From Thiocapsa bogorovii (GTDB lineage Bacteria; Pseudomonadota; Gammaproteobacteria; Chromatiales; Chromatiaceae), in contig NZ_CP089309.1 of assembly GCF_021228795.1 (NCBI RefSeq), positions 2,666,001 to 2,730,000 on the forward strand: DNA of 64,000 nucleotides. Direction: 5' to 3'. The position numbers and the translations under genes are program-made. Below the pieces are notes generated by a model, which worked only from the letters and a program-made list of their open reading frames with translations, had not been told where the DNA came from and searched no databases. Each line of letters begins with the position of its first letter. The first letter of the stretch is position 1. Positions 1 through 64,000 of this stretch are shown here, piece by piece.

Positions 1-546
1 ATCGGAATCCATATCGGCTGCCGGATGCTCGGGGTCGCCCTACAGGCCAACGTGAACGGCACCGACCTCTTCCCGCAGCTGTGCGAGCGGGCCGCCCGAT
101 CGGGACTCGGGCTGTTCCTGCTGGGCGCGCGCCCGGGGATCCCCGAGGCGGTGGCGGCCAACATGCAGGCGCAGTTTCCCGGTTTGCGTATCGACGGGGT
201 TCAAGACGGCTATTTCGACCCGGCCGACGAGGACGCCGTCATCGACAGGATCAACGCCTCGGGCGCCGCGATCCTCCTGGTCGCCTTCGGTGTGCCGCGT
301 CAGGAAAAATGGCTCGCGCGCAACGATGCGCGCCTGACACCGGCGGTGCGCATGGGCGTCGGCGGTCTGTTCGACTTCTACTCGGGCCGAATCCCCAGGG
401 CGCCGGAGTGGATGCGCGAGATCGGCCTCGAATGGACCTGGCGGCTGATGCAGGAACCCGGGCGAATGTGGCGACGCTATGTGATCGGCAACCCCTTGTT
501 CCTATACCGCGTCTGGCGACAGGCGCGAAGCGGGGAGACCTCATGA
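1..546 (+). CDS. WecG/TagA/CpsF-family glycosyltransferase (5' partial)
   Basis: The frame is open from the first base, so the true start lies upstream and about 181 C-terminal residues are visible. The family transfers N-acetylmannosaminuronic acid, N-acetylmannosamine or similar sugars to a lipid-linked acceptor in surface polysaccharide synthesis. Visible family hallmarks are a VNGTDL stretch near the start, an FLLGARPG strand-loop, a DGYF motif, and GVPRQEKW followed by GVGGLFDFYSG and RAPEWM. The stop overlaps the start of the sugar transferase downstream (ATGA), so the two are translationally coupled. The first in-frame ATG at 25 is internal. The exact sugar cannot be read from the sequence. 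Confidence 0.9.
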   Translation: MGIHIGCRMLGVALQANVNGTDLFPQLCERAARSGLGLFLLGARPGIPEAVAANMQAQFPGLRIDGVQDGYFDPADEDAVIDRINASGAAILLVAFGVPRQEKWLARNDARLTPAVRMGVGGLFDFYSGRIPRAPEWMREIGLEWTWRLMQEPGRMWRRYVIGNPLFLYRVWRQARSGETS

Positions 547-1280
547 CCGAGGAACGACCGAGCCGGACCTCGATGGAAGAGCTGCTGATGCGTCGCTACA
601 GCCGCGCCGGCCAGCCCGCGTGGTTGATCCGATTGCGCATCGGCGCCAAGCGGCTCGCCTGGGTGGCGGTTGTACGCTCGGCCTATCTACTCAAGCGCAC
701 CCTGGACATCCTGCTCGCCGGCCCCTTGTTCATCCTACTCCTGCCGATCTTCGGACTGCTGGCGCTGGCGATCCGGCTCGAATCACCCGGTCCCGCACTC
801 TTCAAGCAAACGCGCGTCGGACGCTGGGGCCAGATCTTCACCATGTACAAGTTCCGCTCCATGTACATGGACGCCGAGGCGCGCAAGGCCGAGCTGCTCG
901 TCGAGAACGAGATGTCCGGCGGAGTCACCTTCAAGATGCAGCACGACCCGCGCATCACGCGCATCGGCCGGTTCATTCGCAAGGCGTCGATCGACGAGCT
1001 GCCGCAGTTGTGGAACGTCATCAAGGGGGATATGTCGCTCGTCGGTCCGCGCCCGCCGGTCCCGGCGGAGGTCGACGAATACTCGCTCTCCGACCGGAGG
1101 CGCCTGGAGGTCACGCCCGGCATCACCTGTATTTGGCAGGTCTCGGGACGATCCGATATCCCCTTCCCCCAACAGGTCGAGCTGGATGTCCGCTACATCG
1201 AGTCCCAATCGCTGCTGACCGACCTCAAGCTCCTCTGGCAGACCGTGCCTGCCGTGTTGTTCGGGCGGGGCGCCTATTGA
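543..1280 (+). CDS. Polyprenyl-phosphate sugar-1-phosphate transferase (bacterial sugar transferase family)
   Basis: Predicted to start repeat-unit assembly by moving a sugar-1-phosphate from a nucleotide sugar to undecaprenyl phosphate at the inner membrane. The 245-residue protein has one hydrophobic segment near residues 50-75 and then the full catalytic core: KFRSM, RITRIGRFIRKASIDELPQ, GDMSLVGPRPP, PGITCIWQVSGR, and the C-terminal DVRYIE...DLKLLWQT. Length and single membrane segment fit the short (WcaJ/WbaP core-only) form. The start overlaps the upstream glycosyltransferase stop by 4 bp. It belongs to the same exopolysaccharide operon as its neighbours. Confidence 0.93.
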   Translation: MTEERPSRTSMEELLMRRYSRAGQPAWLIRLRIGAKRLAWVAVVRSAYLLKRTLDILLAGPLFILLLPIFGLLALAIRLESPGPALFKQTRVGRWGQIFTMYKFRSMYMDAEARKAELLVENEMSGGVTFKMQHDPRITRIGRFIRKASIDELPQLWNVIKGDMSLVGPRPPVPAEVDEYSLSDRRRLEVTPGITCIWQVSGRSDIPFPQQVELDVRYIESQSLLTDLKLLWQTVPAVLFGRGAY

Positions 1281-1396
1281 ACGGTGGCTACCGTTACACG
1301 CAGCCTTATCGCGTCGGCGCGACCCCGCAGACCGCGACGCGCGTCGCGGCCGACGCCCTTTAGACCTTCTCGCATCCATTCTCCGGGGTGATCGAT

Positions 1397-2920
1397 ATGG
1401 ACCAGGCCATCCTCTTCGCCGACCGTCTCGGCTCCGAGCTCATGCCGCTGACCGAGCGCACGAGCGTCGCCCTCTTGCCGGTGGCCGGCAAGCCGATGAT
1501 CGAGCACGCGTTGGAATCGCTCGCCAAGGCGGGCATCCGACGGATTTTGGTCGTGGTCTCGCCCTTTGCCGACGAGGTCCAGCGGGTGATCGGCGACGGC
1601 ACGCGCTGGGGGCTGCGCCTGACCTACACCCTGACCCGAGGCGAAGAGGACCCCACCGCCGTGGTCGATCGACTCGGCAAGCGCCTGGACGGGCCCCTCG
1701 TCGGGCTGCGCGGCGACCTGATCCACGGCTTTGATGTTGCCGCCTGGATCTCGGCAGCCGAGACGACTCCGGGCGATTGCGTCTGGGCCGATGCCGACGG
1801 CCTCTCCGCGGCCTGCGGGATCCATCGCGCCGGCGCCAGCGACCTGACCCCGTTGGCGTGGCCGCTGACCGGTCGAGAGGACTCGGCTGCGCAGAGCGCC
1901 TGGATTCCGATCGCGGCCGAGCAAGTGTGCACCGTGCAGAGTCTCGCCGACTATCATCGCGTCAACCTGGACGCCATCACGAAGCGCCTGCCCGGCCTCA
2001 TCCTTCCCGGTCGACAGGCCGCCTTGGGGTTGACCCTGGGGCGCGGATCGCGCGTCTCGCCGCGCTCACTGAAACAGGGTGTCTGTCTGGTCGGTGCCCG
2101 GTGTCGGATCGCACCCGATGCCGAACTGACGGGCGAGGTCGTGATCAGCGACGACGTCATCGTGGACCGGCGCGCGACGATCAATTCGAGCGTGATCCTG
2201 CCACACACCTATGTCGGAGAGCTGGTGGAGATCACCAACGCGATCGTCAGCGGCAACACCATGATTCGAGTAGACTCGGGTGCCGTCCTGAAGGTCACAG
2301 ACGCCTGTCTTTTGGCCGATCTGGAGCAGGCGACCCTGCGCAGCGGCATCGCCGATCCGATCCATCGTTTGCTCGGCGTCCTGGCCTTTGGTCTGTCACT
2401 CCCGCTGTGGCCGATCGCCGCACTGGCCGCACTCCCGAATCGCAAACAGGGCTGGTTCGATACGATCACCCTGCGCGGCAACAAACGCGAGGTCGACGCG
2501 TTCGGGCAGGCCACACGCCGGGACTTCCGCGTCCGGGAGTGGCGCACGCCTGTGCCGATCCTGCGCGCGCTCCCGCGTCTGCTGGCCGTGGTCTCGGGCG
2601 ATCTCCGGCTGGTCGGGGTCACACCCTTGTCGCCCGAGGCGGCAGACGGGCTTCGGGATGATTGGGAGCTGACCCGCGAGCAGGCCCCCGCCGGACTCGT
2701 GGGTCCGACACAGCTCGACGTCCCCGCGGATGCGCCGTTCGAGGAAAAGCTCATGAGCGATGTCTTTTACGCCCGACAGAGGCGCATCGGACGGGATCTT
2801 GTCTATCTCCTCAGTGGACTGCTCGCCATTCTGCGGCCGACGAGCTGGCTCCCGGCGCCACAGGCCTCGGTCTCGATCACTGACGCTTCAAAGACAAAAC
2901 AGCCCGGGAGACCCGGTTGA
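1397..2920 (+). CDS. Fused nucleotidyltransferase-like / left-handed beta-helix / degenerate sugar transferase protein
   Basis: About 507 residues. The N-terminal ~200 resemble a nucleoside-diphosphate-sugar pyrophosphorylase (PVAGKPMIEHALESL, then GIRRILVVVSPF), but the usual GGxGTR nucleotide loop is replaced by FADRLGSELMPLT, so catalysis is doubtful. Residues ~210-320 look like hexapeptide repeats (ISDDVIVDRRATINSSVILP). The last ~190 residues align by eye with the polyprenyl-phosphate sugar transferase fold (GDLRLVGVTPLSPE, AGLVGPTQLDV, DLVYLLSGLLAIL), but the GPRP and SID motifs are lost. I chose ATG 1397, 8 bp after a GGGG, over GTG 1388. It follows a genuine sugar transferase by about 115 bp and may scaffold or regulate it. 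Confidence 0.75.
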   Translation: MDQAILFADRLGSELMPLTERTSVALLPVAGKPMIEHALESLAKAGIRRILVVVSPFADEVQRVIGDGTRWGLRLTYTLTRGEEDPTAVVDRLGKRLDGPLVGLRGDLIHGFDVAAWISAAETTPGDCVWADADGLSAACGIHRAGASDLTPLAWPLTGREDSAAQSAWIPIAAEQVCTVQSLADYHRVNLDAITKRLPGLILPGRQAALGLTLGRGSRVSPRSLKQGVCLVGARCRIAPDAELTGEVVISDDVIVDRRATINSSVILPHTYVGELVEITNAIVSGNTMIRVDSGAVLKVTDACLLADLEQATLRSGIADPIHRLLGVLAFGLSLPLWPIAALAALPNRKQGWFDTITLRGNKREVDAFGQATRRDFRVREWRTPVPILRALPRLLAVVSGDLRLVGVTPLSPEAADGLRDDWELTREQAPAGLVGPTQLDVPADAPFEEKLMSDVFYARQRRIGRDLVYLLSGLLAILRPTSWLPAPQASVSITDASKTKQPGRPG

Positions 2921-2971
2921 GCGCGCGGCCCTCGGCCGAACGACGTCGCGCAGACCCAGGGTGAAAGCAAC

Positions 2972-3499
2972 CTACGGCGTGGATCCGGGGAGCCTCTTGG
3001 ACATCAGCAAACAGGCGAACTCCCCGTCGGACTCCACCTCGCACTCGGACATGATCGACTTGATGATCCGGATACCGCGGCCACGCGGCTCGCAATCGAG
3101 CGCATCAAGCCCGCTCGGCAGGTCGTCGAAACCGGCCGGCGTCGACGCCACCAGAGCCGCATCCGGCAACACGCCGCGCTGACAGACACGCAGTCGCAAA
3201 GACCCTGCGTCGGCTTCGGCCATCACTCGAACCTCATGTCCAGGTTGAGCCTGATAAGCGTGCTCTACGGCATTGACGAATGCCTCGTACACACAAAGCT
3301 CGATCTGCGAGAGCTCGACCTCGTCCAAACCCAGTCCGTCGCAGAACGCCCGTATATAGGACGCCGCCTCATGGGCCGCCTCGAGGCGACTGTCGAAGAC
3401 TCGGGCATCGGCCTTCACCGTTTCGCTACCGTCGGACCGATCCGAGACCATCGCCCCGCCTGCCCCCGAAGCCCCGCCATCCTGATGCCGGTTGTTCAT
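2972..3499 (-). CDS. RsbW-like anti-sigma factor / serine-threonine kinase (HATPase_c_2)
   Basis: A 175-residue single-domain GHKL ATPase. The N-box is ELCVYEAFVNAVEHAY, with the Glu, Asn and Glu-His expected of the family, and the G-box region is PRGRGIRIIKSIM. Such proteins phosphorylate an anti-sigma-factor antagonist (STAS protein) or bind a sigma factor in partner-switching control of stress response, biofilm or motility. No STAS protein or PP2C phosphatase is adjacent, so the partner is elsewhere. It is convergent with the exopolysaccharide genes. The first ~35 residues are low complexity (Gly/Ala/Ser), so a slightly later start is possible. Confidence 0.85.
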   Translation of the reverse strand: MNNRHQDGGASGAGGAMVSDRSDGSETVKADARVFDSRLEAAHEAASYIRAFCDGLGLDEVELSQIELCVYEAFVNAVEHAYQAQPGHEVRVMAEADAGSLRLRVCQRGVLPDAALVASTPAGFDDLPSGLDALDCEPRGRGIRIIKSIMSECEVESDGEFACLLMSKRLPGSTP

Positions 3500-3761
3500 T
3501 GAAATGCCTTGATCGACGAGCCGTTATGGACGGGGAGTGTAACGATTTTCAACCCATGTCGTCTCGATCTTCTCGGTCGAACCGAGGGTCTCCGGCGGGC
3601 GAACTGCCTCGCAGGCATCGGACTCGGCGCCGCCATCGAACGACACGATTTCGGTGCTATGCTGACGATCGAGGCTCCGAATGCACTCGACAATCATCGG
3701 CGGCGATTGAAGGCCGCCAACCATACGCTTTGACGGGCTCCGGGCCCGCGGGAGACCCAGG

Positions 3762-4565
3762 ATGCAGATCCGGATCGGATACGAGATGATCTTCGAGTGT
3801 CCTCAGCCGACACCCATGATCCTGACGCTGAACGTCCATTTCAGCAGGGTCTCCGATATGGTCCGCGCCGACCACATCGTCACCCGTCCATCGGTGCCCA
3901 TGACCGCCTACCGCGACGGCTTCGGCAACTGGTGCAGCCGCATTGTGGCGCCCGCGGGCGAGATCAGCATCTCCACCGATGCGCTTGTCATGGACAGCGG
4001 CCGTCCGGATCCGATTCACATGGACGCGATGCAGCATGCGGTCGAGGATCTTCCCGGCGAGACCTTGGTCTATCTGCTCGGGAGCCGCTATTGCGAGACC
4101 GATCGGCTCTCCGAGATCGCATGGAAGCACTTCTCCCACACCCCCTCCGGTTGGGCGCGGGTCCAGGCGATCTGCGACTTTGTCCATGGCCGTATCGAGT
4201 TCGGCTACCAGCATGCGCGCTCGACCAAAACCGCGCTCGAGGCCTACAACGAGCGCAAGGGTGTCTGCCGCGACTACACGCATCTTGCGATCGCCTTCTG
4301 TCGCTGCATGAACATCCCCGCGCGCTACTGCACGGGTTATCTCGGGGACATCGGCGTACCGGCCTCGCCCGACCCCATGGACTTCTCGGCCTGGATGGAG
4401 GTCTATCTCGGGGGGCACTGGCACACCTTCGATCCGCGCAACAAGATCCCGCGTATCGGTCGCATCCTGATCGCCCAGGGCAGAGACGCGGCCGACGTCG
4501 CCATCAGCAACGCCTTCGGCCCGAACGTCTTGAAGAGCTTCCAGGTCTGGACCGACGAGGTATGA
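3762..4565 (+). CDS. Transglutaminase-like cysteine peptidase-fold protein
   Basis: A 267-residue cytosolic-looking protein without a signal peptide. The transglutaminase-like core is visible: ERKGVCRDYTHLAIAFCRCMNIPARYCTGYL holds the presumed catalytic Cys, and later WMEVYLGGHWHTFDPR holds the His and Asp. The N-terminal ~150 residues match the domain usually found before the core in this bacterial subfamily. A GGGAG-type Shine-Dalgarno lies about 7 bp before the ATG. Its stop overlaps the start of the N-formylglutamate amidohydrolase-like gene (ATGA). Together they suggest a small peptide or amide hydrolysis unit; the substrate is unknown. Confidence 0.88.
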   Translation: MQIRIGYEMIFECPQPTPMILTLNVHFSRVSDMVRADHIVTRPSVPMTAYRDGFGNWCSRIVAPAGEISISTDALVMDSGRPDPIHMDAMQHAVEDLPGETLVYLLGSRYCETDRLSEIAWKHFSHTPSGWARVQAICDFVHGRIEFGYQHARSTKTALEAYNERKGVCRDYTHLAIAFCRCMNIPARYCTGYLGDIGVPASPDPMDFSAWMEVYLGGHWHTFDPRNKIPRIGRILIAQGRDAADVAISNAFGPNVLKSFQVWTDEV

Positions 4566-5374
4566 GCGGGTCGCCCCGGGGGTTCGCGGCCGCGCGGTTG
4601 TTGGACCCGGACGAGTCACCGGCCTTCGAGATCGTCAATGCGGAGGGCGCCGGCAGCGCCGTCCTGGTCTGCGACCATGCCTCGAATCGGGTACCCCGTC
4701 GTCTGGGCACGCTCGGTTTGGCGCCCGAGCAGTTGGCCGATCATATCGGCTGGGATCCGGGTGCGGCCGAGGTCGCACGGCAACTTGCGGAACAGCTCGA
4801 CGCCCCTTTGGTGTCGAGCGGCTACTCCCGCCTGGTGATCGACTGTAACCGGCCGCTCGGCAACGCGGCATCGATCGCGGAGCGGAGTGCCGGCGTACCC
4901 GTCCCAGGCAATCGGGGGCTGACCGCGCAGGCGCGGGCGGCCCGCGTCGGAACACTCTTCCGACCTTACCACGAGGCCATCGATCGGCTCCTCGACGCCC
5001 GCGCGAATCGGCCGAGCCTCTTGCTCAGTATCCACAGCTTCACGCCGGTCCTAGCCGGCGAGAAACGGCCCTGGAGCGTCGGTGTCTCGCACTGGCGCGA
5101 CCGTCGCTTCGCGGTCCTCCTGTCAAAGGCGCTCGCCAGCCACGTGAACGGCATCGTCGGAGACAACCAGCCTTACCCGATCGAGGCGGCCGTTGACTAC
5201 ACCGTCCCCATCCACGGGGAGGGTCGCGGACTACACGCCGTCATGATCGAAATCCGCAACGACGGGCTTCGCACGAAGGCGCAAATCGACGCCTGGGCCG
5301 AACGTCTGGCGGCGGCCTATCGCGAGATCGAAGGCCCGGCAATCAGCCTCGGCAGGTCGAGGGCAGATATCTGA
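4562..5374 (+). CDS. N-formylglutamate amidohydrolase family protein (HutG-like)
   Basis: A 270-residue protein of the FGase family, which hydrolyses N-formylglutamate or related N-acyl amino acids. Diagnostic stretches are [38 protein letters not shown] and the late [10 protein letters not shown]. No histidine-degradation genes are nearby, so a role in histidine catabolism is not supported by context. Translation is coupled to the transglutaminase-like gene by the 4-bp overlap. The 3' end overlaps the convergent pilin gene by 32 bp. Confidence 0.88.
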
Positions 5375-5819
5375 CGGGTACGCCGTCCCTTCGGGGCGCG
5401 TAGCAGGTCCAAATCGCCTGGCCGGAGGGAGTGAAATCGGCTCGTAACGCGATGATCATGTCGTCGATGGGATCGAATCCGTACCGAATACGGATCTCTT
5501 TCTCCCCATTGTTCCACCAGATACGACTGACAAAGCTGCCGGATGCCGCGCCCGAGACCGCACTGACGTTCAATCCCAGTTCGCGCAGCAGCGCGAGCCA
5601 GTTATTCCCCGGCACGTCCGGCAGACGGCCATGCGAGGCATAGTATTCGGCCACAGCGAGTTTGACCGGGCCAAGCAGGACCAGACCCTCGCTGATCCTC
5701 GCCCGCGTGGTGAAGGTTTGGTACTGAGGAACAGCGAGCGCCGCAAGGATGCCAAGGATGGCGACGACGATCATGACCTCGATCAGCGTAAACCCGGCTT
5801 GCTTCCCGATGGCCTGCAT
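5343..5819 (-). CDS. Type IV pilin-like protein (orphan pilin)
   Basis: 158 residues. The type III leader is short (MQAIGKQAG) and precedes [19 protein letters not shown], the classic pilin cleavage site and hydrophobic helix with Glu5. The C-terminal region has a Cys pair (TCY...STCRG), the usual disulphide-bonded D-region of PilA-type pilins. I chose the ATG at 5817-5819 because AAGGAG lies 6 bp upstream; a longer in-frame extension lacks a leader. No other pilus gene is in the window, so this could be a major pilin away from its machinery or a minor pilin. It is convergent with the HutG-like gene, with overlapping 3' ends. Confidence 0.92.
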
Positions 5820-6181
5820 GTCGACTCCTTCCCGTTCCGCCTCGCATGGTCCAAGACTCCGGTCGGGTATTCCGGCCGCATCTCGGCGGTGTGACTCGAC
5901 ACCGAAAGATGAAAGCACGAGCACGGATCGAGTATAGCGGCTGCCCGCGTCCCAAACAGGTCTTGTGGCGGATTTCAATCGCCCGACAGCGAATACCGCA
6001 GCATCCGATCGTGGATCGGGCGTGACGGCACTGGCGGGCACTCATCCGGAGGACTTGCAACGGAAAGGCGAGCGGTTTACAGGCGCTGTAAGAAAGGGTT
6101 GGGGTCGACCGAGTTTTTCCCACACGACGCGGGATCACCGACGGCAACCGCGGATCCGCCGCGCCGCCGACGATCTGTTCA
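5820..6181. other. Intergenic region between pilin and AhpD-like gene, with probable pilin promoter
   Basis: About 360 bp without a supportable gene. On the minus strand a TATACT (plus coordinates 5931-5936) lies about 110 bp before the pilin start, with CTGTTT 17 bp further upstream. This is a moderate sigma-70 promoter. I see no sigma-54 (GG-N10-GC) element here, although sigma-54 often drives pilA. The rest shows no repeat or RNA gene. Confidence 0.4.
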
Positions 6182-6709
6182 CTAGGCCGCGAGGTCATCG
6201 ACGGGCGTGGCGCTGACGTGGTTTGCGTAGCTGCTCAAGGTGACCAACGCGATCCCGGTGATGACCTCGAGCAGGTTCTCGCGGGTAAAACCGGCGCGTA
6301 GGAAAGACTCGACATCCGCTTCCGGCACCCACCCGCGGTGCTCGGTCATGGCGGCGGTGAACCGGCGTAGTGCCTGGAGACGCACGTCGGCGAGCCGCTG
6401 ACCGTGACGTATCGCTGCGGCAAGCTGATCGGCTTGAATGTCGCCCCCGAGCAGCGGATTCGGGGTGGTGCAGTAATGACACTGGTTGGTGTGAGCTGCG
6501 GTGACATAGACGACCTGCTGCTCGATCGGAGTCAGGCTGGAGCGGCTCAGCAGTGTCGCGAGCTGCCGATAGGCCTCGAGCGCAACCGGAGCCTCCGCGA
6601 GGGTACGCAAGAGGTTGGGTAGCTCACCGCCGTGGCGCTGCATATCTGCCATGATGGCGCGCGAGGGCTGCGGGGCAGTCTCCATGTCGTGCAATTGAAA
6701 CGGGATCAT
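6182..6709 (-). CDS. AhpD-like / carboxymuconolactone decarboxylase family protein
   Basis: 175 residues of the AhpD fold. The signature is VYVTAAHTNQCHYCTTPN, with the redox-active CxxC (CHYC); the usual downstream His of the AhpD relay is not evident. C-terminal helices (AGFTRENLLEVITGIALVTLSSYANH) match the family. Related proteins are thiol-dependent peroxidase partners, often induced by oxidants. A good sigma-70 promoter sits upstream (6758-6785), so it is likely transcribed on its own. Specific substrate unknown. Confidence 0.85.
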   Translation of the reverse strand: MIPFQLHDMETAPQPSRAIMADMQRHGGELPNLLRTLAEAPVALEAYRQLATLLSRSSLTPIEQQVVYVTAAHTNQCHYCTTPNPLLGGDIQADQLAAAIRHGQRLADVRLQALRRFTAAMTEHRGWVPEADVESFLRAGFTRENLLEVITGIALVTLSSYANHVSATPVDDLAA

Positions 6710-6757
6710 GTTCAGTGCCTGCTCGGGTGCGCGAATGAAACGAGAGCCTATATTCTG

Positions 6758-6785
6758 AGTATAATAGTCAGGATTTCAGCCGCAA
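6758..6785 (-). promoter_or_regulatory. Probable sigma-70 promoter for the AhpD-like gene
   Basis: On the minus strand TTGCGG is separated by 16 bp from TATACT, about 50 bp upstream of the ATG at 6709. The surrounding sequence is clearly A/T-richer than its neighbours. Start-site mapping has not been seen. Confidence 0.55.
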
Positions 6786-6845
6786 TCCGTTGACGCATCG
6801 AATAAGATCTCAAGATCCTTCGTTTTTTACTGCAGCTCAGCGCAA

Positions 6846-7823
6846 TCATCTCGATGCATCCTGAGATGCATCCTGAGCGGAGCAGGCTCCGTCGAACCGG
6901 GTTGCCCCCATCAGGAGCGCCGAAGCCTGCTCTACGCAGGCGTTGGCCGTGCCCTTCTCGAGGGCTCCGAGCCAACGCCGCGGAATCGTCTCCGGACCGT
7001 AAAGCGCCCCGGCAATCATCCCGAGAATCGCGCCTGTGGTGTCCGCGTCTCCGCCGCGGTTCACGACATCCACCAGCGCCGTCTCGAAGCTGTCGGTCGC
7101 GAACAGTGCTTGGAATACAGCCCGCAGTGTCTCGACCAGATAGCCCCCCGGATTCTCCATGCGGCGGCGATCGAAGCGATATTGCGGCTCGGCCGCCACC
7201 AAGTCTTCCGCAAGTAGGCGCAGATCGCTTTTGGGCCGACCCAGCAAAGCAAACTGGACCATGCGAATGACGGTCAAGGTCCCCGCGTCGCCCAAGCGGC
7301 TATGATGGGTGACATGGGATTGAATACGGTTGGCTTCGGCGACCGCCTCCTCGGCAGCTCCGAGCGTGTAAAGCGCAATCGGCAGGCAGCGCATGCAAGC
7401 ACCGTTGCCGGCGTCATGCTCGTTCTCGGGAACCTCGAGGGTGCCGTTCAAGCGATATTGGCAGATCCCGCGCCGCACGGTATGCCCGATGTCGACCGGT
7501 TTGGCCCGCATCCAATCGCTGAATGCCTCGGCGATCGCCCGCGCATCGACACAGCCGGCCCCGAGGATGCTGTTGCCGAGGGCGAGACTCATCTCGGTGT
7601 CGTCGGTCACCCGCCCTTTGCGCAGCCGCAGCCAGCCGCCGCCAATCAAATTGCGGTGCTCGCCGTGGACCTCGCGAATCTCTCGAGGGGTCATGAACTC
7701 GACGGTCGCGCCGAGCGCGTCCCCGACGGCGAGCCCCAGATAGGCTCCGGCCGCTCGGTCATAGACGTTATCGATCTTGGATCCGTGCCAAGCCAGCTCA
7801 GTGCTCAGGTCCGAAACAAGCAT
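6846..7823 (-). CDS. draG: ADP-ribosyl-[dinitrogenase reductase] hydrolase (DraG)
   Basis: 325 residues. DraG removes ADP-ribose from the Fe protein of nitrogenase and so restores activity after ammonium or darkness switch-off. Motifs of the ADP-ribosylglycohydrolase fold with its dinuclear metal site are present: GAYLGLAVGDALGATVEF, VTDDTEMSLALG and RGGDADTTGAILG. It is the last gene of the nif operon and overlaps the 3' end of nifQ by 26 bp. No draT is in the window; it must be elsewhere for the cycle to work. The C-terminal tail carries a tandem 12-bp duplication (6853-6876) encoding QDAS twice. Confidence 0.93.
   Translation of the reverse strand: MLVSDLSTELAWHGSKIDNVYDRAAGAYLGLAVGDALGATVEFMTPREIREVHGEHRNLIGGGWLRLRKGRVTDDTEMSLALGNSILGAGCVDARAIAEAFSDWMRAKPVDIGHTVRRGICQYRLNGTLEVPENEHDAGNGACMRCLPIALYTLGAAEEAVAEANRIQSHVTHHSRLGDAGTLTVIRMVQFALLGRPKSDLRLLAEDLVAAEPQYRFDRRRMENPGGYLVETLRAVFQALFATDSFETALVDVVNRGGDADTTGAILGMIAGALYGPETIPRRWLGALEKGTANACVEQASALLMGATRFDGACSAQDASQDASR
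6853..6876. repeat. Tandem 12-bp duplication inside the 3' end of draG
   Basis: Two perfect copies of GATGCATCCTGA lie head to tail. They are in frame and add four residues to the DraG tail without breaking it. Confidence 0.9.
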
Positions 7824-8385
7824 GATAGTCGGTGCATACCTCGCACGACGGCGCTCGACAGGTGTAGATCCCTTCCGCCTCGCAGAGCTGTTTGTAGAGG
7901 AACCGCTTCCATTTCATGTCGTTGACGTTGCGGCCGGCCAAGGACGGGAAATTCCTGCGCATCAAAGCGGTCAGATCGGCTCGGTTCCAAAGCCCGAGAT
8001 CCTGCCAGAGATGGTCGCTCGCCAAACAGCCGGCGGCCACCACATGGGCCATCCAGACCTCGGAGGGGGAATCGCCGGCCCTATGCATCAGCATCAACCG
8101 AACCAACTCCTCGCGCTCGTCACCACGCGCCTCGGGTGAGGATGCCTCACCCTCGATCGCATCGAGAAAGTCGGGCGAGGCTGCTCCGGGAAAATGGTGC
8201 CGCATCAAACAATGAAATGCGGCCGGATCGAGCCCGAGCCAGGGCGGCATGGCGCCGCCGCCCGCGGCACGGGTCGAGATCATACTCGCAAAGGCTTGAT
8301 CGTTGCCGGCCCCGACCGCCCTCACCATGAGGCGGGCATAGATGCGGGCGGCATCCTGTTCCGAGTCCAGGGCGAGGGCCGACAT
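7798..8385 (-). CDS. nifQ: NifQ, molybdenum donor for FeMo-cofactor synthesis
   Basis: 195 residues. NifQ supplies a Mo-Fe-S species to the NifEN/NifH machinery. The family's C-terminal cysteine signature C-x4-C-x2-C-x5-C is complete (CRAPSCEVCTDYHAC). The rest (LMRHHFPGA, DHLWQDLGLWNRADLTALMRRNFP, NMKWKRFLYKQLC-like stretch) is typical. It lies in the minus-strand nif operon between a 2Fe-2S ferredoxin (4 bp away) and draG. Confidence 0.94.
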   Translation of the reverse strand: MSALALDSEQDAARIYARLMVRAVGAGNDQAFASMISTRAAGGGAMPPWLGLDPAAFHCLMRHHFPGAASPDFLDAIEGEASSPEARGDEREELVRLMLMHRAGDSPSEVWMAHVVAAGCLASDHLWQDLGLWNRADLTALMRRNFPSLAGRNVNDMKWKRFLYKQLCEAEGIYTCRAPSCEVCTDYHACFGPEH

Positions 8386-8389
8386 GACC

Positions 8390-8737
8390 TCAGTACTCCA
8401 CGAGGATGTCTTCGTCGCGGACGATCATCTGGCACGCCAGACGCCACTCGCTCGGCATGTCGTCGACGGCAATCCGATCGATGTCGTCCTTGGTCAGCTT
8501 GCCCAGCTCGACCAGCACGCCGCGCTCCTTGTCGGTCAGAAAGCCGCTCATGCGGCCCTTGCGGTCCACACTGGTGACGCGCACCAGACAGTTGCCGCAC
8601 TCGCCGTCCTGGCAGTCGTGGTGCAGGGGCACCTTGTACTCCTTGGCGAGCTTGAGAATGGTCTCGGTGTGGCTTCCCGCCACGGCATAGACCGTCTTGT
8701 CTTTGTAATCGGGGCTTGAAAAGGTCACGAGTGGCAT
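8390..8737 (-). CDS. 2Fe-2S ferredoxin of the nif operon (larger form)
   Basis: 115 residues. The plant-type [2Fe-2S] motif C-x4-C-x2-C...C is present in HDCQDGECGNC and the late RLACQ. Between the third and fourth Cys is an insertion of about 50 residues (VTSVDRKGRMSGFLTDKER...) longer than in ordinary ferredoxins, a feature of nif-linked 2Fe-2S proteins of the FeSII/FdxD kind as I recall. It could carry electrons to nitrogenase maturation or help conformational protection against oxygen. It is 4 bp upstream of nifQ. Confidence 0.88.
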   Translation of the reverse strand: MPLVTFSSPDYKDKTVYAVAGSHTETILKLAKEYKVPLHHDCQDGECGNCLVRVTSVDRKGRMSGFLTDKERGVLVELGKLTKDDIDRIAVDDMPSEWRLACQMIVRDEDILVEY

Positions 8738-8856
8738 TGTAACGAGTCTCTCTGGGTCGATGGCCGGGCGTTGGATGCCGCGCGCGGCACGGCGAGCACT
8801 CCGGTCGGTCAGGAACAGTGGCGACGGGTCGGTATCGAGCTGACCGTCGCGGTGAG

Positions 8857-10501
<1,645 letters not shown>

Positions 10502-10502
<1 letters not shown>

Positions 10503-10939
10503 CAGGCGGCCGCTCCGTCGGTCGGAAGCGCGCACCGCGGATCCGGACCGCTGCGGGAGCAGGATTGCAGATCCTGATCGTTCGAAAGGGTCACGCCGAG
10601 CGCCGTTAGCAGTCGACTTGGCTCAAAACCGCAGCCGCATCCGTACTCGGACTCGATCAAAGGTCGGCGGATGAGCAGCGGATCATCCAGCATCAGGGCC
10701 AAGGCGGTCGACTCGTCCAGGGTCTCGGGCCGAACCTCGCCCTGCTTGATGCGAGGTGCGCTCGAATTGAACCAGTCGGGCACCGGCAGAGCCCCGAAAA
10801 ACGGCCGCAACCGCTCGGCGGTCCAGGGCTCGGCAAGCAGGTTCCGCACGGTCACACGATGCCCGAGCGAGTCCAGCAACGCCCTCTGCTTGGCGTTGGA
10901 CAGACACCCCGGCTTCTCGTAGAACAGCACAGACGACAT
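10502..10939 (-). CDS. nifO: NifO-like, ArsC-fold nitrogenase-associated protein
   Basis: 145 residues. The thioredoxin/ArsC-like fold is recognised from VLFYEKPGCLSNAKQRALLDSLGH with Cys12, followed by the typical LRPFFG and IKQGE stretches and a GCGCGF motif. NifO lies between nifB and nifQ in Azotobacter and related bacteria, where it is linked to molybdenum use. I started at the second Met because AGGTGAG precedes it. One single-module repeat (10980-11063) separates it from the upstream ferredoxin gene. Confidence 0.85.
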
Positions 10940-10979
10940 CAGCTCACCTTTCCTTTCCGCATACACCGAACAAAAATAC

Positions 10980-11063
10980 CTGAACCGCGCCCCGCCAAGG
11001 CCGCGGCCTGCTCACAGGACCGCCTAAACCCCGACACCGCGGATCACACGAAGCGCGGTTCAG
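10980..11063. repeat. Stop-codon-associated inverted-end repeat, single module (copy E)
   Basis: 84 bp bounded by CTGAACCGCG (10980-10989) and its exact reverse complement CGCGGTTCAG (11054-11063). The right end, read on the minus strand, contains the TGA stop of the ferredoxin gene. The left end lies about 40 bp before the nifO start. Same family as 11365-11564, 25839-25923, 46376-46570 and 53990-54183. Confidence 0.85.
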
Positions 11064-11338
11064 CGGGCCTGGATCTGGGTGCGGATCTCCGCCCACCGAT
11101 CCGGCGGGATTCCGGTCAGCGACCCCGGAGGATTCACCGGCACGCCGAGCCCATCGAGAATGACCCCCTCGATCGGGCAGATGCTCGCGCACTGCGGATC
11201 GGCGAAGTCGCCCTCGCACTCCGTGCAGGCGCGTGCGTCGATCATGAAATGCGGGAGTGCCTCGCGAATCGCCTCGCTCGGACACAGGGGCAGACACGCC
11301 CAGCAATTCACGCAACCCTCGATAATCTTGAATGCCAT
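11060..11338 (-). CDS. 4Fe-4S ferredoxin downstream of nifB (FdxN-type)
   Basis: 92 residues. There are two cysteine clusters: CVNCWACLPLCP and CTECEGDFADPQCASICP, the second with the long insertion between the second and third Cys typical of chromatium-type 2[4Fe-4S] ferredoxins. The gene directly follows nifB, the position of fdxN in many diazotrophs, where it supports NifB-co synthesis. Start at MAFKII. The stop codon TGA lies inside the terminal inverted repeat of copy E. Confidence 0.92.
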   Translation of the reverse strand: MAFKIIEGCVNCWACLPLCPSEAIREALPHFMIDARACTECEGDFADPQCASICPIEGVILDGLGVPVNPPGSLTGIPPDRWAEIRTQIQAR

Positions 11339-11364
11339 GAATGGACCTCCGCTGCCTTTGCGAG

Positions 11365-11564
11365 CTAAACCGCGTCCAGAGGGCAATGCGTCGTTTGCGT
11401 GGCGGGTCGGACGCGAGGGTCTTTCCGACCTTTGCGGAGACGCGGTTTAGAATTTAAAAGTTACTCGTGTTTCATTCTTAAACCGCGCCGACTCCAACGC
11501 TCGTTCAGCCTGCCGGGGCCGATCCCATCCAAACCCATCGCGTACCGCACCGGGCGCGGTTTAA
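11365..11564. repeat. Stop-codon-associated inverted-end repeat, double module (copy C)
   Basis: About 200 bp between nifB and the ferredoxin, in reverse orientation to copies A and B. Ends are CTAAACCGCG (from 11365) and CGCGGTTTAA (to 11564). An inner CGCGGTTTAG / TTAAACCGCG pair flanks an A/T-rich linker (about 11450-11485). The right end on the minus strand supplies the nifB TAA stop. Its reverse complement matches copies A and B over long stretches, including CCCGGTGCGGTA and AACGACGCAT. Confidence 0.9.
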
Positions 11565-13072
11565 GCGCTCATCCGATGCATGGCGCCGTCGGGCCGATCG
11601 AGCAGCCCAGCCTCGTCCATCTCGCGATACACCGCGGCGACAGCGTCCTCGATCGGCTCCATCGCATGCTCGCCGTTCGGAACAATGCCCGCGGCCTCCA
11701 ACTGACCCCAAGGCTCGTAGCCGATGCGCGAGCAGAGCACGACCTCGCAGCCGTCGAGAACACGGATGGTCTTGGCCAGAACCGACTCCCCATCGCCGCA
11801 GGTCTCGTCGCCCGAGCAGTAAAGATCGACCTTGCGATGACCGATGAAGCGCACGTCGTTCGTGCTGGCCTCATAGACCAGGAACTCGCGGGCGTGGCCG
11901 AAATGCTGGTTGATCACGCCGCCGCCCATGGTCGCCACCGCCATCAAAACCGGACGAGGCTCGGGGCGCGCGGGGCGGCGCCGGGTCAGGGCGGCGATCG
12001 AGACGAAGGTCTCGCTGGACTGGCGACGTTGGGCGGTACGACTGGCCTCGATGGCCGCATGGACCTCAGCGCGACGGGCCATCGCGGCGGCATAGTCGAC
12101 ATCTTGCTCGGCGATCTTGTCGAGCGTGAACTCGTCGCCCCGATCCTCGCCGAGCATGCCGACCGCATCCGCGCGGCATTGGCGGCAGTGGCGCATCATG
12201 GCCATGTCCCCGGCGCAGGCGTCCTGCAGCGCGCTCAGCTCTTCGTTGGTCGGACCGCGCTGGCCCATCATCCCGTAGAAGGTGCCGTGCTCGGGCTCGG
12301 CGATCAGCGGCATCACATTGTGCAAGAAGGCGCCCTTGGCCTTGACGACCCGGCTGACCTCCTTGAGGTGCTCGGCGTTCACGCCCGGAATCAGGACCGA
12401 GTTGACCTTGACCAGGACACCGCGCGCGACCAGCATCTCGAGTCCCTTCTGCTGCTGCTCGATCAAGATCTCGGCCGCCTTGCGTCCGGTCACTCGGCGG
12501 TTGTTCCAGAAGATCCAGGGGTAAATCTTGGCGCCGACGTCCGGGTCGACACAGTTGATGGTGATGGTGACGTGCTCGATGTTGTGCTTGCAGATCTCGT
12601 CGACCAGACCGGGCAGCGCGAGTCCGTTGGTGGAGACGCAGAGCTTGATGTCGGGGGCGTTTTCGGAGAGCTGGCGGAAGGTCTCCAAGGTGCGTTGCGG
12701 ATTAGCAAGCGGATCGCCCGGACCGGCGATGCCGAGTACCGTCATCTGGGGTATGGCCGCGGCGACCGCGATGACCTTCTTCACCGCCTGTTCCGGAGTC
12801 AGCACCTCGGAAACGACACCCGGGCGTGACTCGTTGGAGCAATCGTACTTGCGATTACAGTAGTGACACTGGATGTTGCAGGCGGGTGCGACGGCGACGT
12901 GCATCCGCGCATAGTGATGATGCGCGTCCTCCGAGAAACAGGGATGATTGTTGATCTTGGCGCGGATGGCCTCGGGCAGATGGGCGAGCTTATCGCCGCC
13001 GGCACCGCAGCCGCTCGACGCGCAACCACCGCCGGGCGCGCCCGCGGCATCGGCAATCACCTTCAACTCCAT
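11561..13072 (-). CDS. nifB: Nitrogenase cofactor biosynthesis protein NifB (radical SAM + NafY-like domain)
   Basis: 503 residues. NifB makes NifB-co, the 8Fe-9S-C core of FeMo-co, by radical SAM chemistry. The SAM cluster motif is CNIQCHYC (Cys65, 69, 72), followed by NRKYDC, GIAGPGDPLAN and ITINCVDP. An N-terminal GGGCASSGCG and later CRQCRADAVG provide more cluster ligands. The C-terminal ~130 residues (VATMGGGVINQHFGHAREF) are the NifX/NafY cofactor-binding domain. I prefer the ATG at 13070-13072, 7 bp after GGAGG, over the GTG just before it. It is first in an eight-gene operon with a sigma-54 promoter and NifA-like site upstream. The stop lies in repeat copy C. Confidence 0.97.
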   Translation of the reverse strand: MELKVIADAAGAPGGGCASSGCGAGGDKLAHLPEAIRAKINNHPCFSEDAHHHYARMHVAVAPACNIQCHYCNRKYDCSNESRPGVVSEVLTPEQAVKKVIAVAAAIPQMTVLGIAGPGDPLANPQRTLETFRQLSENAPDIKLCVSTNGLALPGLVDEICKHNIEHVTITINCVDPDVGAKIYPWIFWNNRRVTGRKAAEILIEQQQKGLEMLVARGVLVKVNSVLIPGVNAEHLKEVSRVVKAKGAFLHNVMPLIAEPEHGTFYGMMGQRGPTNEELSALQDACAGDMAMMRHCRQCRADAVGMLGEDRGDEFTLDKIAEQDVDYAAAMARRAEVHAAIEASRTAQRRQSSETFVSIAALTRRRPARPEPRPVLMAVATMGGGVINQHFGHAREFLVYEASTNDVRFIGHRKVDLYCSGDETCGDGESVLAKTIRVLDGCEVVLCSRIGYEPWGQLEAAGIVPNGEHAMEPIEDAVAAVYREMDEAGLLDRPDGAMHRMSA

Positions 13073-13132
13073 CACGTTGCCTCCGGAGAAGGGGCACAGG
13101 CCCCGCGGAAAGATGTCTCTGGAAGCATTAGA

Positions 13133-13148
13133 GCAAAGACCGTGCCCG
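13133..13148 (-). promoter_or_regulatory. Sigma-54 (-24/-12) promoter of the nifB operon
   Basis: Minus strand reads GGGCACGGTCTTTGCT. GG and GC are exactly 10 bp apart and the context matches the consensus YTGGCACG-N4-TTGCW at most positions. It lies about 60-75 bp before the nifB ATG, a normal distance. Confidence 0.85.
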
Positions 13149-13210
13149 GTCTTTGCGATGAATTAACCGACTGAAAAAATTACAGGCGAGCGCAATTGAG
13201 CCCAGGGTCT

Positions 13211-13226
13211 GTCGGGATCGCGACAG
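13211..13226. promoter_or_regulatory. NifA-type upstream activator site (TGT-N10-ACA)
   Basis: TGTCGGGATCGCGACA is a TGT-N10-ACA site and a good palindrome, about 65 bp upstream of the -24 element. Its spacing and dyad fit NifA enhancer binding. A longer imperfect dyad, TTGAGCC...GGCTCAA, flanks it at roughly 13197-13261. Confidence 0.75.
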
Positions 13227-13273
13227 CCCTGACACAACCGACGTGTGGGATTTGGCTCAATGCCCGACACCGC

Positions 13274-14116
13274 TTAAGGTGTCGACCGAGCCTCACCCCC
13301 AGCGGCAGGGAGTCGCGCCAAGGGGTCTTGCCGGTAAAACAGCCGCATCTGCTCGTAGACCGCCGGGTATTCGGAATGGACAAGATCGGGCAGCTCGAAA
13401 AAACCTTCGCTGAGCACGGCGAAGAACTCGGCGGGCGACTCGGTCGCGTAGGGGTCGATCGGGGTCTCCTCGTCGTCGTCGACCCGTCGACACAGGTCCT
13501 CGTAGGCAGCGGAGAAGGTCTCCGCCCAGACCTTTGGAGACATGCCTGCGTGCAACGGCGGGCAGCCGTTGGCGGCCCCGTCGCGCATGTCGAGCTTGTG
13601 GGCCAACTCGTGGATCACGACGTTGTAGCCGTCGCGGGCCATCCCGGCCTCGACATCCGCCCACGAGAGGATGACGGGGCCTTGTTCCCAGGCCTCGCCG
13701 CTTTTGGCTTCGTGCTCGGTCCAGACCACGCCGTCCTCGCCCATGATCTCGCGCTCCGGGACGAACTCCTCGGGATAGACGATGACGGCATACCAGCCGC
13801 GGTACCAGTCAAGCCCGAGTTCCAGCACGGGAAGACAGGCTTGCAGGGCAATCGCCAGGCGCATGGCATCGGTGAGCTCAAGCCCTTGCGCGGGATCCAG
13901 ACGCTTGTCGCGCAGAAACAAGAGCGCAAGATCGGCGAGACGCCGCATTTCCTCTTCGTTCAGGTCCTCGAGCAGCGGGAGAGTGTCCCGGACTTGCGCC
14001 CAGTCCCGGGGATCGACCCGCGCACGCTCGCGTTCGAGCACCCGCGCCTGCCACCAACCGGTTAGACCGCCCACGGCTCTGCCTGCCGGGGAGGTCGAGC
14101 ACGGCGGGAACCGCAA
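13274..14116 (-). CDS. M90-family zinc peptidase, MtfA-like
   Basis: 280 residues. The zinc motif is VIHELAHKLDMRDG (HExxH), with the conserved upstream YPEEF and W-rich helix (GLDWYRGWYAVIVYP) and downstream AAYEDL and YATESPAEFFAVLSE (third-ligand Glu region) of the MtfA family. In E. coli MtfA binds Mlc and links glucose signalling to proteolysis; in other bacteria its target is unknown. It lies upstream of nifB on the same strand but ends before the NifA site, so it is not part of the nif operon. The first ~20 residues are not family-like, so a later start is possible. Confidence 0.88.
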   Translation of the reverse strand: MRFPPCSTSPAGRAVGGLTGWWQARVLERERARVDPRDWAQVRDTLPLLEDLNEEEMRRLADLALLFLRDKRLDPAQGLELTDAMRLAIALQACLPVLELGLDWYRGWYAVIVYPEEFVPEREIMGEDGVVWTEHEAKSGEAWEQGPVILSWADVEAGMARDGYNVVIHELAHKLDMRDGAANGCPPLHAGMSPKVWAETFSAAYEDLCRRVDDDEETPIDPYATESPAEFFAVLSEGFFELPDLVHSEYPAVYEQMRLFYRQDPLARLPAAGGEARSTP

Positions 14117-14266
14117 AATCGGGGCGAATGGCGCGGCGCACGGGTCCTATCGCACAAAAGCCCGGACCCATCCGGGTCTTCGCCGTATGATTGACGTGCG
14201 TCAAGGCGAATCGCACCCCGCTGCCCAAGATGCGGGGATCGACTTTTCCCGGTGGGGCTCCCGATC

Positions 14267-14917
14267 GTGACGCGAAAGCTGTTGATCATCGTTATCCTGA
14301 TCCTCGTCGGACTCTTGGCATGGCTGTCGTTTTGGTCCCCGACCGAGGTCGGTATCGATCCGGAGGCGCCGCAACACAATGCACTGGATCTGGCCTCGCC
14401 GCCGCAGGGCGGCGACTTCGTCCTCGACTCCGTGAACGGCCCGGTCGCCCTCGCCGATCTGCGCGGCAAGGTCGTCCTGATCTATTTCGGATACACCTGG
14501 TGTCCGGACATCTGCCCGACCAACCTGGTGTTGATCGCCGGAGCGCTCAAGGCGCTGACGCCCGAAGAGTTGGAGCGGGTCCGGGTCCTCTTCATCAGTG
14601 TCGATCCCGAGCGGGATTCGGCCACGCGGCTCGCCGAGTATAGTGGCTATTTCCACCCCGAGATCCTCGGCCTGACCGGAACGAGCGAGCAAATCGCCGA
14701 GGTCGCCAAACTCTACGGTGCAGCCTACCGACGTACCGACCTGGACGATTCGGCGATGGGCTATGTCGTCGATCACTCCGCCTACACCCATGTTGTCGAC
14801 ACGCAAGGTAAGCTCGTGCTCAACCTCGATCATGCCACGCCCTCGACGGATATCGTGGCAGCGATCCGAAACCTGCTGGGATCGAGCCCGTCGACCGAGA
14901 ATCAGTCCAAACCTTAG
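14267..14917 (+). CDS. SCO1/SenC/PrrC-family copper chaperone
   Basis: 216 residues from GTG 14267 (an alternative GTG lies at 14252). One N-terminal membrane helix (LLIIVILILVGLLAWLSFW) anchors a periplasmic thioredoxin-fold domain. The copper ligands are the CPDIC pair in GYTWCPDICPTNL and the distal His in VVDHSAYTHVVD. Such proteins deliver copper to the CuA centre of cytochrome c oxidase or act as thiol-redox sensors. The PCuAC chaperone follows after 44 bp, and the two probably act together on a copper oxidase encoded elsewhere. Confidence 0.92.
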   Translation: MTRKLLIIVILILVGLLAWLSFWSPTEVGIDPEAPQHNALDLASPPQGGDFVLDSVNGPVALADLRGKVVLIYFGYTWCPDICPTNLVLIAGALKALTPEELERVRVLFISVDPERDSATRLAEYSGYFHPEILGLTGTSEQIAEVAKLYGAAYRRTDLDDSAMGYVVDHSAYTHVVDTQGKLVLNLDHATPSTDIVAAIRNLLGSSPSTENQSKP

Positions 14918-14961
14918 CAAGCCGAATCTCGAACCCTGTACCGTCTGTCGGAGGACAAGTC

Positions 14962-15420
14962 ATGCCCGGATACGCATCGCCACTGCTCGCCGCCACGCTC
15001 TTCACCGCCCTGTCCTGCTCCGCTCTCGGCGCCGAGGTCTCGATCGGCGATCCCTATGTTCGGGCGGTACCGCCCGGCCAACCGAACAGCGCCGTCTTTA
15101 TGTCTCTGGAAAACCAAACCGGAACGAGTCAGGCGCTGGTCGGTGCCGAGAGCGCCGTCTCGGAGAGTGTCGAGCTGCACACCCACGTTGAAGAAGGCGG
15201 AATGATGCGGATGCGCCGGATCGAGAAGGTCGCGATTCCCGCAGGGGAGACGGTCACCCTGAAACCCGGCGGCCTCCACGTCATGCTCCTCGGCCTCAAA
15301 CAACCGCTCGAGCCAGGTGAAACGGTCGATCTCACCCTGATCTTCGAAGACGGATCGCGCATGCCCGTTCAGGCCCCGGTGCGCCGCATCGAGGTGCAGA
15401 TGCAGCAGATGAACCATTGA
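14962..15420 (+). CDS. PCu(A)C periplasmic copper chaperone
   Basis: 152 residues with a signal peptide ending near ALGA. The Cu(I) site H-x10ish-M-x21ish-H-x-M is visible: ELHTHVEEGGMMRMRRI then GGLHVML. The family takes copper to the CuA site of cytochrome oxidase with SCO proteins, which matches the SCO1-like gene just upstream. The C-terminus ends in a Met/His-rich QMQQMNH that may bind more copper. Confidence 0.93.
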   Translation: MPGYASPLLAATLFTALSCSALGAEVSIGDPYVRAVPPGQPNSAVFMSLENQTGTSQALVGAESAVSESVELHTHVEEGGMMRMRRIEKVAIPAGETVTLKPGGLHVMLLGLKQPLEPGETVDLTLIFEDGSRMPVQAPVRRIEVQMQQMNH

Positions 15421-15739
15421 CGGACTGGACCGGCGCCGAGAGACACGAGCATCAAGGCGCGGCGGGGACCGATCCGTCATCGCCGCTCGAACCTGAATAC
15501 CGTCAATACGCCCATGGCCAAGCGATCCGGATCACAGCGGCGCGGGGCGGAATTATTCGTCTCTTTGTCTGTCTCTGAGCAGGCGAGACAGCGTCATCTC
15601 GCCGGACACTTGGCGCCGCTGGTTTGACCCATATGCGGATGTTCTGATATACATCCGTGGATTTTCTCGCCCCCCGACCAGGCCGCCGATCCGCACGAGG
15701 CGTCGCGGCCATGAATCACGACCCGATTAGGCATCCTCC
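15421..15739. other. Intergenic region before cytochrome c4, with promoter
   Basis: About 320 bp. It holds the strong sigma-70 promoter listed at 15624-15653. I see no gene and no clear intrinsic terminator for the copper-chaperone pair. Confidence 0.5.
15624..15653 (+). promoter_or_regulatory. Probable sigma-70 promoter of the cytochrome c4 gene
   Basis: TTGACC (15624-15629), an 18-bp spacer and TATACA (15648-15653), about 87 bp before the ATG at 15740. Confidence 0.6.
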
Positions 15740-16384
15740 ATGGTAAAGAATTGGCTGATAACAGTTACGGTGGCAACGGCATTGGTAAGCGGCGCGGTAC
15801 ATGCGTCCGAAGGGCATCAAGCCGCCGCCCCTCAGGTCGGAGACCCGCAAGCCGGCGAGGCGAAGGCCAACGGCGTGTGCATCGCCTGCCACGGCCCCCA
15901 GGGCAACAGTATCGTGCCGCTCTGGCCCAAGCTGGCCGGTCAACACCCGGAATATATCGTCAAGCAATTAATGGACTTTAAGGCCGGTCGCCGCGCCAAC
16001 GAGCAAATGACCCCGATGGCCATGCCCTTGACCGATCAAGAGGTCCTGGATCTCGCCGCCTATTACGCGACCCAGCCCAAGACCCCGGGGGCGGCGGATC
16101 CGGAATTGGCAAGTAAGGGCGAATCCATCTACCGCTGGGGCAATCCGGAGACCGGCGTCCCGGCATGCAGCGGATGCCACGGCCCGGCAGGGCAAGGCCA
16201 GTCGCTCGCCAAGTTCCCGCGGATTTCGGCGCAGCACGCGGACTACACGAAGCAGACGCTTGAGCATTTCCGCGGCGCGCTGCGTGCCAACGATCCGAAC
16301 GGGATGATGCGCGGCGCTGCGGCTCGGTTGAGCGATCAGGAGATCGCAGCCGTGTCTCAGTACATCCAAGGCTTGAGCCAATAA
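15740..16384 (+). CDS. Diheme cytochrome c4
   Basis: 214 residues with a signal peptide (to about VHA-SEG). Two c-type heme sites are present, CIACHGPQG and CSGCHGPAG, each with a distal Met (TPMAMPL and GMMRGAA), in two homologous halves. This is the cytochrome c4 layout, a periplasmic electron carrier to cbb3-type or other oxidases and, in purple bacteria, potentially to the reaction centre. The copper-chaperone genes just upstream fit a respiratory oxidase theme. Its own promoter lies upstream. Confidence 0.95.
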   Translation: MVKNWLITVTVATALVSGAVHASEGHQAAAPQVGDPQAGEAKANGVCIACHGPQGNSIVPLWPKLAGQHPEYIVKQLMDFKAGRRANEQMTPMAMPLTDQEVLDLAAYYATQPKTPGAADPELASKGESIYRWGNPETGVPACSGCHGPAGQGQSLAKFPRISAQHADYTKQTLEHFRGALRANDPNGMMRGAAARLSDQEIAAVSQYIQGLSQ

Positions 16385-16613
16385 GGCGAGCACGACAACC
16401 GGGGCGACTCATCGGAGAGTCGCTAACCGACACGGCCGCCTCGCACGTCCCTGCGCGGGCTTTCTTCGATTTCGGAGATTCGTCATCGGAGCACTGGAAT
16501 CAGGATCACCCGATCGCGGCGTCAGCGGGGACGCCGAGGCTTCGGACGCGCCGAGCGCGTCCGGGCCAACGCATCGGGCCGAGTCGATAGACGGCGTCGA
16601 TCCGATCGATGTC

Positions 16614-17450
16614 GTGCCCGGCCATGCACACCACCAAACCGTTTCCCGGGCCTCTTCCCTCTCCACCGCCCCACAGCGCCTCAAGCTGTTGAGTTTCAAT
16701 GTCCAGGCCGGGATCTACTCGCGCCGCTACAGCGATTATTTCACCAACAGCTGGAAGCACATTCTTCCGCACCCCGAGCGACTGGCCAACCTCACCCGGA
16801 TCGCGCAGCTGTTGCATCAGTTTGACCTGGTGGGCCTGCAGGAGGTCGATGCCGGCTCACTGCGCAGCGCCTATATCGATCAGATCCAGTATCTGGCTCG
16901 CCACGGCGCCTTCCCGCACTGGTATGGGCAGGTCAACCGCAACCTCGGACCTTTCGCACAGCACAGCAACGGGCTGCTCAGCCGCCTGCGTCCGCAGCAG
17001 ATAACCGAGCACAAGCTCCCCGGACTCCCGGGACGCGGCGCCGTGGTGGCGGAGTTCGGTCTTTCGGACCACGAAACCCTCGCCGTAGCGATCGTGCATC
17101 TGGCCCTCGGTTGGCGCGCACGGCGGCGGCAACTCGATTACCTGGTCTCCCTGTCCGAGCAACACCCCTATCTCGTGATCATGGGTGACTTCAACTGCGG
17201 GTGTGACTCGAAAGGACTTCGGGCCATGGTCCAGAAGGCCGACATGCGCGGTCTGGATTGCGAGCTGAAGACCTTCCCGAGCTGGCGTCCGAAGCACAAT
17301 CTGGATCACATCCTCGTCTCTCGGCCGCTCCGCGTGCTCACCGCCCGCGTGGTCGATTACGCCTTATCGGATCACCTTCCGATCAGCATGACGATCGAAT
17401 TGCCCGAAGGCGCTTCCTTCTCGGCGGGCGAGGCCGATACAACGCGCTGA
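16614..17450 (+). CDS. Endonuclease/exonuclease/phosphatase (EEP) superfamily protein
   Basis: 278 residues from a GTG; the frame stays open upstream without a better start, so the N-terminus is uncertain. Catalytic motifs of the DNase I/exonuclease III fold are all present: LLSFNVQAGI, GLQEVD, MGDFNCG, NLDHILVS and SDHLPI. Family members cleave DNA, phospholipids or phosphodiesters; the substrate here is not clear. There is no signal peptide with this start. Confidence 0.85.
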   Translation: MPGHAHHQTVSRASSLSTAPQRLKLLSFNVQAGIYSRRYSDYFTNSWKHILPHPERLANLTRIAQLLHQFDLVGLQEVDAGSLRSAYIDQIQYLARHGAFPHWYGQVNRNLGPFAQHSNGLLSRLRPQQITEHKLPGLPGRGAVVAEFGLSDHETLAVAIVHLALGWRARRRQLDYLVSLSEQHPYLVIMGDFNCGCDSKGLRAMVQKADMRGLDCELKTFPSWRPKHNLDHILVSRPLRVLTARVVDYALSDHLPISMTIELPEGASFSAGEADTTR

Positions 17451-17549
17451 ATCAGGGCGCGCCGGGCCTGTATCACCACCCCGGAGCCAGGTTTGGGAGC
17501 GCCGCCGATCATCATCCAGCACGCCTCGCCGCCGACTACTCCCGCCGGT

Positions 17550-18176
17550 TCAATCCTGCACGTAAAGATAGCGCCACGCACAGCCGCTCTCGCGCTCGAG
17601 CAGATCGAGAAATGCCTCCGTCGGCACCGCCTCGCCGGGAAAGATCTCCTCGACCTGGATGAGCAGTCGCGCAAAGCCGCCCTGCTGCTTCCAATCCCAA
17701 GACCAAATCGGGCGAGACTCACCGCAACTCGGGCAGACCACGGATGAATCCTGTCGATCCCAGCCGTGGGTTCTAGTCGATTGCTCGAATTGCGCGACAC
17801 GCAGCGGCCAATCGCTCAAGCGGGTGCGGCAACCGGGACAACGCGGTGCACGGGTATTGCGGCCGTGACACCAGCGCAGATGTGCCGAAGCCGGCGGGAC
17901 CACGACGTGACAAAAGGGGTCGCCCGCCTGCGGATCGCTCGCAATCGCGACGGCGCAGCCGACAAAGGAAATCAGCGCGGAGAACTCGGCGCCCACACGA
18001 TAGGCGCACTCGCGATCCGGGATGCGATCCGCGATGAACCCCGCCTCGGACAGGATGCCAACGATCCGGTCCCGATCCGGACACGCCACTGCTTCACGAG
18101 GCGCAAGAATCAACCGACCCACGTGACGAGGCGGAGGAGCAACATCCGCGACAGGCATCGGATCATTCCGCGTCAT
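17550..18176 (-). CDS. Uncharacterised protein with two CxxC zinc-ribbon-like pairs
   Basis: 208 residues; I do not recognise a named family. Cysteine pairs occur in RCPGCRTRL and VCPSCGESRP, each followed by a W-rich stretch (LSDWPL, IWSWDWKQQGG), and there is a WCHGRN before the first. The first ~100 residues look like a small alpha/beta domain (VGRLILAPREAVACPDRDRIVGILS). The C-terminal helix FLDLLERESGCAWRYLYVQD is well conserved-looking. I started at the ATG at 18174-18176. Neighbours give no functional hint. Confidence 0.7.
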   Translation of the reverse strand: MTRNDPMPVADVAPPPRHVGRLILAPREAVACPDRDRIVGILSEAGFIADRIPDRECAYRVGAEFSALISFVGCAVAIASDPQAGDPFCHVVVPPASAHLRWCHGRNTRAPRCPGCRTRLSDWPLRVAQFEQSTRTHGWDRQDSSVVCPSCGESRPIWSWDWKQQGGFARLLIQVEEIFPGEAVPTEAFLDLLERESGCAWRYLYVQD

Positions 18177-18269
18177 GGCATGGCACCCTCCATCCGCGCC
18201 GTCCGTTGATTCCGAGATGTGCGCATTCCTGTGTCGTTCCCGCACATCGCCCGTCGCGCGCGAGCCGAT

Positions 18270-20369
18270 TCAGATGTCGTCCGCGGACTGATGGAAATCG
18301 TAGCTCAACTCGCTGCTCGGCATCTGGACCGAGTTGCCTTGAATGTAGTCGGGCCGACAATTCCAGACCCGTGTAATCGTGGCCGGATCCTCGATTCCGG
18401 CCGCGATGACGGACGCGCCATTGGTTCTGATCTCCTGCACCACATGAAGCAGCTCGGCCGGATCCGCGTTGATGAGTGTCGCGAACGAGAGCTTGGCAAG
18501 GGCGACCGGCAGGTCCGCAAGCAGCTCCAGATCCGCCGCATCGCCCGAGACGTTGGCGACGCAGACCTGAATACCGTACTTGCGCAAAACATCGACAAGC
18601 GGCTTGGCCGCGCCCAAGTGCTCTCGAACGTCGTGCATCTGGAATTGAAGCAACGGGCGGCGCCGGATAAGGTTGCGCCGGACCATCTGCTCGCGAAACC
18701 AGGGGAGCCATCCTTCCGCCGCAACCGAAGCGACCGTTTGATGGATCAAGAGACGCAACTTCGGATGCGTCTTGCGCTGTGCATCCATGACATCGAGTGA
18801 GTGCTCCAGCACCCAACGATCAATCCTCGTCATCAATCCGCCGCGCTCGACCACAGGTAGAAAATCGGCGGCAGGCACGTGCTCCCCGTCAAGCGTGCGC
18901 AACCGCAGCTGTACCTCGTAGAGCTCCCCGACGTTCGCCCCGAGCGAGACGATCGGCTGAAACATCAACAGCAGACCGTCGCGATTGACGGCGGTGTCGA
19001 CCAGCTGCTTGAGCAAACGCTCATAGTCCGAGCCGCGATCGGGGGCGATGACCGGGGTCCAGACACGCACCCGATTACCACCCACCTGCCGAGCGCGCGC
19101 CACGGTGGTTCGGCTGCGCGAAACCATCGTAATGGCGTCATCCGCGGGAGGCTCAAAGAGCCCGATTCCGATCGTCACGGTGAGCGAGAGCCGTTTGTCC
19201 TCAACCCGAAGCTTGGTGGCGCCGAAGGTACGCAGGATCTGCTCTCCGAGCCCATCCAAAGCCTCGCGGGTCGCCCGTCGAGCCAACACGGCAAAGGTGA
19301 AGTCATCCAGACGGACGGCGCACTCCTGCGGGGCGAGTTGGGTGACGAGCTTCTCCTCGAGCTGGCGCAACAACCGCTCCATGCCCTCGACACCCAACGC
19401 CTTGGAGATGTCCTGAAACCGATCCAGTTCGATCAGAAGAAGTCCGGCGCCGGGCGAGTGCGCCTCCGGTTCCTGAACCACGCGATCGAGACCACGCAGA
19501 AATGCCTCCTTCGAGAGCAACCCTGTGAGGGCGTCGCTGCGCTCTTCACTAACCCGACGCCCCTTGAGCAAGCGCGACATGCGGATGCGATGCTCGATCG
19601 CGCCGATCAGCTGCTCGCGCTGGATCGGCTTGGCGATAAAGCTGTCGCCCCCGACCCGCAGCGCTTCCAGTTGCTTGTCCGGATCGGTCTCTGCGGAGAG
19701 AAAGATGATGGGTGTGTCGAAGTAGTCGCCGTGATCCCGGATGATCGCCGTCAACTCGGTCCCGCTCGCATCCGGCATATAGAGATCCATCAGGACGAGA
19801 TCCGGCTGAGCCTCTTGCATCTTCCGGAGGATCTCCAGGGGTCGATCGACGATATGCGGCTCCATCCCCGCCTTGCTCAGCAGCAACGCGATGTATTTGG
19901 CCTGCAGCGGGTCGTCTTCGACCACCAGGATTCGGGGTTGGCTACCCCTGGCCGGGCCGCTCAACTCGATGAGACGCTTCGCCAAGTCGGGTAGTGCGAT
20001 CGGGGTCGGAAAATAGCCGCGGGCACCGGCGCGCATGACCTCGAGCCGCGTCTCGATGTTCTCCGCGTCGGCGATACAGACCACCTCGGGTCTCTTGGGT
20101 CCGGTGCCGGGCAGAGTCTCCGCCGGAGTCCCCGCCAGGCGCTCGATCAAACCGGATGGACCGGTGCCGGATGCCATGTAGCGCAGATCGAGTATCAGTG
20201 CCCCGGGACGCGTCCGCCCGAGGGCAGCCTCGAGCGCTTCGAGCTCCCCAAAGGCATCGAGCTGCAACCCGGCCTGCCGAATCAGACTCGCGAGCCCGGC
20301 CTGCAGTGCCGAATCGCCGCCGAGGTAGAAGATCCTGTTTTCGGAAGTCGCAAAATCTGCTTCGGTCAT
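18270..20369 (-). CDS. Two-receiver protein with degenerate GGDEF and EAL domains
   Basis: 699 residues from ATG 20369 (a GTG at 20438 adds 23). Order: a receiver-like domain with poor acidic pocket (residues ~10-130); a good receiver (RILVVEDD, MDLYMP, FIAKP); a GGDEF domain whose active site reads RLDDF instead of GGDEF; and an EAL domain with YEVQLRL in place of EAL and further catalytic changes. Both c-di-GMP enzymes should be inactive, so it is more likely a c-di-GMP or GTP receptor/adaptor, like FimX or LapD-type EAL domains. It may act on pili, surface attachment or taxis. It is divergent from thiC. Confidence 0.88.
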   Translation of the reverse strand: MTEADFATSENRIFYLGGDSALQAGLASLIRQAGLQLDAFGELEALEAALGRTRPGALILDLRYMASGTGPSGLIERLAGTPAETLPGTGPKRPEVVCIADAENIETRLEVMRAGARGYFPTPIALPDLAKRLIELSGPARGSQPRILVVEDDPLQAKYIALLLSKAGMEPHIVDRPLEILRKMQEAQPDLVLMDLYMPDASGTELTAIIRDHGDYFDTPIIFLSAETDPDKQLEALRVGGDSFIAKPIQREQLIGAIEHRIRMSRLLKGRRVSEERSDALTGLLSKEAFLRGLDRVVQEPEAHSPGAGLLLIELDRFQDISKALGVEGMERLLRQLEEKLVTQLAPQECAVRLDDFTFAVLARRATREALDGLGEQILRTFGATKLRVEDKRLSLTVTIGIGLFEPPADDAITMVSRSRTTVARARQVGGNRVRVWTPVIAPDRGSDYERLLKQLVDTAVNRDGLLLMFQPIVSLGANVGELYEVQLRLRTLDGEHVPAADFLPVVERGGLMTRIDRWVLEHSLDVMDAQRKTHPKLRLLIHQTVASVAAEGWLPWFREQMVRRNLIRRRPLLQFQMHDVREHLGAAKPLVDVLRKYGIQVCVANVSGDAADLELLADLPVALAKLSFATLINADPAELLHVVQEIRTNGASVIAAGIEDPATITRVWNCRPDYIQGNSVQMPSSELSYDFHQSADDI

Positions 20370-20558
20370 GATCGAAAGCGCCTCGGTGGGGCGTCGAGAG
20401 ATCCTGTCTGCCGTGGCGTGGTCTGAAACCGTCGACACGAGCAGACTTCCTTGAGTCCCGCTTCAGGATCGGCAGCCCGAGCCCAAAGGTCAAGCAAAAG
20501 CCGGCATGCGGCACACCTTGCGTTCGATCGGGTTGAAATCCCGGCGGCCTTTCGTTAG

Positions 20559-22907
<2,349 letters not shown>

Positions 22908-22932
22908 GCCGGATGCGCTCGGGGCGCTGAGC

Positions 22933-23748
22933 ATGTCCAGTCCCGCCCCGTGCAGGCTTGTCGTCTGCGACCTCGACGGCACGCTCCTCACGCCGGAGCA
23001 CCGCTTGGGAGATTACTCCCGCTCGGTGCTCACGCGCCTGCGCGCTCGGGGGGTCGAGATCATGCTCGCGTCCGGCCGGCATTTTCAGGACATCCGTTTG
23101 CTGTCCGAAGCACTCGGCGGCAACGGCTGTCTGATCTCTTCGAACGGGGCCGCCGTCCATGATCATCAGGCGCGTCTGTTGCAGCGCAGCCCGATCGATC
23201 CAGAGTGCGTTCGTTTCTTGATCGGCGACCCTGTCTTCCGAGCGGTTCACGTGAACGTCTACCGCAGCGAGGACTGGCTGGTGGAACGCCCGGAACCGGA
23301 TCTGCTCCGGTATCACCGTGATTCCGGCTTTCACTACCAGATCGCGGATCTCGACGCCTTGGTGCCGGACGACGTCCTCAAGGTCTTCTATTACGGTGAG
23401 CCATCCGAGCTGAAACGGCTGGAGACCCTCATCGCGGAGCGTATCGGGGATCGCGTGTCCACGACCTTCTCGCTGCCGGTAACCCTGGAGGTCATGGCGG
23501 CCGGGGTCTCCAAGGGTGCGGCTCTCGCGCACGTTGTGGAGCGCATGGGAATCGCGCTCTCCGAGGTCATCGCCTTCGGCGACGGCATGAACGATCGCGA
23601 GTTGTTGAGCTTGGCCGGAATCGGCATCCTCATGACCAACGCCGATCCGCGCCTCAAGGACGCACTGCCGCACCTGGAGCAGATTGGGAGCAACCGTGAA
23701 GAATCGGTCGCCCGTTACCTGGAGGCCCGGTTCGGCATCGATCACTGA
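22933..23748 (+). CDS. Cof-type HAD-IIB sugar/nucleotide phosphatase
   Basis: 271 residues. HAD motifs are I (VCDLDGTLL), II (LASGR), and III/IV (KGAAL...FGDGMNDRELL), with the large C2-type cap between them (about residues 85-190). Such enzymes dephosphorylate sugar phosphates, FMN, PLP or HMP-PP; E. coli Cof acts on HMP-PP. The position 25 bp after thiC makes a link to thiamine pyrimidine metabolism attractive but unproven. Confidence 0.92.
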   Translation: MSSPAPCRLVVCDLDGTLLTPEHRLGDYSRSVLTRLRARGVEIMLASGRHFQDIRLLSEALGGNGCLISSNGAAVHDHQARLLQRSPIDPECVRFLIGDPVFRAVHVNVYRSEDWLVERPEPDLLRYHRDSGFHYQIADLDALVPDDVLKVFYYGEPSELKRLETLIAERIGDRVSTTFSLPVTLEVMAAGVSKGAALAHVVERMGIALSEVIAFGDGMNDRELLSLAGIGILMTNADPRLKDALPHLEQIGSNREESVARYLEARFGIDH

Positions 23749-24030
23749 GCCCCGTCGGCCGCAGCAGGATCCGCAACGAGCCGCTTCGCTGTCATGGCCC
23801 GAAGGGCGTTCGCTGCCGCGGCCCGAACACGTTAGAGAAAACATCGACGAGCACATGCGGCCATGACCAACCCGCACCTCTCGCAGCATTCCGAGCCTGT
23901 TGCTTCGATCACCGAATATTCCCGGGCGTAGGGTATATACTGTCACGCTGGCTCGGTACACCGATTTTCCGCTCGAGCCGAACCCATCGCCCGACCCGAC
24001 CCCGATTTCATTTTCTCCGGAGCTCCACTC

Positions 24031-25838
<1,808 letters not shown>

Positions 25839-25842
<4 letters not shown>

Positions 25843-25923
25843 ACCGCGTCCGGAGCAACAGGTGGGGTTCGAGGGTGAATTCAGCCTCGTCACGACAACC
25901 GGCGACGGCTGTACGCGGTTTAG
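25839..25923. repeat. Stop-codon-associated inverted-end repeat, single module (copy D)
   Basis: 85 bp, from CTAAACCGCG (25839-25848) to CGCGGTTTAG (25914-25923), a perfect 10-bp inverted end pair. The left end contains the typA TAA stop. The interior is unlike copy E, so the ends are the conserved part. Confidence 0.85.
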
Positions 25924-26226
25924 GGTAGAGACGACGAATAATCGCGACACGGCTGTCGCGGCTCGGCGTCCGGAGCCGAGGTGATTTCCGGGAAAGGATC
26001 GCCCGGCGTGTAGGGGCGACTTCATTCGCTCCTACTACAGTCCCTACAGGTCGTCCGGGCATGCACAGTCGGGATGCCTATTCTCGGAAATCGCCCTAGA
26101 GCCGAGAGCTTACGGCTCTTTGCTAGGCCCAAGGATGATCGCTGGCGGCTGGCGGCTGGCGGCTGGCGGCTGGCGGCTGGCGGCTGGCGGCTGAACCGTA
26201 ACAAATCACACCATCGAAGAACCCCA
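25924..26226. other. Intergenic region between typA repeat and pip, with hairpins
   Basis: Contains two small dyads: TAGGGGCGA / TCGCTCCTA at 26011-26034 and AGAGC-N5-GCTCT at 26105-26119, the latter followed by T residues and possibly a weak terminator. It also holds the heptanucleotide array at 26142-26190. No gene is supported. Confidence 0.5.
26142..26190. repeat. Heptanucleotide tandem repeat (CTGGCGG x7)
   Basis: Seven perfect copies of CTGGCGG in a row, ending about 36 bp before the pip start codon. A sister array with unit CAGGCGG is at 37801-37835. Confidence 0.95.
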
Positions 26227-27177
26227 ATGCCCGATCTCTATCGCCCCGTCGAGCCCTTTGCGACCCATACGCTGGACGTCGACCACGATCATCACCTCTA
26301 TGTCGAGGAGTGCGGACGGCCCGACGGCATCCCCGCGATCTTTCTGCACGGCGGCCCCGGCGCGGGTTGCGAGCCGGCCCATCGCGCCTTCTTCGACCCG
26401 CAGCGGTATCGCGTGATCCTGTTCGATCAGCGCGGCTGCGGACGCTCGGCACCCCACGCGTCCCTGACGGCCAACACGACCCATGATCTCGTCGCCGACA
26501 TCGAGCGCATCCGCGAACGACTCGGGATCGATCGTTGGCTGGTCTTCGGCGGCTCTTGGGGCTCGACACTCGCCCTGGCCTATGCGGAGACCCATCCCGA
26601 ACGTGTCACCACGTTGGTGGTGCGCGGGATCTTTCTCTGTCGCGACGAAGAGATTCGTTGGTTCTATCAAGAGGGTGCGAGCTGGATCTACCCGGACTAT
26701 TGGGAGCAGTTTCTCGCCCCGATCCCGATCGAGGAGCGCGGCGACCTGCTCTCGGCCTATCACAAACGTTTGACCGGTGAAGATGCGTCAAACCGTCTTG
26801 CGGCGGCGCAGGCCTGGTCGGTCTGGGAGGGACGCACCGCGACCCTGCGGGCAAATCCGGACATCGAGGCGCATTTCGCCCACCCGCATGTTGCCTTGAG
26901 CCTGGCGCGGATCGAGTGCCACTATTTCATGAATCGGGCGTTTCTCCGACCGAATCAGCTGCTCGAAGAGGCGCACCGTCTCCGAGACATCCCGGGCGTC
27001 ATCATCCAAGGCCGTTACGACACCATCTGCCCGATGCGCTCGGCTTGGGATCTCCATCACGCCTGGCCGACGGCCGAGTTTCAGGTGATCGCCGATGCCG
27101 GTCATTCGGCCTTCGAGCCCGGCATCCGCATGGCCTTGGTGGCGGCGGCCGACCGCTTTGCCGATGCACTCGGTTGA
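26227..27177 (+). CDS. pip: Proline iminopeptidase (alpha/beta-hydrolase S33)
   Basis: 316 residues. The enzyme releases N-terminal proline from peptides. Motifs: FLHGGPGAGC (oxyanion region), FDQRGCGRSAPHA, the nucleophile GGSWGSTLALAYAETHPE, and the acid and His in GRYDTICP and AGHSAFEP. Length and order match the Pip family closely. The heptanucleotide array sits in its 5' leader and may affect expression. I chose ATG 26227; a longer frame would translate the repeat. Confidence 0.95.
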   Translation: MPDLYRPVEPFATHTLDVDHDHHLYVEECGRPDGIPAIFLHGGPGAGCEPAHRAFFDPQRYRVILFDQRGCGRSAPHASLTANTTHDLVADIERIRERLGIDRWLVFGGSWGSTLALAYAETHPERVTTLVVRGIFLCRDEEIRWFYQEGASWIYPDYWEQFLAPIPIEERGDLLSAYHKRLTGEDASNRLAAAQAWSVWEGRTATLRANPDIEAHFAHPHVALSLARIECHYFMNRAFLRPNQLLEEAHRLRDIPGVIIQGRYDTICPMRSAWDLHHAWPTAEFQVIADAGHSAFEPGIRMALVAAADRFADALG

Positions 27178-27332
27178 GATCCGATAGAGACAAGCTTGGG
27201 TCGCCCTGGCGATTTCCGGACGTCAGCATCCGGGCTGAGCACGCCCGCGAGGGGCGACCTCAGGCCCCGCCATCTCGGTCGATCCGTTCCTGAACATCAC
27301 TTTGACCGATCTGCCGAGCCAGGAGCCTCTGC

Positions 27333-28874
27333 ATGCCGACGCCGGTCGTCCTCGCCACACTGAACGCTCGCTATGCGCATGCCTCGCTGGCGTTGCGCTA
27401 TCTGCGTGCGAATTTGGGGCCGCTGCGCGAGGCCAGCATGCTGTGCGAATTCGTACTGGGGGCGGCACCCGAGGAGGTCGTCGAACAGCTGCTGACCGAA
27501 CGACCGCGGATCGTGGGATTGTCCGTCTATATTTGGAACGTCGCGCCTTTGACGCGTGTCGTCGCCTTGCTCAAGGAGACCGCCCCGGATGTGGTGGTCG
27601 TGCTCGGCGGTCCGGAGGTGAGTCACGAGGTCGAGTCCCAACGGATCTGTGCGCTGGCGGACTACGTGGTGACGGGCTGGGGCGAGGTGACCTTCGCACG
27701 GCTGGCGCGCACGATCATGGACGGACAGCGGCCCGCGGAGAAGGTGCATGCCGGGGAGCAGCCGCCGCTCGAAGGGATCCGCTTTCCCTACGATGAGTTC
27801 TCGGACGAGGACCTGCGGCGGCGCAATCTTTACCTCGAGGCGTCGCGCGGCTGTCCCTTCACGTGCGCCTTCTGCCTGTCGGCGCTGGATCGGACCGCTT
27901 GGCCGTTTCCGCTCGAGCCGCTGATCGCGGAGCTCGAGCGGCTGTATGCGCGCGGTGCTCGCCGGTTCAAGTTCGTCGACCGGACATTCAACCTCAAGAT
28001 CGATCACGCCTCGGCGATCCTGGGGTTCTTTCTGGACCGTATTCGCGAACGCCCGGACGATCTGCCCTTTCTGCATTTCGAGCTCGTCCCGGATCATCTG
28101 CCGGCGCGGCTGAAGGGGATGCTCGCGGCGTTTCCGGCGGGCACGCTTCAGTTGGAAGTCGGCGTGCAGACCTTCAATCCCGAGGTGCAGATGCTGATCT
28201 CGCGGCGTCAGAATGATGTGCAGGCCGAGGCCAATCTGCGCTGGCTGCACGCACATACGACCGCGCATCTGCACACCGATCTCATCATCGGCCTGCCGGG
28301 CGAGGACCCGGCCTCATTCGCGGCCGGCTTCGACCGGTTGATGCGGATCGGGCCGCATGAAATCCAGGTCGGGATTCTCAAGCGGCTCCGCGGTGCGCCG
28401 GTCTGCCGACACGTCGAGCGTTTCGGGTTGATCTTCAGCCCGGAACCGCCGTACAGCCTGCTCGCGAGCGATCGTATCGACCAAGCGACCCTGCAGCGAC
28501 TGACCCGGTTCGCGCGCTATTGGGATCTGGTAGGCAACTCGGGGCGCTTCAGGCTGACGCTGCCCCTCCTGCTCGGCGATGCGCCCTTCGAGCACTTTCT
28601 CGTTTGGTCAGACTGGTTCTACGCGCACTCGGGCAAAACACACGGCATCCCGCTCGAGCATCTTTACGAGGGCCTGCACGCCTGGCTATCGCTGCAGGGC
28701 TTAGCGGAGTCGGCCACCGAGGCTTTGCGCAACGATTATGCCGCCTGCGGTGCGCGTGGACGCCTATCGTTCGACCCCACGCGGAGGATTCCGCCGCCGA
28801 CACCGAAGGCCGAGGGGACGCTGCCGACGCGCCAGGCGCGTCATCTCAGACCTCGGACGCGTTCCAGTTGTTGA
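27333..28874 (+). CDS. B12-binding domain radical SAM protein (DUF4080-type)
   Basis: 513 residues. The N-terminal ~135 residues form a cobalamin-binding Rossmann domain (IVGLSVYIWN, VVLGGPEVS). The radical SAM core has the cluster motif SRGCPFTCAFCLS and later FVDRTFNLK, ELVPDHLP, LEVGVQTFNP. The C-terminal ~150 residues match the DUF4080 domain seen in this subfamily. The reaction is unknown. Its 3' end overlaps the convergent 119-residue gene by 29 bp. Confidence 0.9.
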   Translation: MPTPVVLATLNARYAHASLALRYLRANLGPLREASMLCEFVLGAAPEEVVEQLLTERPRIVGLSVYIWNVAPLTRVVALLKETAPDVVVVLGGPEVSHEVESQRICALADYVVTGWGEVTFARLARTIMDGQRPAEKVHAGEQPPLEGIRFPYDEFSDEDLRRRNLYLEASRGCPFTCAFCLSALDRTAWPFPLEPLIAELERLYARGARRFKFVDRTFNLKIDHASAILGFFLDRIRERPDDLPFLHFELVPDHLPARLKGMLAAFPAGTLQLEVGVQTFNPEVQMLISRRQNDVQAEANLRWLHAHTTAHLHTDLIIGLPGEDPASFAAGFDRLMRIGPHEIQVGILKRLRGAPVCRHVERFGLIFSPEPPYSLLASDRIDQATLQRLTRFARYWDLVGNSGRFRLTLPLLLGDAPFEHFLVWSDWFYAHSGKTHGIPLEHLYEGLHAWLSLQGLAESATEALRNDYAACGARGRLSFDPTRRIPPPTPKAEGTLPTRQARHLRPRTRSSC

Positions 28875-29205
28875 ATGCGAGAAGCCAGGATGAGATGCCC
28901 GGATTGGCGGCGCCTTCGGCTTGCAGGGCCTCGCCGATCTCGATCATCAGCTCCCGAAACTCGCGGACCTCACGACGCCAAACCGCCTCGGGCAGACCGG
29001 GATTGTCGGCCATGGTCTCGGCCGCCAGGGAGCCGGCGCCGGCCCACCAGTCGTTTCCGTTCAGTCGGCGCAGTACCTGCCCGGGCGCTTGCCGGAACCG
29101 GACCAGGTGATCAGCGACCTCAAGCGCACGTGGATGCCCGATGCGCTGAAGCAGCTCGGCAAGACGGCCAAGGGCGGACAGCAGTTGGTTCCGGGACTCA
29201 TGCAT
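28846..29205 (-). CDS. Small uncharacterised helical protein
   Basis: 119 residues, predicted all helical, no signal peptide or membrane segment. The pattern NDWWAGAGSLAAETM and WRREVREFRELMIEIGEAL looks like a genuine conserved coding region, but I do not recognise the family. It is convergent with the radical SAM gene and divergent from the FemAB-like gene. Confidence 0.65.
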   Translation of the reverse strand: MHESRNQLLSALGRLAELLQRIGHPRALEVADHLVRFRQAPGQVLRRLNGNDWWAGAGSLAAETMADNPGLPEAVWRREVREFRELMIEIGEALQAEGAANPGISSWLLAFNNWNASEV

Positions 29206-29272
29206 GGTTACACCTCACGGGTTCCTGAGATATCGTGCACGACCAAACGCGCTTGGAGCAGGGCCATACCCA

Positions 29273-30307
29273 ATGAGCACCGAACTGTCGATTCGAACGA
29301 TCGCAAAGAGCGATTATCCGACGTGGAATCAATTCGTCGCCGATTCGCCATCGGGAAGCGTTTATGCGCTTCCAGCCTATTTGGATGTGTTGTGCAGCGT
29401 GACCAACGCCAGATTCAGCATCTTCGGCCTGTTCAAGGGTAGCGAATTAGTCGGCGGCATGCCGCTGTATTTATCGCGATTCGGTCCTGGCTGGATAGCC
29501 GCCAACCGGCTGCTGCTCTATTACCACAGCCCGGTGATTCGCGAGTATTCCACGAAAGTCCCATATGAACGCACGTCCCGTCAGCTTGCGATCATGCAGA
29601 GACTGGAGTCCCATCTACGGGCGTTTGACTGCCTTCACTTGCTGCTGCATGTGCGGCACCCCATTGAAGACGCTCGCACGTTTCTATCCAAAGGATGGGA
29701 CGTTCAGCCGAACTACAGCTACGTGGTGGATATCGCCGACCTGCAATCTGCCTGGGAGCGGGTGAATCAGAATCTTCGCCGCCTGATCGATCGGGCAACA
29801 AAAAACGGCCTCACCGTCACGGATGACGACGATTTTGATAGCTTTTATCGCCTGCACATCGACACACATCGTCGCAAAGGCGCGCCGATTTATCTGAAGG
29901 AGCCGGCATTTCGCCGCTACTTCCAGGCATTGAAAGCACAGAATCTGTGCAGGCTTTACCACGCTCGACTGCCCAACGGCGAGTCGGTCGCGACGCAACT
30001 GGTGCTGACCGGAGGACACCCGGTCAGTCACACCGTTTGTGCCGGGGCAGATCCCGACCATCTGAAGCTTGGCAGCACACCTTTTTTGCGCTGGAAGGCA
30101 TTTGAAGCGCTGTCGGCGCTCGGCTATTCAGGAAACGATCTCACCGATGCGGCGTTGAACGACGTCACCCGTTTCAAGGGGCAGCTTGGCGGGGAGCTCG
30201 TCCAAAACTGGTTGTTGACCCGGCCGGGCAATCGTCTCTTCAGACTCTACCGCGCAACCCGACAGGCAACTCGGCGCCTGAAGAGTGCCCTCAGGCGACT
30301 GCGTTAG
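29273..30307 (+). CDS. FemAB-like GNAT-fold acyl/aminoacyltransferase
   Basis: 344 residues. Two GNAT halves are visible: ITSDYPTWNQFV-like N-terminus with PLYLSRFGPGW, and LRRLIDRATKNGLTV (the R-x-x-I-x-x-A-x-K-x-G motif of FemAB proteins), HRRKGAPIYL, and LGSTPFLRWKAFEAL. Relatives add acyl or amino acid groups in peptidoglycan or exopolysaccharide/lipid pathways. The base composition is clearly more A/T-rich than neighbours (runs such as AACAAAAAACGG), suggesting a transferred gene. The ATG at 29273 has only a distant Shine-Dalgarno. Confidence 0.8.
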   Translation: MSTELSIRTIAKSDYPTWNQFVADSPSGSVYALPAYLDVLCSVTNARFSIFGLFKGSELVGGMPLYLSRFGPGWIAANRLLLYYHSPVIREYSTKVPYERTSRQLAIMQRLESHLRAFDCLHLLLHVRHPIEDARTFLSKGWDVQPNYSYVVDIADLQSAWERVNQNLRRLIDRATKNGLTVTDDDDFDSFYRLHIDTHRRKGAPIYLKEPAFRRYFQALKAQNLCRLYHARLPNGESVATQLVLTGGHPVSHTVCAGADPDHLKLGSTPFLRWKAFEALSALGYSGNDLTDAALNDVTRFKGQLGGELVQNWLLTRPGNRLFRLYRATRQATRRLKSALRRLR

Positions 30308-30321
30308 ACCTTGCCCCGGCG

Positions 30322-31446
30322 TCATGTCGGGGAGTGAAAAAAGCGGTTGACCATGATCTCGATGTCTTGGGCTTTGCTTTCGATATCGGCGACCAACGCG
30401 AATTGGATCTCGGCCTTGCGCAGATTCTCGCCGGGCTCCACGACCTTGAAATAACGGTCGCCTTCGAGGTGGTCCGTCAGGAATCGCAAGCCTAGCTCGA
30501 AGGGCATGAGGCGGATCGCCTCGGGGATCAGGGCGATCTCTTCGGGGTTCAGCCAAGCGCGCGTCTGCTCGGCATAGGCTTGGAGGATCGGCTCCGCGAC
30601 GGCGAGATCGAACATGACCTGGGTGCGCCCGTGCGCGGACTCGCCGCTGCGATTGCAGCAGGAGCGTAGACAGTCGCCGATATCGTGCGGGATGAGGCCG
30701 GGTTGCAGGGTGTCGAGGTCGATCAGCGCAATTGCTCGCCCGCTGTCGCGGTCGAAGAGGATGTTGTCGAGCTTGGGGTCGCCGTGGGTGACGCGCACGG
30801 GAATCTCGCCTCGGTCCCGCGCATTGGAGATGCGTCTCGCGAGCGCTTGGCGTTCGATCGCGAACCGGACGCATGTCTCGACCTTCGGGTTGTCTCGGGC
30901 GCCTTCGATCCGCGCCAAGACCGAGAAAAAGCGCGCTCGATAGGCCGGCGTGTCGTGAAATCCGGGCAGGGTGACGCCCAGTGCCTCGGGCGGCAGCGAT
31001 TGCAGCAAGGTATGGAAGCGACCGAGGAGCCTGCCGACCTCGCGAGCCTGATCGGGATGCTCGACACGAGGGAGGCCGACGGTATCCTCGATCATCGTCA
31101 TGAGACGCCAGACGTTTCCGTCCGGCGCGCGCAGACCCGCATCGCCCGCACGGGTCGGGATCAGCGCCGGGACACGAAACCCGAGATCGGGGTGCCGCCG
31201 CGCCTGTCGATCGAGTGCCTGGATGTTGGAGAGGATCCGGAATGGATCGGGAAAGACCGTGCCGTTGATCCGCTGGAGCACGCAGCGCACGCCGCCGGCC
31301 GCGACGCGAAAGGTATCGTTGATCAGGCCGCGCCCGAAAGGCTCGACCGTCTCGACTGGCGAAGGTATCTCGAACGCCTCGGCGATGGTCACGAGCGATG
31401 CGTACGTCTGCGCCCCTATCGCCCCGTCGATCTCTGCGCGCCGCAT
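30322..31446 (-). CDS. Aminoglycoside phosphotransferase-fold kinase (N-acetylhexosamine 1-kinase-like)
   Basis: 374 residues. The kinase fold is shown by GLINDTFRV (P-loop-like), the catalytic VTHGDPKLDNILFD and IDLDTLQPG (Mg-binding Asp). Relatives phosphorylate hexosamines such as GlcNAc at C1, and in some genomes sit in cell-wall recycling or EPS loci. The true start is at MRRAEIDG; the upstream part of the long frame overlaps relA. It follows relA on the same strand with a one-base gap, so it is likely cotranscribed. Confidence 0.85.
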   Translation of the reverse strand: MRRAEIDGAIGAQTYASLVTIAEAFEIPSPVETVEPFGRGLINDTFRVAAGGVRCVLQRINGTVFPDPFRILSNIQALDRQARRHPDLGFRVPALIPTRAGDAGLRAPDGNVWRLMTMIEDTVGLPRVEHPDQAREVGRLLGRFHTLLQSLPPEALGVTLPGFHDTPAYRARFFSVLARIEGARDNPKVETCVRFAIERQALARRISNARDRGEIPVRVTHGDPKLDNILFDRDSGRAIALIDLDTLQPGLIPHDIGDCLRSCCNRSGESAHGRTQVMFDLAVAEPILQAYAEQTRAWLNPEEIALIPEAIRLMPFELGLRFLTDHLEGDRYFKVVEPGENLRKAEIQFALVADIESKAQDIEIMVNRFFHSPT

Positions 31447-31447
31447 T

Positions 31448-33661
31448 TCAGTAGGACCGCCGCACGTCCAGGACATCCGGGATCTGTTGCAGCTTCGCCA
31501 GGATCTTCTCAAGATGCGCCATGTTCTTGACCTCTAGCGTGAAACGCATCGCGGCGGTGTCCGTTGATCGCTCCGAATGGGTGTTGACGCCGAGAACGTC
31601 CACCTCGTCGTCGGAGAGCACGGAGGAGACATCGCGCAGCAGACCCTTACGATCCGCGGCGATCACCAACACGTCGACCGAATAGCCGACGTCGGCCGGT
31701 TGATCCGCCCAGCGCACATCGATGAGGCGCTCGGCCTCCGCCGGCGGCAGATTGCGTAGGTTGCTGCAATCCTTGCGATGAATGGTGACCCCGCGCCCGC
31801 GGGTGACGAAGCCGACGATGGGGTCGTAAGGGACCGGTTTGCAGCAGGGGGCGAGATGGGTCATGAGGTCGTCGACGCCCTCTACCACGACATCGGTGGC
31901 GCCATCCAATCGCGGCTTGTGCGGCTGACGCAGCTTGGGCTGGATCTCCTTGCCCTCTTCGGTCTTGCGCTCCCCGACCTGCCGGGCGACCTGCCCGACC
32001 GAGAGGTCGCCGCGCCCGATCGCGGCCAGGAGATCCTCCCCGCGCTTGAAGTTGAAGCGGGTCGCGAGGTCTTCCAGGTTGGGCTTCTCCGCGATACCCA
32101 GTCGGCTCAGCTCGCGCTCCAGGGTAGCGCGTCCGCCTTGCAGATGCTGATCGTGATCGAGCTGCTTGAACCATTGGCGAACCCGGTTGCGGGCGCGCGC
32201 CGTGGTCAGATAGCCGTGATGCGGACTCAGCCAATCGCGGCTGGGCGTGGCGTTCTTTTGGGTCAGGATCTCGACAGTCTCGCCGCTGTGCAGCTCGTAG
32301 TTCAGCGGCACGATCCGCCCGTTGATGCGCGCTCCGCGGCAACGGTTGCCGACCTCCGAGTGGATGGCGTAGGCGAAGTCGAGTGCCGTGGAGCCCTTGG
32401 GCAGCTCGATCACCTTCGACTGCGGGGTGAGCACATAGATGTGAATCGGCTCGAACTCGGCCTTGAAGCGCTCGAGGAAGCCACCGGTCTCGTCGCTTTC
32501 GTTCTTGAGCTCAAGCCAGTTGCGCATCCAGATGACGCGGCGCTGGAACTCGGCGTCATGCCCCTTGGACTCCTTGTAGGCCCAATGTGCAGCGACACCG
32601 AATTCGGCATGCTGGTGCATCTCGTGGGTGCGAATCTGCACCTCCAACGGCTTGTCCTCGGGCCCGACGACGGCCGTATGCAGCGATCGATACATGTTGC
32701 CCTTGGGCGTGGCGATGTAGTCGTCGAACTCCTTGGGGATATGCTTCCAAAGACCGTGCACTAGCCCGAGCGCGGCGTAGCAGTCCGCGACCGACCCGAC
32801 CAGGATCCGCACCGCACGCAGATCGAAGATCTCGGCGATCTCGACCTCCTTGCGCTGCATCTTGCGCCAGATGCTGTAGATGTGTTTCGGGCGACCGGTG
32901 ATCTCGGCTTTGATGCCGGCGTCGCCGAACTTGTCGTACAGGGTCTGGATGACCGCCGCGATGTAGTGCTCGCGCTCCTCGCGGCGCTCTGCCAAGAGCT
33001 TGGCGATGCGCTTGTAGTCCTCGGGGTTGAGGTAGCGCAGGCTCAGATCTTCGAGCTCCCACTTGACCTGCCAGATGCCCAGACGGTTGGCGAGCGGTGC
33101 GTAGATGCGCTGGGTATCGCGCGCGATCTTGGCGCGGCGCTCCGGTTCCAGATCCTTGATGGCACGCATCAGGTGGACGCGCTCGGCGAGCACGACGAGC
33201 ACGACCCGCACGTCCTCGGCGATGCCGAGCAGCAGACGGCGCAGGTTCTCCTCGTGCTCGTCCTGATCCTTGGCGGCGATGATGGCGTCGATGTTGGCGA
33301 TTTGGCCGATGCGCGAGAGATCGCCGACCATCCGCGCAATGCCCGGACCGAAGCGGTCTTCGAGCTGCGCTTCGGTGAGATCGCCCTGATCGAGACAGCC
33401 GTTGAGCAGGGCCGCGATGAGGGTCTCGAAGTCCATCCGCAGACGCACCAGGATGTCCGCGGTCGAGAGCACGTGACGCACATGGGTCTCGCCGGTCTCG
33501 ATACGCCGGTCGCCTCGGCAGCGCGTCAAGGCCGCGCAGGCACCCGCGATCTGCTTGAGCTCCTCGGTCGGATAATGGCTTGCCAACCCGTCGAGCCAGT
33601 GACGGATCGCCTCGTCGTCGTCGGAATGCGACTCGGGGAGGTTGTAGGTGGGTTTGACCAT
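31448..33661 (-). CDS. relA: GTP pyrophosphokinase RelA
   Basis: 737 residues. Domain order: degenerate HD hydrolase domain (the HDxxED motif is missing, so no hydrolase activity), synthetase domain with the RelA-type EFDDYIA acidic loop and RSLHTAVVGP, TGS (YVLTPQSKVIELPKGSTALDFAY), a helical/zinc-finger region (HLAPCCKPVPYD, HRKDCSN) and ACT. It makes (p)ppGpp on stalled ribosomes. I started at the MVKPTYN ATG. Confidence 0.96.
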   Translation of the reverse strand: MVKPTYNLPESHSDDDEAIRHWLDGLASHYPTEELKQIAGACAALTRCRGDRRIETGETHVRHVLSTADILVRLRMDFETLIAALLNGCLDQGDLTEAQLEDRFGPGIARMVGDLSRIGQIANIDAIIAAKDQDEHEENLRRLLLGIAEDVRVVLVVLAERVHLMRAIKDLEPERRAKIARDTQRIYAPLANRLGIWQVKWELEDLSLRYLNPEDYKRIAKLLAERREEREHYIAAVIQTLYDKFGDAGIKAEITGRPKHIYSIWRKMQRKEVEIAEIFDLRAVRILVGSVADCYAALGLVHGLWKHIPKEFDDYIATPKGNMYRSLHTAVVGPEDKPLEVQIRTHEMHQHAEFGVAAHWAYKESKGHDAEFQRRVIWMRNWLELKNESDETGGFLERFKAEFEPIHIYVLTPQSKVIELPKGSTALDFAYAIHSEVGNRCRGARINGRIVPLNYELHSGETVEILTQKNATPSRDWLSPHHGYLTTARARNRVRQWFKQLDHDQHLQGGRATLERELSRLGIAEKPNLEDLATRFNFKRGEDLLAAIGRGDLSVGQVARQVGERKTEEGKEIQPKLRQPHKPRLDGATDVVVEGVDDLMTHLAPCCKPVPYDPIVGFVTRGRGVTIHRKDCSNLRNLPPAEAERLIDVRWADQPADVGYSVDVLVIAADRKGLLRDVSSVLSDDEVDVLGVNTHSERSTDTAAMRFTLEVKNMAHLEKILAKLQQIPDVLDVRRSY

Positions 33662-33857
33662 AATGTGGAGCGACTCTCGGTAGCTGCGGTACGTCTTGAG
33701 TGTTTGACCGCGAAATCCCGGGGTTTCAACCACAACCGCGCGGAGGTCGTGACGCCAACGCGCAGGCTTGGTATTCGAGGAGGATTCGACGCGCCGGCGC
33801 TCCGAAGGATCCGAGGCGCGTCTGTACGGGCCTTGTGCCCCGAGGGCCCTTGCGGGA

Positions 33858-35102
33858 TCAATCCGTCAGGAGATGGCTCGCCAGCCCATCGGCCAGCTTC
33901 GGCTCGAACCAGGTGGACTTCGGCGGCATCACCTCGCCGGCATCGGCGACCGCCATGAGGTCTTCCATCCGAGTCGGATGGAGCGCGAAGGCAACGGCCA
34001 TCTCGCCCGAATCGACCCGCGACGACAGCGCCTCCAGCCCACGGATTCCGCCGACGAAATCGATCCGCTCGTCGCGCCGCGGGTCCTGGATGCCGAGGAT
34101 CGGGCCGATCACGTTGTCCTGCAGCAGGCTGACATCGAGCCGACCAACCGGGTCGTCGTGCGGGATTCGGCCCGGATCGAGCACCAGCCGATACCAGTGG
34201 CCGGCAAGGTACATCCCGAATGCGCCCGAACGCTCGGGACCGACCGGCCCAGGGGCGCCCTCGATCTCGAACGCGACGGAGAGACGCTGCATGAGGGACT
34301 CGACGCTGTGGCCGTGCAGGTCTTTGACCACCCGGTTGTAGTCCAGGATCCGCATCTGATCATGCGGGAAGATCACGGCGAGCATGAAGTTGTAGGGCTC
34401 GGCCCCGGTGTGATCCGGATTCGCGGCACGGCGCATGGCGGCGACGCGCGAGGCCGCGGCACAGCGGTGGTGGCCGTCGGCGATATAGAGAGCGTCAAGA
34501 CGTTCGAAGGCCGCGGTCAGCGCGCCGATCGTGCTCTCGTCCATGATCGGCCAAAACTCGTGTCGAATCCCGTCGGGCGCGATGACGTCCGTCTTGGCCG
34601 GACCCGCGACAAGACCGGCGAGCAGGGCATCGATATCCGGTCGTGCCCGACACGCGAGCAACACCGGCCCGGTCTGAGCGTTCAGTGCATCGATCTGGCG
34701 CACCCGGTCGTCCTCCTTCACGGGGCGCGTAAACTCATGGCGCTTGATCCGATCCCGATCGTAGGCCTCGATCGAGGCGGCGGCCACCAGACCGGTCTGG
34801 CGGTGCGTGCCCATCGTCAGGCGATAGAGGTAGTAGCCGGGCGCCGCGTCGCGCACCAATACACCGGCGTCCAGCATCCGATCGAGATTCTCGCGCGCCT
34901 TGGCATAGACGGGCGGGCTGTGGGGATCGATACCCTCGGGCAGATCGACCTCGGGTCGTGAGATATGCAGAAAGCTCCAAGGACGTCCCTCGACCATCCG
35001 ACGTGCCTCCGCAGCACTCATTACGTCATAGGGCGGGGCGGCCACGTCCGCGGCATGCGCGAGGGCCGGCCGGAGCGCCGCGAAAGGTTTGATCAGGGGC
35101 AT
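33858..35102 (-). CDS. DUF1015 family protein
   Basis: 414 residues. Hallmarks are AAPPYDVMSAAEARRM at the N-terminus, KRHEFTRPVKEDDR, YIADGHHRCAAASR and DYNRVVKDL. The family includes archaeal ADP-dependent serine kinase SerK relatives with a ParB/Srx-like fold; many bacterial members lack a proven function. It is upstream of relA on the same strand with ~195 bp between them. Confidence 0.9.
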   Translation of the reverse strand: MPLIKPFAALRPALAHAADVAAPPYDVMSAAEARRMVEGRPWSFLHISRPEVDLPEGIDPHSPPVYAKARENLDRMLDAGVLVRDAAPGYYLYRLTMGTHRQTGLVAAASIEAYDRDRIKRHEFTRPVKEDDRVRQIDALNAQTGPVLLACRARPDIDALLAGLVAGPAKTDVIAPDGIRHEFWPIMDESTIGALTAAFERLDALYIADGHHRCAAASRVAAMRRAANPDHTGAEPYNFMLAVIFPHDQMRILDYNRVVKDLHGHSVESLMQRLSVAFEIEGAPGPVGPERSGAFGMYLAGHWYRLVLDPGRIPHDDPVGRLDVSLLQDNVIGPILGIQDPRRDERIDFVGGIRGLEALSSRVDSGEMAVAFALHPTRMEDLMAVADAGEVMPPKSTWFEPKLADGLASHLLTD

Positions 35103-35341
35103 GGAGACTCACCGTCGGTGTCGTCGTGACTGGATGGATGGCGTTCGGAACATCCGTGTCCGCAGCCTAATGGTATCAGCTCGGATCGAGCCTCGGCCAA
35201 ATCCGATGCGTCGAACCTCCGCGCCGCCTGCAGACCGGCGCCGGGCGAAGCCGAGCTCGGCGTGCCCGGGGCCGGACGCGAGGACCGGGAGGTTGCTCTA
35301 TACTCGTTCGGATCCAGCACCCACGAATCCGAGTCGACAGC

Positions 35342-35665
35342 ATGGCCGACAACAACTATCTCAAGGATCTGATCCTGCTGCGTAACGACCCGTCGAAGGT
35401 GGCCCGTATTCGCGATGCCGCCGAGCGCGGGGAAATGGACGCCCAGTATGCAATGGGGCTGATCTATGCCGAGGGCCGCGGGGTCGAGATCGATCTCGCC
35501 CGTGCCCATTTTTGGTTGTCTCTGGCCATCGCGCAAGGCGACACGGATGCCGATCAATTACGCAACATTATCGGCAGCCAAATGACCGATGCCGAATTCG
35601 AGGCCGCGAAAGACCTCGCGATCGCGCATCGCACGACCCATTCGGCCCCCACATCGCAGCATTGA
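35342..35665 (+). CDS. Small Sel1-repeat-like protein
   Basis: 107 residues. One clear SLR motif is AERGEMDAQYAMGLIYAEGRGVEIDLARAHFWLSLA, followed by half of a second. Sel1 repeats mediate protein-protein contacts. With no signal peptide it is presumably cytosolic. Partner unknown. Confidence 0.85.
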   Translation: MADNNYLKDLILLRNDPSKVARIRDAAERGEMDAQYAMGLIYAEGRGVEIDLARAHFWLSLAIAQGDTDADQLRNIIGSQMTDAEFEAAKDLAIAHRTTHSAPTSQH

Positions 35666-35817
35666 GACGATCGAATGAGTTGCGGGTCATCAGCGGCGCT
35701 TTTTCCCGTCGCCCTTCCATGCTAGGTTCGAGGTCGAGGCAAAAAAGGAGAACGTTGGGTGGACGACACCTCGATAAAGCCTGCTCTGCCGCTCGACGGC
35801 AGGGCCCGAGGACAACA

Positions 35818-37167
35818 ATGCACAATCCGCAATACGCAAGGCTTTCGATTCGGACACTAAAGACGGCCGCTTTCGCGGCGGCAATCATCTTATTAGGCCT
35901 CTGTGGCCAGACCGGCGCCGACCCGGTCACGCCGGCGGCATCCAGCCAGCCTCAGTTTTCCCTGATCGGTTTTCAGAACAATCCGGAACGGACGTCGCGC
36001 GTCTTCACCAGGGAGGTGATCACGGAGACGTTGCGCCGCGGGCTGCCATTCGAATTCAATACGATGATGACGGCCCTGCCCGACTCGGAAAGCCCGGCAT
36101 ACGCCGACATCCTGGTCGACCCGAGAACGAATTTCCTACCCTGCGAGGGTGGTCCTTTCGCGCTCTGCTACTACTCCGGACCCGACGGCACGCTACCCTG
36201 CACCACCAATACCTTGCTCAATGACCCGATCTCCGAGTGCAAGTGCATCGAGATTCCCTACGGAGTCTATTACGTCGACATCAACGCCATCCTCGACGTC
36301 GAGACGTATCAGCAAACGATCGCCTATTGCGGACAAACGGGTGAGAACTGCCCGAACAAGAATCAGGCCCCTGTCTGCAACACCATCAACTCCAATCATC
36401 TGTTTCCCGGCGCGGACCTGATCTCCACCTTCAGCTTCGCCTGTGCGGGGGAGAACAACATCGGGAGCACGAGATGCCCCGAATCGGTCTACGCCGGATG
36501 CATGACGGCGCCCTGTTATCGCGACGACGGGGATTCGGGCACCGTGACCTGTCACTGCCCCAACTTTAAGGGACCTTACCAGGTCGGCCAGACTCTGGAC
36601 GACAAGAGCCAGTGCTTCCTCGGGAGGAAGAATGTCTGGTCCGCCGCCTACAAGCTCCCGCGCCGCGACGTCGGTGCCACCGCGGACAGCGAATCGGACG
36701 CCACCGTTCCGACGCCGGACCGGTGCATTCCGGACGACCCGAACCCCGATGTCGCCTGCCCCTTGTTGGAGTCGCCACCTCAGCCGAATGACTACCCGAA
36801 GTTGACCGGAAGCGCGCTGTGCACGAAGGCCTGCCAGGAATACACGCAATGCACGCGCGGTGAAGACGTCCAGGTCGGCTTCGTGTGCGACGCGGCGCTC
36901 TGCACGGCGGAGTGCAACGATCTTGGCCTCGTGGGCCAAGCCTGCTCCGGGTTGAATCCATCGGTCTGCAATCTCGACGCGATCCTCGCTGTCGAAGCGA
37001 TCGCCGAATGCAGTTGCTGCGCAAGCCAAATCTGCGGCTGCGAGGCGAACACCATCACCGAGCAGGAGATTTCCGAAATCAATCAAGCACAGATCGACGC
37101 GGGGATCACGCCGCAGTGCTTGATCAACGGAACGCTCTGCGGAGATCCGCCGCCGGTGGGGCCCTAG
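35818..37167 (+). CDS. Cysteine-rich secreted protein of unknown function
   Basis: 449 residues with a signal peptide (TLKTAAFAAAIILLGLCGQTGA). The mature part has more than 30 cysteines, many in close pairs (SECKC, CHC, CSCC, CGC), which points to an extracellular, disulphide- or metal-rich protein. I recognise no domain. A region at about residues 50-80 (NNPERTSRVFTREVITETLRRG) is less Cys-rich. It is adjacent to the secreted phospholipase A2-like gene, convergent with an 11-bp gap, so a shared extracellular role is possible. The start was chosen because it begins the signal peptide. Confidence 0.7.
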   Translation: MHNPQYARLSIRTLKTAAFAAAIILLGLCGQTGADPVTPAASSQPQFSLIGFQNNPERTSRVFTREVITETLRRGLPFEFNTMMTALPDSESPAYADILVDPRTNFLPCEGGPFALCYYSGPDGTLPCTTNTLLNDPISECKCIEIPYGVYYVDINAILDVETYQQTIAYCGQTGENCPNKNQAPVCNTINSNHLFPGADLISTFSFACAGENNIGSTRCPESVYAGCMTAPCYRDDGDSGTVTCHCPNFKGPYQVGQTLDDKSQCFLGRKNVWSAAYKLPRRDVGATADSESDATVPTPDRCIPDDPNPDVACPLLESPPQPNDYPKLTGSALCTKACQEYTQCTRGEDVQVGFVCDAALCTAECNDLGLVGQACSGLNPSVCNLDAILAVEAIAECSCCASQICGCEANTITEQEISEINQAQIDAGITPQCLINGTLCGDPPPVGP

Positions 37168-37178
37168 TCGATCGATGC

Positions 37179-37574
37179 CTACCAACAGGGCGCGGCGACG
37201 CTCGACATCAAGCCCAAGGCATCGAAGGGTGACGGCATCGGCATGCCGCCCCAGGGGCCTCCCGACTTGACGCGGATCACATACTCCGCCCATTGGAGCG
37301 GTCGCGGGAGATAGCCGACTTGTGCGGCAACGGCATGAAGCTCGCCGACGAAGGCGACATCGCAGGCCTGACTCGGGCCGGGACCGGCCGTGCAGAGGTC
37401 GTGGCGCATGCAGGCCGCATCGAAGGCATCGACCGGCGGAGGAAACCCGGCGACCGGATACCCGACCCCGCACCAATTGCCGTAAAGGGGCATGCATTTG
37501 AAGGCGGCGGCTTGGGTCGCGCAGGTGGCGAGTACGGCGCCGAGCAGACAGGGCAGGACGGGGTTACGGCTCAT
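37179..37574 (-). CDS. Secreted phospholipase A2-like protein
   Basis: 131 residues. A signal peptide (to about QAAA) is followed by YGNWCGVGYPVAG, like the Ca2+-binding loop of secreted PLA2, and DAACMRHDLCTA with the catalytic His-Asp pair. Further Cys residues could form the expected disulphides. Predicted to hydrolyse phospholipids outside the cytoplasm, or to be a PLA2-fold protein without activity. GAGG lies 8 bp before the ATG. Confidence 0.75.
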   Translation of the reverse strand: MSRNPVLPCLLGAVLATCATQAAAFKCMPLYGNWCGVGYPVAGFPPPVDAFDAACMRHDLCTAGPGPSQACDVAFVGELHAVAAQVGYLPRPLQWAEYVIRVKSGGPWGGMPMPSPFDALGLMSSVAAPCW

Positions 37575-37686
37575 GGTGAATCCTCGTTCGCTAAAGCGGA
37601 CTGGTGCGTGCGCGCCCGAGAGGCTAGAGCAGCGAGGCAGATGTGTCGAGACCATTCGTTGTCGTAATCGCCTATCGATACGACCA

Positions 37687-37710
37687 CGATGACGATGACG
37701 ATGACGATGA
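37687..37710. repeat. Hexanucleotide tandem repeat (CGATGA x4)
   Basis: Four perfect copies of CGATGA in the gap between the PLA2-like gene and the end of the STAND gene, about 90 bp from the heptamer array at 37796-37835. Confidence 0.9.
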
Positions 37711-37795
37711 CGACAACGCAAGCGAGGCCGGCAGGAGCAGCTCGCCGGCGAGGAAATTGGCGAGTCTTCGATACGGCAACCGCGGCCGATCCCCG

Positions 37796-37835
37796 GGCGG
37801 CAGGCGGCAGGCGGCAGGCGGCAGGCGGCAGGCGG
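37796..37835. repeat. Heptanucleotide tandem repeat (CAGGCGG x5 plus partial)
   Basis: Five perfect CAGGCGG units at 37801-37835 after a partial GGCGG, ending 5 bp before the stop codon of the giant STAND gene. It differs by one base from the CTGGCGG array at 26142. Confidence 0.95.
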
Positions 37836-37840
37836 CAAGT

Positions 37841-40800
37841 CTACTCGACCCGAGGTGACGCATCCGAGATGTCGCGCTCGCGCCGGCCGAGCCGGTTCTC
37901 CGCCTTGAAACGCGCGGCCTCGCGGATCAGGGCAAGACGCGCGCGGTCCCGACCCCAGATCGCCTCGAGGCGGCGGTCCGGCAGCGTCTCTTCGGTCCAG
38001 AGACGCCAGAGCAGTGTGGCGTTTTCCCAGTATGCGGCGCCGATGGTATGGCCGTCGGGGCTGAAGTCGGCATAGGCAACACCGCCGAGTTCGCCGCCGA
38101 GGGTCAGAAAGGATCCCTCCGGAAGCGGGCTCGGATCCCGAGGGCGCATCCAAATACGCACCGCGCCGTCACGCGAGGCGGTCAGGATCCAGCGCCCGTC
38201 CGGACTGAACTTGGCGGCGTAGATCCGATCCTTGTGCCCGACGAGCTCAGCGAGCAGGGAGCCGTCGAGGGCCCAGACCTGTGCCTTTGCGTCCAATGAC
38301 GCGGTGACCAGCGCCTGACTATCCGGCGCGAAGGCGACGCTGTAGAGGATGCCGGCTTGGGGCTCCATCAAGCGGGGTGACGCGCAGCCGTCTTGGTTCA
38401 GCGCCACGAGGGCGGCGCTGCCGTCCTCGCTCGACGTGACCAGCCACTTGCCGTCCGGGGAAAAGGCCGCGTCCGTAACCGTGTCCGTATGCCATTGTGC
38501 GGCGCACACCGGCGTCCAGCCACCGGAGCCATCCATCCGCATGACCCTGACACCGCCATCGTCGTCTCCGGTCGCGACCAGTGTCGCTCCATCCAACCCC
38601 GCGGAGACCGCTGCGGCCTGCACCCCGCTTCCGCCCTCGCCCCAGCCGGGCGCACCGTCCAGTCGAGCGCAGGTCTGCGGATTCCAGAAGCGCACCGGCT
38701 CGGCGAGATAGCTCGATGTCGTCAGAAGCCACCGCCCGTCGGGGGCGAACAGGGCCTGGTGGACGTTCGGACAGGTGCGCCCGCCATCCGGGCTGCAGGG
38801 TGCACCATCGGCGGCGACCACGAGGCGGCAGCCACCGCCTGTCTCCAGGTCCCAGACCCAGGCGGTACCGTCGTGACCCGCGCTGGCCAGCCGGTCCGCC
38901 GAGGGCGAGAAGTCGACCCGCCGTACCCGCCCCTGATGCCCCGTCAGGGTCCAGATTCGCACCGGCGGGGGTGCATCGTCACGACGTTCGTACTGCCAGA
39001 CTTCGACCCTTCCGTCGAAGGCCGCGGTAGCCAGCATGACCGACGGCGTCTCAGCGGTCGCGGCGCCCGGCGCGGCAGGCGTCTCGGCCATCGCCAGATG
39101 CCAGACATGATCGGCGCTCGGGAGATGAAAGGCCAAGGTCTCGGTCGGCTTGACCGACCAGAGTCGCGCCGAGCCGTCCGGATCCGAATAGCTCAAGACC
39201 CGCAGGCCATCGGCACTGAAACGCGCATCCGTCACCGCGGCGTCGTGACTGAAGACCGCCACCTCCTTTCCGGAGAGCAGTCCCCACAGGCGCGCGGTCT
39301 TATCGAGCGAGGCGCTGAGGACCAACGGCTCGCGATCCTCGTCGTCCATACCCGGCGAGACACGCACATGCTCCACACTCAGTCCGTGATGCCCGAGGAC
39401 CTCGGCGTTGCGGCTCTCGAGGTCCCAGCGCACGACCTGCCCTGCATCGTCCCCGGCGATCAAATACTGGCCTCCCGGCGAGAACACCGCCTCGCGCACC
39501 GCGGACTTGTGGATGCGAATGCGCCGGCCGTCGCGCTCGACCACGCCGAGTTCGGCGAGCTCGCGGCCGTCGAGATCGTAGACGCGGATCCGCTCGTCGG
39601 CGGAGGCCACGGCGATCCGCCGCCCCGCCGGGTCGAAACGGGCATCGTTGGCCGGCCGGCCGAGCGAGCCGTCGGTCGGCAGGACCACCCGCTCGCCGCC
39701 CGCACGCGTCTCCAGCACCCGCGCGGTGCCGTCGCGCGAGGCGGTGACAAGCAGCTCGCCGTCCGGTGCGAAGGCGATACTGCGTACCTCGCTCGCGTGT
39801 ACAGGCACGTCCCAAAGCGCTGCCCCGGGACGCTCGAGGTCCAAGAGGCAGACGGCATAACGGTCCTGCGGCGCACCGTGGGACAGGGCCAGAAAGCGGC
39901 CGTCTCGGTCCAGCGCGATCGGACTGTCCGGGCGCGCGCCGCAGGTCCAGTCGGGGGGCCGACCGGGCTCGGCCGGGAGCCGCCAGACCCCGCCCTCGCC
40001 GATTCCCAGGATGGTCTGCGGCTCGCCGATGCCGACGAAGCGGACCGAATGGATCGGGATCTCCGGGCCCGACAGGCGCGCCTCCGGTTGGTAGCTCTGC
40101 CCCCGCAGCGCCCAAAGCTGCACACCTTCGCCTCGCGATTGAGTGACCAGACGCTCGCCGTCGTCGCGGAACGCCGGAGGCAAGGGCTGGTCTTCCGCCG
40201 TCCCCTCGGACTGGACCATCGCGATCATGCGGTTCGTCGTGAAGGCGCGACTCAGTGTGTCGGTCGCCGCTTCGGGAAGATAGGGACCGGCGTTGAGGGC
40301 GAGTCGCACCGCCTCGGGCGTGTTGCCTTGCCGTACGGCGAGATCGGCTGCCTTGAGCAGGCTGCGTTGAAGGTTCAGGGTCGCCTCGCGCGACGCGTTC
40401 CAAGCCCAGAAGGCCGCCCCGGTCGCGAGGACCAAGAGAGCAGCCAGGGTCAGACCGAGAATACGAGCCCACCGGTTGCGCCGTCGCTGCAGCACCAAGT
40501 GTTGATGGGAGTGCTCGAGAAACTCGAGCTCCAGGGGTTCGAGCTCCTCGCCGTAGGCATCCGCGAAACGCCGCGCCGCGGCATAGCCGGCCTCTCCGAG
40601 CAGATATTCGCGATTGCAGTCGGTCCGCCTCCACAGACGCGCCTGGCGTGAGATCTGGTAGCGCAGGACGAGATCGCGGCGGTTGCCCGGGTCCGCGACC
40701 CAGTCGCGGATCGGTGACCACCGCTCGAACAAGGCCGGATGGATGAAGCTTGCGAGCCCACGGTAGTCCTCCCATTGCATGACCTGCAAGGCGTCGGCAT

Positions 40801-42772
40801 CCTCGGCGCGCTCCACGTCGGGGGCCATGATGGCTGGATCCGGTGCGACCTCGAGACCCCCGTCCGACTCCACCGACGCATCGCGCCCGACGGTGGCCCG
40901 CCTGCTACGCAACCGCTCGCGCCATTCCTCGCCGGTCTGGATCATGATGCGCCGCAGATCGTCCATAAGGCGCGGCGTCTCCGGCTTGCAGCCGAGCCGC
41001 GCCGAGGGATCCGCCACACCCTCGGCGACCAGCAAGCGAGCTTGGATGAGTGACTCGACGAGCTTGGCAACCGCCGGCCGGCGGGTCAGGGTGCGCAGGT
41101 CGCCACGGCGCGCGCCGAGCACCGACGCGCCTCCGCCCTCGAGGGCGATCAGGCCACGGCAGAGCACCGGCAGCGCGTCCCTGACCTCGGGATCCAAAGC
41201 CTCCCAGAGGGACTCCGCGCGGCGCAGCAAGGAGCCGGAGAGTCCGCCGACCCGGCGATAATCGGCAAGGGTCAGGGGCCGATTCCGGTTGGATTCGGCA
41301 TCGCCGGAACCGTCGCGCGCGCGGCGGTAAAGTTCATCCAGGGCCGGTTCGAGGACGGCCGGCCAGTGCTCGAGCAGGCTCGCCTCCGACTCCAACGCCT
41401 CGACCAGGCCGCGCCCGCCGCCGGCCATCCCCTCGTATTCGATGCCGGCGACCCGCGCGGGGATCTCGATGACCTGTCTGATCCGCGCCGCGGGCGGCGG
41501 CTCCAGGCGGAACCAACTCTGCTCGTCAAGGAGCAACGCGAACTCGGGCATCTCACCGAGGTGGCGCAGGTAGTCGCTGCGCAGCGAGGAGATGACCCAG
41601 ACGCCGTCTCGGGCGGCGAGCAGGGCCAAGGCCTTGACGAAGGACCGGGCTTGAGGAGCGGTCCGCATCGCGTCGGTCAGGAGGCGATCGAGCGGATCGA
41701 CGATGACCGCGAGCTGTAGACGCCCGTTCGAGGCGTCGCCTCTGATTGTCGGATCGTCGGCCAACTGCGCGAGCGCGGCCAAGAGTTGATCGGCGGCCAC
41801 TTCGGGCTCGCTCACCAGCAACCGCGTCAAGCGAGGGACATCGAGGCCGAAGGTATCCAGCGCCGGTCCCAACAGACCGGGCCCTGCGAGGGCACTGGCC
41901 AGGGCCTCGATCGGGTCGCGATCCTCCAGATCCACGAAACCCCAGCGACACCCGGCAATGCCCTGGAAGAGAAAAGGCCGGATCAAACGCGGCAGCAACC
42001 CGGCGCGGATCAGTGAGCTCTTGCCCACACCGCTCGGACCGCTCAACAGGAGCAGGCCGCGCCCGGGGCCTTGCAGCGCCTCGAGGCGCGTCACCAGCTC
42101 GCGTGTCTCGGTCTCGCGGCCGGTAAAGACGCGGTCGTCGACCAGCTCGAACGCGGCGCCGGCACGGAAGGGGCTCCCCCGCCAGTCGCCCGTATCGGAG
42201 GCCAAGCGTCGCTCCGCGCTGATGCGTCGGTTCAGGAGCTTGCGCAGTTGCGCCTCGAGCAGCTCGCGGAAGCTGCGGTCGTTGGCGAACTGTCTGAAGG
42301 CCCGGCTGAAGCTGCCGTCAGGGTTGAAGAAGTGGGTGCGGAAGAACTCTTCGAGTCGATGCCGATCGGCAAGCGCCTCGCGGGTCACCTCGGCATTGTT
42401 GACGTCCACCATGCGCGGCGCGGTCTTTTTGTAGACCAAGACCTCGGGGGTACCCGTGCGGGCCGACGCCTGCACGGCATCGACGAACTCCCACTCGGTC
42501 CCGGTCATACCCTCGTAAGGGTCATCCGCGAGCGGCGTGCCGAGCCGCGTCCAGAGCATGACGAGCACGATCTCGCATTCCGACGGACGTAGGAGGCCCG
42601 CCTGAAAACTCTGCGCGGCGGTCAGCGCCTCCTCCTCCCATAGGATGGCCTGGAGGCTGAAGTAGGGCAGATACTCCTGTGCCAACACCTCGATCACGTC
42701 CTTGACCAGGGCACGCTCATGCTCCAGATCGGACGGCGAGGAGACAAAGATTCTGACCTTCTGCTCAGTCAT
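37841..42772 (-). CDS. Giant DUF4062 - STAND NTPase - transmembrane - WD40 protein
   Basis: 1643 residues. Order: N-terminal DUF4062 (residues ~4-110: VRIFVSSPSDLEHERALVKDVI, CEIVLVMLWTRLGTP, GTEWEF); a STAND NTPase (Walker A GPSGVGKSS at 245-253, Walker B AVIVDPLDRLL near 355-365, sensor SSLRSDYLRHL); a helical middle region; one membrane helix (769-792); then about a dozen WD40 repeats to the end (examples GHKDRIYAAKFSPDG...RIW and GHQGRVRRVDFSPSA...VWDL). STAND proteins sense a ligand through their repeats and signal through the N-terminal domain; related nSTAND/WD40 proteins occur in anti-phage and self/non-self conflict systems. The start is the ATG before TEQKVR. Confidence 0.88.
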   Translation of the reverse strand: MTEQKVRIFVSSPSDLEHERALVKDVIEVLAQEYLPYFSLQAILWEEEALTAAQSFQAGLLRPSECEIVLVMLWTRLGTPLADDPYEGMTGTEWEFVDAVQASARTGTPEVLVYKKTAPRMVDVNNAEVTREALADRHRLEEFFRTHFFNPDGSFSRAFRQFANDRSFRELLEAQLRKLLNRRISAERRLASDTGDWRGSPFRAGAAFELVDDRVFTGRETETRELVTRLEALQGPGRGLLLLSGPSGVGKSSLIRAGLLPRLIRPFLFQGIAGCRWGFVDLEDRDPIEALASALAGPGLLGPALDTFGLDVPRLTRLLVSEPEVAADQLLAALAQLADDPTIRGDASNGRLQLAVIVDPLDRLLTDAMRTAPQARSFVKALALLAARDGVWVISSLRSDYLRHLGEMPEFALLLDEQSWFRLEPPPAARIRQVIEIPARVAGIEYEGMAGGGRGLVEALESEASLLEHWPAVLEPALDELYRRARDGSGDAESNRNRPLTLADYRRVGGLSGSLLRRAESLWEALDPEVRDALPVLCRGLIALEGGGASVLGARRGDLRTLTRRPAVAKLVESLIQARLLVAEGVADPSARLGCKPETPRLMDDLRRIMIQTGEEWRERLRSRRATVGRDASVESDGGLEVAPDPAIMAPDVERAEDADALQVMQWEDYRGLASFIHPALFERWSPIRDWVADPGNRRDLVLRYQISRQARLWRRTDCNREYLLGEAGYAAARRFADAYGEELEPLELEFLEHSHQHLVLQRRRNRWARILGLTLAALLVLATGAAFWAWNASREATLNLQRSLLKAADLAVRQGNTPEAVRLALNAGPYLPEAATDTLSRAFTTNRMIAMVQSEGTAEDQPLPPAFRDDGERLVTQSRGEGVQLWALRGQSYQPEARLSGPEIPIHSVRFVGIGEPQTILGIGEGGVWRLPAEPGRPPDWTCGARPDSPIALDRDGRFLALSHGAPQDRYAVCLLDLERPGAALWDVPVHASEVRSIAFAPDGELLVTASRDGTARVLETRAGGERVVLPTDGSLGRPANDARFDPAGRRIAVASADERIRVYDLDGRELAELGVVERDGRRIRIHKSAVREAVFSPGGQYLIAGDDAGQVVRWDLESRNAEVLGHHGLSVEHVRVSPGMDDEDREPLVLSASLDKTARLWGLLSGKEVAVFSHDAAVTDARFSADGLRVLSYSDPDGSARLWSVKPTETLAFHLPSADHVWHLAMAETPAAPGAATAETPSVMLATAAFDGRVEVWQYERRDDAPPPVRIWTLTGHQGRVRRVDFSPSADRLASAGHDGTAWVWDLETGGGCRLVVAADGAPCSPDGGRTCPNVHQALFAPDGRWLLTTSSYLAEPVRFWNPQTCARLDGAPGWGEGGSGVQAAAVSAGLDGATLVATGDDDGGVRVMRMDGSGGWTPVCAAQWHTDTVTDAAFSPDGKWLVTSSEDGSAALVALNQDGCASPRLMEPQAGILYSVAFAPDSQALVTASLDAKAQVWALDGSLLAELVGHKDRIYAAKFSPDGRWILTASRDGAVRIWMRPRDPSPLPEGSFLTLGGELGGVAYADFSPDGHTIGAAYWENATLLWRLWTEETLPDRRLEAIWGRDRARLALIREAARFKAENRLGRRERDISDASPRVE

Positions 42773-42990
42773 GAGGGTGATCGAGAGCGAACATGCCGCA
42801 ACTATACCGAGCACTCGCGGATTTTTCGCCGCATTGCACGCCCTGCCGTTTGCGCATTCACCTGTTGCAGGTCATCGACACAGCCGGCCCGGGAGGGTTT
42901 ACAATCAAATGATGCAGGATCCGCCGCGCGACAGATTCAGCGCCGGCGGGCGCATCCCCAAACGGCCTCCATCCGACGGAGGAGATCGCG

Positions 42991-44952
42991 ATGCTGGACC
43001 ACGACATGGCCGATACCGAACGCTTCGAGGAGCTGATTCAGCGTTCAGTGCGACAAATCCTGCTTGCACCGGATCCGGACAGCTTCCTGGACTGGGCCCG
43101 CGGTCATCTCCCCGAGCTGCTCGGGTTGTCCGGGGCAGAGTTCGACGAGGTGGAGCGGCGACGCCTCGCCAATCTCCTCGGAACCGCGATCTGGAACGCG
43201 ACCCCGCAGCCGGCCTACGCCTTCCAGACCCGATTGATGACGCCTCACCCCCCCGAGGAACCCTGCTCATGTGGCTCGGGAAGCCCTTACGGCGAGTGCT
43301 GCGGCGCCCTCAACGAAGTGCCGGAACTCTCGAGCGATCTGGTCTGGGAGATCCTGCTCGACGAGCTGTCCGAGCAGGGTCTGCGCGAGGCGTTGGACCT
43401 GCACGCAGTACCCGAGCCACTGCTTGCCCGCATCGCCGATCGGTGGCTGACGGAGGATCGGCCGAAGCGCGCGGCGGCTCTCTTGGAACCCCTCTTTGCT
43501 GGCTCGCTGGAAGACCTCGACGGGGAGTTCGAGCCGTCGATCGACATCCTGTGCGATGCCTACGATCGACTCGGTCATCGGCGCAAGAAAGAGGCGTTCC
43601 TCGAGCGGATCTGCGACGAGGCTAGCCGATCCTTGCGGGCTGCGGCCTGGCAGCGGCGTTGTACCATGGCGATCGACAACGGCGATTTCGCCGAAGCCGG
43701 CGCAGCCTTCACAGCCGCATTGCGAAGCGACCCGGACAATCCGGGTACGGCGATCCTCGAAATCACGCTGCTCGCGGCTCAGCACAAGGATTGGATCGCT
43801 CGCGAACGCGCCCGCTTCTGGCTCTTTCGGTTCCGTCAGATCGGGTTCACGCATCCCGGTATCTTGGACTTCCTCGCACGTGCCGTCGAGGACCCGCAGG
43901 AAGCGCTCGTGGACAGCCATTCGGATGCCCTCGACCCGGTTCTGCTCGACCTCCTCGATTGGATCTCCCTGATTGAAGCCCGTCCGATGCCCGCCTATTG
44001 CTTGGAGCCGCTGAACACCTACGCTCCCGGTTGGCTGCCTGGTCAACTCGCGCTGTTCGACGACCTCGATGCCCCCATGCCGGACGGGGCCGACGATGAC
44101 GCGGTCCTCGGCCTCTCGCGGTATGCGCCCAGCCCCGCGCGACTGAGCGCTCCGCCGGCAGTGCGCCGGCTCGAAACGCAGTGGAGGTCGGTCTTTCCGA
44201 CGGCCAAACCCGATTCGACCCGACTCGTACCCGCGGAGGACGTCGACCTCTGGGCGACGCCCGACTGGCTCGACCACCTGTTGGCCAACCCCGCGCTCGC
44301 GGACAGCCTGGATGTCCTGGACGATCTCGCGACCGCGCTGTACCTGCACCCCGAGAGCACGCTGCCGTGGATCTCCCACCTGCTGTTGCGTCCCCTCCTC
44401 GAGCGCGCTCGCGGCATTCTGGAGCAAGTTCTCCCCGAGGATGCCCCGCAACACATTCCCTGGTCCGCCCCGCCGAATCGCCCTGCGTTGCGACTGCTCT
44501 TCCGACAGTATCTGTGCCAGATCGACGAAGACGAGCCTAACGGTGCGGCGCGCACGCTAGAAACCCTGCTGCGCCTCAACCCGCGGGACAACCACGGCGT
44601 GCGCGCGGAGCTGATGAATTATTATCTGCGCGACGGCCAAGACGAGCTGGCGTTGGCGCTGGCCCGTCGCTTTCCCAACGATGGGCTGGCGGATCTCGCC
44701 TACGGCGAGGTTCTGGCCCTCTACCGTCTCGGGCGGCAGGACAGGGCGCGCCTGGTGCTGACCACTGCCGTCAACCGCTTGCCGAGAATCCCACAGTATT
44801 TGACCCGAAAACGCATCAAGCGCCCGCGCTTTGCCCCGCCGGACACCCTCCCCGGCGGCGACGACCAGGCCTGGATGTACCGCGAGGCGATGCGCGACGT
44901 CTGGGCGGCGGAACCGGGCATCCTCGCCTGGCTGAGACGCCTGACCGCCTAG
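42991..44952 (+). CDS. SEC-C motif protein with TPR-like helices
   Basis: 653 residues. A SEC-C zinc motif (PCSCGSGSPYGECCG, residues 91-105) follows an N-terminal helical segment. The rest is helical, with TPR-like pairs (AWQRRCTMAIDNGDFAEAGAAFTAALRSDPDNPG; ARTLETLLRLNPRDNHGVRAEL). SEC-C domains bind zinc and sometimes contact the translocon or ribosome. GGAGGAG lies 6 bp before the ATG. It is divergent from the STAND gene with about 220 bp between, so a shared regulatory region is possible. Confidence 0.85.
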   Translation: MLDHDMADTERFEELIQRSVRQILLAPDPDSFLDWARGHLPELLGLSGAEFDEVERRRLANLLGTAIWNATPQPAYAFQTRLMTPHPPEEPCSCGSGSPYGECCGALNEVPELSSDLVWEILLDELSEQGLREALDLHAVPEPLLARIADRWLTEDRPKRAAALLEPLFAGSLEDLDGEFEPSIDILCDAYDRLGHRRKKEAFLERICDEASRSLRAAAWQRRCTMAIDNGDFAEAGAAFTAALRSDPDNPGTAILEITLLAAQHKDWIARERARFWLFRFRQIGFTHPGILDFLARAVEDPQEALVDSHSDALDPVLLDLLDWISLIEARPMPAYCLEPLNTYAPGWLPGQLALFDDLDAPMPDGADDDAVLGLSRYAPSPARLSAPPAVRRLETQWRSVFPTAKPDSTRLVPAEDVDLWATPDWLDHLLANPALADSLDVLDDLATALYLHPESTLPWISHLLLRPLLERARGILEQVLPEDAPQHIPWSAPPNRPALRLLFRQYLCQIDEDEPNGAARTLETLLRLNPRDNHGVRAELMNYYLRDGQDELALALARRFPNDGLADLAYGEVLALYRLGRQDRARLVLTTAVNRLPRIPQYLTRKRIKRPRFAPPDTLPGGDDQAWMYREAMRDVWAAEPGILAWLRRLTA

Positions 44953-45050
44953 CCGAGCAACACGCGCACACTGCGTTGTGCCCCCGGCGCGCTTTGTTCG
45001 GGAAGGGTTGGCCGAACCGCCCCCTATTTCTGCCATTCAGGAGAACCACG

Positions 45051-46379
45051 ATGGAAGGACGCTATCGGATCCTCTACGCCGGCGAACTCATGCCAGGCCA
45101 TGCATTGCAGGACGTGGTGCCGCGGCTGGCGGCCAAGTTCAAGCTCACGGAGGAAACCGCTCGGGATCTGATCCTCGGCGGCTCCGGTCGAGCGCTGAAG
45201 CACGGCTTGACGACCGGCGACGCGCAGCGCTATCGGGACGCCCTGAGCACCATCGGACTGAAGGTGACCATCGAGCCCGAATCCTCGATGAACACCGCAC
45301 CGGGACCCGCCGGCAGTCGACCGGAGGGGATCATCGAGCCGCCGGCGACTAAACGTCGCGGCGTCGAAGCCTCGTCTCGGTACGACGACGGACGACGCCA
45401 GGGCGACGGGCGACAGACCGGCGGCGTTCGCCCCGGGAGCGAGCCCGACAGCGGACCCGAAGGTAGTCCGACACGCTGCCCGAAGTGTGGCGCCGAGGCC
45501 GTGTCGAAGCTCACGGGCGTTTGTCAGGCCTGCGGAGTGGTGGTGGAGCGCTACCTTGCCAACCGCGGGATGAGCCCACCGAGCCGTGTCGACAACCCCT
45601 ATGCACCGCCGCAAGCCGATTTGACGCCGCCTCTCAACGAGAGTGAGGAAGACGCGCTGCAGGCACCGCAATCAAGGCCCGCCGGGCACGGTTGGCTGTG
45701 GATCACCGAGGCATGGCAGCTGTTCAAGTCACAACCCTGGGCATGGATCGGCGCGCTGGTGTTGTTCTACATCATCCTGATCCTGGTCAGCATCGTGCCC
45801 TTCGTCGGCAGTTTGGCGGTCACCATCCTGACACCGATGCTCAGTGCCGGACTCATCATCGGAGCACACCGCCAATACCGGGAGGGCCGCTTCGCAATCA
45901 GTCACCTCTTTGCGGGTGTCTCGGAGAATCCGGGGCCGCTCGCCTTGGTGGGTGTCGTCTACCTACTGCTGGCACTCGGCATCGTGATTGTCGCCGGAGC
46001 GCTGTTCGCCGCGGTCTTCGCCGCCATGGGAAGCGCCGTGGATCTGTCGACGATGGACCCGAACGACATCGACATCGTCTTCGCCAACCCGATGATCCTC
46101 CTTCCGGTGCTGGCGGCGATGCTGCTCGGTATCCCGCTCGCAATGGCCATGTTCTTCGCCCCGAGCCTGGTTGCGCTCGACCAAGTTCCGGTGCTCAAGG
46201 CGTTTGGACTCAGCCTGTCCGGCTGCCTGAAGAATGTCCTGCCCTTCCTGATCTACGGGCTGGCCGCCATGGTGCTGGTGATCCTCGGCTCCCTGCCCCT
46301 GATGCTCGGGCTCCTGGTTGTCGTGCCCGTCCTGACCATCGCGATTTATACGGCCTATCGCGATATCTTTTACGTCTAA
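45051..46379 (+). CDS. BPSS1780-like multi-pass membrane protein with zinc ribbon
   Basis: 442 residues. Residues 1-76 form a small domain (GELMPGHALQDVV...ARDLILGGSGRALKHGL). A zinc ribbon follows (CPKCGAEAVSKLTGVCQACG, residues 143-161) after a Gly/Arg-rich linker. From about residue 212 the BPSS1780-type membrane domain has five or six helices. Function unknown. AGGAGA precedes the ATG. The TAA stop is part of repeat copy A. Confidence 0.85.
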   Translation: MEGRYRILYAGELMPGHALQDVVPRLAAKFKLTEETARDLILGGSGRALKHGLTTGDAQRYRDALSTIGLKVTIEPESSMNTAPGPAGSRPEGIIEPPATKRRGVEASSRYDDGRRQGDGRQTGGVRPGSEPDSGPEGSPTRCPKCGAEAVSKLTGVCQACGVVVERYLANRGMSPPSRVDNPYAPPQADLTPPLNESEEDALQAPQSRPAGHGWLWITEAWQLFKSQPWAWIGALVLFYIILILVSIVPFVGSLAVTILTPMLSAGLIIGAHRQYREGRFAISHLFAGVSENPGPLALVGVVYLLLALGIVIVAGALFAAVFAAMGSAVDLSTMDPNDIDIVFANPMILLPVLAAMLLGIPLAMAMFFAPSLVALDQVPVLKAFGLSLSGCLKNVLPFLIYGLAAMVLVILGSLPLMLGLLVVVPVLTIAIYTAYRDIFYV

Positions 46380-46570
46380 ACCGCGCCCGGTGCGGTATGC
46401 GCCGTTTGTTGGACTGGCTTGGCCGCGCCGGCTCCGACAATTCTCGGAGCCGGCGCGGTTTAAAGTATTAAAAAATCTTAAATTCTGAACCGCGTATCAC
46501 CGGGATCCAGGATATCTCCGAAGCCAAACGAACAATGAAAACGACGCATGTCGCTCTGGACGCGGTTTAG
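46376..46570. repeat. Stop-codon-associated inverted-end repeat, double module (copy A)
   Basis: 195 bp between two convergent genes, both of whose stop codons lie inside its ends: CTAAACCGCG at 46376 and CGCGGTTTAG to 46570. Module 1 ends at about 46464; an A/T-rich linker of ~23 bp follows; module 2 starts with TGAACCGCG. Module 1 holds a perfect 15-bp stem (CCGCGCCGGCTCCGA with TCGGAGCCGGCGCGG, 6-base loop) followed by TTTAAA, which could act as a terminator. Confidence 0.92.
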
Positions 46571-48663
46571 CGGCGATTTCGCACGGCCGATCGAACGGGG
46601 CGACGGCGACCTTCCGGAGACAGGCCCGTACCGGCGGGTTGGAAGGCCGGTACGAGGTGACGCTTGCCGTTGCCGATGAGCTCGGAACGGCCCATCTCCT
46701 TCAGGGCTTCGCGCAACAGCGGCCAGTTCTCCGGATCGTGGTAGCGCAGGAATGCCTTGTGCAAACGCCGCTGGCGCTGCTTACGCACCACGGGGACCCG
46801 CTCCGAATCACGCGTCACCTTTTTCAACGGATTGCGACCCGAGTAATACATGGCCGAGGCGGTCGCCATCGGGGTGGGCAGGAAGCCTTGGACCTGGTCG
46901 GGGCGGAACCCGTTGAGCTTGAGCCAGAGCGCGAGATTCAGCATATCTTCGTCGCTGGTACCCGGATGGGCGGCGATGAAATAGGGAATGAGATACTGCT
47001 CCTTGCCGGCCTCGCGCGAATAGCGATCGAACAGCTCCTTGAATCGATCATAGGTCCCGATACCGGGTTTCATCATCTTGCTGAGCGGTCCGGCCTCCGT
47101 ATGCTCGGGAGCGATCTTGAGATAGCCGCCGACATGATGGGTCGCCAGCTCGCGGATGTACTCCGGCGAGCGCACCGCCAGGTCGTAGCGCAGCCCGGAG
47201 GCGATCAGCACCCGCTTGATGCCGGGAATGGCACGCGCACGGCGATAAAGCCGGATCAGCGGGGCGTGATCGGTATTGAGATTCGGACAGACATCCGGGT
47301 AGACGCATGACGGACGCCGACAGGAGGACTCGATACGCGGATCCTTGCAGGCGAGTCGATACATGTTGGCGGTGGGTCCGCCGAGGTCCGAGATGGTGCC
47401 CGTGAAGCCGGGGGTGCGGTCACGGATCTCCTCGAGTTCGCGCAGGATGGACTCCTCCGAGCGACTCTGGATGATGCGGCCCTCGTGCTCCGTGATCGAG
47501 CAGAAGGTACAGCCGCCGAAACAGCCGCGCATGATGTTGACCGAAAAGCGGATCATCTCCCAAGCCGGGATCCGCGCGTCCCCGTAGCTCGAATGCGGGC
47601 GGCGGCTGTAGGGCAGCTCGTAGACCCGATCAAGCTCGGCGGTGCTCAGCGGGATCGGCGGCGGATTGAGCCAGACATCGCGATCGCCGTGGGCCTGCAC
47701 CAGCGCGCGGGCGTTCCCCGGATTGGTCTCCAGATGAAAGACCCGTGAGGCATGGGCGTAGAGCACCGGGTCGGCGCGGACCTGCGCGAACGATGGCAGG
47801 CGCACCACCGTGCGGGTGCGATCCATGCGTTGCGGACGCGGCTGAAACCGGATGACCCGAGCCCCGTCGGGGGTCGCCGCTGATGCGGTCGCGTCGGCAT
47901 CCTTCGGGGCGACCGCGTACGGATCGGGATGCGGATCCACACGGCCCGGTCGATCGAGCCCGCTCGAATCAATCTCCGCCCACCCCTCCGGCCGGCCGCG
48001 TGTCATGAAGGCGGTCCCGCGCAGATCGCGGATCTCCGCGATCGCCTCGCCGCGCGCCAGTCGGTGCGACAGCTCAACCAGTGCACGCTCGGCGTTCCCG
48101 TAGATCAGGAGATCGGCCTTGGCGTCCACTAGGACGGAGCGGCGAACCTGCTCGGACCAATGATCATAGTGGGCGATCCGCCGCAGGCTCGCCTCGATGC
48201 CCCCGATCACGATGGGCACGCCCTTGAAGGCCTCGCGCGCGCGCTGCGCATAGACGGTCACCGAGCGGTCGGGGCGGCGGCCCGCGGCACCGTCCGGCGT
48301 ATAGGCATCGTCCGAGCGCAGTCGCCGATCGGAGGTGTAGCGGTTCACCATCGAGTCCATATTCCCGGCAGTGATCCCGAAAAACAGGTTCGGCTGTCCA
48401 AGGCGTCGGAAATCCTCGACCGAGGTCCAGTCCGGCTGGGCAATGATGCCGACACGAAAGCCCTGCGCCTCGAGCAGTCGACCGATGATCGCCATTCCGA
48501 ACGAGGGGTGATCGACGTAGGCATCCCCGGTCAGGATCACGATATCGCAGCTGTCCCAACCGAGCAGATCCATCTCGGCGCGCGACATGGGCAGCTCCGG
48601 GGCGGTCCCCAGCTTGTGGGCCCAATGCTTGCGGTGGGAGAAGATGTCGGGTGCAGTCATCAT
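46567..48663 (-). CDS. YgiQ family radical SAM protein
   Basis: 698 residues. Typical YgiQ features: N-terminal [37 protein letters not shown], the radical SAM cluster [19 protein letters not shown] and LKIAPEHTE further on. The C-terminal [18 protein letters not shown] and [17 protein letters not shown]-like end match the family. Substrate unknown. Two adjacent ATGs (48661-48663 and 48658-48660) are possible starts. The TAA stop lies in repeat copy A. Confidence 0.93.
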
Positions 48664-48675
48664 CGGAAGGGCCAA

Positions 48676-48716
48676 ACAAAAAAGACGGCGGTTACCGTTG
48701 AGGTCACCGCCGTCTT
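48676..48716 (-). terminator. Intrinsic terminator after rpoH
   Basis: Perfect 11-bp inverted repeat (AAGACGGCGGT at 48682-48692 with ACCGCCGTCTT at 48706-48716) around a 13-base loop, followed on the minus strand by TTTTTTG. It lies about 105 bp beyond the rpoH stop and directly upstream of the YgiQ gene. Confidence 0.9.
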
Positions 48717-48821
48717 GGTTTCGGTGTGCGGGGAACGAGGAAGCCGGTAAGGGAGTCCCGGTGACCACGGCGAGAGCGGATTCGAGAGGCGCCGGTCGCC
48801 TCCCGCCGCGTCCCCACCGCG

Positions 48822-49661
48822 TTACACCTCGAGCTGGAGCCTCAGCTTCTTCATCGCATTCTTCTCGATCTGGCGAATGCGCTCTGCCGACACGCCAAAC
48901 TGCTCGGCGAGCTCATGCAGGGTCTGCTTTTTCTCGGAGAGCCAGCGCTCGCGCAGGATCGTCTTGCTGCGCTCGTCGAGCCCCTTGAGAGCCGCATAGA
49001 GCCGATCGTGCTGATCACGCTCGGTGTCTTGGCGCTCGAGGATCTTGCCGGGCTCCATCCGCAGATCCGGCAAGTAGGTCGAGGGCGCGGAGGGCGAATC
49101 GTCGTCGTCGTCTTCCAGGCCGTCGAACGACAGATCCTGATTGGCCAAACGCGATTCCATCTGCAGGACGGTCTCGGGCTTCACGCCCAGATCGGCCGCA
49201 ACTGCCTCGACCTCCGCCTTCGTAAACCAGCCCAGGCGCTTCTTCGCACTGCGCAGGTTGAAGAACAGCTTTCGCTGGGCCTTGGTCGTCGCAACCTTCA
49301 CGATCCGCCAGTTCCGCAGGATGTACTCGTGGATCTCCGCCCGAATCCAATGGACGGCGAAGGAGACGAGACGCACGCCCATGTCGGGCTCGAAGCGACG
49401 AACCGCTTTCATCAAGCCTACAGTACCTTCCTGGATCAGATCCGGGAGCGGCAACCCGTAGCCGAGATAACCCCGTGCGATTCGGATGACGAAACGAAGA
49501 TGCGACGTGACCAGCCTTTTCGCCGCTTCCATGTCGCCATGGTCGCGCAGTTGGATGGCGAGCGACTTTTCTTCTTCCGGGGTCAGGACCGGAATCTGGT
49601 AGGCGCCGCTAATGTAAGAGTCGATGGTACCCGTCGGCATGAGAGCGAAGTCTTTGGCCAT
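48822..49661 (-). CDS. rpoH: RNA polymerase sigma-32 factor RpoH
   Basis: 279 residues. Heat-shock sigma factor. Region 2.1-2.4 ([54 protein letters not shown]) and the RpoH box (QRKLFFNLR) are clear, and region 4 ends with the usual helix-turn-helix ([20 protein letters not shown]). It has its own promoter and an intrinsic terminator. Confidence 0.97.
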
Positions 49662-50061
49662 GATCCAATACCTGAGTTTGTTACCTTGGAAAATATCCTA
49701 GCAGTACGCTCGGGATTTTGCCAGCACTTTCGGCGGGGTTTTGGAGCGTGCACCGCGACAAAAGTTCACCAGACTCTAGGAGAGGATCGTGGATTCGGCA
49801 AGACAGATGCGGTCAAAATCAAGATCGTATGTTCCGATGATGTTCATCGCCCGCACTGATGATGAATAATCCATCTTAAAAACAATAGTTTGAAATTCGA
49901 AAAAGATTCTTCAGAGGCCGTTTGCGAAGTCTTTTCACCCTGAACATTTATGGGATTTAATCTCGAGAACCTGTTCAAGCGGTAGACGGCATCTTGCGTC
50001 GACGAAACCTCCTCAAGACCCCGGAGGGCCGGATGCCGAGGCGCATCCGCTGGAGGTCGGC
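49662..50061. other. Intergenic region upstream of rpoH and downstream of the response regulator
   Basis: About 400 bp, with an A/T-rich central part (49850-49960). It contains the rpoH promoter listed separately. Beyond the response regulator stop a GGATGC-N6-GCATCC dyad on the minus strand (about 50032-50049) could be a weak terminator. I see no open frame or RNA gene that I can support. Confidence 0.5.
49695..49724 (-). promoter_or_regulatory. Probable rpoH promoter
   Basis: Minus strand CTGGCA (49719-49724), 18-bp spacer, TAGGAT (49695-49700), about 35 bp before the start codon. Each box matches sigma-70 consensus at four of six bases. Confidence 0.5.
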
Positions 50062-50547
50062 TCACAGGTCCCCTCGCTCACCCACGATCGGGAGTGCCCG
50101 CTCGGTATCCAGGACGGCGAGGTGCGGCAAGGGATCCACACCCGCAGCGAGGACGAATTCGGTGAGTTGGTCCCGGACGAGGTTGCGCAAGGCATCCGCC
50201 TGCCAGGGCTTGGCGACGTAGCGATCGAGACCGGCCTCGTTGATGGCGCGGATGGTGTCGTCTTGATCGGCCTGGCCCGTCACCAGGACCTTGCGTGTGG
50301 CGACGGCCCGAGCGTCGGCTGCGAGGCCGATCAGAAAATCGACACCGGTGGTTCCGGGTAAACGATGGTCGGCCATCACGAGTGCGAGCCGATCGCCGGC
50401 CGCGTCGATCTCCTCGATCACCTCCAGCGCGGTCGGCACGTCCTCGGCCTCCTCGATGCGGACATGACGCGCAAACGTGGAAAGGTCGCGTCTGAGCGCC
50501 TCGCGGACCGGGCGCTCATCCTCCAGAATCAAGAGTGCTAGTTTCAT
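50062..50547 (-). CDS. Single-receiver response regulator
   Basis: 161 residues: a CheY-like receiver (LILEDERPVREAL; phospho-acceptor Asp in VMADHRLPG; VLVTGQAD; Lys in VAKPW) with a ~30-residue tail and no DNA-binding domain. It overlaps the histidine kinase stop by 4 bp (ATGA). Output is probably by protein contact or phosphotransfer. Confidence 0.92.
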   Translation of the reverse strand: MKLALLILEDERPVREALRRDLSTFARHVRIEEAEDVPTALEVIEEIDAAGDRLALVMADHRLPGTTGVDFLIGLAADARAVATRKVLVTGQADQDDTIRAINEAGLDRYVAKPWQADALRNLVRDQLTEFVLAAGVDPLPHLAVLDTERALPIVGERGDL

Positions 50548-52538
50548 GTCTCGATGTCCTCGTCGTCCGGCGGGCCGGCCACCGGCAGCATCACGGTCAC
50601 TCGCGTGCAGCCGGGGCGTGAGCGCAACTCGATCGACCCGCCGTGAGCATCCACGATCCGCCGCGCGATGGCGAGCCCGAGCCCGAGCCCGTAGCGCACG
50701 GCACCCTGCTTGGTGGTAAAGCGCGGCTCGAAGACACGCGGCAGGATTTCCGGATCGATCCCGCGCCCTTTGTCCAGTATCTGCACACGCACACGCGTCG
50801 CGTCGGGTGCATCCGTGATCAACGTAATGCGCCCATGATCTTTGGAGCCGTCTCCGAGTGCGTCGCGCGCATTGACCAGGAGGTTGGTCCAAAGCTGCTC
50901 AAGCTCGCCGGGGTGGCAACGCAGCGGAGGCAAATCGCCATAGCGACGCTCGATCTCGACATCGCGCAGGCGGTACGCCATGAGACGCAGCGTGTCTTCG
51001 AGACCCGCATGCAGATCGACCCCGGAGACCGGCTCGCCCTTGGGCCGGGCGTAGGCGCGAAGGCTCGTCACCAGCTCGCACATCCTTCGCGAGGCGACCT
51101 CGAGGTTGCGCACCGCAGAGCCGATTCCGGCGACCGCCTCGGCCAGATCCAGGCTCGGCGGATCGGCGGCGAGCGCGCTCGCCCGGTCGGGATCCTCGAT
51201 CCCGGCATCGAATAACCGTTGGGCGAGAGCGACATCGCCGAGGACCGCTTCGAGTCGTCGACGCGCCGCGCGCTCTTCACGCGTGGTCCGCGGGGCGCGG
51301 TCGCGCTCGGCCGTGAAGATCTCGCTGGCCAGCCGGCCCTGCGGATGGCTCGCCAGCACGCGCTCCAGATCCTCGCCGACATAGGTGGTCGCGCGCAGCA
51401 TAGCCGCGACCGGATTGTTGAGCTCATGGGCAATCCCGGCCGCCATCTCGCCGAGCGTGGCATAACGCGCCTGCTCGACCAGATCCAGGCGCGCCTGCTC
51501 GAGCTGATGCAGCGCATCGGAGAGCTGCCGACGTTCGCCTTCCAGGACCTGGTTGAGCTGGGTCTTCTCGACCTGGAGCTGGTCGGCGCGACGCAGCCGC
51601 TTGGCCAGGGCGCGGATGGAGACCGCCGCCATTGCCGCGCCGAGCGAGGCGTCGACGGCCAGCGCGCGATCGAGCTGCTCGAATGAAAGATGCACGACCT
51701 CGACCTCGGTCGTCGCACGCGCGGTGAAGAAGGCGCGCTGCTGCTGGGCCAGCGACAGCAGGCCGACAACCGATCCGGTGGAATCGTGGTGCAGCCGCAG
51801 GTCGCCCGCGGCCGAGGCATGGTCGAGCGCGACCCGGCCCCGCAGCACGACCAACACGGCATCGACATCGACGCCCTCGTGGATCAGGTGCGTCCCGGGC
51901 GGGAGCAGCAGACGCGGTCGCGGACCCAGGACACGCTCGATCCCGGCGAGCAGTTGCGTCGCGACCTCTTGCGTCTCGAGCTCGAGCAGACGCAGCAGAT
52001 CGCTCTCGGGCTGCGCGACCGGCCGACCGTCGGTTGCCACAAGGGCGCGGGTCCGCGGATCGGTCCGTCGATGCGCACTCAGCCAGCGAACAGCTTGGGC
52101 ACGCGCGTGCCAGGCAAGGACGCCGGGCGAGCACGGGATCCTGATTACGGCATGCAGTCGGTGGCGGTCGACCGACAGGGATAGGTCATCGTGGAACGCT
52201 CGGTCGGTGAGGAGCAGGACGCGCGCTCGGCGCAGGACCGGCCGGGCGTCCAGCGTCGCGATGCGCGTGTCGATTGAATCGGGTGAGCCGGGCGACGCGG
52301 GCGAGGCCGTCATGAGCACCAGCGGGACGACGCGGTCCGGATGTGCACTCGACTGCGCACAGGCCGCCGCGACATTGTCCGCGCAGACCACCTCCGCGAT
52401 GTCGGTCAACCCGCGCGCCACCTCCTCCGCGATCGAGGAGGCCAAGGGCTCGGGCGCTACGACCAAGACACACAACGGGGCGCGCGGATCGCCCGCACCC
52501 GTACCCTCATGACCACCGCGATGGAAGACCTCGGTCAT
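50544..52538 (-). CDS. Hybrid sensor: receiver-like + cyclic-nucleotide-binding + histidine kinase
   Basis: 664 residues. N-terminal ~170 residues look like a degenerate receiver (LCVLVVAPEPLASSIAEEV). A cNMP-binding/CRP-like beta-barrel follows (LLLPPGTHLIHEGVDVDAVLVVLRG). Then a coiled coil, the HisKA box with GEMAAGIAHELNNPVAAM, and HATPase_c (LWTNLLVNARDAL, DKGRGIDPEI, GLGLGLAIARRIV). It shares ATGA overlaps with the transporter before and response regulator after it, so it may sense substrate transport or a cytoplasmic ligand. Confidence 0.9.
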   Translation of the reverse strand: MTEVFHRGGHEGTGAGDPRAPLCVLVVAPEPLASSIAEEVARGLTDIAEVVCADNVAAACAQSSAHPDRVVPLVLMTASPASPGSPDSIDTRIATLDARPVLRRARVLLLTDRAFHDDLSLSVDRHRLHAVIRIPCSPGVLAWHARAQAVRWLSAHRRTDPRTRALVATDGRPVAQPESDLLRLLELETQEVATQLLAGIERVLGPRPRLLLPPGTHLIHEGVDVDAVLVVLRGRVALDHASAAGDLRLHHDSTGSVVGLLSLAQQQRAFFTARATTEVEVVHLSFEQLDRALAVDASLGAAMAAVSIRALAKRLRRADQLQVEKTQLNQVLEGERRQLSDALHQLEQARLDLVEQARYATLGEMAAGIAHELNNPVAAMLRATTYVGEDLERVLASHPQGRLASEIFTAERDRAPRTTREERAARRRLEAVLGDVALAQRLFDAGIEDPDRASALAADPPSLDLAEAVAGIGSAVRNLEVASRRMCELVTSLRAYARPKGEPVSGVDLHAGLEDTLRLMAYRLRDVEIERRYGDLPPLRCHPGELEQLWTNLLVNARDALGDGSKDHGRITLITDAPDATRVRVQILDKGRGIDPEILPRVFEPRFTTKQGAVRYGLGLGLAIARRIVDAHGGSIELRSRPGCTRVTVMLPVAGPPDDEDIET

Positions 52539-53947
52539 AGCAAACCCAGCGCGTTCCAAACCGACGGCATCACGAGCGCCAGCAAGAGCGCCCCGAAGCC
52601 GCCGATCACGACTCCGCTCACGATCATCTCGGAGGTCGGCACCTCGCCGGTCGCGTAGGCGATCGCGTTCGGCGGCGTGGAGATCGGCAGCGCCATACCG
52701 AGTGCGCAGGCGAGCGCCACCATCACGCCCACCGCGGTCGGATCGATCGGCAGCCCGATCGCCAGGCTCAGGGTCAAAGGCACCAGCAGGTTCGCCGCCG
52801 CGGAATGCGAGATCACGGTCGAGAGGCCCACCGAGACACCCACCAAGAGGAGGAGCAAGAGCGACAACGGAAGGGCCTCCCAGGCAACCAATCCGATCAG
52901 CCAAATATCCAGCCCGCTCGCACCGATACCGGCCCCCAGAGCGATTCCGCCGGCGACCAACCAGAGCACCGGCCATTGCAGGCGCTTGATGTCGTCCGCG
53001 CCCATGACCTGCGTCGCGAGCAACGCGACAACCGGGAGGAAGCCGACCGTCGAGGAGGCGATGCCGTGAAAAGGCTCTGTCAACCAGAGCAGAACGGTGG
53101 CACCGGCGATAACGTAGAAGATCACCGCGGCCGGCGAGCGGTCGAAGTCGGCCGAGAGCTCGAGCGCCAGCGGAATATCGGCGGCGATGTAGCGGCGCGT
53201 CAGAAACCACCAGGCGAACAGCAGTACGACCACCATCAGCGGCACGGCCAAGAGCATCCAGCCAATGAACGAGATACCCTGACCCGACGCCTCGAGCGCA
53301 CCCAGCGCGATGGCATTGGGCGGTGAACCGACCGGCGTGCCGATCCCGCCGACGTTCGCAGCAACGGGAATGGCCAAGGCCACGCCGCTGCGCGCGCGGC
53401 CTCTCGGAAGTGCGGCCAGGATCGGAATGACGACCGCAAACATCGTGGCCGTGGTCGCGGTGTTGGAGACGAACATCGACAGCAGCGCCGTGATCATCAT
53501 GAGCCCGAGCAGCGAGAGTCTGGCGTTGCCGGCGAAAGGTCGCAGCATCATCGCCGCGAGACTGCGGTCCAGTCCGAACTTGCGGGCACCGTCCGCGATC
53601 AGGAAGCCGCCGAGAAAGAGGATGATGACGGGATTCGCCAGGGCTGCGAAATAGCTCGCCGCGGGCGGCAAGGTACCGGCGACCCCGACCAGCGCCTGAT
53701 CCGAGAGCATCAGGACCTGAAGCAGGATCACCAGCACCGCCGTGGCGTACAGCGGGATCGCCTCCGAAACCCAGAAGAGGATCGCCAGCAGAAAGATCGC
53801 CAGCATCCGGCGCCCGGCCGGCTCCAGGCCGGGGATCTCGATCAAAAGCGGGATGAGAAATGCAACCGAGCCCAGGACCAACCCGAGACGCTGCACGAGG
53901 GTGAGACGCGGCAAGTTGACGCGCGGTCGAGCGGTCGGGGTCGACAT
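52535..53947 (-). CDS. DASS/SLC13-family anion transporter
   Basis: 470 residues with about 11-12 membrane helices. The two family motifs are present: SNTATTATMF (SNT motif) and, near the C-terminus, SHSAAANLLVP, with the paired GIGTPVGSPPNAIAL and ISTPPNAIAYATG hairpin loops. Such transporters take up dicarboxylates, sulphate or other anions with Na+. In a sulphur bacterium C4-acids or sulphate are reasonable guesses. It is the first gene of the transporter-kinase-regulator operon. Confidence 0.92.
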   Translation of the reverse strand: MSTPTARPRVNLPRLTLVQRLGLVLGSVAFLIPLLIEIPGLEPAGRRMLAIFLLAILFWVSEAIPLYATAVLVILLQVLMLSDQALVGVAGTLPPAASYFAALANPVIILFLGGFLIADGARKFGLDRSLAAMMLRPFAGNARLSLLGLMMITALLSMFVSNTATTATMFAVVIPILAALPRGRARSGVALAIPVAANVGGIGTPVGSPPNAIALGALEASGQGISFIGWMLLAVPLMVVVLLFAWWFLTRRYIAADIPLALELSADFDRSPAAVIFYVIAGATVLLWLTEPFHGIASSTVGFLPVVALLATQVMGADDIKRLQWPVLWLVAGGIALGAGIGASGLDIWLIGLVAWEALPLSLLLLLLVGVSVGLSTVISHSAAANLLVPLTLSLAIGLPIDPTAVGVMVALACALGMALPISTPPNAIAYATGEVPTSEMIVSGVVIGGFGALLLALVMPSVWNALGLL

Positions 53948-53989
53948 CGGTGAAAGGAGTCCTGATTGGATTCGGGGTTTGAGTCGGAT

Positions 53990-54183
53990 CTAAACCGCGC
54001 CCAGCGCCGTATGCGAGGTTTCGGATGGGACCGGCCCCGGCAGGCTGTACGGCCGTTGGAGGCGGCGCGGTTTAAAATATAAATAAATACATTGTCGAAG
54101 AGCGCGTCAGGCGCGACGCCTAAGGTTCCGGCCGAGGCCGATCCAACCCAACAACGGCGCGTGCCGCTCCAGACGCGGTTTAG
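53990..54183. repeat. Stop-codon-associated inverted-end repeat, double module (copy B)
   Basis: 194 bp between ftsX and the DASS transporter, same orientation as copy A. Ends CTAAACCGCG (53990-53999) and CGCGGTTTAG (to 54183), with an inner CGCGGTTTAAAATATAAAT linker start. The right end supplies the ftsX TAA stop. The reverse complement of copy C shares GGATGGGA and GGCCCCGGCAGGCTG with it. Confidence 0.9.
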
Positions 54184-55184
54184 CCCGGCTCCGCGCCGCG
54201 CAGATGACGGTTCACGGCGATCCAGCTGCCGATCAGGCTGAAGAGCACACTCCCGGAGAAGATCACCAGCATCGCCAACGGGCCGAGACCGGTCAGCGGA
54301 AACTCGCTGCGATAAAGGGTCGCCAGACGCGAGACAGGCTGCTGCAGCAGAATCACGGCGATGGTGACGAGGAACCAGGCGGTGAGCCCCCCGAGCAGCC
54401 CGTACCAGGCCCCGGCATAGAGGAAGGGCCGGCGGATGAAACCACCTGTCGCGCCGACCAGCTCCATGATCTCGATCTCGATGCGCCGGTTCAGGATCTC
54501 GAGCCGGATGGTGTTGCCGACGATCAGCAGCACACCGACACCGAGCAGTCCGCCGAGCAGGAGAACCACGCGCTGGGCCAGGTCGAGGATCGCCTGAAAG
54601 CGTTGCAGCCAGAGCGTATCCATTCGGGCAAAGTCGGCCTCCGGCAAGGTCATGAGCTCGTCGTGCAGGGCCTGCAGACGCTCGGGCGCCGAGGAGGCCG
54701 CCTGCGGGTAGATCGCGAGAACCGCCGGCAACGGATTGCTCTTGAGCTGCGACAAGGCATCCTCGAAACCGCCGAGCGCGCGGAACTCGTTGAGTGCCTG
54801 CTCGCGGCTGATCAGGTGGACCTGCGTCAGCTCGGGTCGGGCACGCAACTGCTCGGCGAGCCGTGCCGCCGCCGCATCGTCGACGTCTTGCTTCAGAAAC
54901 AGCGAGATGGCCGCCGCCTGATCCCAACCGCCCGCCATGGTGCGCAGGTTCTCGGTTACGACAAAGAGCGCGGCGGGCAGGGCCAGCGAGATCCCGATCA
55001 CCGCGACCGTCATCCCGGTCGGGAGCGGGGTGCGCATGAGACGCCCCAAGGTCGCGACGGCGCTCTGGAGATGTCGATTGGCCCACAGGCCGGGCATGTC
55101 CAGCAGACGCGGACCGCTGCGGCGGTGTGGCTTGCGCTTGGCCGTCCCGCGCTTGGGCTTGAGCTTCGGCTTGGCCATGATCAC
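54180..55184 (-). CDS. ftsX: Cell-division protein FtsX
   Basis: 334 residues. An ABC-transporter-like membrane subunit that with FtsE activates cell-wall hydrolases at the septum. Four membrane helices with the usual N-terminal helix and extracytoplasmic domain (SLFLKQDVDDAAAARLAEQL; SNPLPAVLAIYP). Its start overlaps the ftsE stop by 4 bp. The TAA stop is in repeat copy B. Confidence 0.96.
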   Translation of the reverse strand: MIMAKPKLKPKRGTAKRKPHRRSGPRLLDMPGLWANRHLQSAVATLGRLMRTPLPTGMTVAVIGISLALPAALFVVTENLRTMAGGWDQAAAISLFLKQDVDDAAAARLAEQLRARPELTQVHLISREQALNEFRALGGFEDALSQLKSNPLPAVLAIYPQAASSAPERLQALHDELMTLPEADFARMDTLWLQRFQAILDLAQRVVLLLGGLLGVGVLLIVGNTIRLEILNRRIEIEIMELVGATGGFIRRPFLYAGAWYGLLGGLTAWFLVTIAVILLQQPVSRLATLYRSEFPLTGLGPLAMLVIFSGSVLFSLIGSWIAVNRHLRGAEPG

Positions 55185-55849
55185 CAGGTCCCCGAGTCGT
55201 TGGCCAGTCGCCCGTCGGCGAGGGTCAGGGTTCGATAGGGCATGGACATGACAAGACCCAGGTCGTGCGTGGCGATCAAGAGGGTCACGCCGACCTGATG
55301 AAAACGCTCGAAGAGGCCGAAGATCTCGCGCGAGAGATCGGGATCCAGGTTTCCGGTCGGCTCGTCGGCAAGCACCAGCGGCGGGCGTCCGACCACGGCA
55401 CGCGCGATGCCGACGCGTTGTTGCTCCCCGCCCGAGAGTGCGACCGGGGTGGCCCGCTCGCGCGAGAGCAGGCCCACCTGATCGAGCGCGGCGCGGACAC
55501 GCCGACCGATTTCGCGCTGCCCGAGGCCGGCGACGACCAACGGCAGGGCAACATTGTCGAAAACGCTTCGGTCGGGAAGCAATCGATGATCCTGGAAGAT
55601 CATGCCGACCTCGCGACGGTGATACGGGATCTTGCGTCTCGGCAAGGCCGCGAGATTGCGCCCGTTGACGATGACTTGGCCGCGGGTCGGTCGCTCGAGC
55701 AGGCCGATCAGTCGCAGCAGGGTGCTCTTGCCGGCGCCCGAGTGTCCTGTGAGGAAGGCCATCTCGCCGGCCTCCATCTCGAAGCTGAGGTCGCTCAGGG
55801 CCTCGCCGCGCTCCGGATAGCGTTTGAAGACGTGCTCGAAGGAGATCAC
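55181..55849 (-). CDS. ftsE: Cell-division ATP-binding protein FtsE
   Basis: 222 residues from a GTG. ABC motifs: Walker [11 protein letters not shown]-loop [10 protein letters not shown], signature LSGGEQQR, Walker [13 protein letters not shown] and the H-loop THD. The GTG at 55847-55849 gives the standard [12 protein letters not shown] start, with a G-rich Shine-Dalgarno. A longer frame running into ftsY is not real. Cotranscribed as ftsY-ftsE-ftsX. Confidence 0.96.
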
Positions 55850-55860
55850 GGCCCCGCCCC

Positions 55861-57198
55861 TCAGCTCAGCAAGGCATCGAGGAATTCGTCGGCATCGAAA
55901 GGGCGTAAGTCGTCGATGGTCTCGCCGACGCCGATGAAACGGATGGGCACCTTGAGACGATCCGCAATCGCGAAGAGGATCCCGCCCTTTGCGGTGCCGT
56001 CGAGCTTGGTCAGTGTAATCCCCGTCAGACCGATCGCCTGATGGAAATGGATCGCCTGGCTGAGCGCATTTTGACCGGTCGTGGCATCCACGACCAGCAT
56101 CACCTCGTGGGGCGCCTCGGGGTCGATCTTCTTCATGACCCGCGCCACCTTGGCCAATTCCTCCATCAGGTTGGATTTTGTGTGCAGCCGCCCGGCCGTA
56201 TCGGCGATCAGCACGTCGGCCCCGCGCGCCGTAGCCGCCTGCAAGGCATCGAAGATCACGGATGCCGAATCCGCCCCGGTCTGCTGTGCGACCACGCTCA
56301 CTCGGTTGCGCTCGCCCCAGGTCTGGAGCTGCTCGACCGCCGCCGCGCGGAAGGTGTCGCCGGCGGCCAGGATGACGCTGTTGCCCTCCTCCTGGAGCCG
56401 TTTGGCGAGCTTGCCGATCGTGGTGGTCTTGCCCGCACCGTTGACGCCGACCATCAAGATGACCTGGGGGCGACCGGGTGCGGGTTGACGGACCGGGGCG
56501 TCGGCCGCCTGCAGAACGGCGCGCAGCTCGCCCTTGAGCGCTTGGAGGAGTGCTTGGGGATCGGCGAGTGATTTGCGCTTCACGCGGCTCGCCAGATCCT
56601 CCATGATGCGGGTGGTCGTAGCCACGCCGACATCCGCCGTCAGCAGAAGGGTCTCCAGTTCCTCCATGAGGTCGTCGTCGATACGCTTGCGACCGATGAA
56701 GAGTGTCCCGAGACCGTCGCCGAGCGTTTCGCGGGTCCGCGTCAGGCGTTCGCGCAGTCGCGAGAAGACGCCGGACCTCTTGTCCGTCGGCGCATCTTGA
56801 GTCGGCGACGGTTGAGCGGAAGCCGGGGCGGGAGCGGCAACAGGGTCTGGGGCGCGCGTCTCGACGGCGGGCAGCCCATCCGCGCTTGGCCCATCCGCCT
56901 CGTCCGCCCGGCGCTTGGATCGAAACCACCCGCCCCGCTTCGGACGCGGCTCGAATTGGGCCGACTCGGAACGGGCCGGCTCCGCGGTCGGCACGGACCG
57001 CGAAACGCCGGTCGATGCCGGCGATACCCGATCCGCGACGCGCGCGGTGTCCGCCGACGCAGTCTCGGCCGCCCAGTCCGACGGCCCAGATCCACCCGGT
57101 CCGCCGGGACCGATCGGCGGCTCGGCCGCAGCCGACTGATCCGGCTCCGGCAACGCGGCTTTCCTGTGCTTTTTTCCGAAACCGAACATAAACAACAT
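55861..57198 (-). CDS. ftsY: Signal recognition particle receptor FtsY
   Basis: 445 residues. An N-terminal ~140-residue Pro/Ala/acidic A-domain precedes the NG domain with GVNGAGKTTTIGKLA, the DTAGRLHTKSNLMEEL and TKLDGTAKGG GTPase motifs. Docks the SRP at the membrane. Two in-frame ATGs (57196-57198 and 57187-57189) are both plausible starts. Confidence 0.97.
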   Translation of the reverse strand: MLFMFGFGKKHRKAALPEPDQSAAAEPPIGPGGPGGSGPSDWAAETASADTARVADRVSPASTGVSRSVPTAEPARSESAQFEPRPKRGGWFRSKRRADEADGPSADGLPAVETRAPDPVAAPAPASAQPSPTQDAPTDKRSGVFSRLRERLTRTRETLGDGLGTLFIGRKRIDDDLMEELETLLLTADVGVATTTRIMEDLASRVKRKSLADPQALLQALKGELRAVLQAADAPVRQPAPGRPQVILMVGVNGAGKTTTIGKLAKRLQEEGNSVILAAGDTFRAAAVEQLQTWGERNRVSVVAQQTGADSASVIFDALQAATARGADVLIADTAGRLHTKSNLMEELAKVARVMKKIDPEAPHEVMLVVDATTGQNALSQAIHFHQAIGLTGITLTKLDGTAKGGILFAIADRLKVPIRFIGVGETIDDLRPFDADEFLDALLS

Positions 57199-57464
57199 GC
57201 CTGAAGGGAGAGAAACGGCGAGGGGCGGGCGACGCGCCGAGGACGCGACGGGTACTGCGACACGTCAGCAGAAAAGGCCGCTCCGTCCATGTGGTCGCAA
57301 TGCTATCAGATCACCGCGATCAGATCGCCCAAGGCTCATCCGGAGCGAATCGATCCCGGTCTTAACAAACCGTCATCTCCGGGAACTACCAAGACCGGGC
57401 TCTGCCCCAACATTCCCCGCAGCGGGGCCGTTCCGCCTACCGATTCCATCCGACCGGAGTCTCC

Positions 57465-58841
57465 ATGTACAAAATCGTTTTCAGCCTACTCCTGTGTCTG
57501 CCGGCGCTTGCGCCGGCGGCGACCCAAACCGTCTATGAACGGACACTCGACAATGGCCTCAAGGTCCTTGTCAAACCGGACCGACGCGCACCGATCCTGA
57601 TCTCGCAGGTTTGGTACAAGGTTGGATCCAGCTACGAGTACGGTGGGATCACCGGCGTCTCCCACCTGCTCGAGCACATGATGTTCAAGGGCACCGAGCG
57701 GCTGGCCCCGGGTGAGTTCTCGCGCATCATCGCGGCCAACGGCGGCGAAGAGAACGCCTTCACCGGGCGCGACTACACCGCCTATTTCCAGTCGCTCGCG
57801 AACGACCGGCTGGAGATCGCGTTCGAGCTCGAGGCCGAGCGCATGCGCAATCTCGCCCTGGATGCAGAGGAGTTCGCCAAGGAGTTGGAGGTCGTCAAGG
57901 AGGAGCGGCGCACCCGTACCGACGACGACCCCCAGTCGCTCGCCTTCGAGCGATTCAATGCCGTCGCCTACGTCGCCTCCCCTTACCGTAACCCGGTCAT
58001 CGGCTGGGCCGGCGATTTGGAGCAGGCGAATGTCGAAGACCTACGCGACTGGTACCGCCTCTGGTACGCCCCGAACAATGCAACCCTGGTCGTCGCGGGC
58101 GACGTCGACCCCGAAGAGGTCTTTCGATTGGCCGAGAAACACTTCGGTCCGCTCGAGCCCGAGCGCATCAGCCCACCCAAACTGCAGGCGGAGCCCGAGC
58201 AGCTGGGGATGAAACGCATGGTCGTGAAGGCGCCCGCGCAAGAGCCCTACCTCCTGATGGGCTACAAGGCACCGGCCCTGATCGATGCCGAGGAGGCATG
58301 GGAGCCTTATGCCTTCGAGGTCTTGACCTCGGTCCTGGACGGCGGGAGCAGCACCCGGCTGGAGCGCGAGCTGGTCCGCGGCAGCCAGGTCGCGTCCTCG
58401 GCAAGCGCGAGCTACAGCGCCTTCGGTCGTTTGCCGGGCATGTTCATGCTGAGCGGCGTGCCGGCCAAGGGCCAAAGCATCGAGCAGGTCGAAGCGGCGC
58501 TGCTCGCGCAGATCGAGCGCGTCCGAACCGAGCTCGTCGACGAGCGCGAGATGGAGCGCGTGCGCAACCAGCTGATCGCGGATAAGGTCTACGAGCGCGA
58601 TTCTCTCTTCTACCAGGCCATGATCCTGGGTCAGCTGGAGACGGTCGGCCTGGGTTGGGAGCTCGCCGATACCTACGTCGACCGACTCGCGGCGGTCACG
58701 CCCGAGCAGGTCCGCGCCGTCGCAAAAAAGTACCTGGTCCCCGAGAAGCTCACCGTCGGCGTGCTGGATCCGCAACCGATGAGCGACAACCAAACCGCGC
58801 GCGCACCGGTCGCGCTGGAGATGCAGACCAATGTGCACTGA
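57465..58841 (+). CDS. M16-family zinc peptidase (active subunit)
   Basis: 458 residues with a signal peptide (LLLCLPALAPAA). The inverted zinc motif is HLLEHMMFKGT (HxxEH), with the later Glu ligand in the ENAFTGRD region. Pairs with the following M16-like gene, overlapping by 11 bp, to form a heterodimeric periplasmic peptidase. Confidence 0.93.
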   Translation: MYKIVFSLLLCLPALAPAATQTVYERTLDNGLKVLVKPDRRAPILISQVWYKVGSSYEYGGITGVSHLLEHMMFKGTERLAPGEFSRIIAANGGEENAFTGRDYTAYFQSLANDRLEIAFELEAERMRNLALDAEEFAKELEVVKEERRTRTDDDPQSLAFERFNAVAYVASPYRNPVIGWAGDLEQANVEDLRDWYRLWYAPNNATLVVAGDVDPEEVFRLAEKHFGPLEPERISPPKLQAEPEQLGMKRMVVKAPAQEPYLLMGYKAPALIDAEEAWEPYAFEVLTSVLDGGSSTRLERELVRGSQVASSASASYSAFGRLPGMFMLSGVPAKGQSIEQVEAALLAQIERVRTELVDEREMERVRNQLIADKVYERDSLFYQAMILGQLETVGLGWELADTYVDRLAAVTPEQVRAVAKKYLVPEKLTVGVLDPQPMSDNQTARAPVALEMQTNVH

Positions 58842-60189
58842 TCCTCGACGATTCCCCGTCTGGTCGAACGCGCTGCTGCTCGGCGTCGTTATGGTTGCCG
58901 CCGGGCCACTTCAGGCCGCCCCCGAGATCCAGACGTGGCAGACCGCAAGCGGCGCGCGCGTGCTCTTCGTCGCCTCGCCCGAGCTGCCGATGGTCGACGT
59001 GAGTTTGATCTTCGATGCCGGGAGCGCACGCGACGGCGAACGCTCGGGCCTGGCGTCCATGACGGCCGAGATGCTGACGCAGGGCGCGGGTGATTGGAAC
59101 GCCGACGCCATCGCCGCACGGATCGAGGATGTCGGCGCCAAGCTCGGCGCCAGTGCTGACCGGGATAAGACCTCGGTGTCGCTGCGCACCCTGACCCGTC
59201 AGCCTGCGATGAACACGGCCGTGGAAACGCTGGCGACCCTGGTGAGTGCACCGACCTTTGCGGATGAAGATCTAGAACGAGAGCGCCGCAATCGGCTCAT
59301 CGCGCTACGCCAGGACGAAGAGTCGCCGCGCACCGTCGGGCAAAAGGCACTCTATCGCAAGATCTTCGGCAGTCATCCTTACGCGGCGGACCCGTCCGGC
59401 ACGACCGAATCGGTCACGGCGATCACGCGCGATGATCTGATCGAGTTCCATCGGCGTCATTACACGGCGGCCAATGCGGTGGTCGCCATCGTCGGCGCGC
59501 TGGACCGCCCGCAAGCCGAGGAGCTTGCCAACCGCATCACCGCTGGCCTTCCGAAGGGCGAGCGCATGGAGCCGTTGCCGGACGTGGCCGATCTGGCTAC
59601 CGCGGTGACGGAGCAGATCGATTTCCCGTCCAGTCAAACCACCGTGGTGGCCGGCCAGCCCGGCATGCGTCGCGGCGACCCGGACTACTTCACCCTCTAC
59701 GTGGGCAACCACATCCTCGGAGGCAGTGGCCTGGTCTCCCTGCTGATGGAAGAGATCCGCGAGAAGCGCGGGCTCTCCTACAGCACTTACAGCTACTTCC
59801 TGCCCTTGGCGCAGCCCGGCCCCTTCCTGATGGGCTTGCAGACCAAGAACGATCAGGTCGACCAGGCTCGCGAGGTCATGCTCGACACCCTGCGCCGCTT
59901 CATCGAGGCGGGTCCGAGCGAGGCGGAGCTGACCGCGGCGAAGAAGAACATCACCGGCGGCTTCCCGCTGCGCATCGCAAGCAACTCGGACATCGTCGGG
60001 TATCTTGCCGTGATCGGCTTCTACGACCTGCCGCTGGACTATCTCGACCGCTTCACCGACCGCATCGAGTCAGTGACCGCCGAGCAGATCAAGGACGCCT
60101 TTTCGCGTCGCGTCCATCCGGATGAACTGGCGATCGTGGTGGTCGGGGGCGGTACCGAGCAGACCGCGGGGCTCGGTGGCGAGGGCTAG
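58831..60189 (+). CDS. M16-like peptidase, probable inactive partner
   Basis: 452 residues with a signal peptide (LGVVMVAAGPLQAA). It has the M16 fold (GSARDGERSGLASMTAEMLTQG, GGSGLVSLLMEEIREKRGLSYS, an R/Y-type substrate region) but no HxxEH, as in known non-catalytic partners. It overlaps both the active M16 gene upstream and rsmD downstream. Confidence 0.92.
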   Translation: MCTDPRRFPVWSNALLLGVVMVAAGPLQAAPEIQTWQTASGARVLFVASPELPMVDVSLIFDAGSARDGERSGLASMTAEMLTQGAGDWNADAIAARIEDVGAKLGASADRDKTSVSLRTLTRQPAMNTAVETLATLVSAPTFADEDLERERRNRLIALRQDEESPRTVGQKALYRKIFGSHPYAADPSGTTESVTAITRDDLIEFHRRHYTAANAVVAIVGALDRPQAEELANRITAGLPKGERMEPLPDVADLATAVTEQIDFPSSQTTVVAGQPGMRRGDPDYFTLYVGNHILGGSGLVSLLMEEIREKRGLSYSTYSYFLPLAQPGPFLMGLQTKNDQVDQAREVMLDTLRRFIEAGPSEAELTAAKKNITGGFPLRIASNSDIVGYLAVIGFYDLPLDYLDRFTDRIESVTAEQIKDAFSRRVHPDELAIVVVGGGTEQTAGLGGEG

Positions 60190-60754
60190 AGGGGAGCTGC
60201 GGATCGTCGGCGGTCGCTACCGCGGCCGCCGCCTGCCGATCCCGAACGAGAGCGGGCTGCGACCGACCTCGGATCGCGTGCGCGAGACCCTGTTCAACTG
60301 GCTGGCACCCGTGATTCCGGGTGCGCGCTGTCTCGACGCCTTTGCCGGCAGCGGCGCGCTGGGATTCGAGGCTGTCTCGCGCGGGGCCGGCGAGGTTATT
60401 TTGATCGAGCAGTCCGGCGCCGTCGTGCGCCAGCTTCAAACCAACGCCCGTCGGCTCGGGGCGGAAGAGACGCGCATCCTGCACGGCAATGCGATTCGCT
60501 GGCTCGAGGGCTCGGGCCAAGCGTTCGATATCGTCTTCCTCGATCCGCCCTTCGCAGATGCACTCTGGGCGCCCGCAATCGAACGTTTGGCCCATCGGGG
60601 CTGGCTCAAAGCGGGCAGTCGCGTCTACCTGGAGGCCCCGGCGCGCAGCGGGTTTCCGGATCTGCCGGCGGGCTGGGATCTCGTGCGGGACAACACGGCC
60701 GGGCAGGTGCGTTACGTGCTCGTGATCGTCGGCTCGGATGCCGAAACCGCCTGA
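60176..60754 (+). CDS. rsmD: 16S rRNA (guanine966-N2)-methyltransferase RsmD
   Basis: 192 residues from GTG 60176 inside the end of the M16 gene. Core motifs: RIVGGRYRGRRLP, LRPTSDRVRETLFNWL, CLDAFAGSGALGFEAVSRGA and the catalytic FLDPPF. Start chosen because RsmD proteins begin just before this motif. Confidence 0.94.
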   Translation: MARARGELRIVGGRYRGRRLPIPNESGLRPTSDRVRETLFNWLAPVIPGARCLDAFAGSGALGFEAVSRGAGEVILIEQSGAVVRQLQTNARRLGAEETRILHGNAIRWLEGSGQAFDIVFLDPPFADALWAPAIERLAHRGWLKAGSRVYLEAPARSGFPDLPAGWDLVRDNTAGQVRYVLVIVGSDAETA

Positions 60755-60819
60755 CTCCTACCCGAGCCTCCGCTGTGGTATGGTGCGGGCCGCCGACGGC
60801 CCGGGGGTCCGGTGCTTGA

Positions 60820-63350
<2,531 letters not shown>

Positions 63351-63473
63351 ATTCGGCGGTTGCAGTGCCCGGCTCCGAATTGTTTTTTTGCACTGTAGCC
63401 CGGATCCTACAGCGTTAATGTCCAATACCGACATTCACCACGTCAATTCAACTACCGAGGAGTCCCGACTCGC

Positions 63474-64000
63474 ATGAGATTCAGAACACTCATGACCGCG
63501 GCCGCCGCTATGATTGCGGTCGCCGTCTTATCCGTTCCTGCCGATGTCGAGGCCAAACGCCTCGGCGGCGGCATGAACCTCGGCAAGCAGTCGAGCAGCA
63601 TGCAACGCCAGGCCAAGCCGGCCGCAACGGCGCAACGTCCGGCCCAGCCCAATGCGGCACAAGCCGCTGCCGGCCAACGCCCGGCGAGCGGTGCCAGCCG
63701 TTGGCTCGGGCCCTTAGCCGGTCTTGCAGCCGGAGGCCTCCTGGCCTCCATGTTCTTCGGCGACGGCTTCGAGGGTTTCCAGATCATGGATTTCCTGCTG
63801 ATCGCGCTGCTTGCGGTCGGGGGCTTCATGCTGTTCCGGATGTGGAAGCGTAATCAGGCCAGACCGGCGATGGCCGCGGCCGGTGTGGGCGGCGGATTCC
63901 AGCATGCCGGATCCGCTCCGGCCTACGAACGCCGCGGACAGGCGGACAGCGGCATCCTGCATCCGGGCATGGGCGCACAGGGCGGACCGGTGGCCGGTGA
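63474..64000 (+). CDS. Tim44-like domain membrane protein (3' partial)
   Basis: 175 codons are visible; the gene continues beyond the window. Signal peptide, a basic AKRLGGGMNLG segment and a Gln/Ala/Pro-rich linker precede one or two membrane helices (LGPLAGLAAGGLLASMFF; FLLIALLAVGGFMLF), then a Gly-rich stretch. This is the N-terminal half of the bacterial Tim44-like (Tim44/TimA-domain) proteins, whose C-terminal domain would follow. AGGAG lies upstream of the ATG. Confidence 0.8.
   Translation, partial: MRFRTLMTAAAAMIAVAVLSVPADVEAKRLGGGMNLGKQSSSMQRQAKPAATAQRPAQPNAAQAAAGQRPASGASRWLGPLAGLAAGGLLASMFFGDGFEGFQIMDFLLIALLAVGGFMLFRMWKRNQARPAMAAAGVGGGFQHAGSAPAYERRGQADSGILHPGMGAQGGPVAG

Follow-up and report, generated by a model that had tools for sequence, protein, structure and literature searches.

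The window, a stretch of 64,000 nucleotides of the Thiocapsa bogorovii genome analysed here as a whole, contains five repeat stretches with inverted ends, the tips of which hold the stop codons of six genes: fdx, nifB, typA, a gene for a 442-aa protein, a YgiQ-type radical SAM gene and ftsX (Table 1). A preliminary description of the window had pointed out both the stretches and the six stops, all of which are matched by gene calls made with our own codon-usage script and not drawn from a curated annotation; it had also counted five separate elements, and while all five stretches exist, three of them are pairs of units. The 442-aa protein, labelled a zinc-ribbon protein in the preliminary description, has no Pfam match. 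The best Pfam match of fdx is Fer4_9 (26.1 bits, slightly below the cut-off of 27), and "YgiQ-type" is a name chosen here for a protein with PF08497 and DUF3362. The proteins had been described as having normal C-termini, which is so for five of the six genes, judged against relatives without the repeat, but not for the YgiQ-type protein, which is 6 codons shorter, the stop in the tip falling 6 codons ahead of the stop in T. roseopersicina and in the relative G098. Downstream of fdx, a corresponding unit (intact, shortened or decayed) is present in all 6 other carrier genomes that show the site; KS1 and T. roseopersicina are without the nifB pair, and there the landing site reads CTAA and contains the nifB stop. 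One further site of the window is unoccupied in this genome and holds a unit or pair in G098, G102 and G099. Rfam covariance models, applied to the window at the gathering threshold, matched only a TPP riboswitch elsewhere in it and left the repeats unmatched.

Table 1. Repeat units, pair spacers, adjoining genes and one empty site in the window.
Feature	Positions	Strand	Stop codon or basis
Single unit, 86-bp type, CTGA...TCAG ends, arm 1 at right	10980..11063	-	Right tip is fdx TGA stop
fdx	11060-11338	-	TGA stop in tip
Left unit of inverted pair, arm 1 outward (left)	11365..11450	+	Sequence and unit calls
AT-rich pair spacer, 27 bp	11451..11477	.	Sequence
Right unit of pair, TTAA ends	11478..11564	-	Right tip is nifB TAA stop
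nifB	11561-13072	-	TAA stop in tip
typA	24031-25842	+	TAA stop in tip
Single unit	25839..25923	+	Left tip is typA TAA stop
Empty site CTAG	44949..44952	+	At TAG stop of gene 42991-44952; unoccupied in this genome
442-aa protein gene	45051-46379	+	TAA stop in tip; no Pfam match
Left unit of inverted pair	46376..46463	+	Left tip is TAA stop of 442-aa protein gene
AT-rich spacer, 21 bp	46464..46484	.	Sequence
Right unit of pair	46485..46570	-	Right tip is new TAA stop of YgiQ-type gene
YgiQ-type radical SAM gene	46567-48768	-	TAA stop in tip
Left unit of inverted pair, CTAA...TTAA	53990..54075	+	Sequence and unit calls
Spacer and decayed right unit, good arm 1 (arm-1 scan score 35.5)	54076..54183	-	Right tip is ftsX TAA stop
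ftsX	54180-55178	-	TAA stop in tip

The basic unit is about 86 bp long (typically 84-88 bp) and consists of a variable middle flanked by 12-bp ends (YTRAACCGCGYC) in inverted orientation. Ends of the CTRA form, as initially described, do exist, but the ends are more widely YTRA: strict matches in the genome of T. bogorovii number 119 for the CTRA type (one strand) and 113 for the TTRA type, with none in the reversed control of either. An unbiased 1.26-Mb block of the Thiocapsa chromosome holds 130 units with at most two mismatches over both ends, and the same scan of about 2.2 Mb of reversed sequence returned 2 matches. Short, bounded by terminal inverted repeats and present in many copies, the units have the features of MITEs, coding capacity being judged from length only. 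Their confinement to the spaces between genes is nearly true, 2 of 423 units lying more than 30 nt within a predicted gene (3 of 150 in an earlier and laxer pass). The TTRA form occurs in 8 of 11 Thiocapsa genomes, the other 3 being without any strict TTRA unit, and within the genomes surveyed here the family was found in Thiocapsa and some other Chromatiaceae. Two matches to the family lie outside the Chromatiaceae, in L024 (a MAG) and L122 (Chloroflexales).

A common composite, about 195 bp long, has the order arm1-arm2, AT-rich spacer, arm2-arm1. The commonest spacer length is 21 bp (127 pairs), and the orientation 12-21 in 126 of 136 pairs makes arm 1 the outer end. Pairs behave as one: dozens of non-syntenic matches to 46377-46570 among those listed, at about 84-93% identity, have their termini at the tips or several bases away, and the inverted pair, some 195 bp long, looks like the mobile form. 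Arm 1 supplies 171 stops and arm 2 supplies 13, in polarity counts that, like those below, omit elements with an ambiguous arm call; this polarity was considered as a functional signal and is mostly explained by the outer position of arm 1 in a pair. Of 201 single units, 83 keep an AT-rich stretch beyond arm 2 and 3 keep one beyond arm 1, and there is no bias among co-directional singles that have a gene no more than 80 bp from arm 2 (12 to 13). Co-directional singles without an AT-rich spacer have arm 1 toward the end of the upstream gene by 48 to 21 (p 0.0016), which counts against the outer-end explanation, and undetected decayed partners may be the reason for this bias.

The preference for stop codons first noticed in the window is real throughout the unbiased 1.26-Mb block, where a tip is a gene's stop in 46 of 95 clusters and 49 of the 112 gene 3′ ends adjoining clusters stop exactly in the tip. 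Gene stops within units lie at a single offset, that of the tip, in 49 of 54 cases, against one third expected by frame. For TA-type ends, YTAR sites at a stop or up to 12 nt after it are occupied in 51/244 cases and those elsewhere in 42/699, the latter similarly on both sides of genes (11/230 downstream, 31/469 upstream), and a site at a stop or in the 12 nt that follow it is about 4-fold more often occupied than other sites between genes. The same test is weak, and in the same direction, in G102 (11/46 vs 12/106, p 0.05) and at four T. marina and G098 loci (13/23 vs 15/46, p 0.07). The proteins concerned mostly end where their orthologs do: the best difference is 0 residues in 41 of 54 tip-stop genes that have an ortholog without the tip stop, in a comparison that excluded pairs with both C-terminal tails extending more than 15 residues past the alignment and that counted a site as filled at two or fewer mismatches in the 10-base tip, a whole unit not being required, so that some rows are chance matches.

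Empty sites at orthologous loci indicate that insertion took place into stop codons already present beforehand. Mobility is evident from 44 clusters, for which no unit was detected in 118 rows; many of these rows are precise, while others are poor alignments or decayed copies. Where the comparison is cleanest, a relative that lacks the copy shows 4 bp at that point, often YTAR (CTAG, CTAA, TTAA), and at several of these sites the 4 bp hold the TAA or TAG stop of the gene itself. At the site of the G098 copy L210:3676, the genomes G101, G097 (T. marina) and G000 read CTAG, which is the TAG stop of the gene there, and KS1 reads TTGA. The empty site is CTAG for L015:2610 and CTAA for L187:16802, L187:19114, L188:18167 and L193:3516; for L210:16338, most of the genomes compared read TTAA. 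The 4-bp YTAR sites fit a 2-bp TA duplication, C-TA-G becoming C-TA-[AACCGCG...CGCGGTT]-TA-G, and because the TA is then followed by AA from the tip, a TAA stop is restored and protein length is kept. The preliminary description had held that ends predating the element as ordinary gene sequence would speak against it, and in part they do predate it, the TA or stop at the site being older gene sequence in the clean cases. Several empty sites are without TA (TTGC, TTCC, GTCG, GTCA, CTGA, TTGA and others), and units of the CTGA...TCAG form gave no clean empty site among the orthologous loci compared. For several genes stopping in a TAA tip, the relatives compared have TGA stops only, and these call for prior TGA-to-TAA changes or a looser target.

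We consider it likely, with a probability of about 0.6, that the repeat is a small non-autonomous mobile palindrome of the MITE type that duplicates TA, as the pneumococcal repeat RUP is proposed to do, and that can land safely on stop codons. Insertions would be made by a transposase of the Tc1/mariner/IS630 type, acting in trans and now lost or not found, and copies would pile up at stops because, in a genome so rich in genes and in GC, a TA at a stop codon or in the next few bases is presumably the least harmful place to insert; after landing, both ends of each unit would stay complementary. The cause of the preference is probably a TA-centred target, together with neutrality where the stop is rebuilt, and not recognition of stop codons as such, and part of the excess at stops is unaccounted for by these two factors. 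IS630 and IS870 insert at TA within CTAG, and IS870 uses its target to form a stop codon; both differ from the Thiocapsa repeat in being full insertion sequences, and the stop formed is that of the transposase itself.

The excess just mentioned, and the even occupancy downstream and upstream of genes, are what one would see if insertion were directed to translation termination sites (the stop and about 12 nt) beyond TA targets and neutrality, an account that we regard as highly improbable: the tests in G102 and in T. marina and G098 agree with it in direction but are weak, purifying selection on other intergenic sites could yield an equal excess, and the greater sharing of distal copies between species fits such selection. 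We know of no route by which a DNA transposase could sense a stop codon. A broader account, in which insertion is biased to the termination zone (stop and about 12 nt), the make-up of the tip serves to recreate the stop, and the ends are then held complementary by selection, so that more than one third of the copies are the stop codon and 3′-end structure of their host genes, appears doubtful at best. The outer and inner ends of one unit covary at stem positions 0, 2 and 10, and also at 5 in left units, and even the outermost base, which the target should have supplied, changes together with the inner end of its own unit; this is not expected under simple TA insertion and counts against the TA-MITE reading. 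A palindromic target as the source was discarded, the covariation being within the unit and not between the two outer ends; whether selection on a hairpin or replication-based palindrome correction is the cause is not settled. Were the repeat a gene-end hairpin serving its host, an RNA stem including the stop and acting as terminator, mRNA 3′ stabiliser or processing site, covariation at these positions would be natural, as would the switching of both ends together (A/A vs G/G) in 3 of 95 ortholog pairs, the perfect typA tips in 7 of 8 carrier genomes amid a drifting middle, and the divergence of occupied orthologs at 84/1780 end positions vs 1167/5516 interior ones, for which about half the interior rate is the neutral expectation, the queries having had perfect ends (89 comparisons, 54 query units; of 220 unit-by-genome comparisons, scoring covered the 146 whose gap was 60-110 bp, and in 89 of these the subject had not been chosen for the repeat). 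We nevertheless hold this unlikely. Stop-type sites are occupied in 124/270 comparisons and distal sites, which comprise only 19 clusters, in 64/91 (124/225 vs 64/77 with the three unit-less genomes removed), and clusters without a nearby gene 3′ end in 8/30; stop-type sites are thus no better conserved between species, and retention by function at stops is unsupported. The middle folds no better than shuffles (mean z 0.06, n 77), a terminator-like hairpin of arm 1 pairs no better than shuffles over 458 copies, and the sense-strand excess of G-U over A-C mismatches (92 to 60, p 0.012) has to be set against controls of 35 to 19 at convergent sites, where no bias is expected, and 9 to 15 at divergent ones, leaving RNA structure of the middle, wobble bias and an arm-1 mini-terminator each unsupported. 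Intrinsic terminators were predicted twice within the pair 46376-46570 and not in the typA unit, and no GC-rich hairpin with a T run conserved over the copies was found.

Against the MITE-type reading stands the outcome of the search for an autonomous element. The genome has 4 PF13358 (DDE_3) loci, none of them with the repeat ends, no convincing full-size autonomous copy emerged from about one fifth of the genome and parts of others, and long pairs of 10-mer ends were at chance level (887 solo ends vs 915 ends in the reversed control). Two inverted arm-1 pairs lie in the scanned sequence, L066:133-2045 (scores 18 and 22) and L068:3572-4118 (32 and 13). Integron attC sites, raised on account of length and stop overlap, were rejected, the units being scattered over the genome and their ends unlike the attC core, on which the comparison was based. 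The copies could also be REPIN-like, mobilised in the form of a single-stranded hairpin by a RAYT/Y1 transposase, for which YTRA, at the foot of the hairpin, would be the tag. REPINs are described as inverted doublets that show compensatory changes and have a spacer of variable sequence and fixed length, singlets being decayed doublets (PMC3116915), and the inverted ends, fixed-length variable middle and compensatory hairpin changes seen here match that description; the T. bogorovii genome moreover has 14 PF01797 genes. Yet the 45,840 bp around these genes hold a single unit (two or fewer mismatches), 1.3 kb from its gene and below the block average, so that linkage to RAYT genes is absent in this genome; the end consensus has neither GTAG nor CGTC, the tags given for two large REP super-families (PMC3733652), and the 4-bp empty sites fit TA duplication. 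A REPIN-like nature accordingly seems quite improbable.

Among known repeats, the supposition that no named one has this habit proved wrong, so that the preference for stops and the insertion into pre-existing ones stand and the uniqueness of the habit does not. BOX repeats of Streptococcus pneumoniae are reported to encode the stop of 36 genes, truncation not being strongly evidenced (PMC3049150), and resemble the Thiocapsa repeat in encoding gene stop codons; likened here by description and not by sequence, BOX is modular (boxA, B, C) and belongs to an unrelated host, and its account in the relevant passages of that paper has no site-occupancy test, which the Thiocapsa repeat has. RUP, of 107 bp with inverted ends, 108 intergenic copies, a TA-containing target and a proposed mobilisation in trans by IS630-Spn1 (PMC2229807), is like the Thiocapsa repeat in its shortness, ends, intergenic location and target, whereas the latter differs in forming inverted pairs, in having interiors that are diverse in sequence at a fixed length, in supplying stops frequently and in having no parent IS found. 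Correia/NEMIS and ERIC elements are likewise described as small, with terminal TA and inverted ends (PMC2229807), Correia elements also as bound by RNase III (PMC2649163), and the likeness in terminal TA and inverted ends is again one of description and not of sequence.

If the TA-duplicating, MITE-type reading holds, the Thiocapsa repeat would be a natural example, and a clean one, of how a mobile element can escape doing harm, its own tip restoring the signal that it interrupts. Annotators should be aware that the stops of conserved genes, such as typA and nifB, can be repeat DNA. The unit-free genomes (3 of 11, by strict TTRA units) would let comparison separate target preference, purifying selection and later co-option.

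All five repeats that the preliminary description had claimed are present in the window, the gene calls bear out the six stop codons within their tips (the outermost end bases), and the repeat family to which they belong is real and abundant. The window is positions 2,666,001-2,730,000 of a 5.65-Mb single-contig genome, and a search for units (each end YTRAACCGCG, no more than 2 mismatches over the two ends together, length 80-96 bp) returned 130 in an unbiased 1.26-Mb block of this chromosome and 423 in total once 120 named loci were added; the identical sequences, reversed, gave 2. Unit length centres on 86-87 bp, and the ends form a palindrome of 12 bp, the sides being unpaired in register inward from position 12; in a two-arm model, arm 1 is longer and conserved, roughly YTRAACCGCGYCCGG.GCGa.ATGCg..gTTT, and arm 2 is shorter. 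Units occur singly or paired across an AT-rich spacer, most commonly of 21 bp (127 pairs), in the orientation arm 1-arm 2/arm 2-arm 1 in 126 of 136 pairs. Many singles look like decayed pairs, because an AT-rich stretch extends past arm 2 in 83 of 201 and past arm 1 in 3. Some units are cut down to 25-47 bp, and tips repeated in tandem are also present.

A scan of genome contigs that accepted only CTAA ends placed the repeat, among the matches listed, in T. marina 5811, Thiocapsa sp. KS1, T. roseopersicina DSM 217, two Thiocapsa MAGs, Thiobaca trueperi, Thiocystis minor, a Thiosymbion, a Thiodictyon MAG and a few Chromatiaceae MAGs, with two further matches elsewhere. The strict CTRA form occurs in 7 of 96 genomes of the family and the strict TTRA form in 8 of 11 of the genus; the three genus genomes lacking the latter (G096, G100, G103) yielded no unit in the 98.6 kb fetched from them.

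Features of the repeat, empty sites in relatives and neighbouring observations (L, locus from T. bogorovii or a relative, with position after the colon; G, other Thiocapsa-genus genome)
Feature	Position	Remark
Empty site CTAG	L015; L210:3676	
Empty site CTAA	L187:16802; L187:19114; L188:18167; L193:3516	
Empty site TTAA	L210:16338	TTAC in G102
Empty site TTAC	L114	
Gene ending CTAG, unoccupied	window 42991-44952	Counterpart site filled in G098, G102, G099; TAG to TAA, protein length unaltered
Internally deleted unit (25-47 bp), tips intact	L187	At fdx stop
Internally deleted unit (25-47 bp), tips intact	L188	At nifB stop
Internally deleted units (25-47 bp), tips intact	L057:828; L057:4410; L071:5185	
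Tip (YTRAACC..) once, twice or thrice ahead of unit	L069:2123; L055:2829	Steps of at most 11 bp; also at several stops
Perhaps a decayed tip, TAAACCGCCGCCGGCGTGAC	L197 (G103)	At typA stop; strict TTRA units absent from this genome
Long CCTTCAG-type and GGCTGGT-type simple repeats	L091:5595-6218 (KS1)	Matching T. bogorovii spacer holds three units
Inverted arm-1 pair	L066:133-2045	1.9 kb, around one predicted gene
Inverted arm-1 pair	L068:3572-4118	0.55 kb
14 Y1 transposase (PF01797) matches	L229-L242 (T. bogorovii)	Unlinked to the repeat; may serve another REP family
TPP riboswitch	window 20568-20731 (+)	Sole Rfam match in the window at gathering threshold

The preference for stop codons proposed from the window holds across the block, where 95 clusters adjoin 112 gene 3' ends, 49 of which stop exactly at a tip (offset +1) and a further 20 at 3-12 nt ahead of one. 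Gene stops that lie within a unit (n=54) fall at the tip in 49 cases, at offset 17 in 4 and at offset 54 in 1; among the named loci, which unlike the block were chosen for exact CTAA ends, 103 of 231 adjoining gene 3' ends stop at the tip. The block's tips supply TAA 39 times, TGA 8 and TAG 2, and its genes overall use TGA 714 times, TAG 198 and TAA 185. Many stops 2-12 nt ahead of a unit (n=64) look like a further, incomplete tip, those at 9-10 nt most plainly, but only near-perfect cases are meaningful, since the count at up to 4 mismatches, 42 of 64, does not greatly exceed the baseline (456 of 1020 stops remote from units); at typA, an extra partial tip precedes the unit in 5 of 8 carrier genomes. 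Most of the stop-codon habit can be put down to TA-containing stops as landing sites: the repeat would land in such a codon, and its tip would then rebuild the stop.

Relatives that lack a copy and have both flanks alignable usually show 4 bp where carriers have YTRA...TYAR. Empty sites of the CTAG, CTAA, TTAA and TTAC group are the outcome expected of TA duplication inside YTAR; others read TTGC, TTCC, GTCG, GTCA, CTGA and TTGA, with more besides. The six proteins affected in the window had been described as having normal C-termini, which fits five of them as far as relatives lacking the repeat show. Orthologs lacking such a stop exist for 54 genes that end in a tip-like stop, and for 41 of these the closest match shows no difference in length; across comparisons, length is unchanged in 72% of 111, versus 82% of 903 controls, and a loss of more than one residue is seen in 23% versus 8%, so that most insertions preserve the protein end and a minority truncate it. 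The fdx stop position matches G096, G100 and G103; that of nifB matches KS1, T. roseopersicina and G100, its ends differing in G096 and G103; and that of a 442-aa gene matches G098, G102, G099, T. roseopersicina and KS1, there with TGA. TypA has the G103 end and falls one residue short of the G096 protein, and G100 diverges earlier; ftsX, read off alignments, stops at the matching place in G103 and G096, and the YgiQ-type gene has 6 codons fewer than in T. roseopersicina and G098.

Occupancy of YTAR sites (candidate targets) outside genes in the block, counting TA-type ends only and assigning tip duplications to the stop, is 42/208 at stop codons, 9/36 at 2-12 nt after, 11/230 further downstream to 120 nt and 31/469 upstream of starts, which is 51/244 in the stop zone versus 42/699 elsewhere (odds 4.1, p 4e-10). 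The bias has the same direction in G102 (p 0.05) and in T. marina and G098 loci (p 0.07); without the end restriction and reassignment, occupancy is 49/215 at stops, 21/48 just after and about 8% otherwise. Insertion aimed directly at the stop zone would be one account of this excess, though a very improbable one. Copies are common to species in 64 of 91 distal versus 124 of 270 stop comparisons, or 64 of 77 versus 124 of 225 when three unit-free genomes are left out, the distal copies deriving from 19 clusters only; clusters without a nearby gene 3' end are shared least (8/30). We read the excess at stops mainly as relaxed purging there, and not as retention by function.

After landing, ends differ at 84 of 1780 positions and interiors at 1167 of 5516. 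These figures come from 89 comparisons of occupied sites, covering 54 query units, whose subjects were picked irrespective of the repeat; several come from a shared locus, and a few whose interiors have very little identity may not be truly orthologous. Inside a pair, the two ends of each unit agree at bases 0, 2 and 10 (odds 43-563) and, in left units only, at base 5; between the outer ends of a pair, no base is significantly positively associated. A joint A/A-G/G switch is seen in 3 of 95 ortholog pairs, in one of which (L071/L113) the middles are unlike and the switch may reflect replacement, and a one-end change in 7. Either hairpin selection or the mechanism of replication-based palindrome correction would give such covariation, and RNA tests did not favour hairpin selection.

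The repeat would work in the way of RUP (PMC2229807), as a mobile palindrome with TA-type sites; a RUP-like IS630 parent was sought in T. bogorovii loci and the fetched sequence and was not found. Doublet architecture and covariation recall REPINs (PMC3116915), but the Thiocapsa repeat is without RAYT linkage in its own genome. That no named repeat has the stop-codon habit proved mistaken, BOX being a precedent for a repeat that supplies stop codons (PMC3049150); 'stop codon' and 'IS630' are absent from the main text of a 2024 review of prokaryotic MITEs (PMC10969869). The inverted arm-1 pairs listed in the table may be larger elements related to the repeat. The matches listed from the open-licence literature included no account of a repeat of this kind in Thiocapsa, and the family is undescribed as far as the literature searched goes. 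Its four-fold site preference and within-unit covariation are features that a specialist would not expect.
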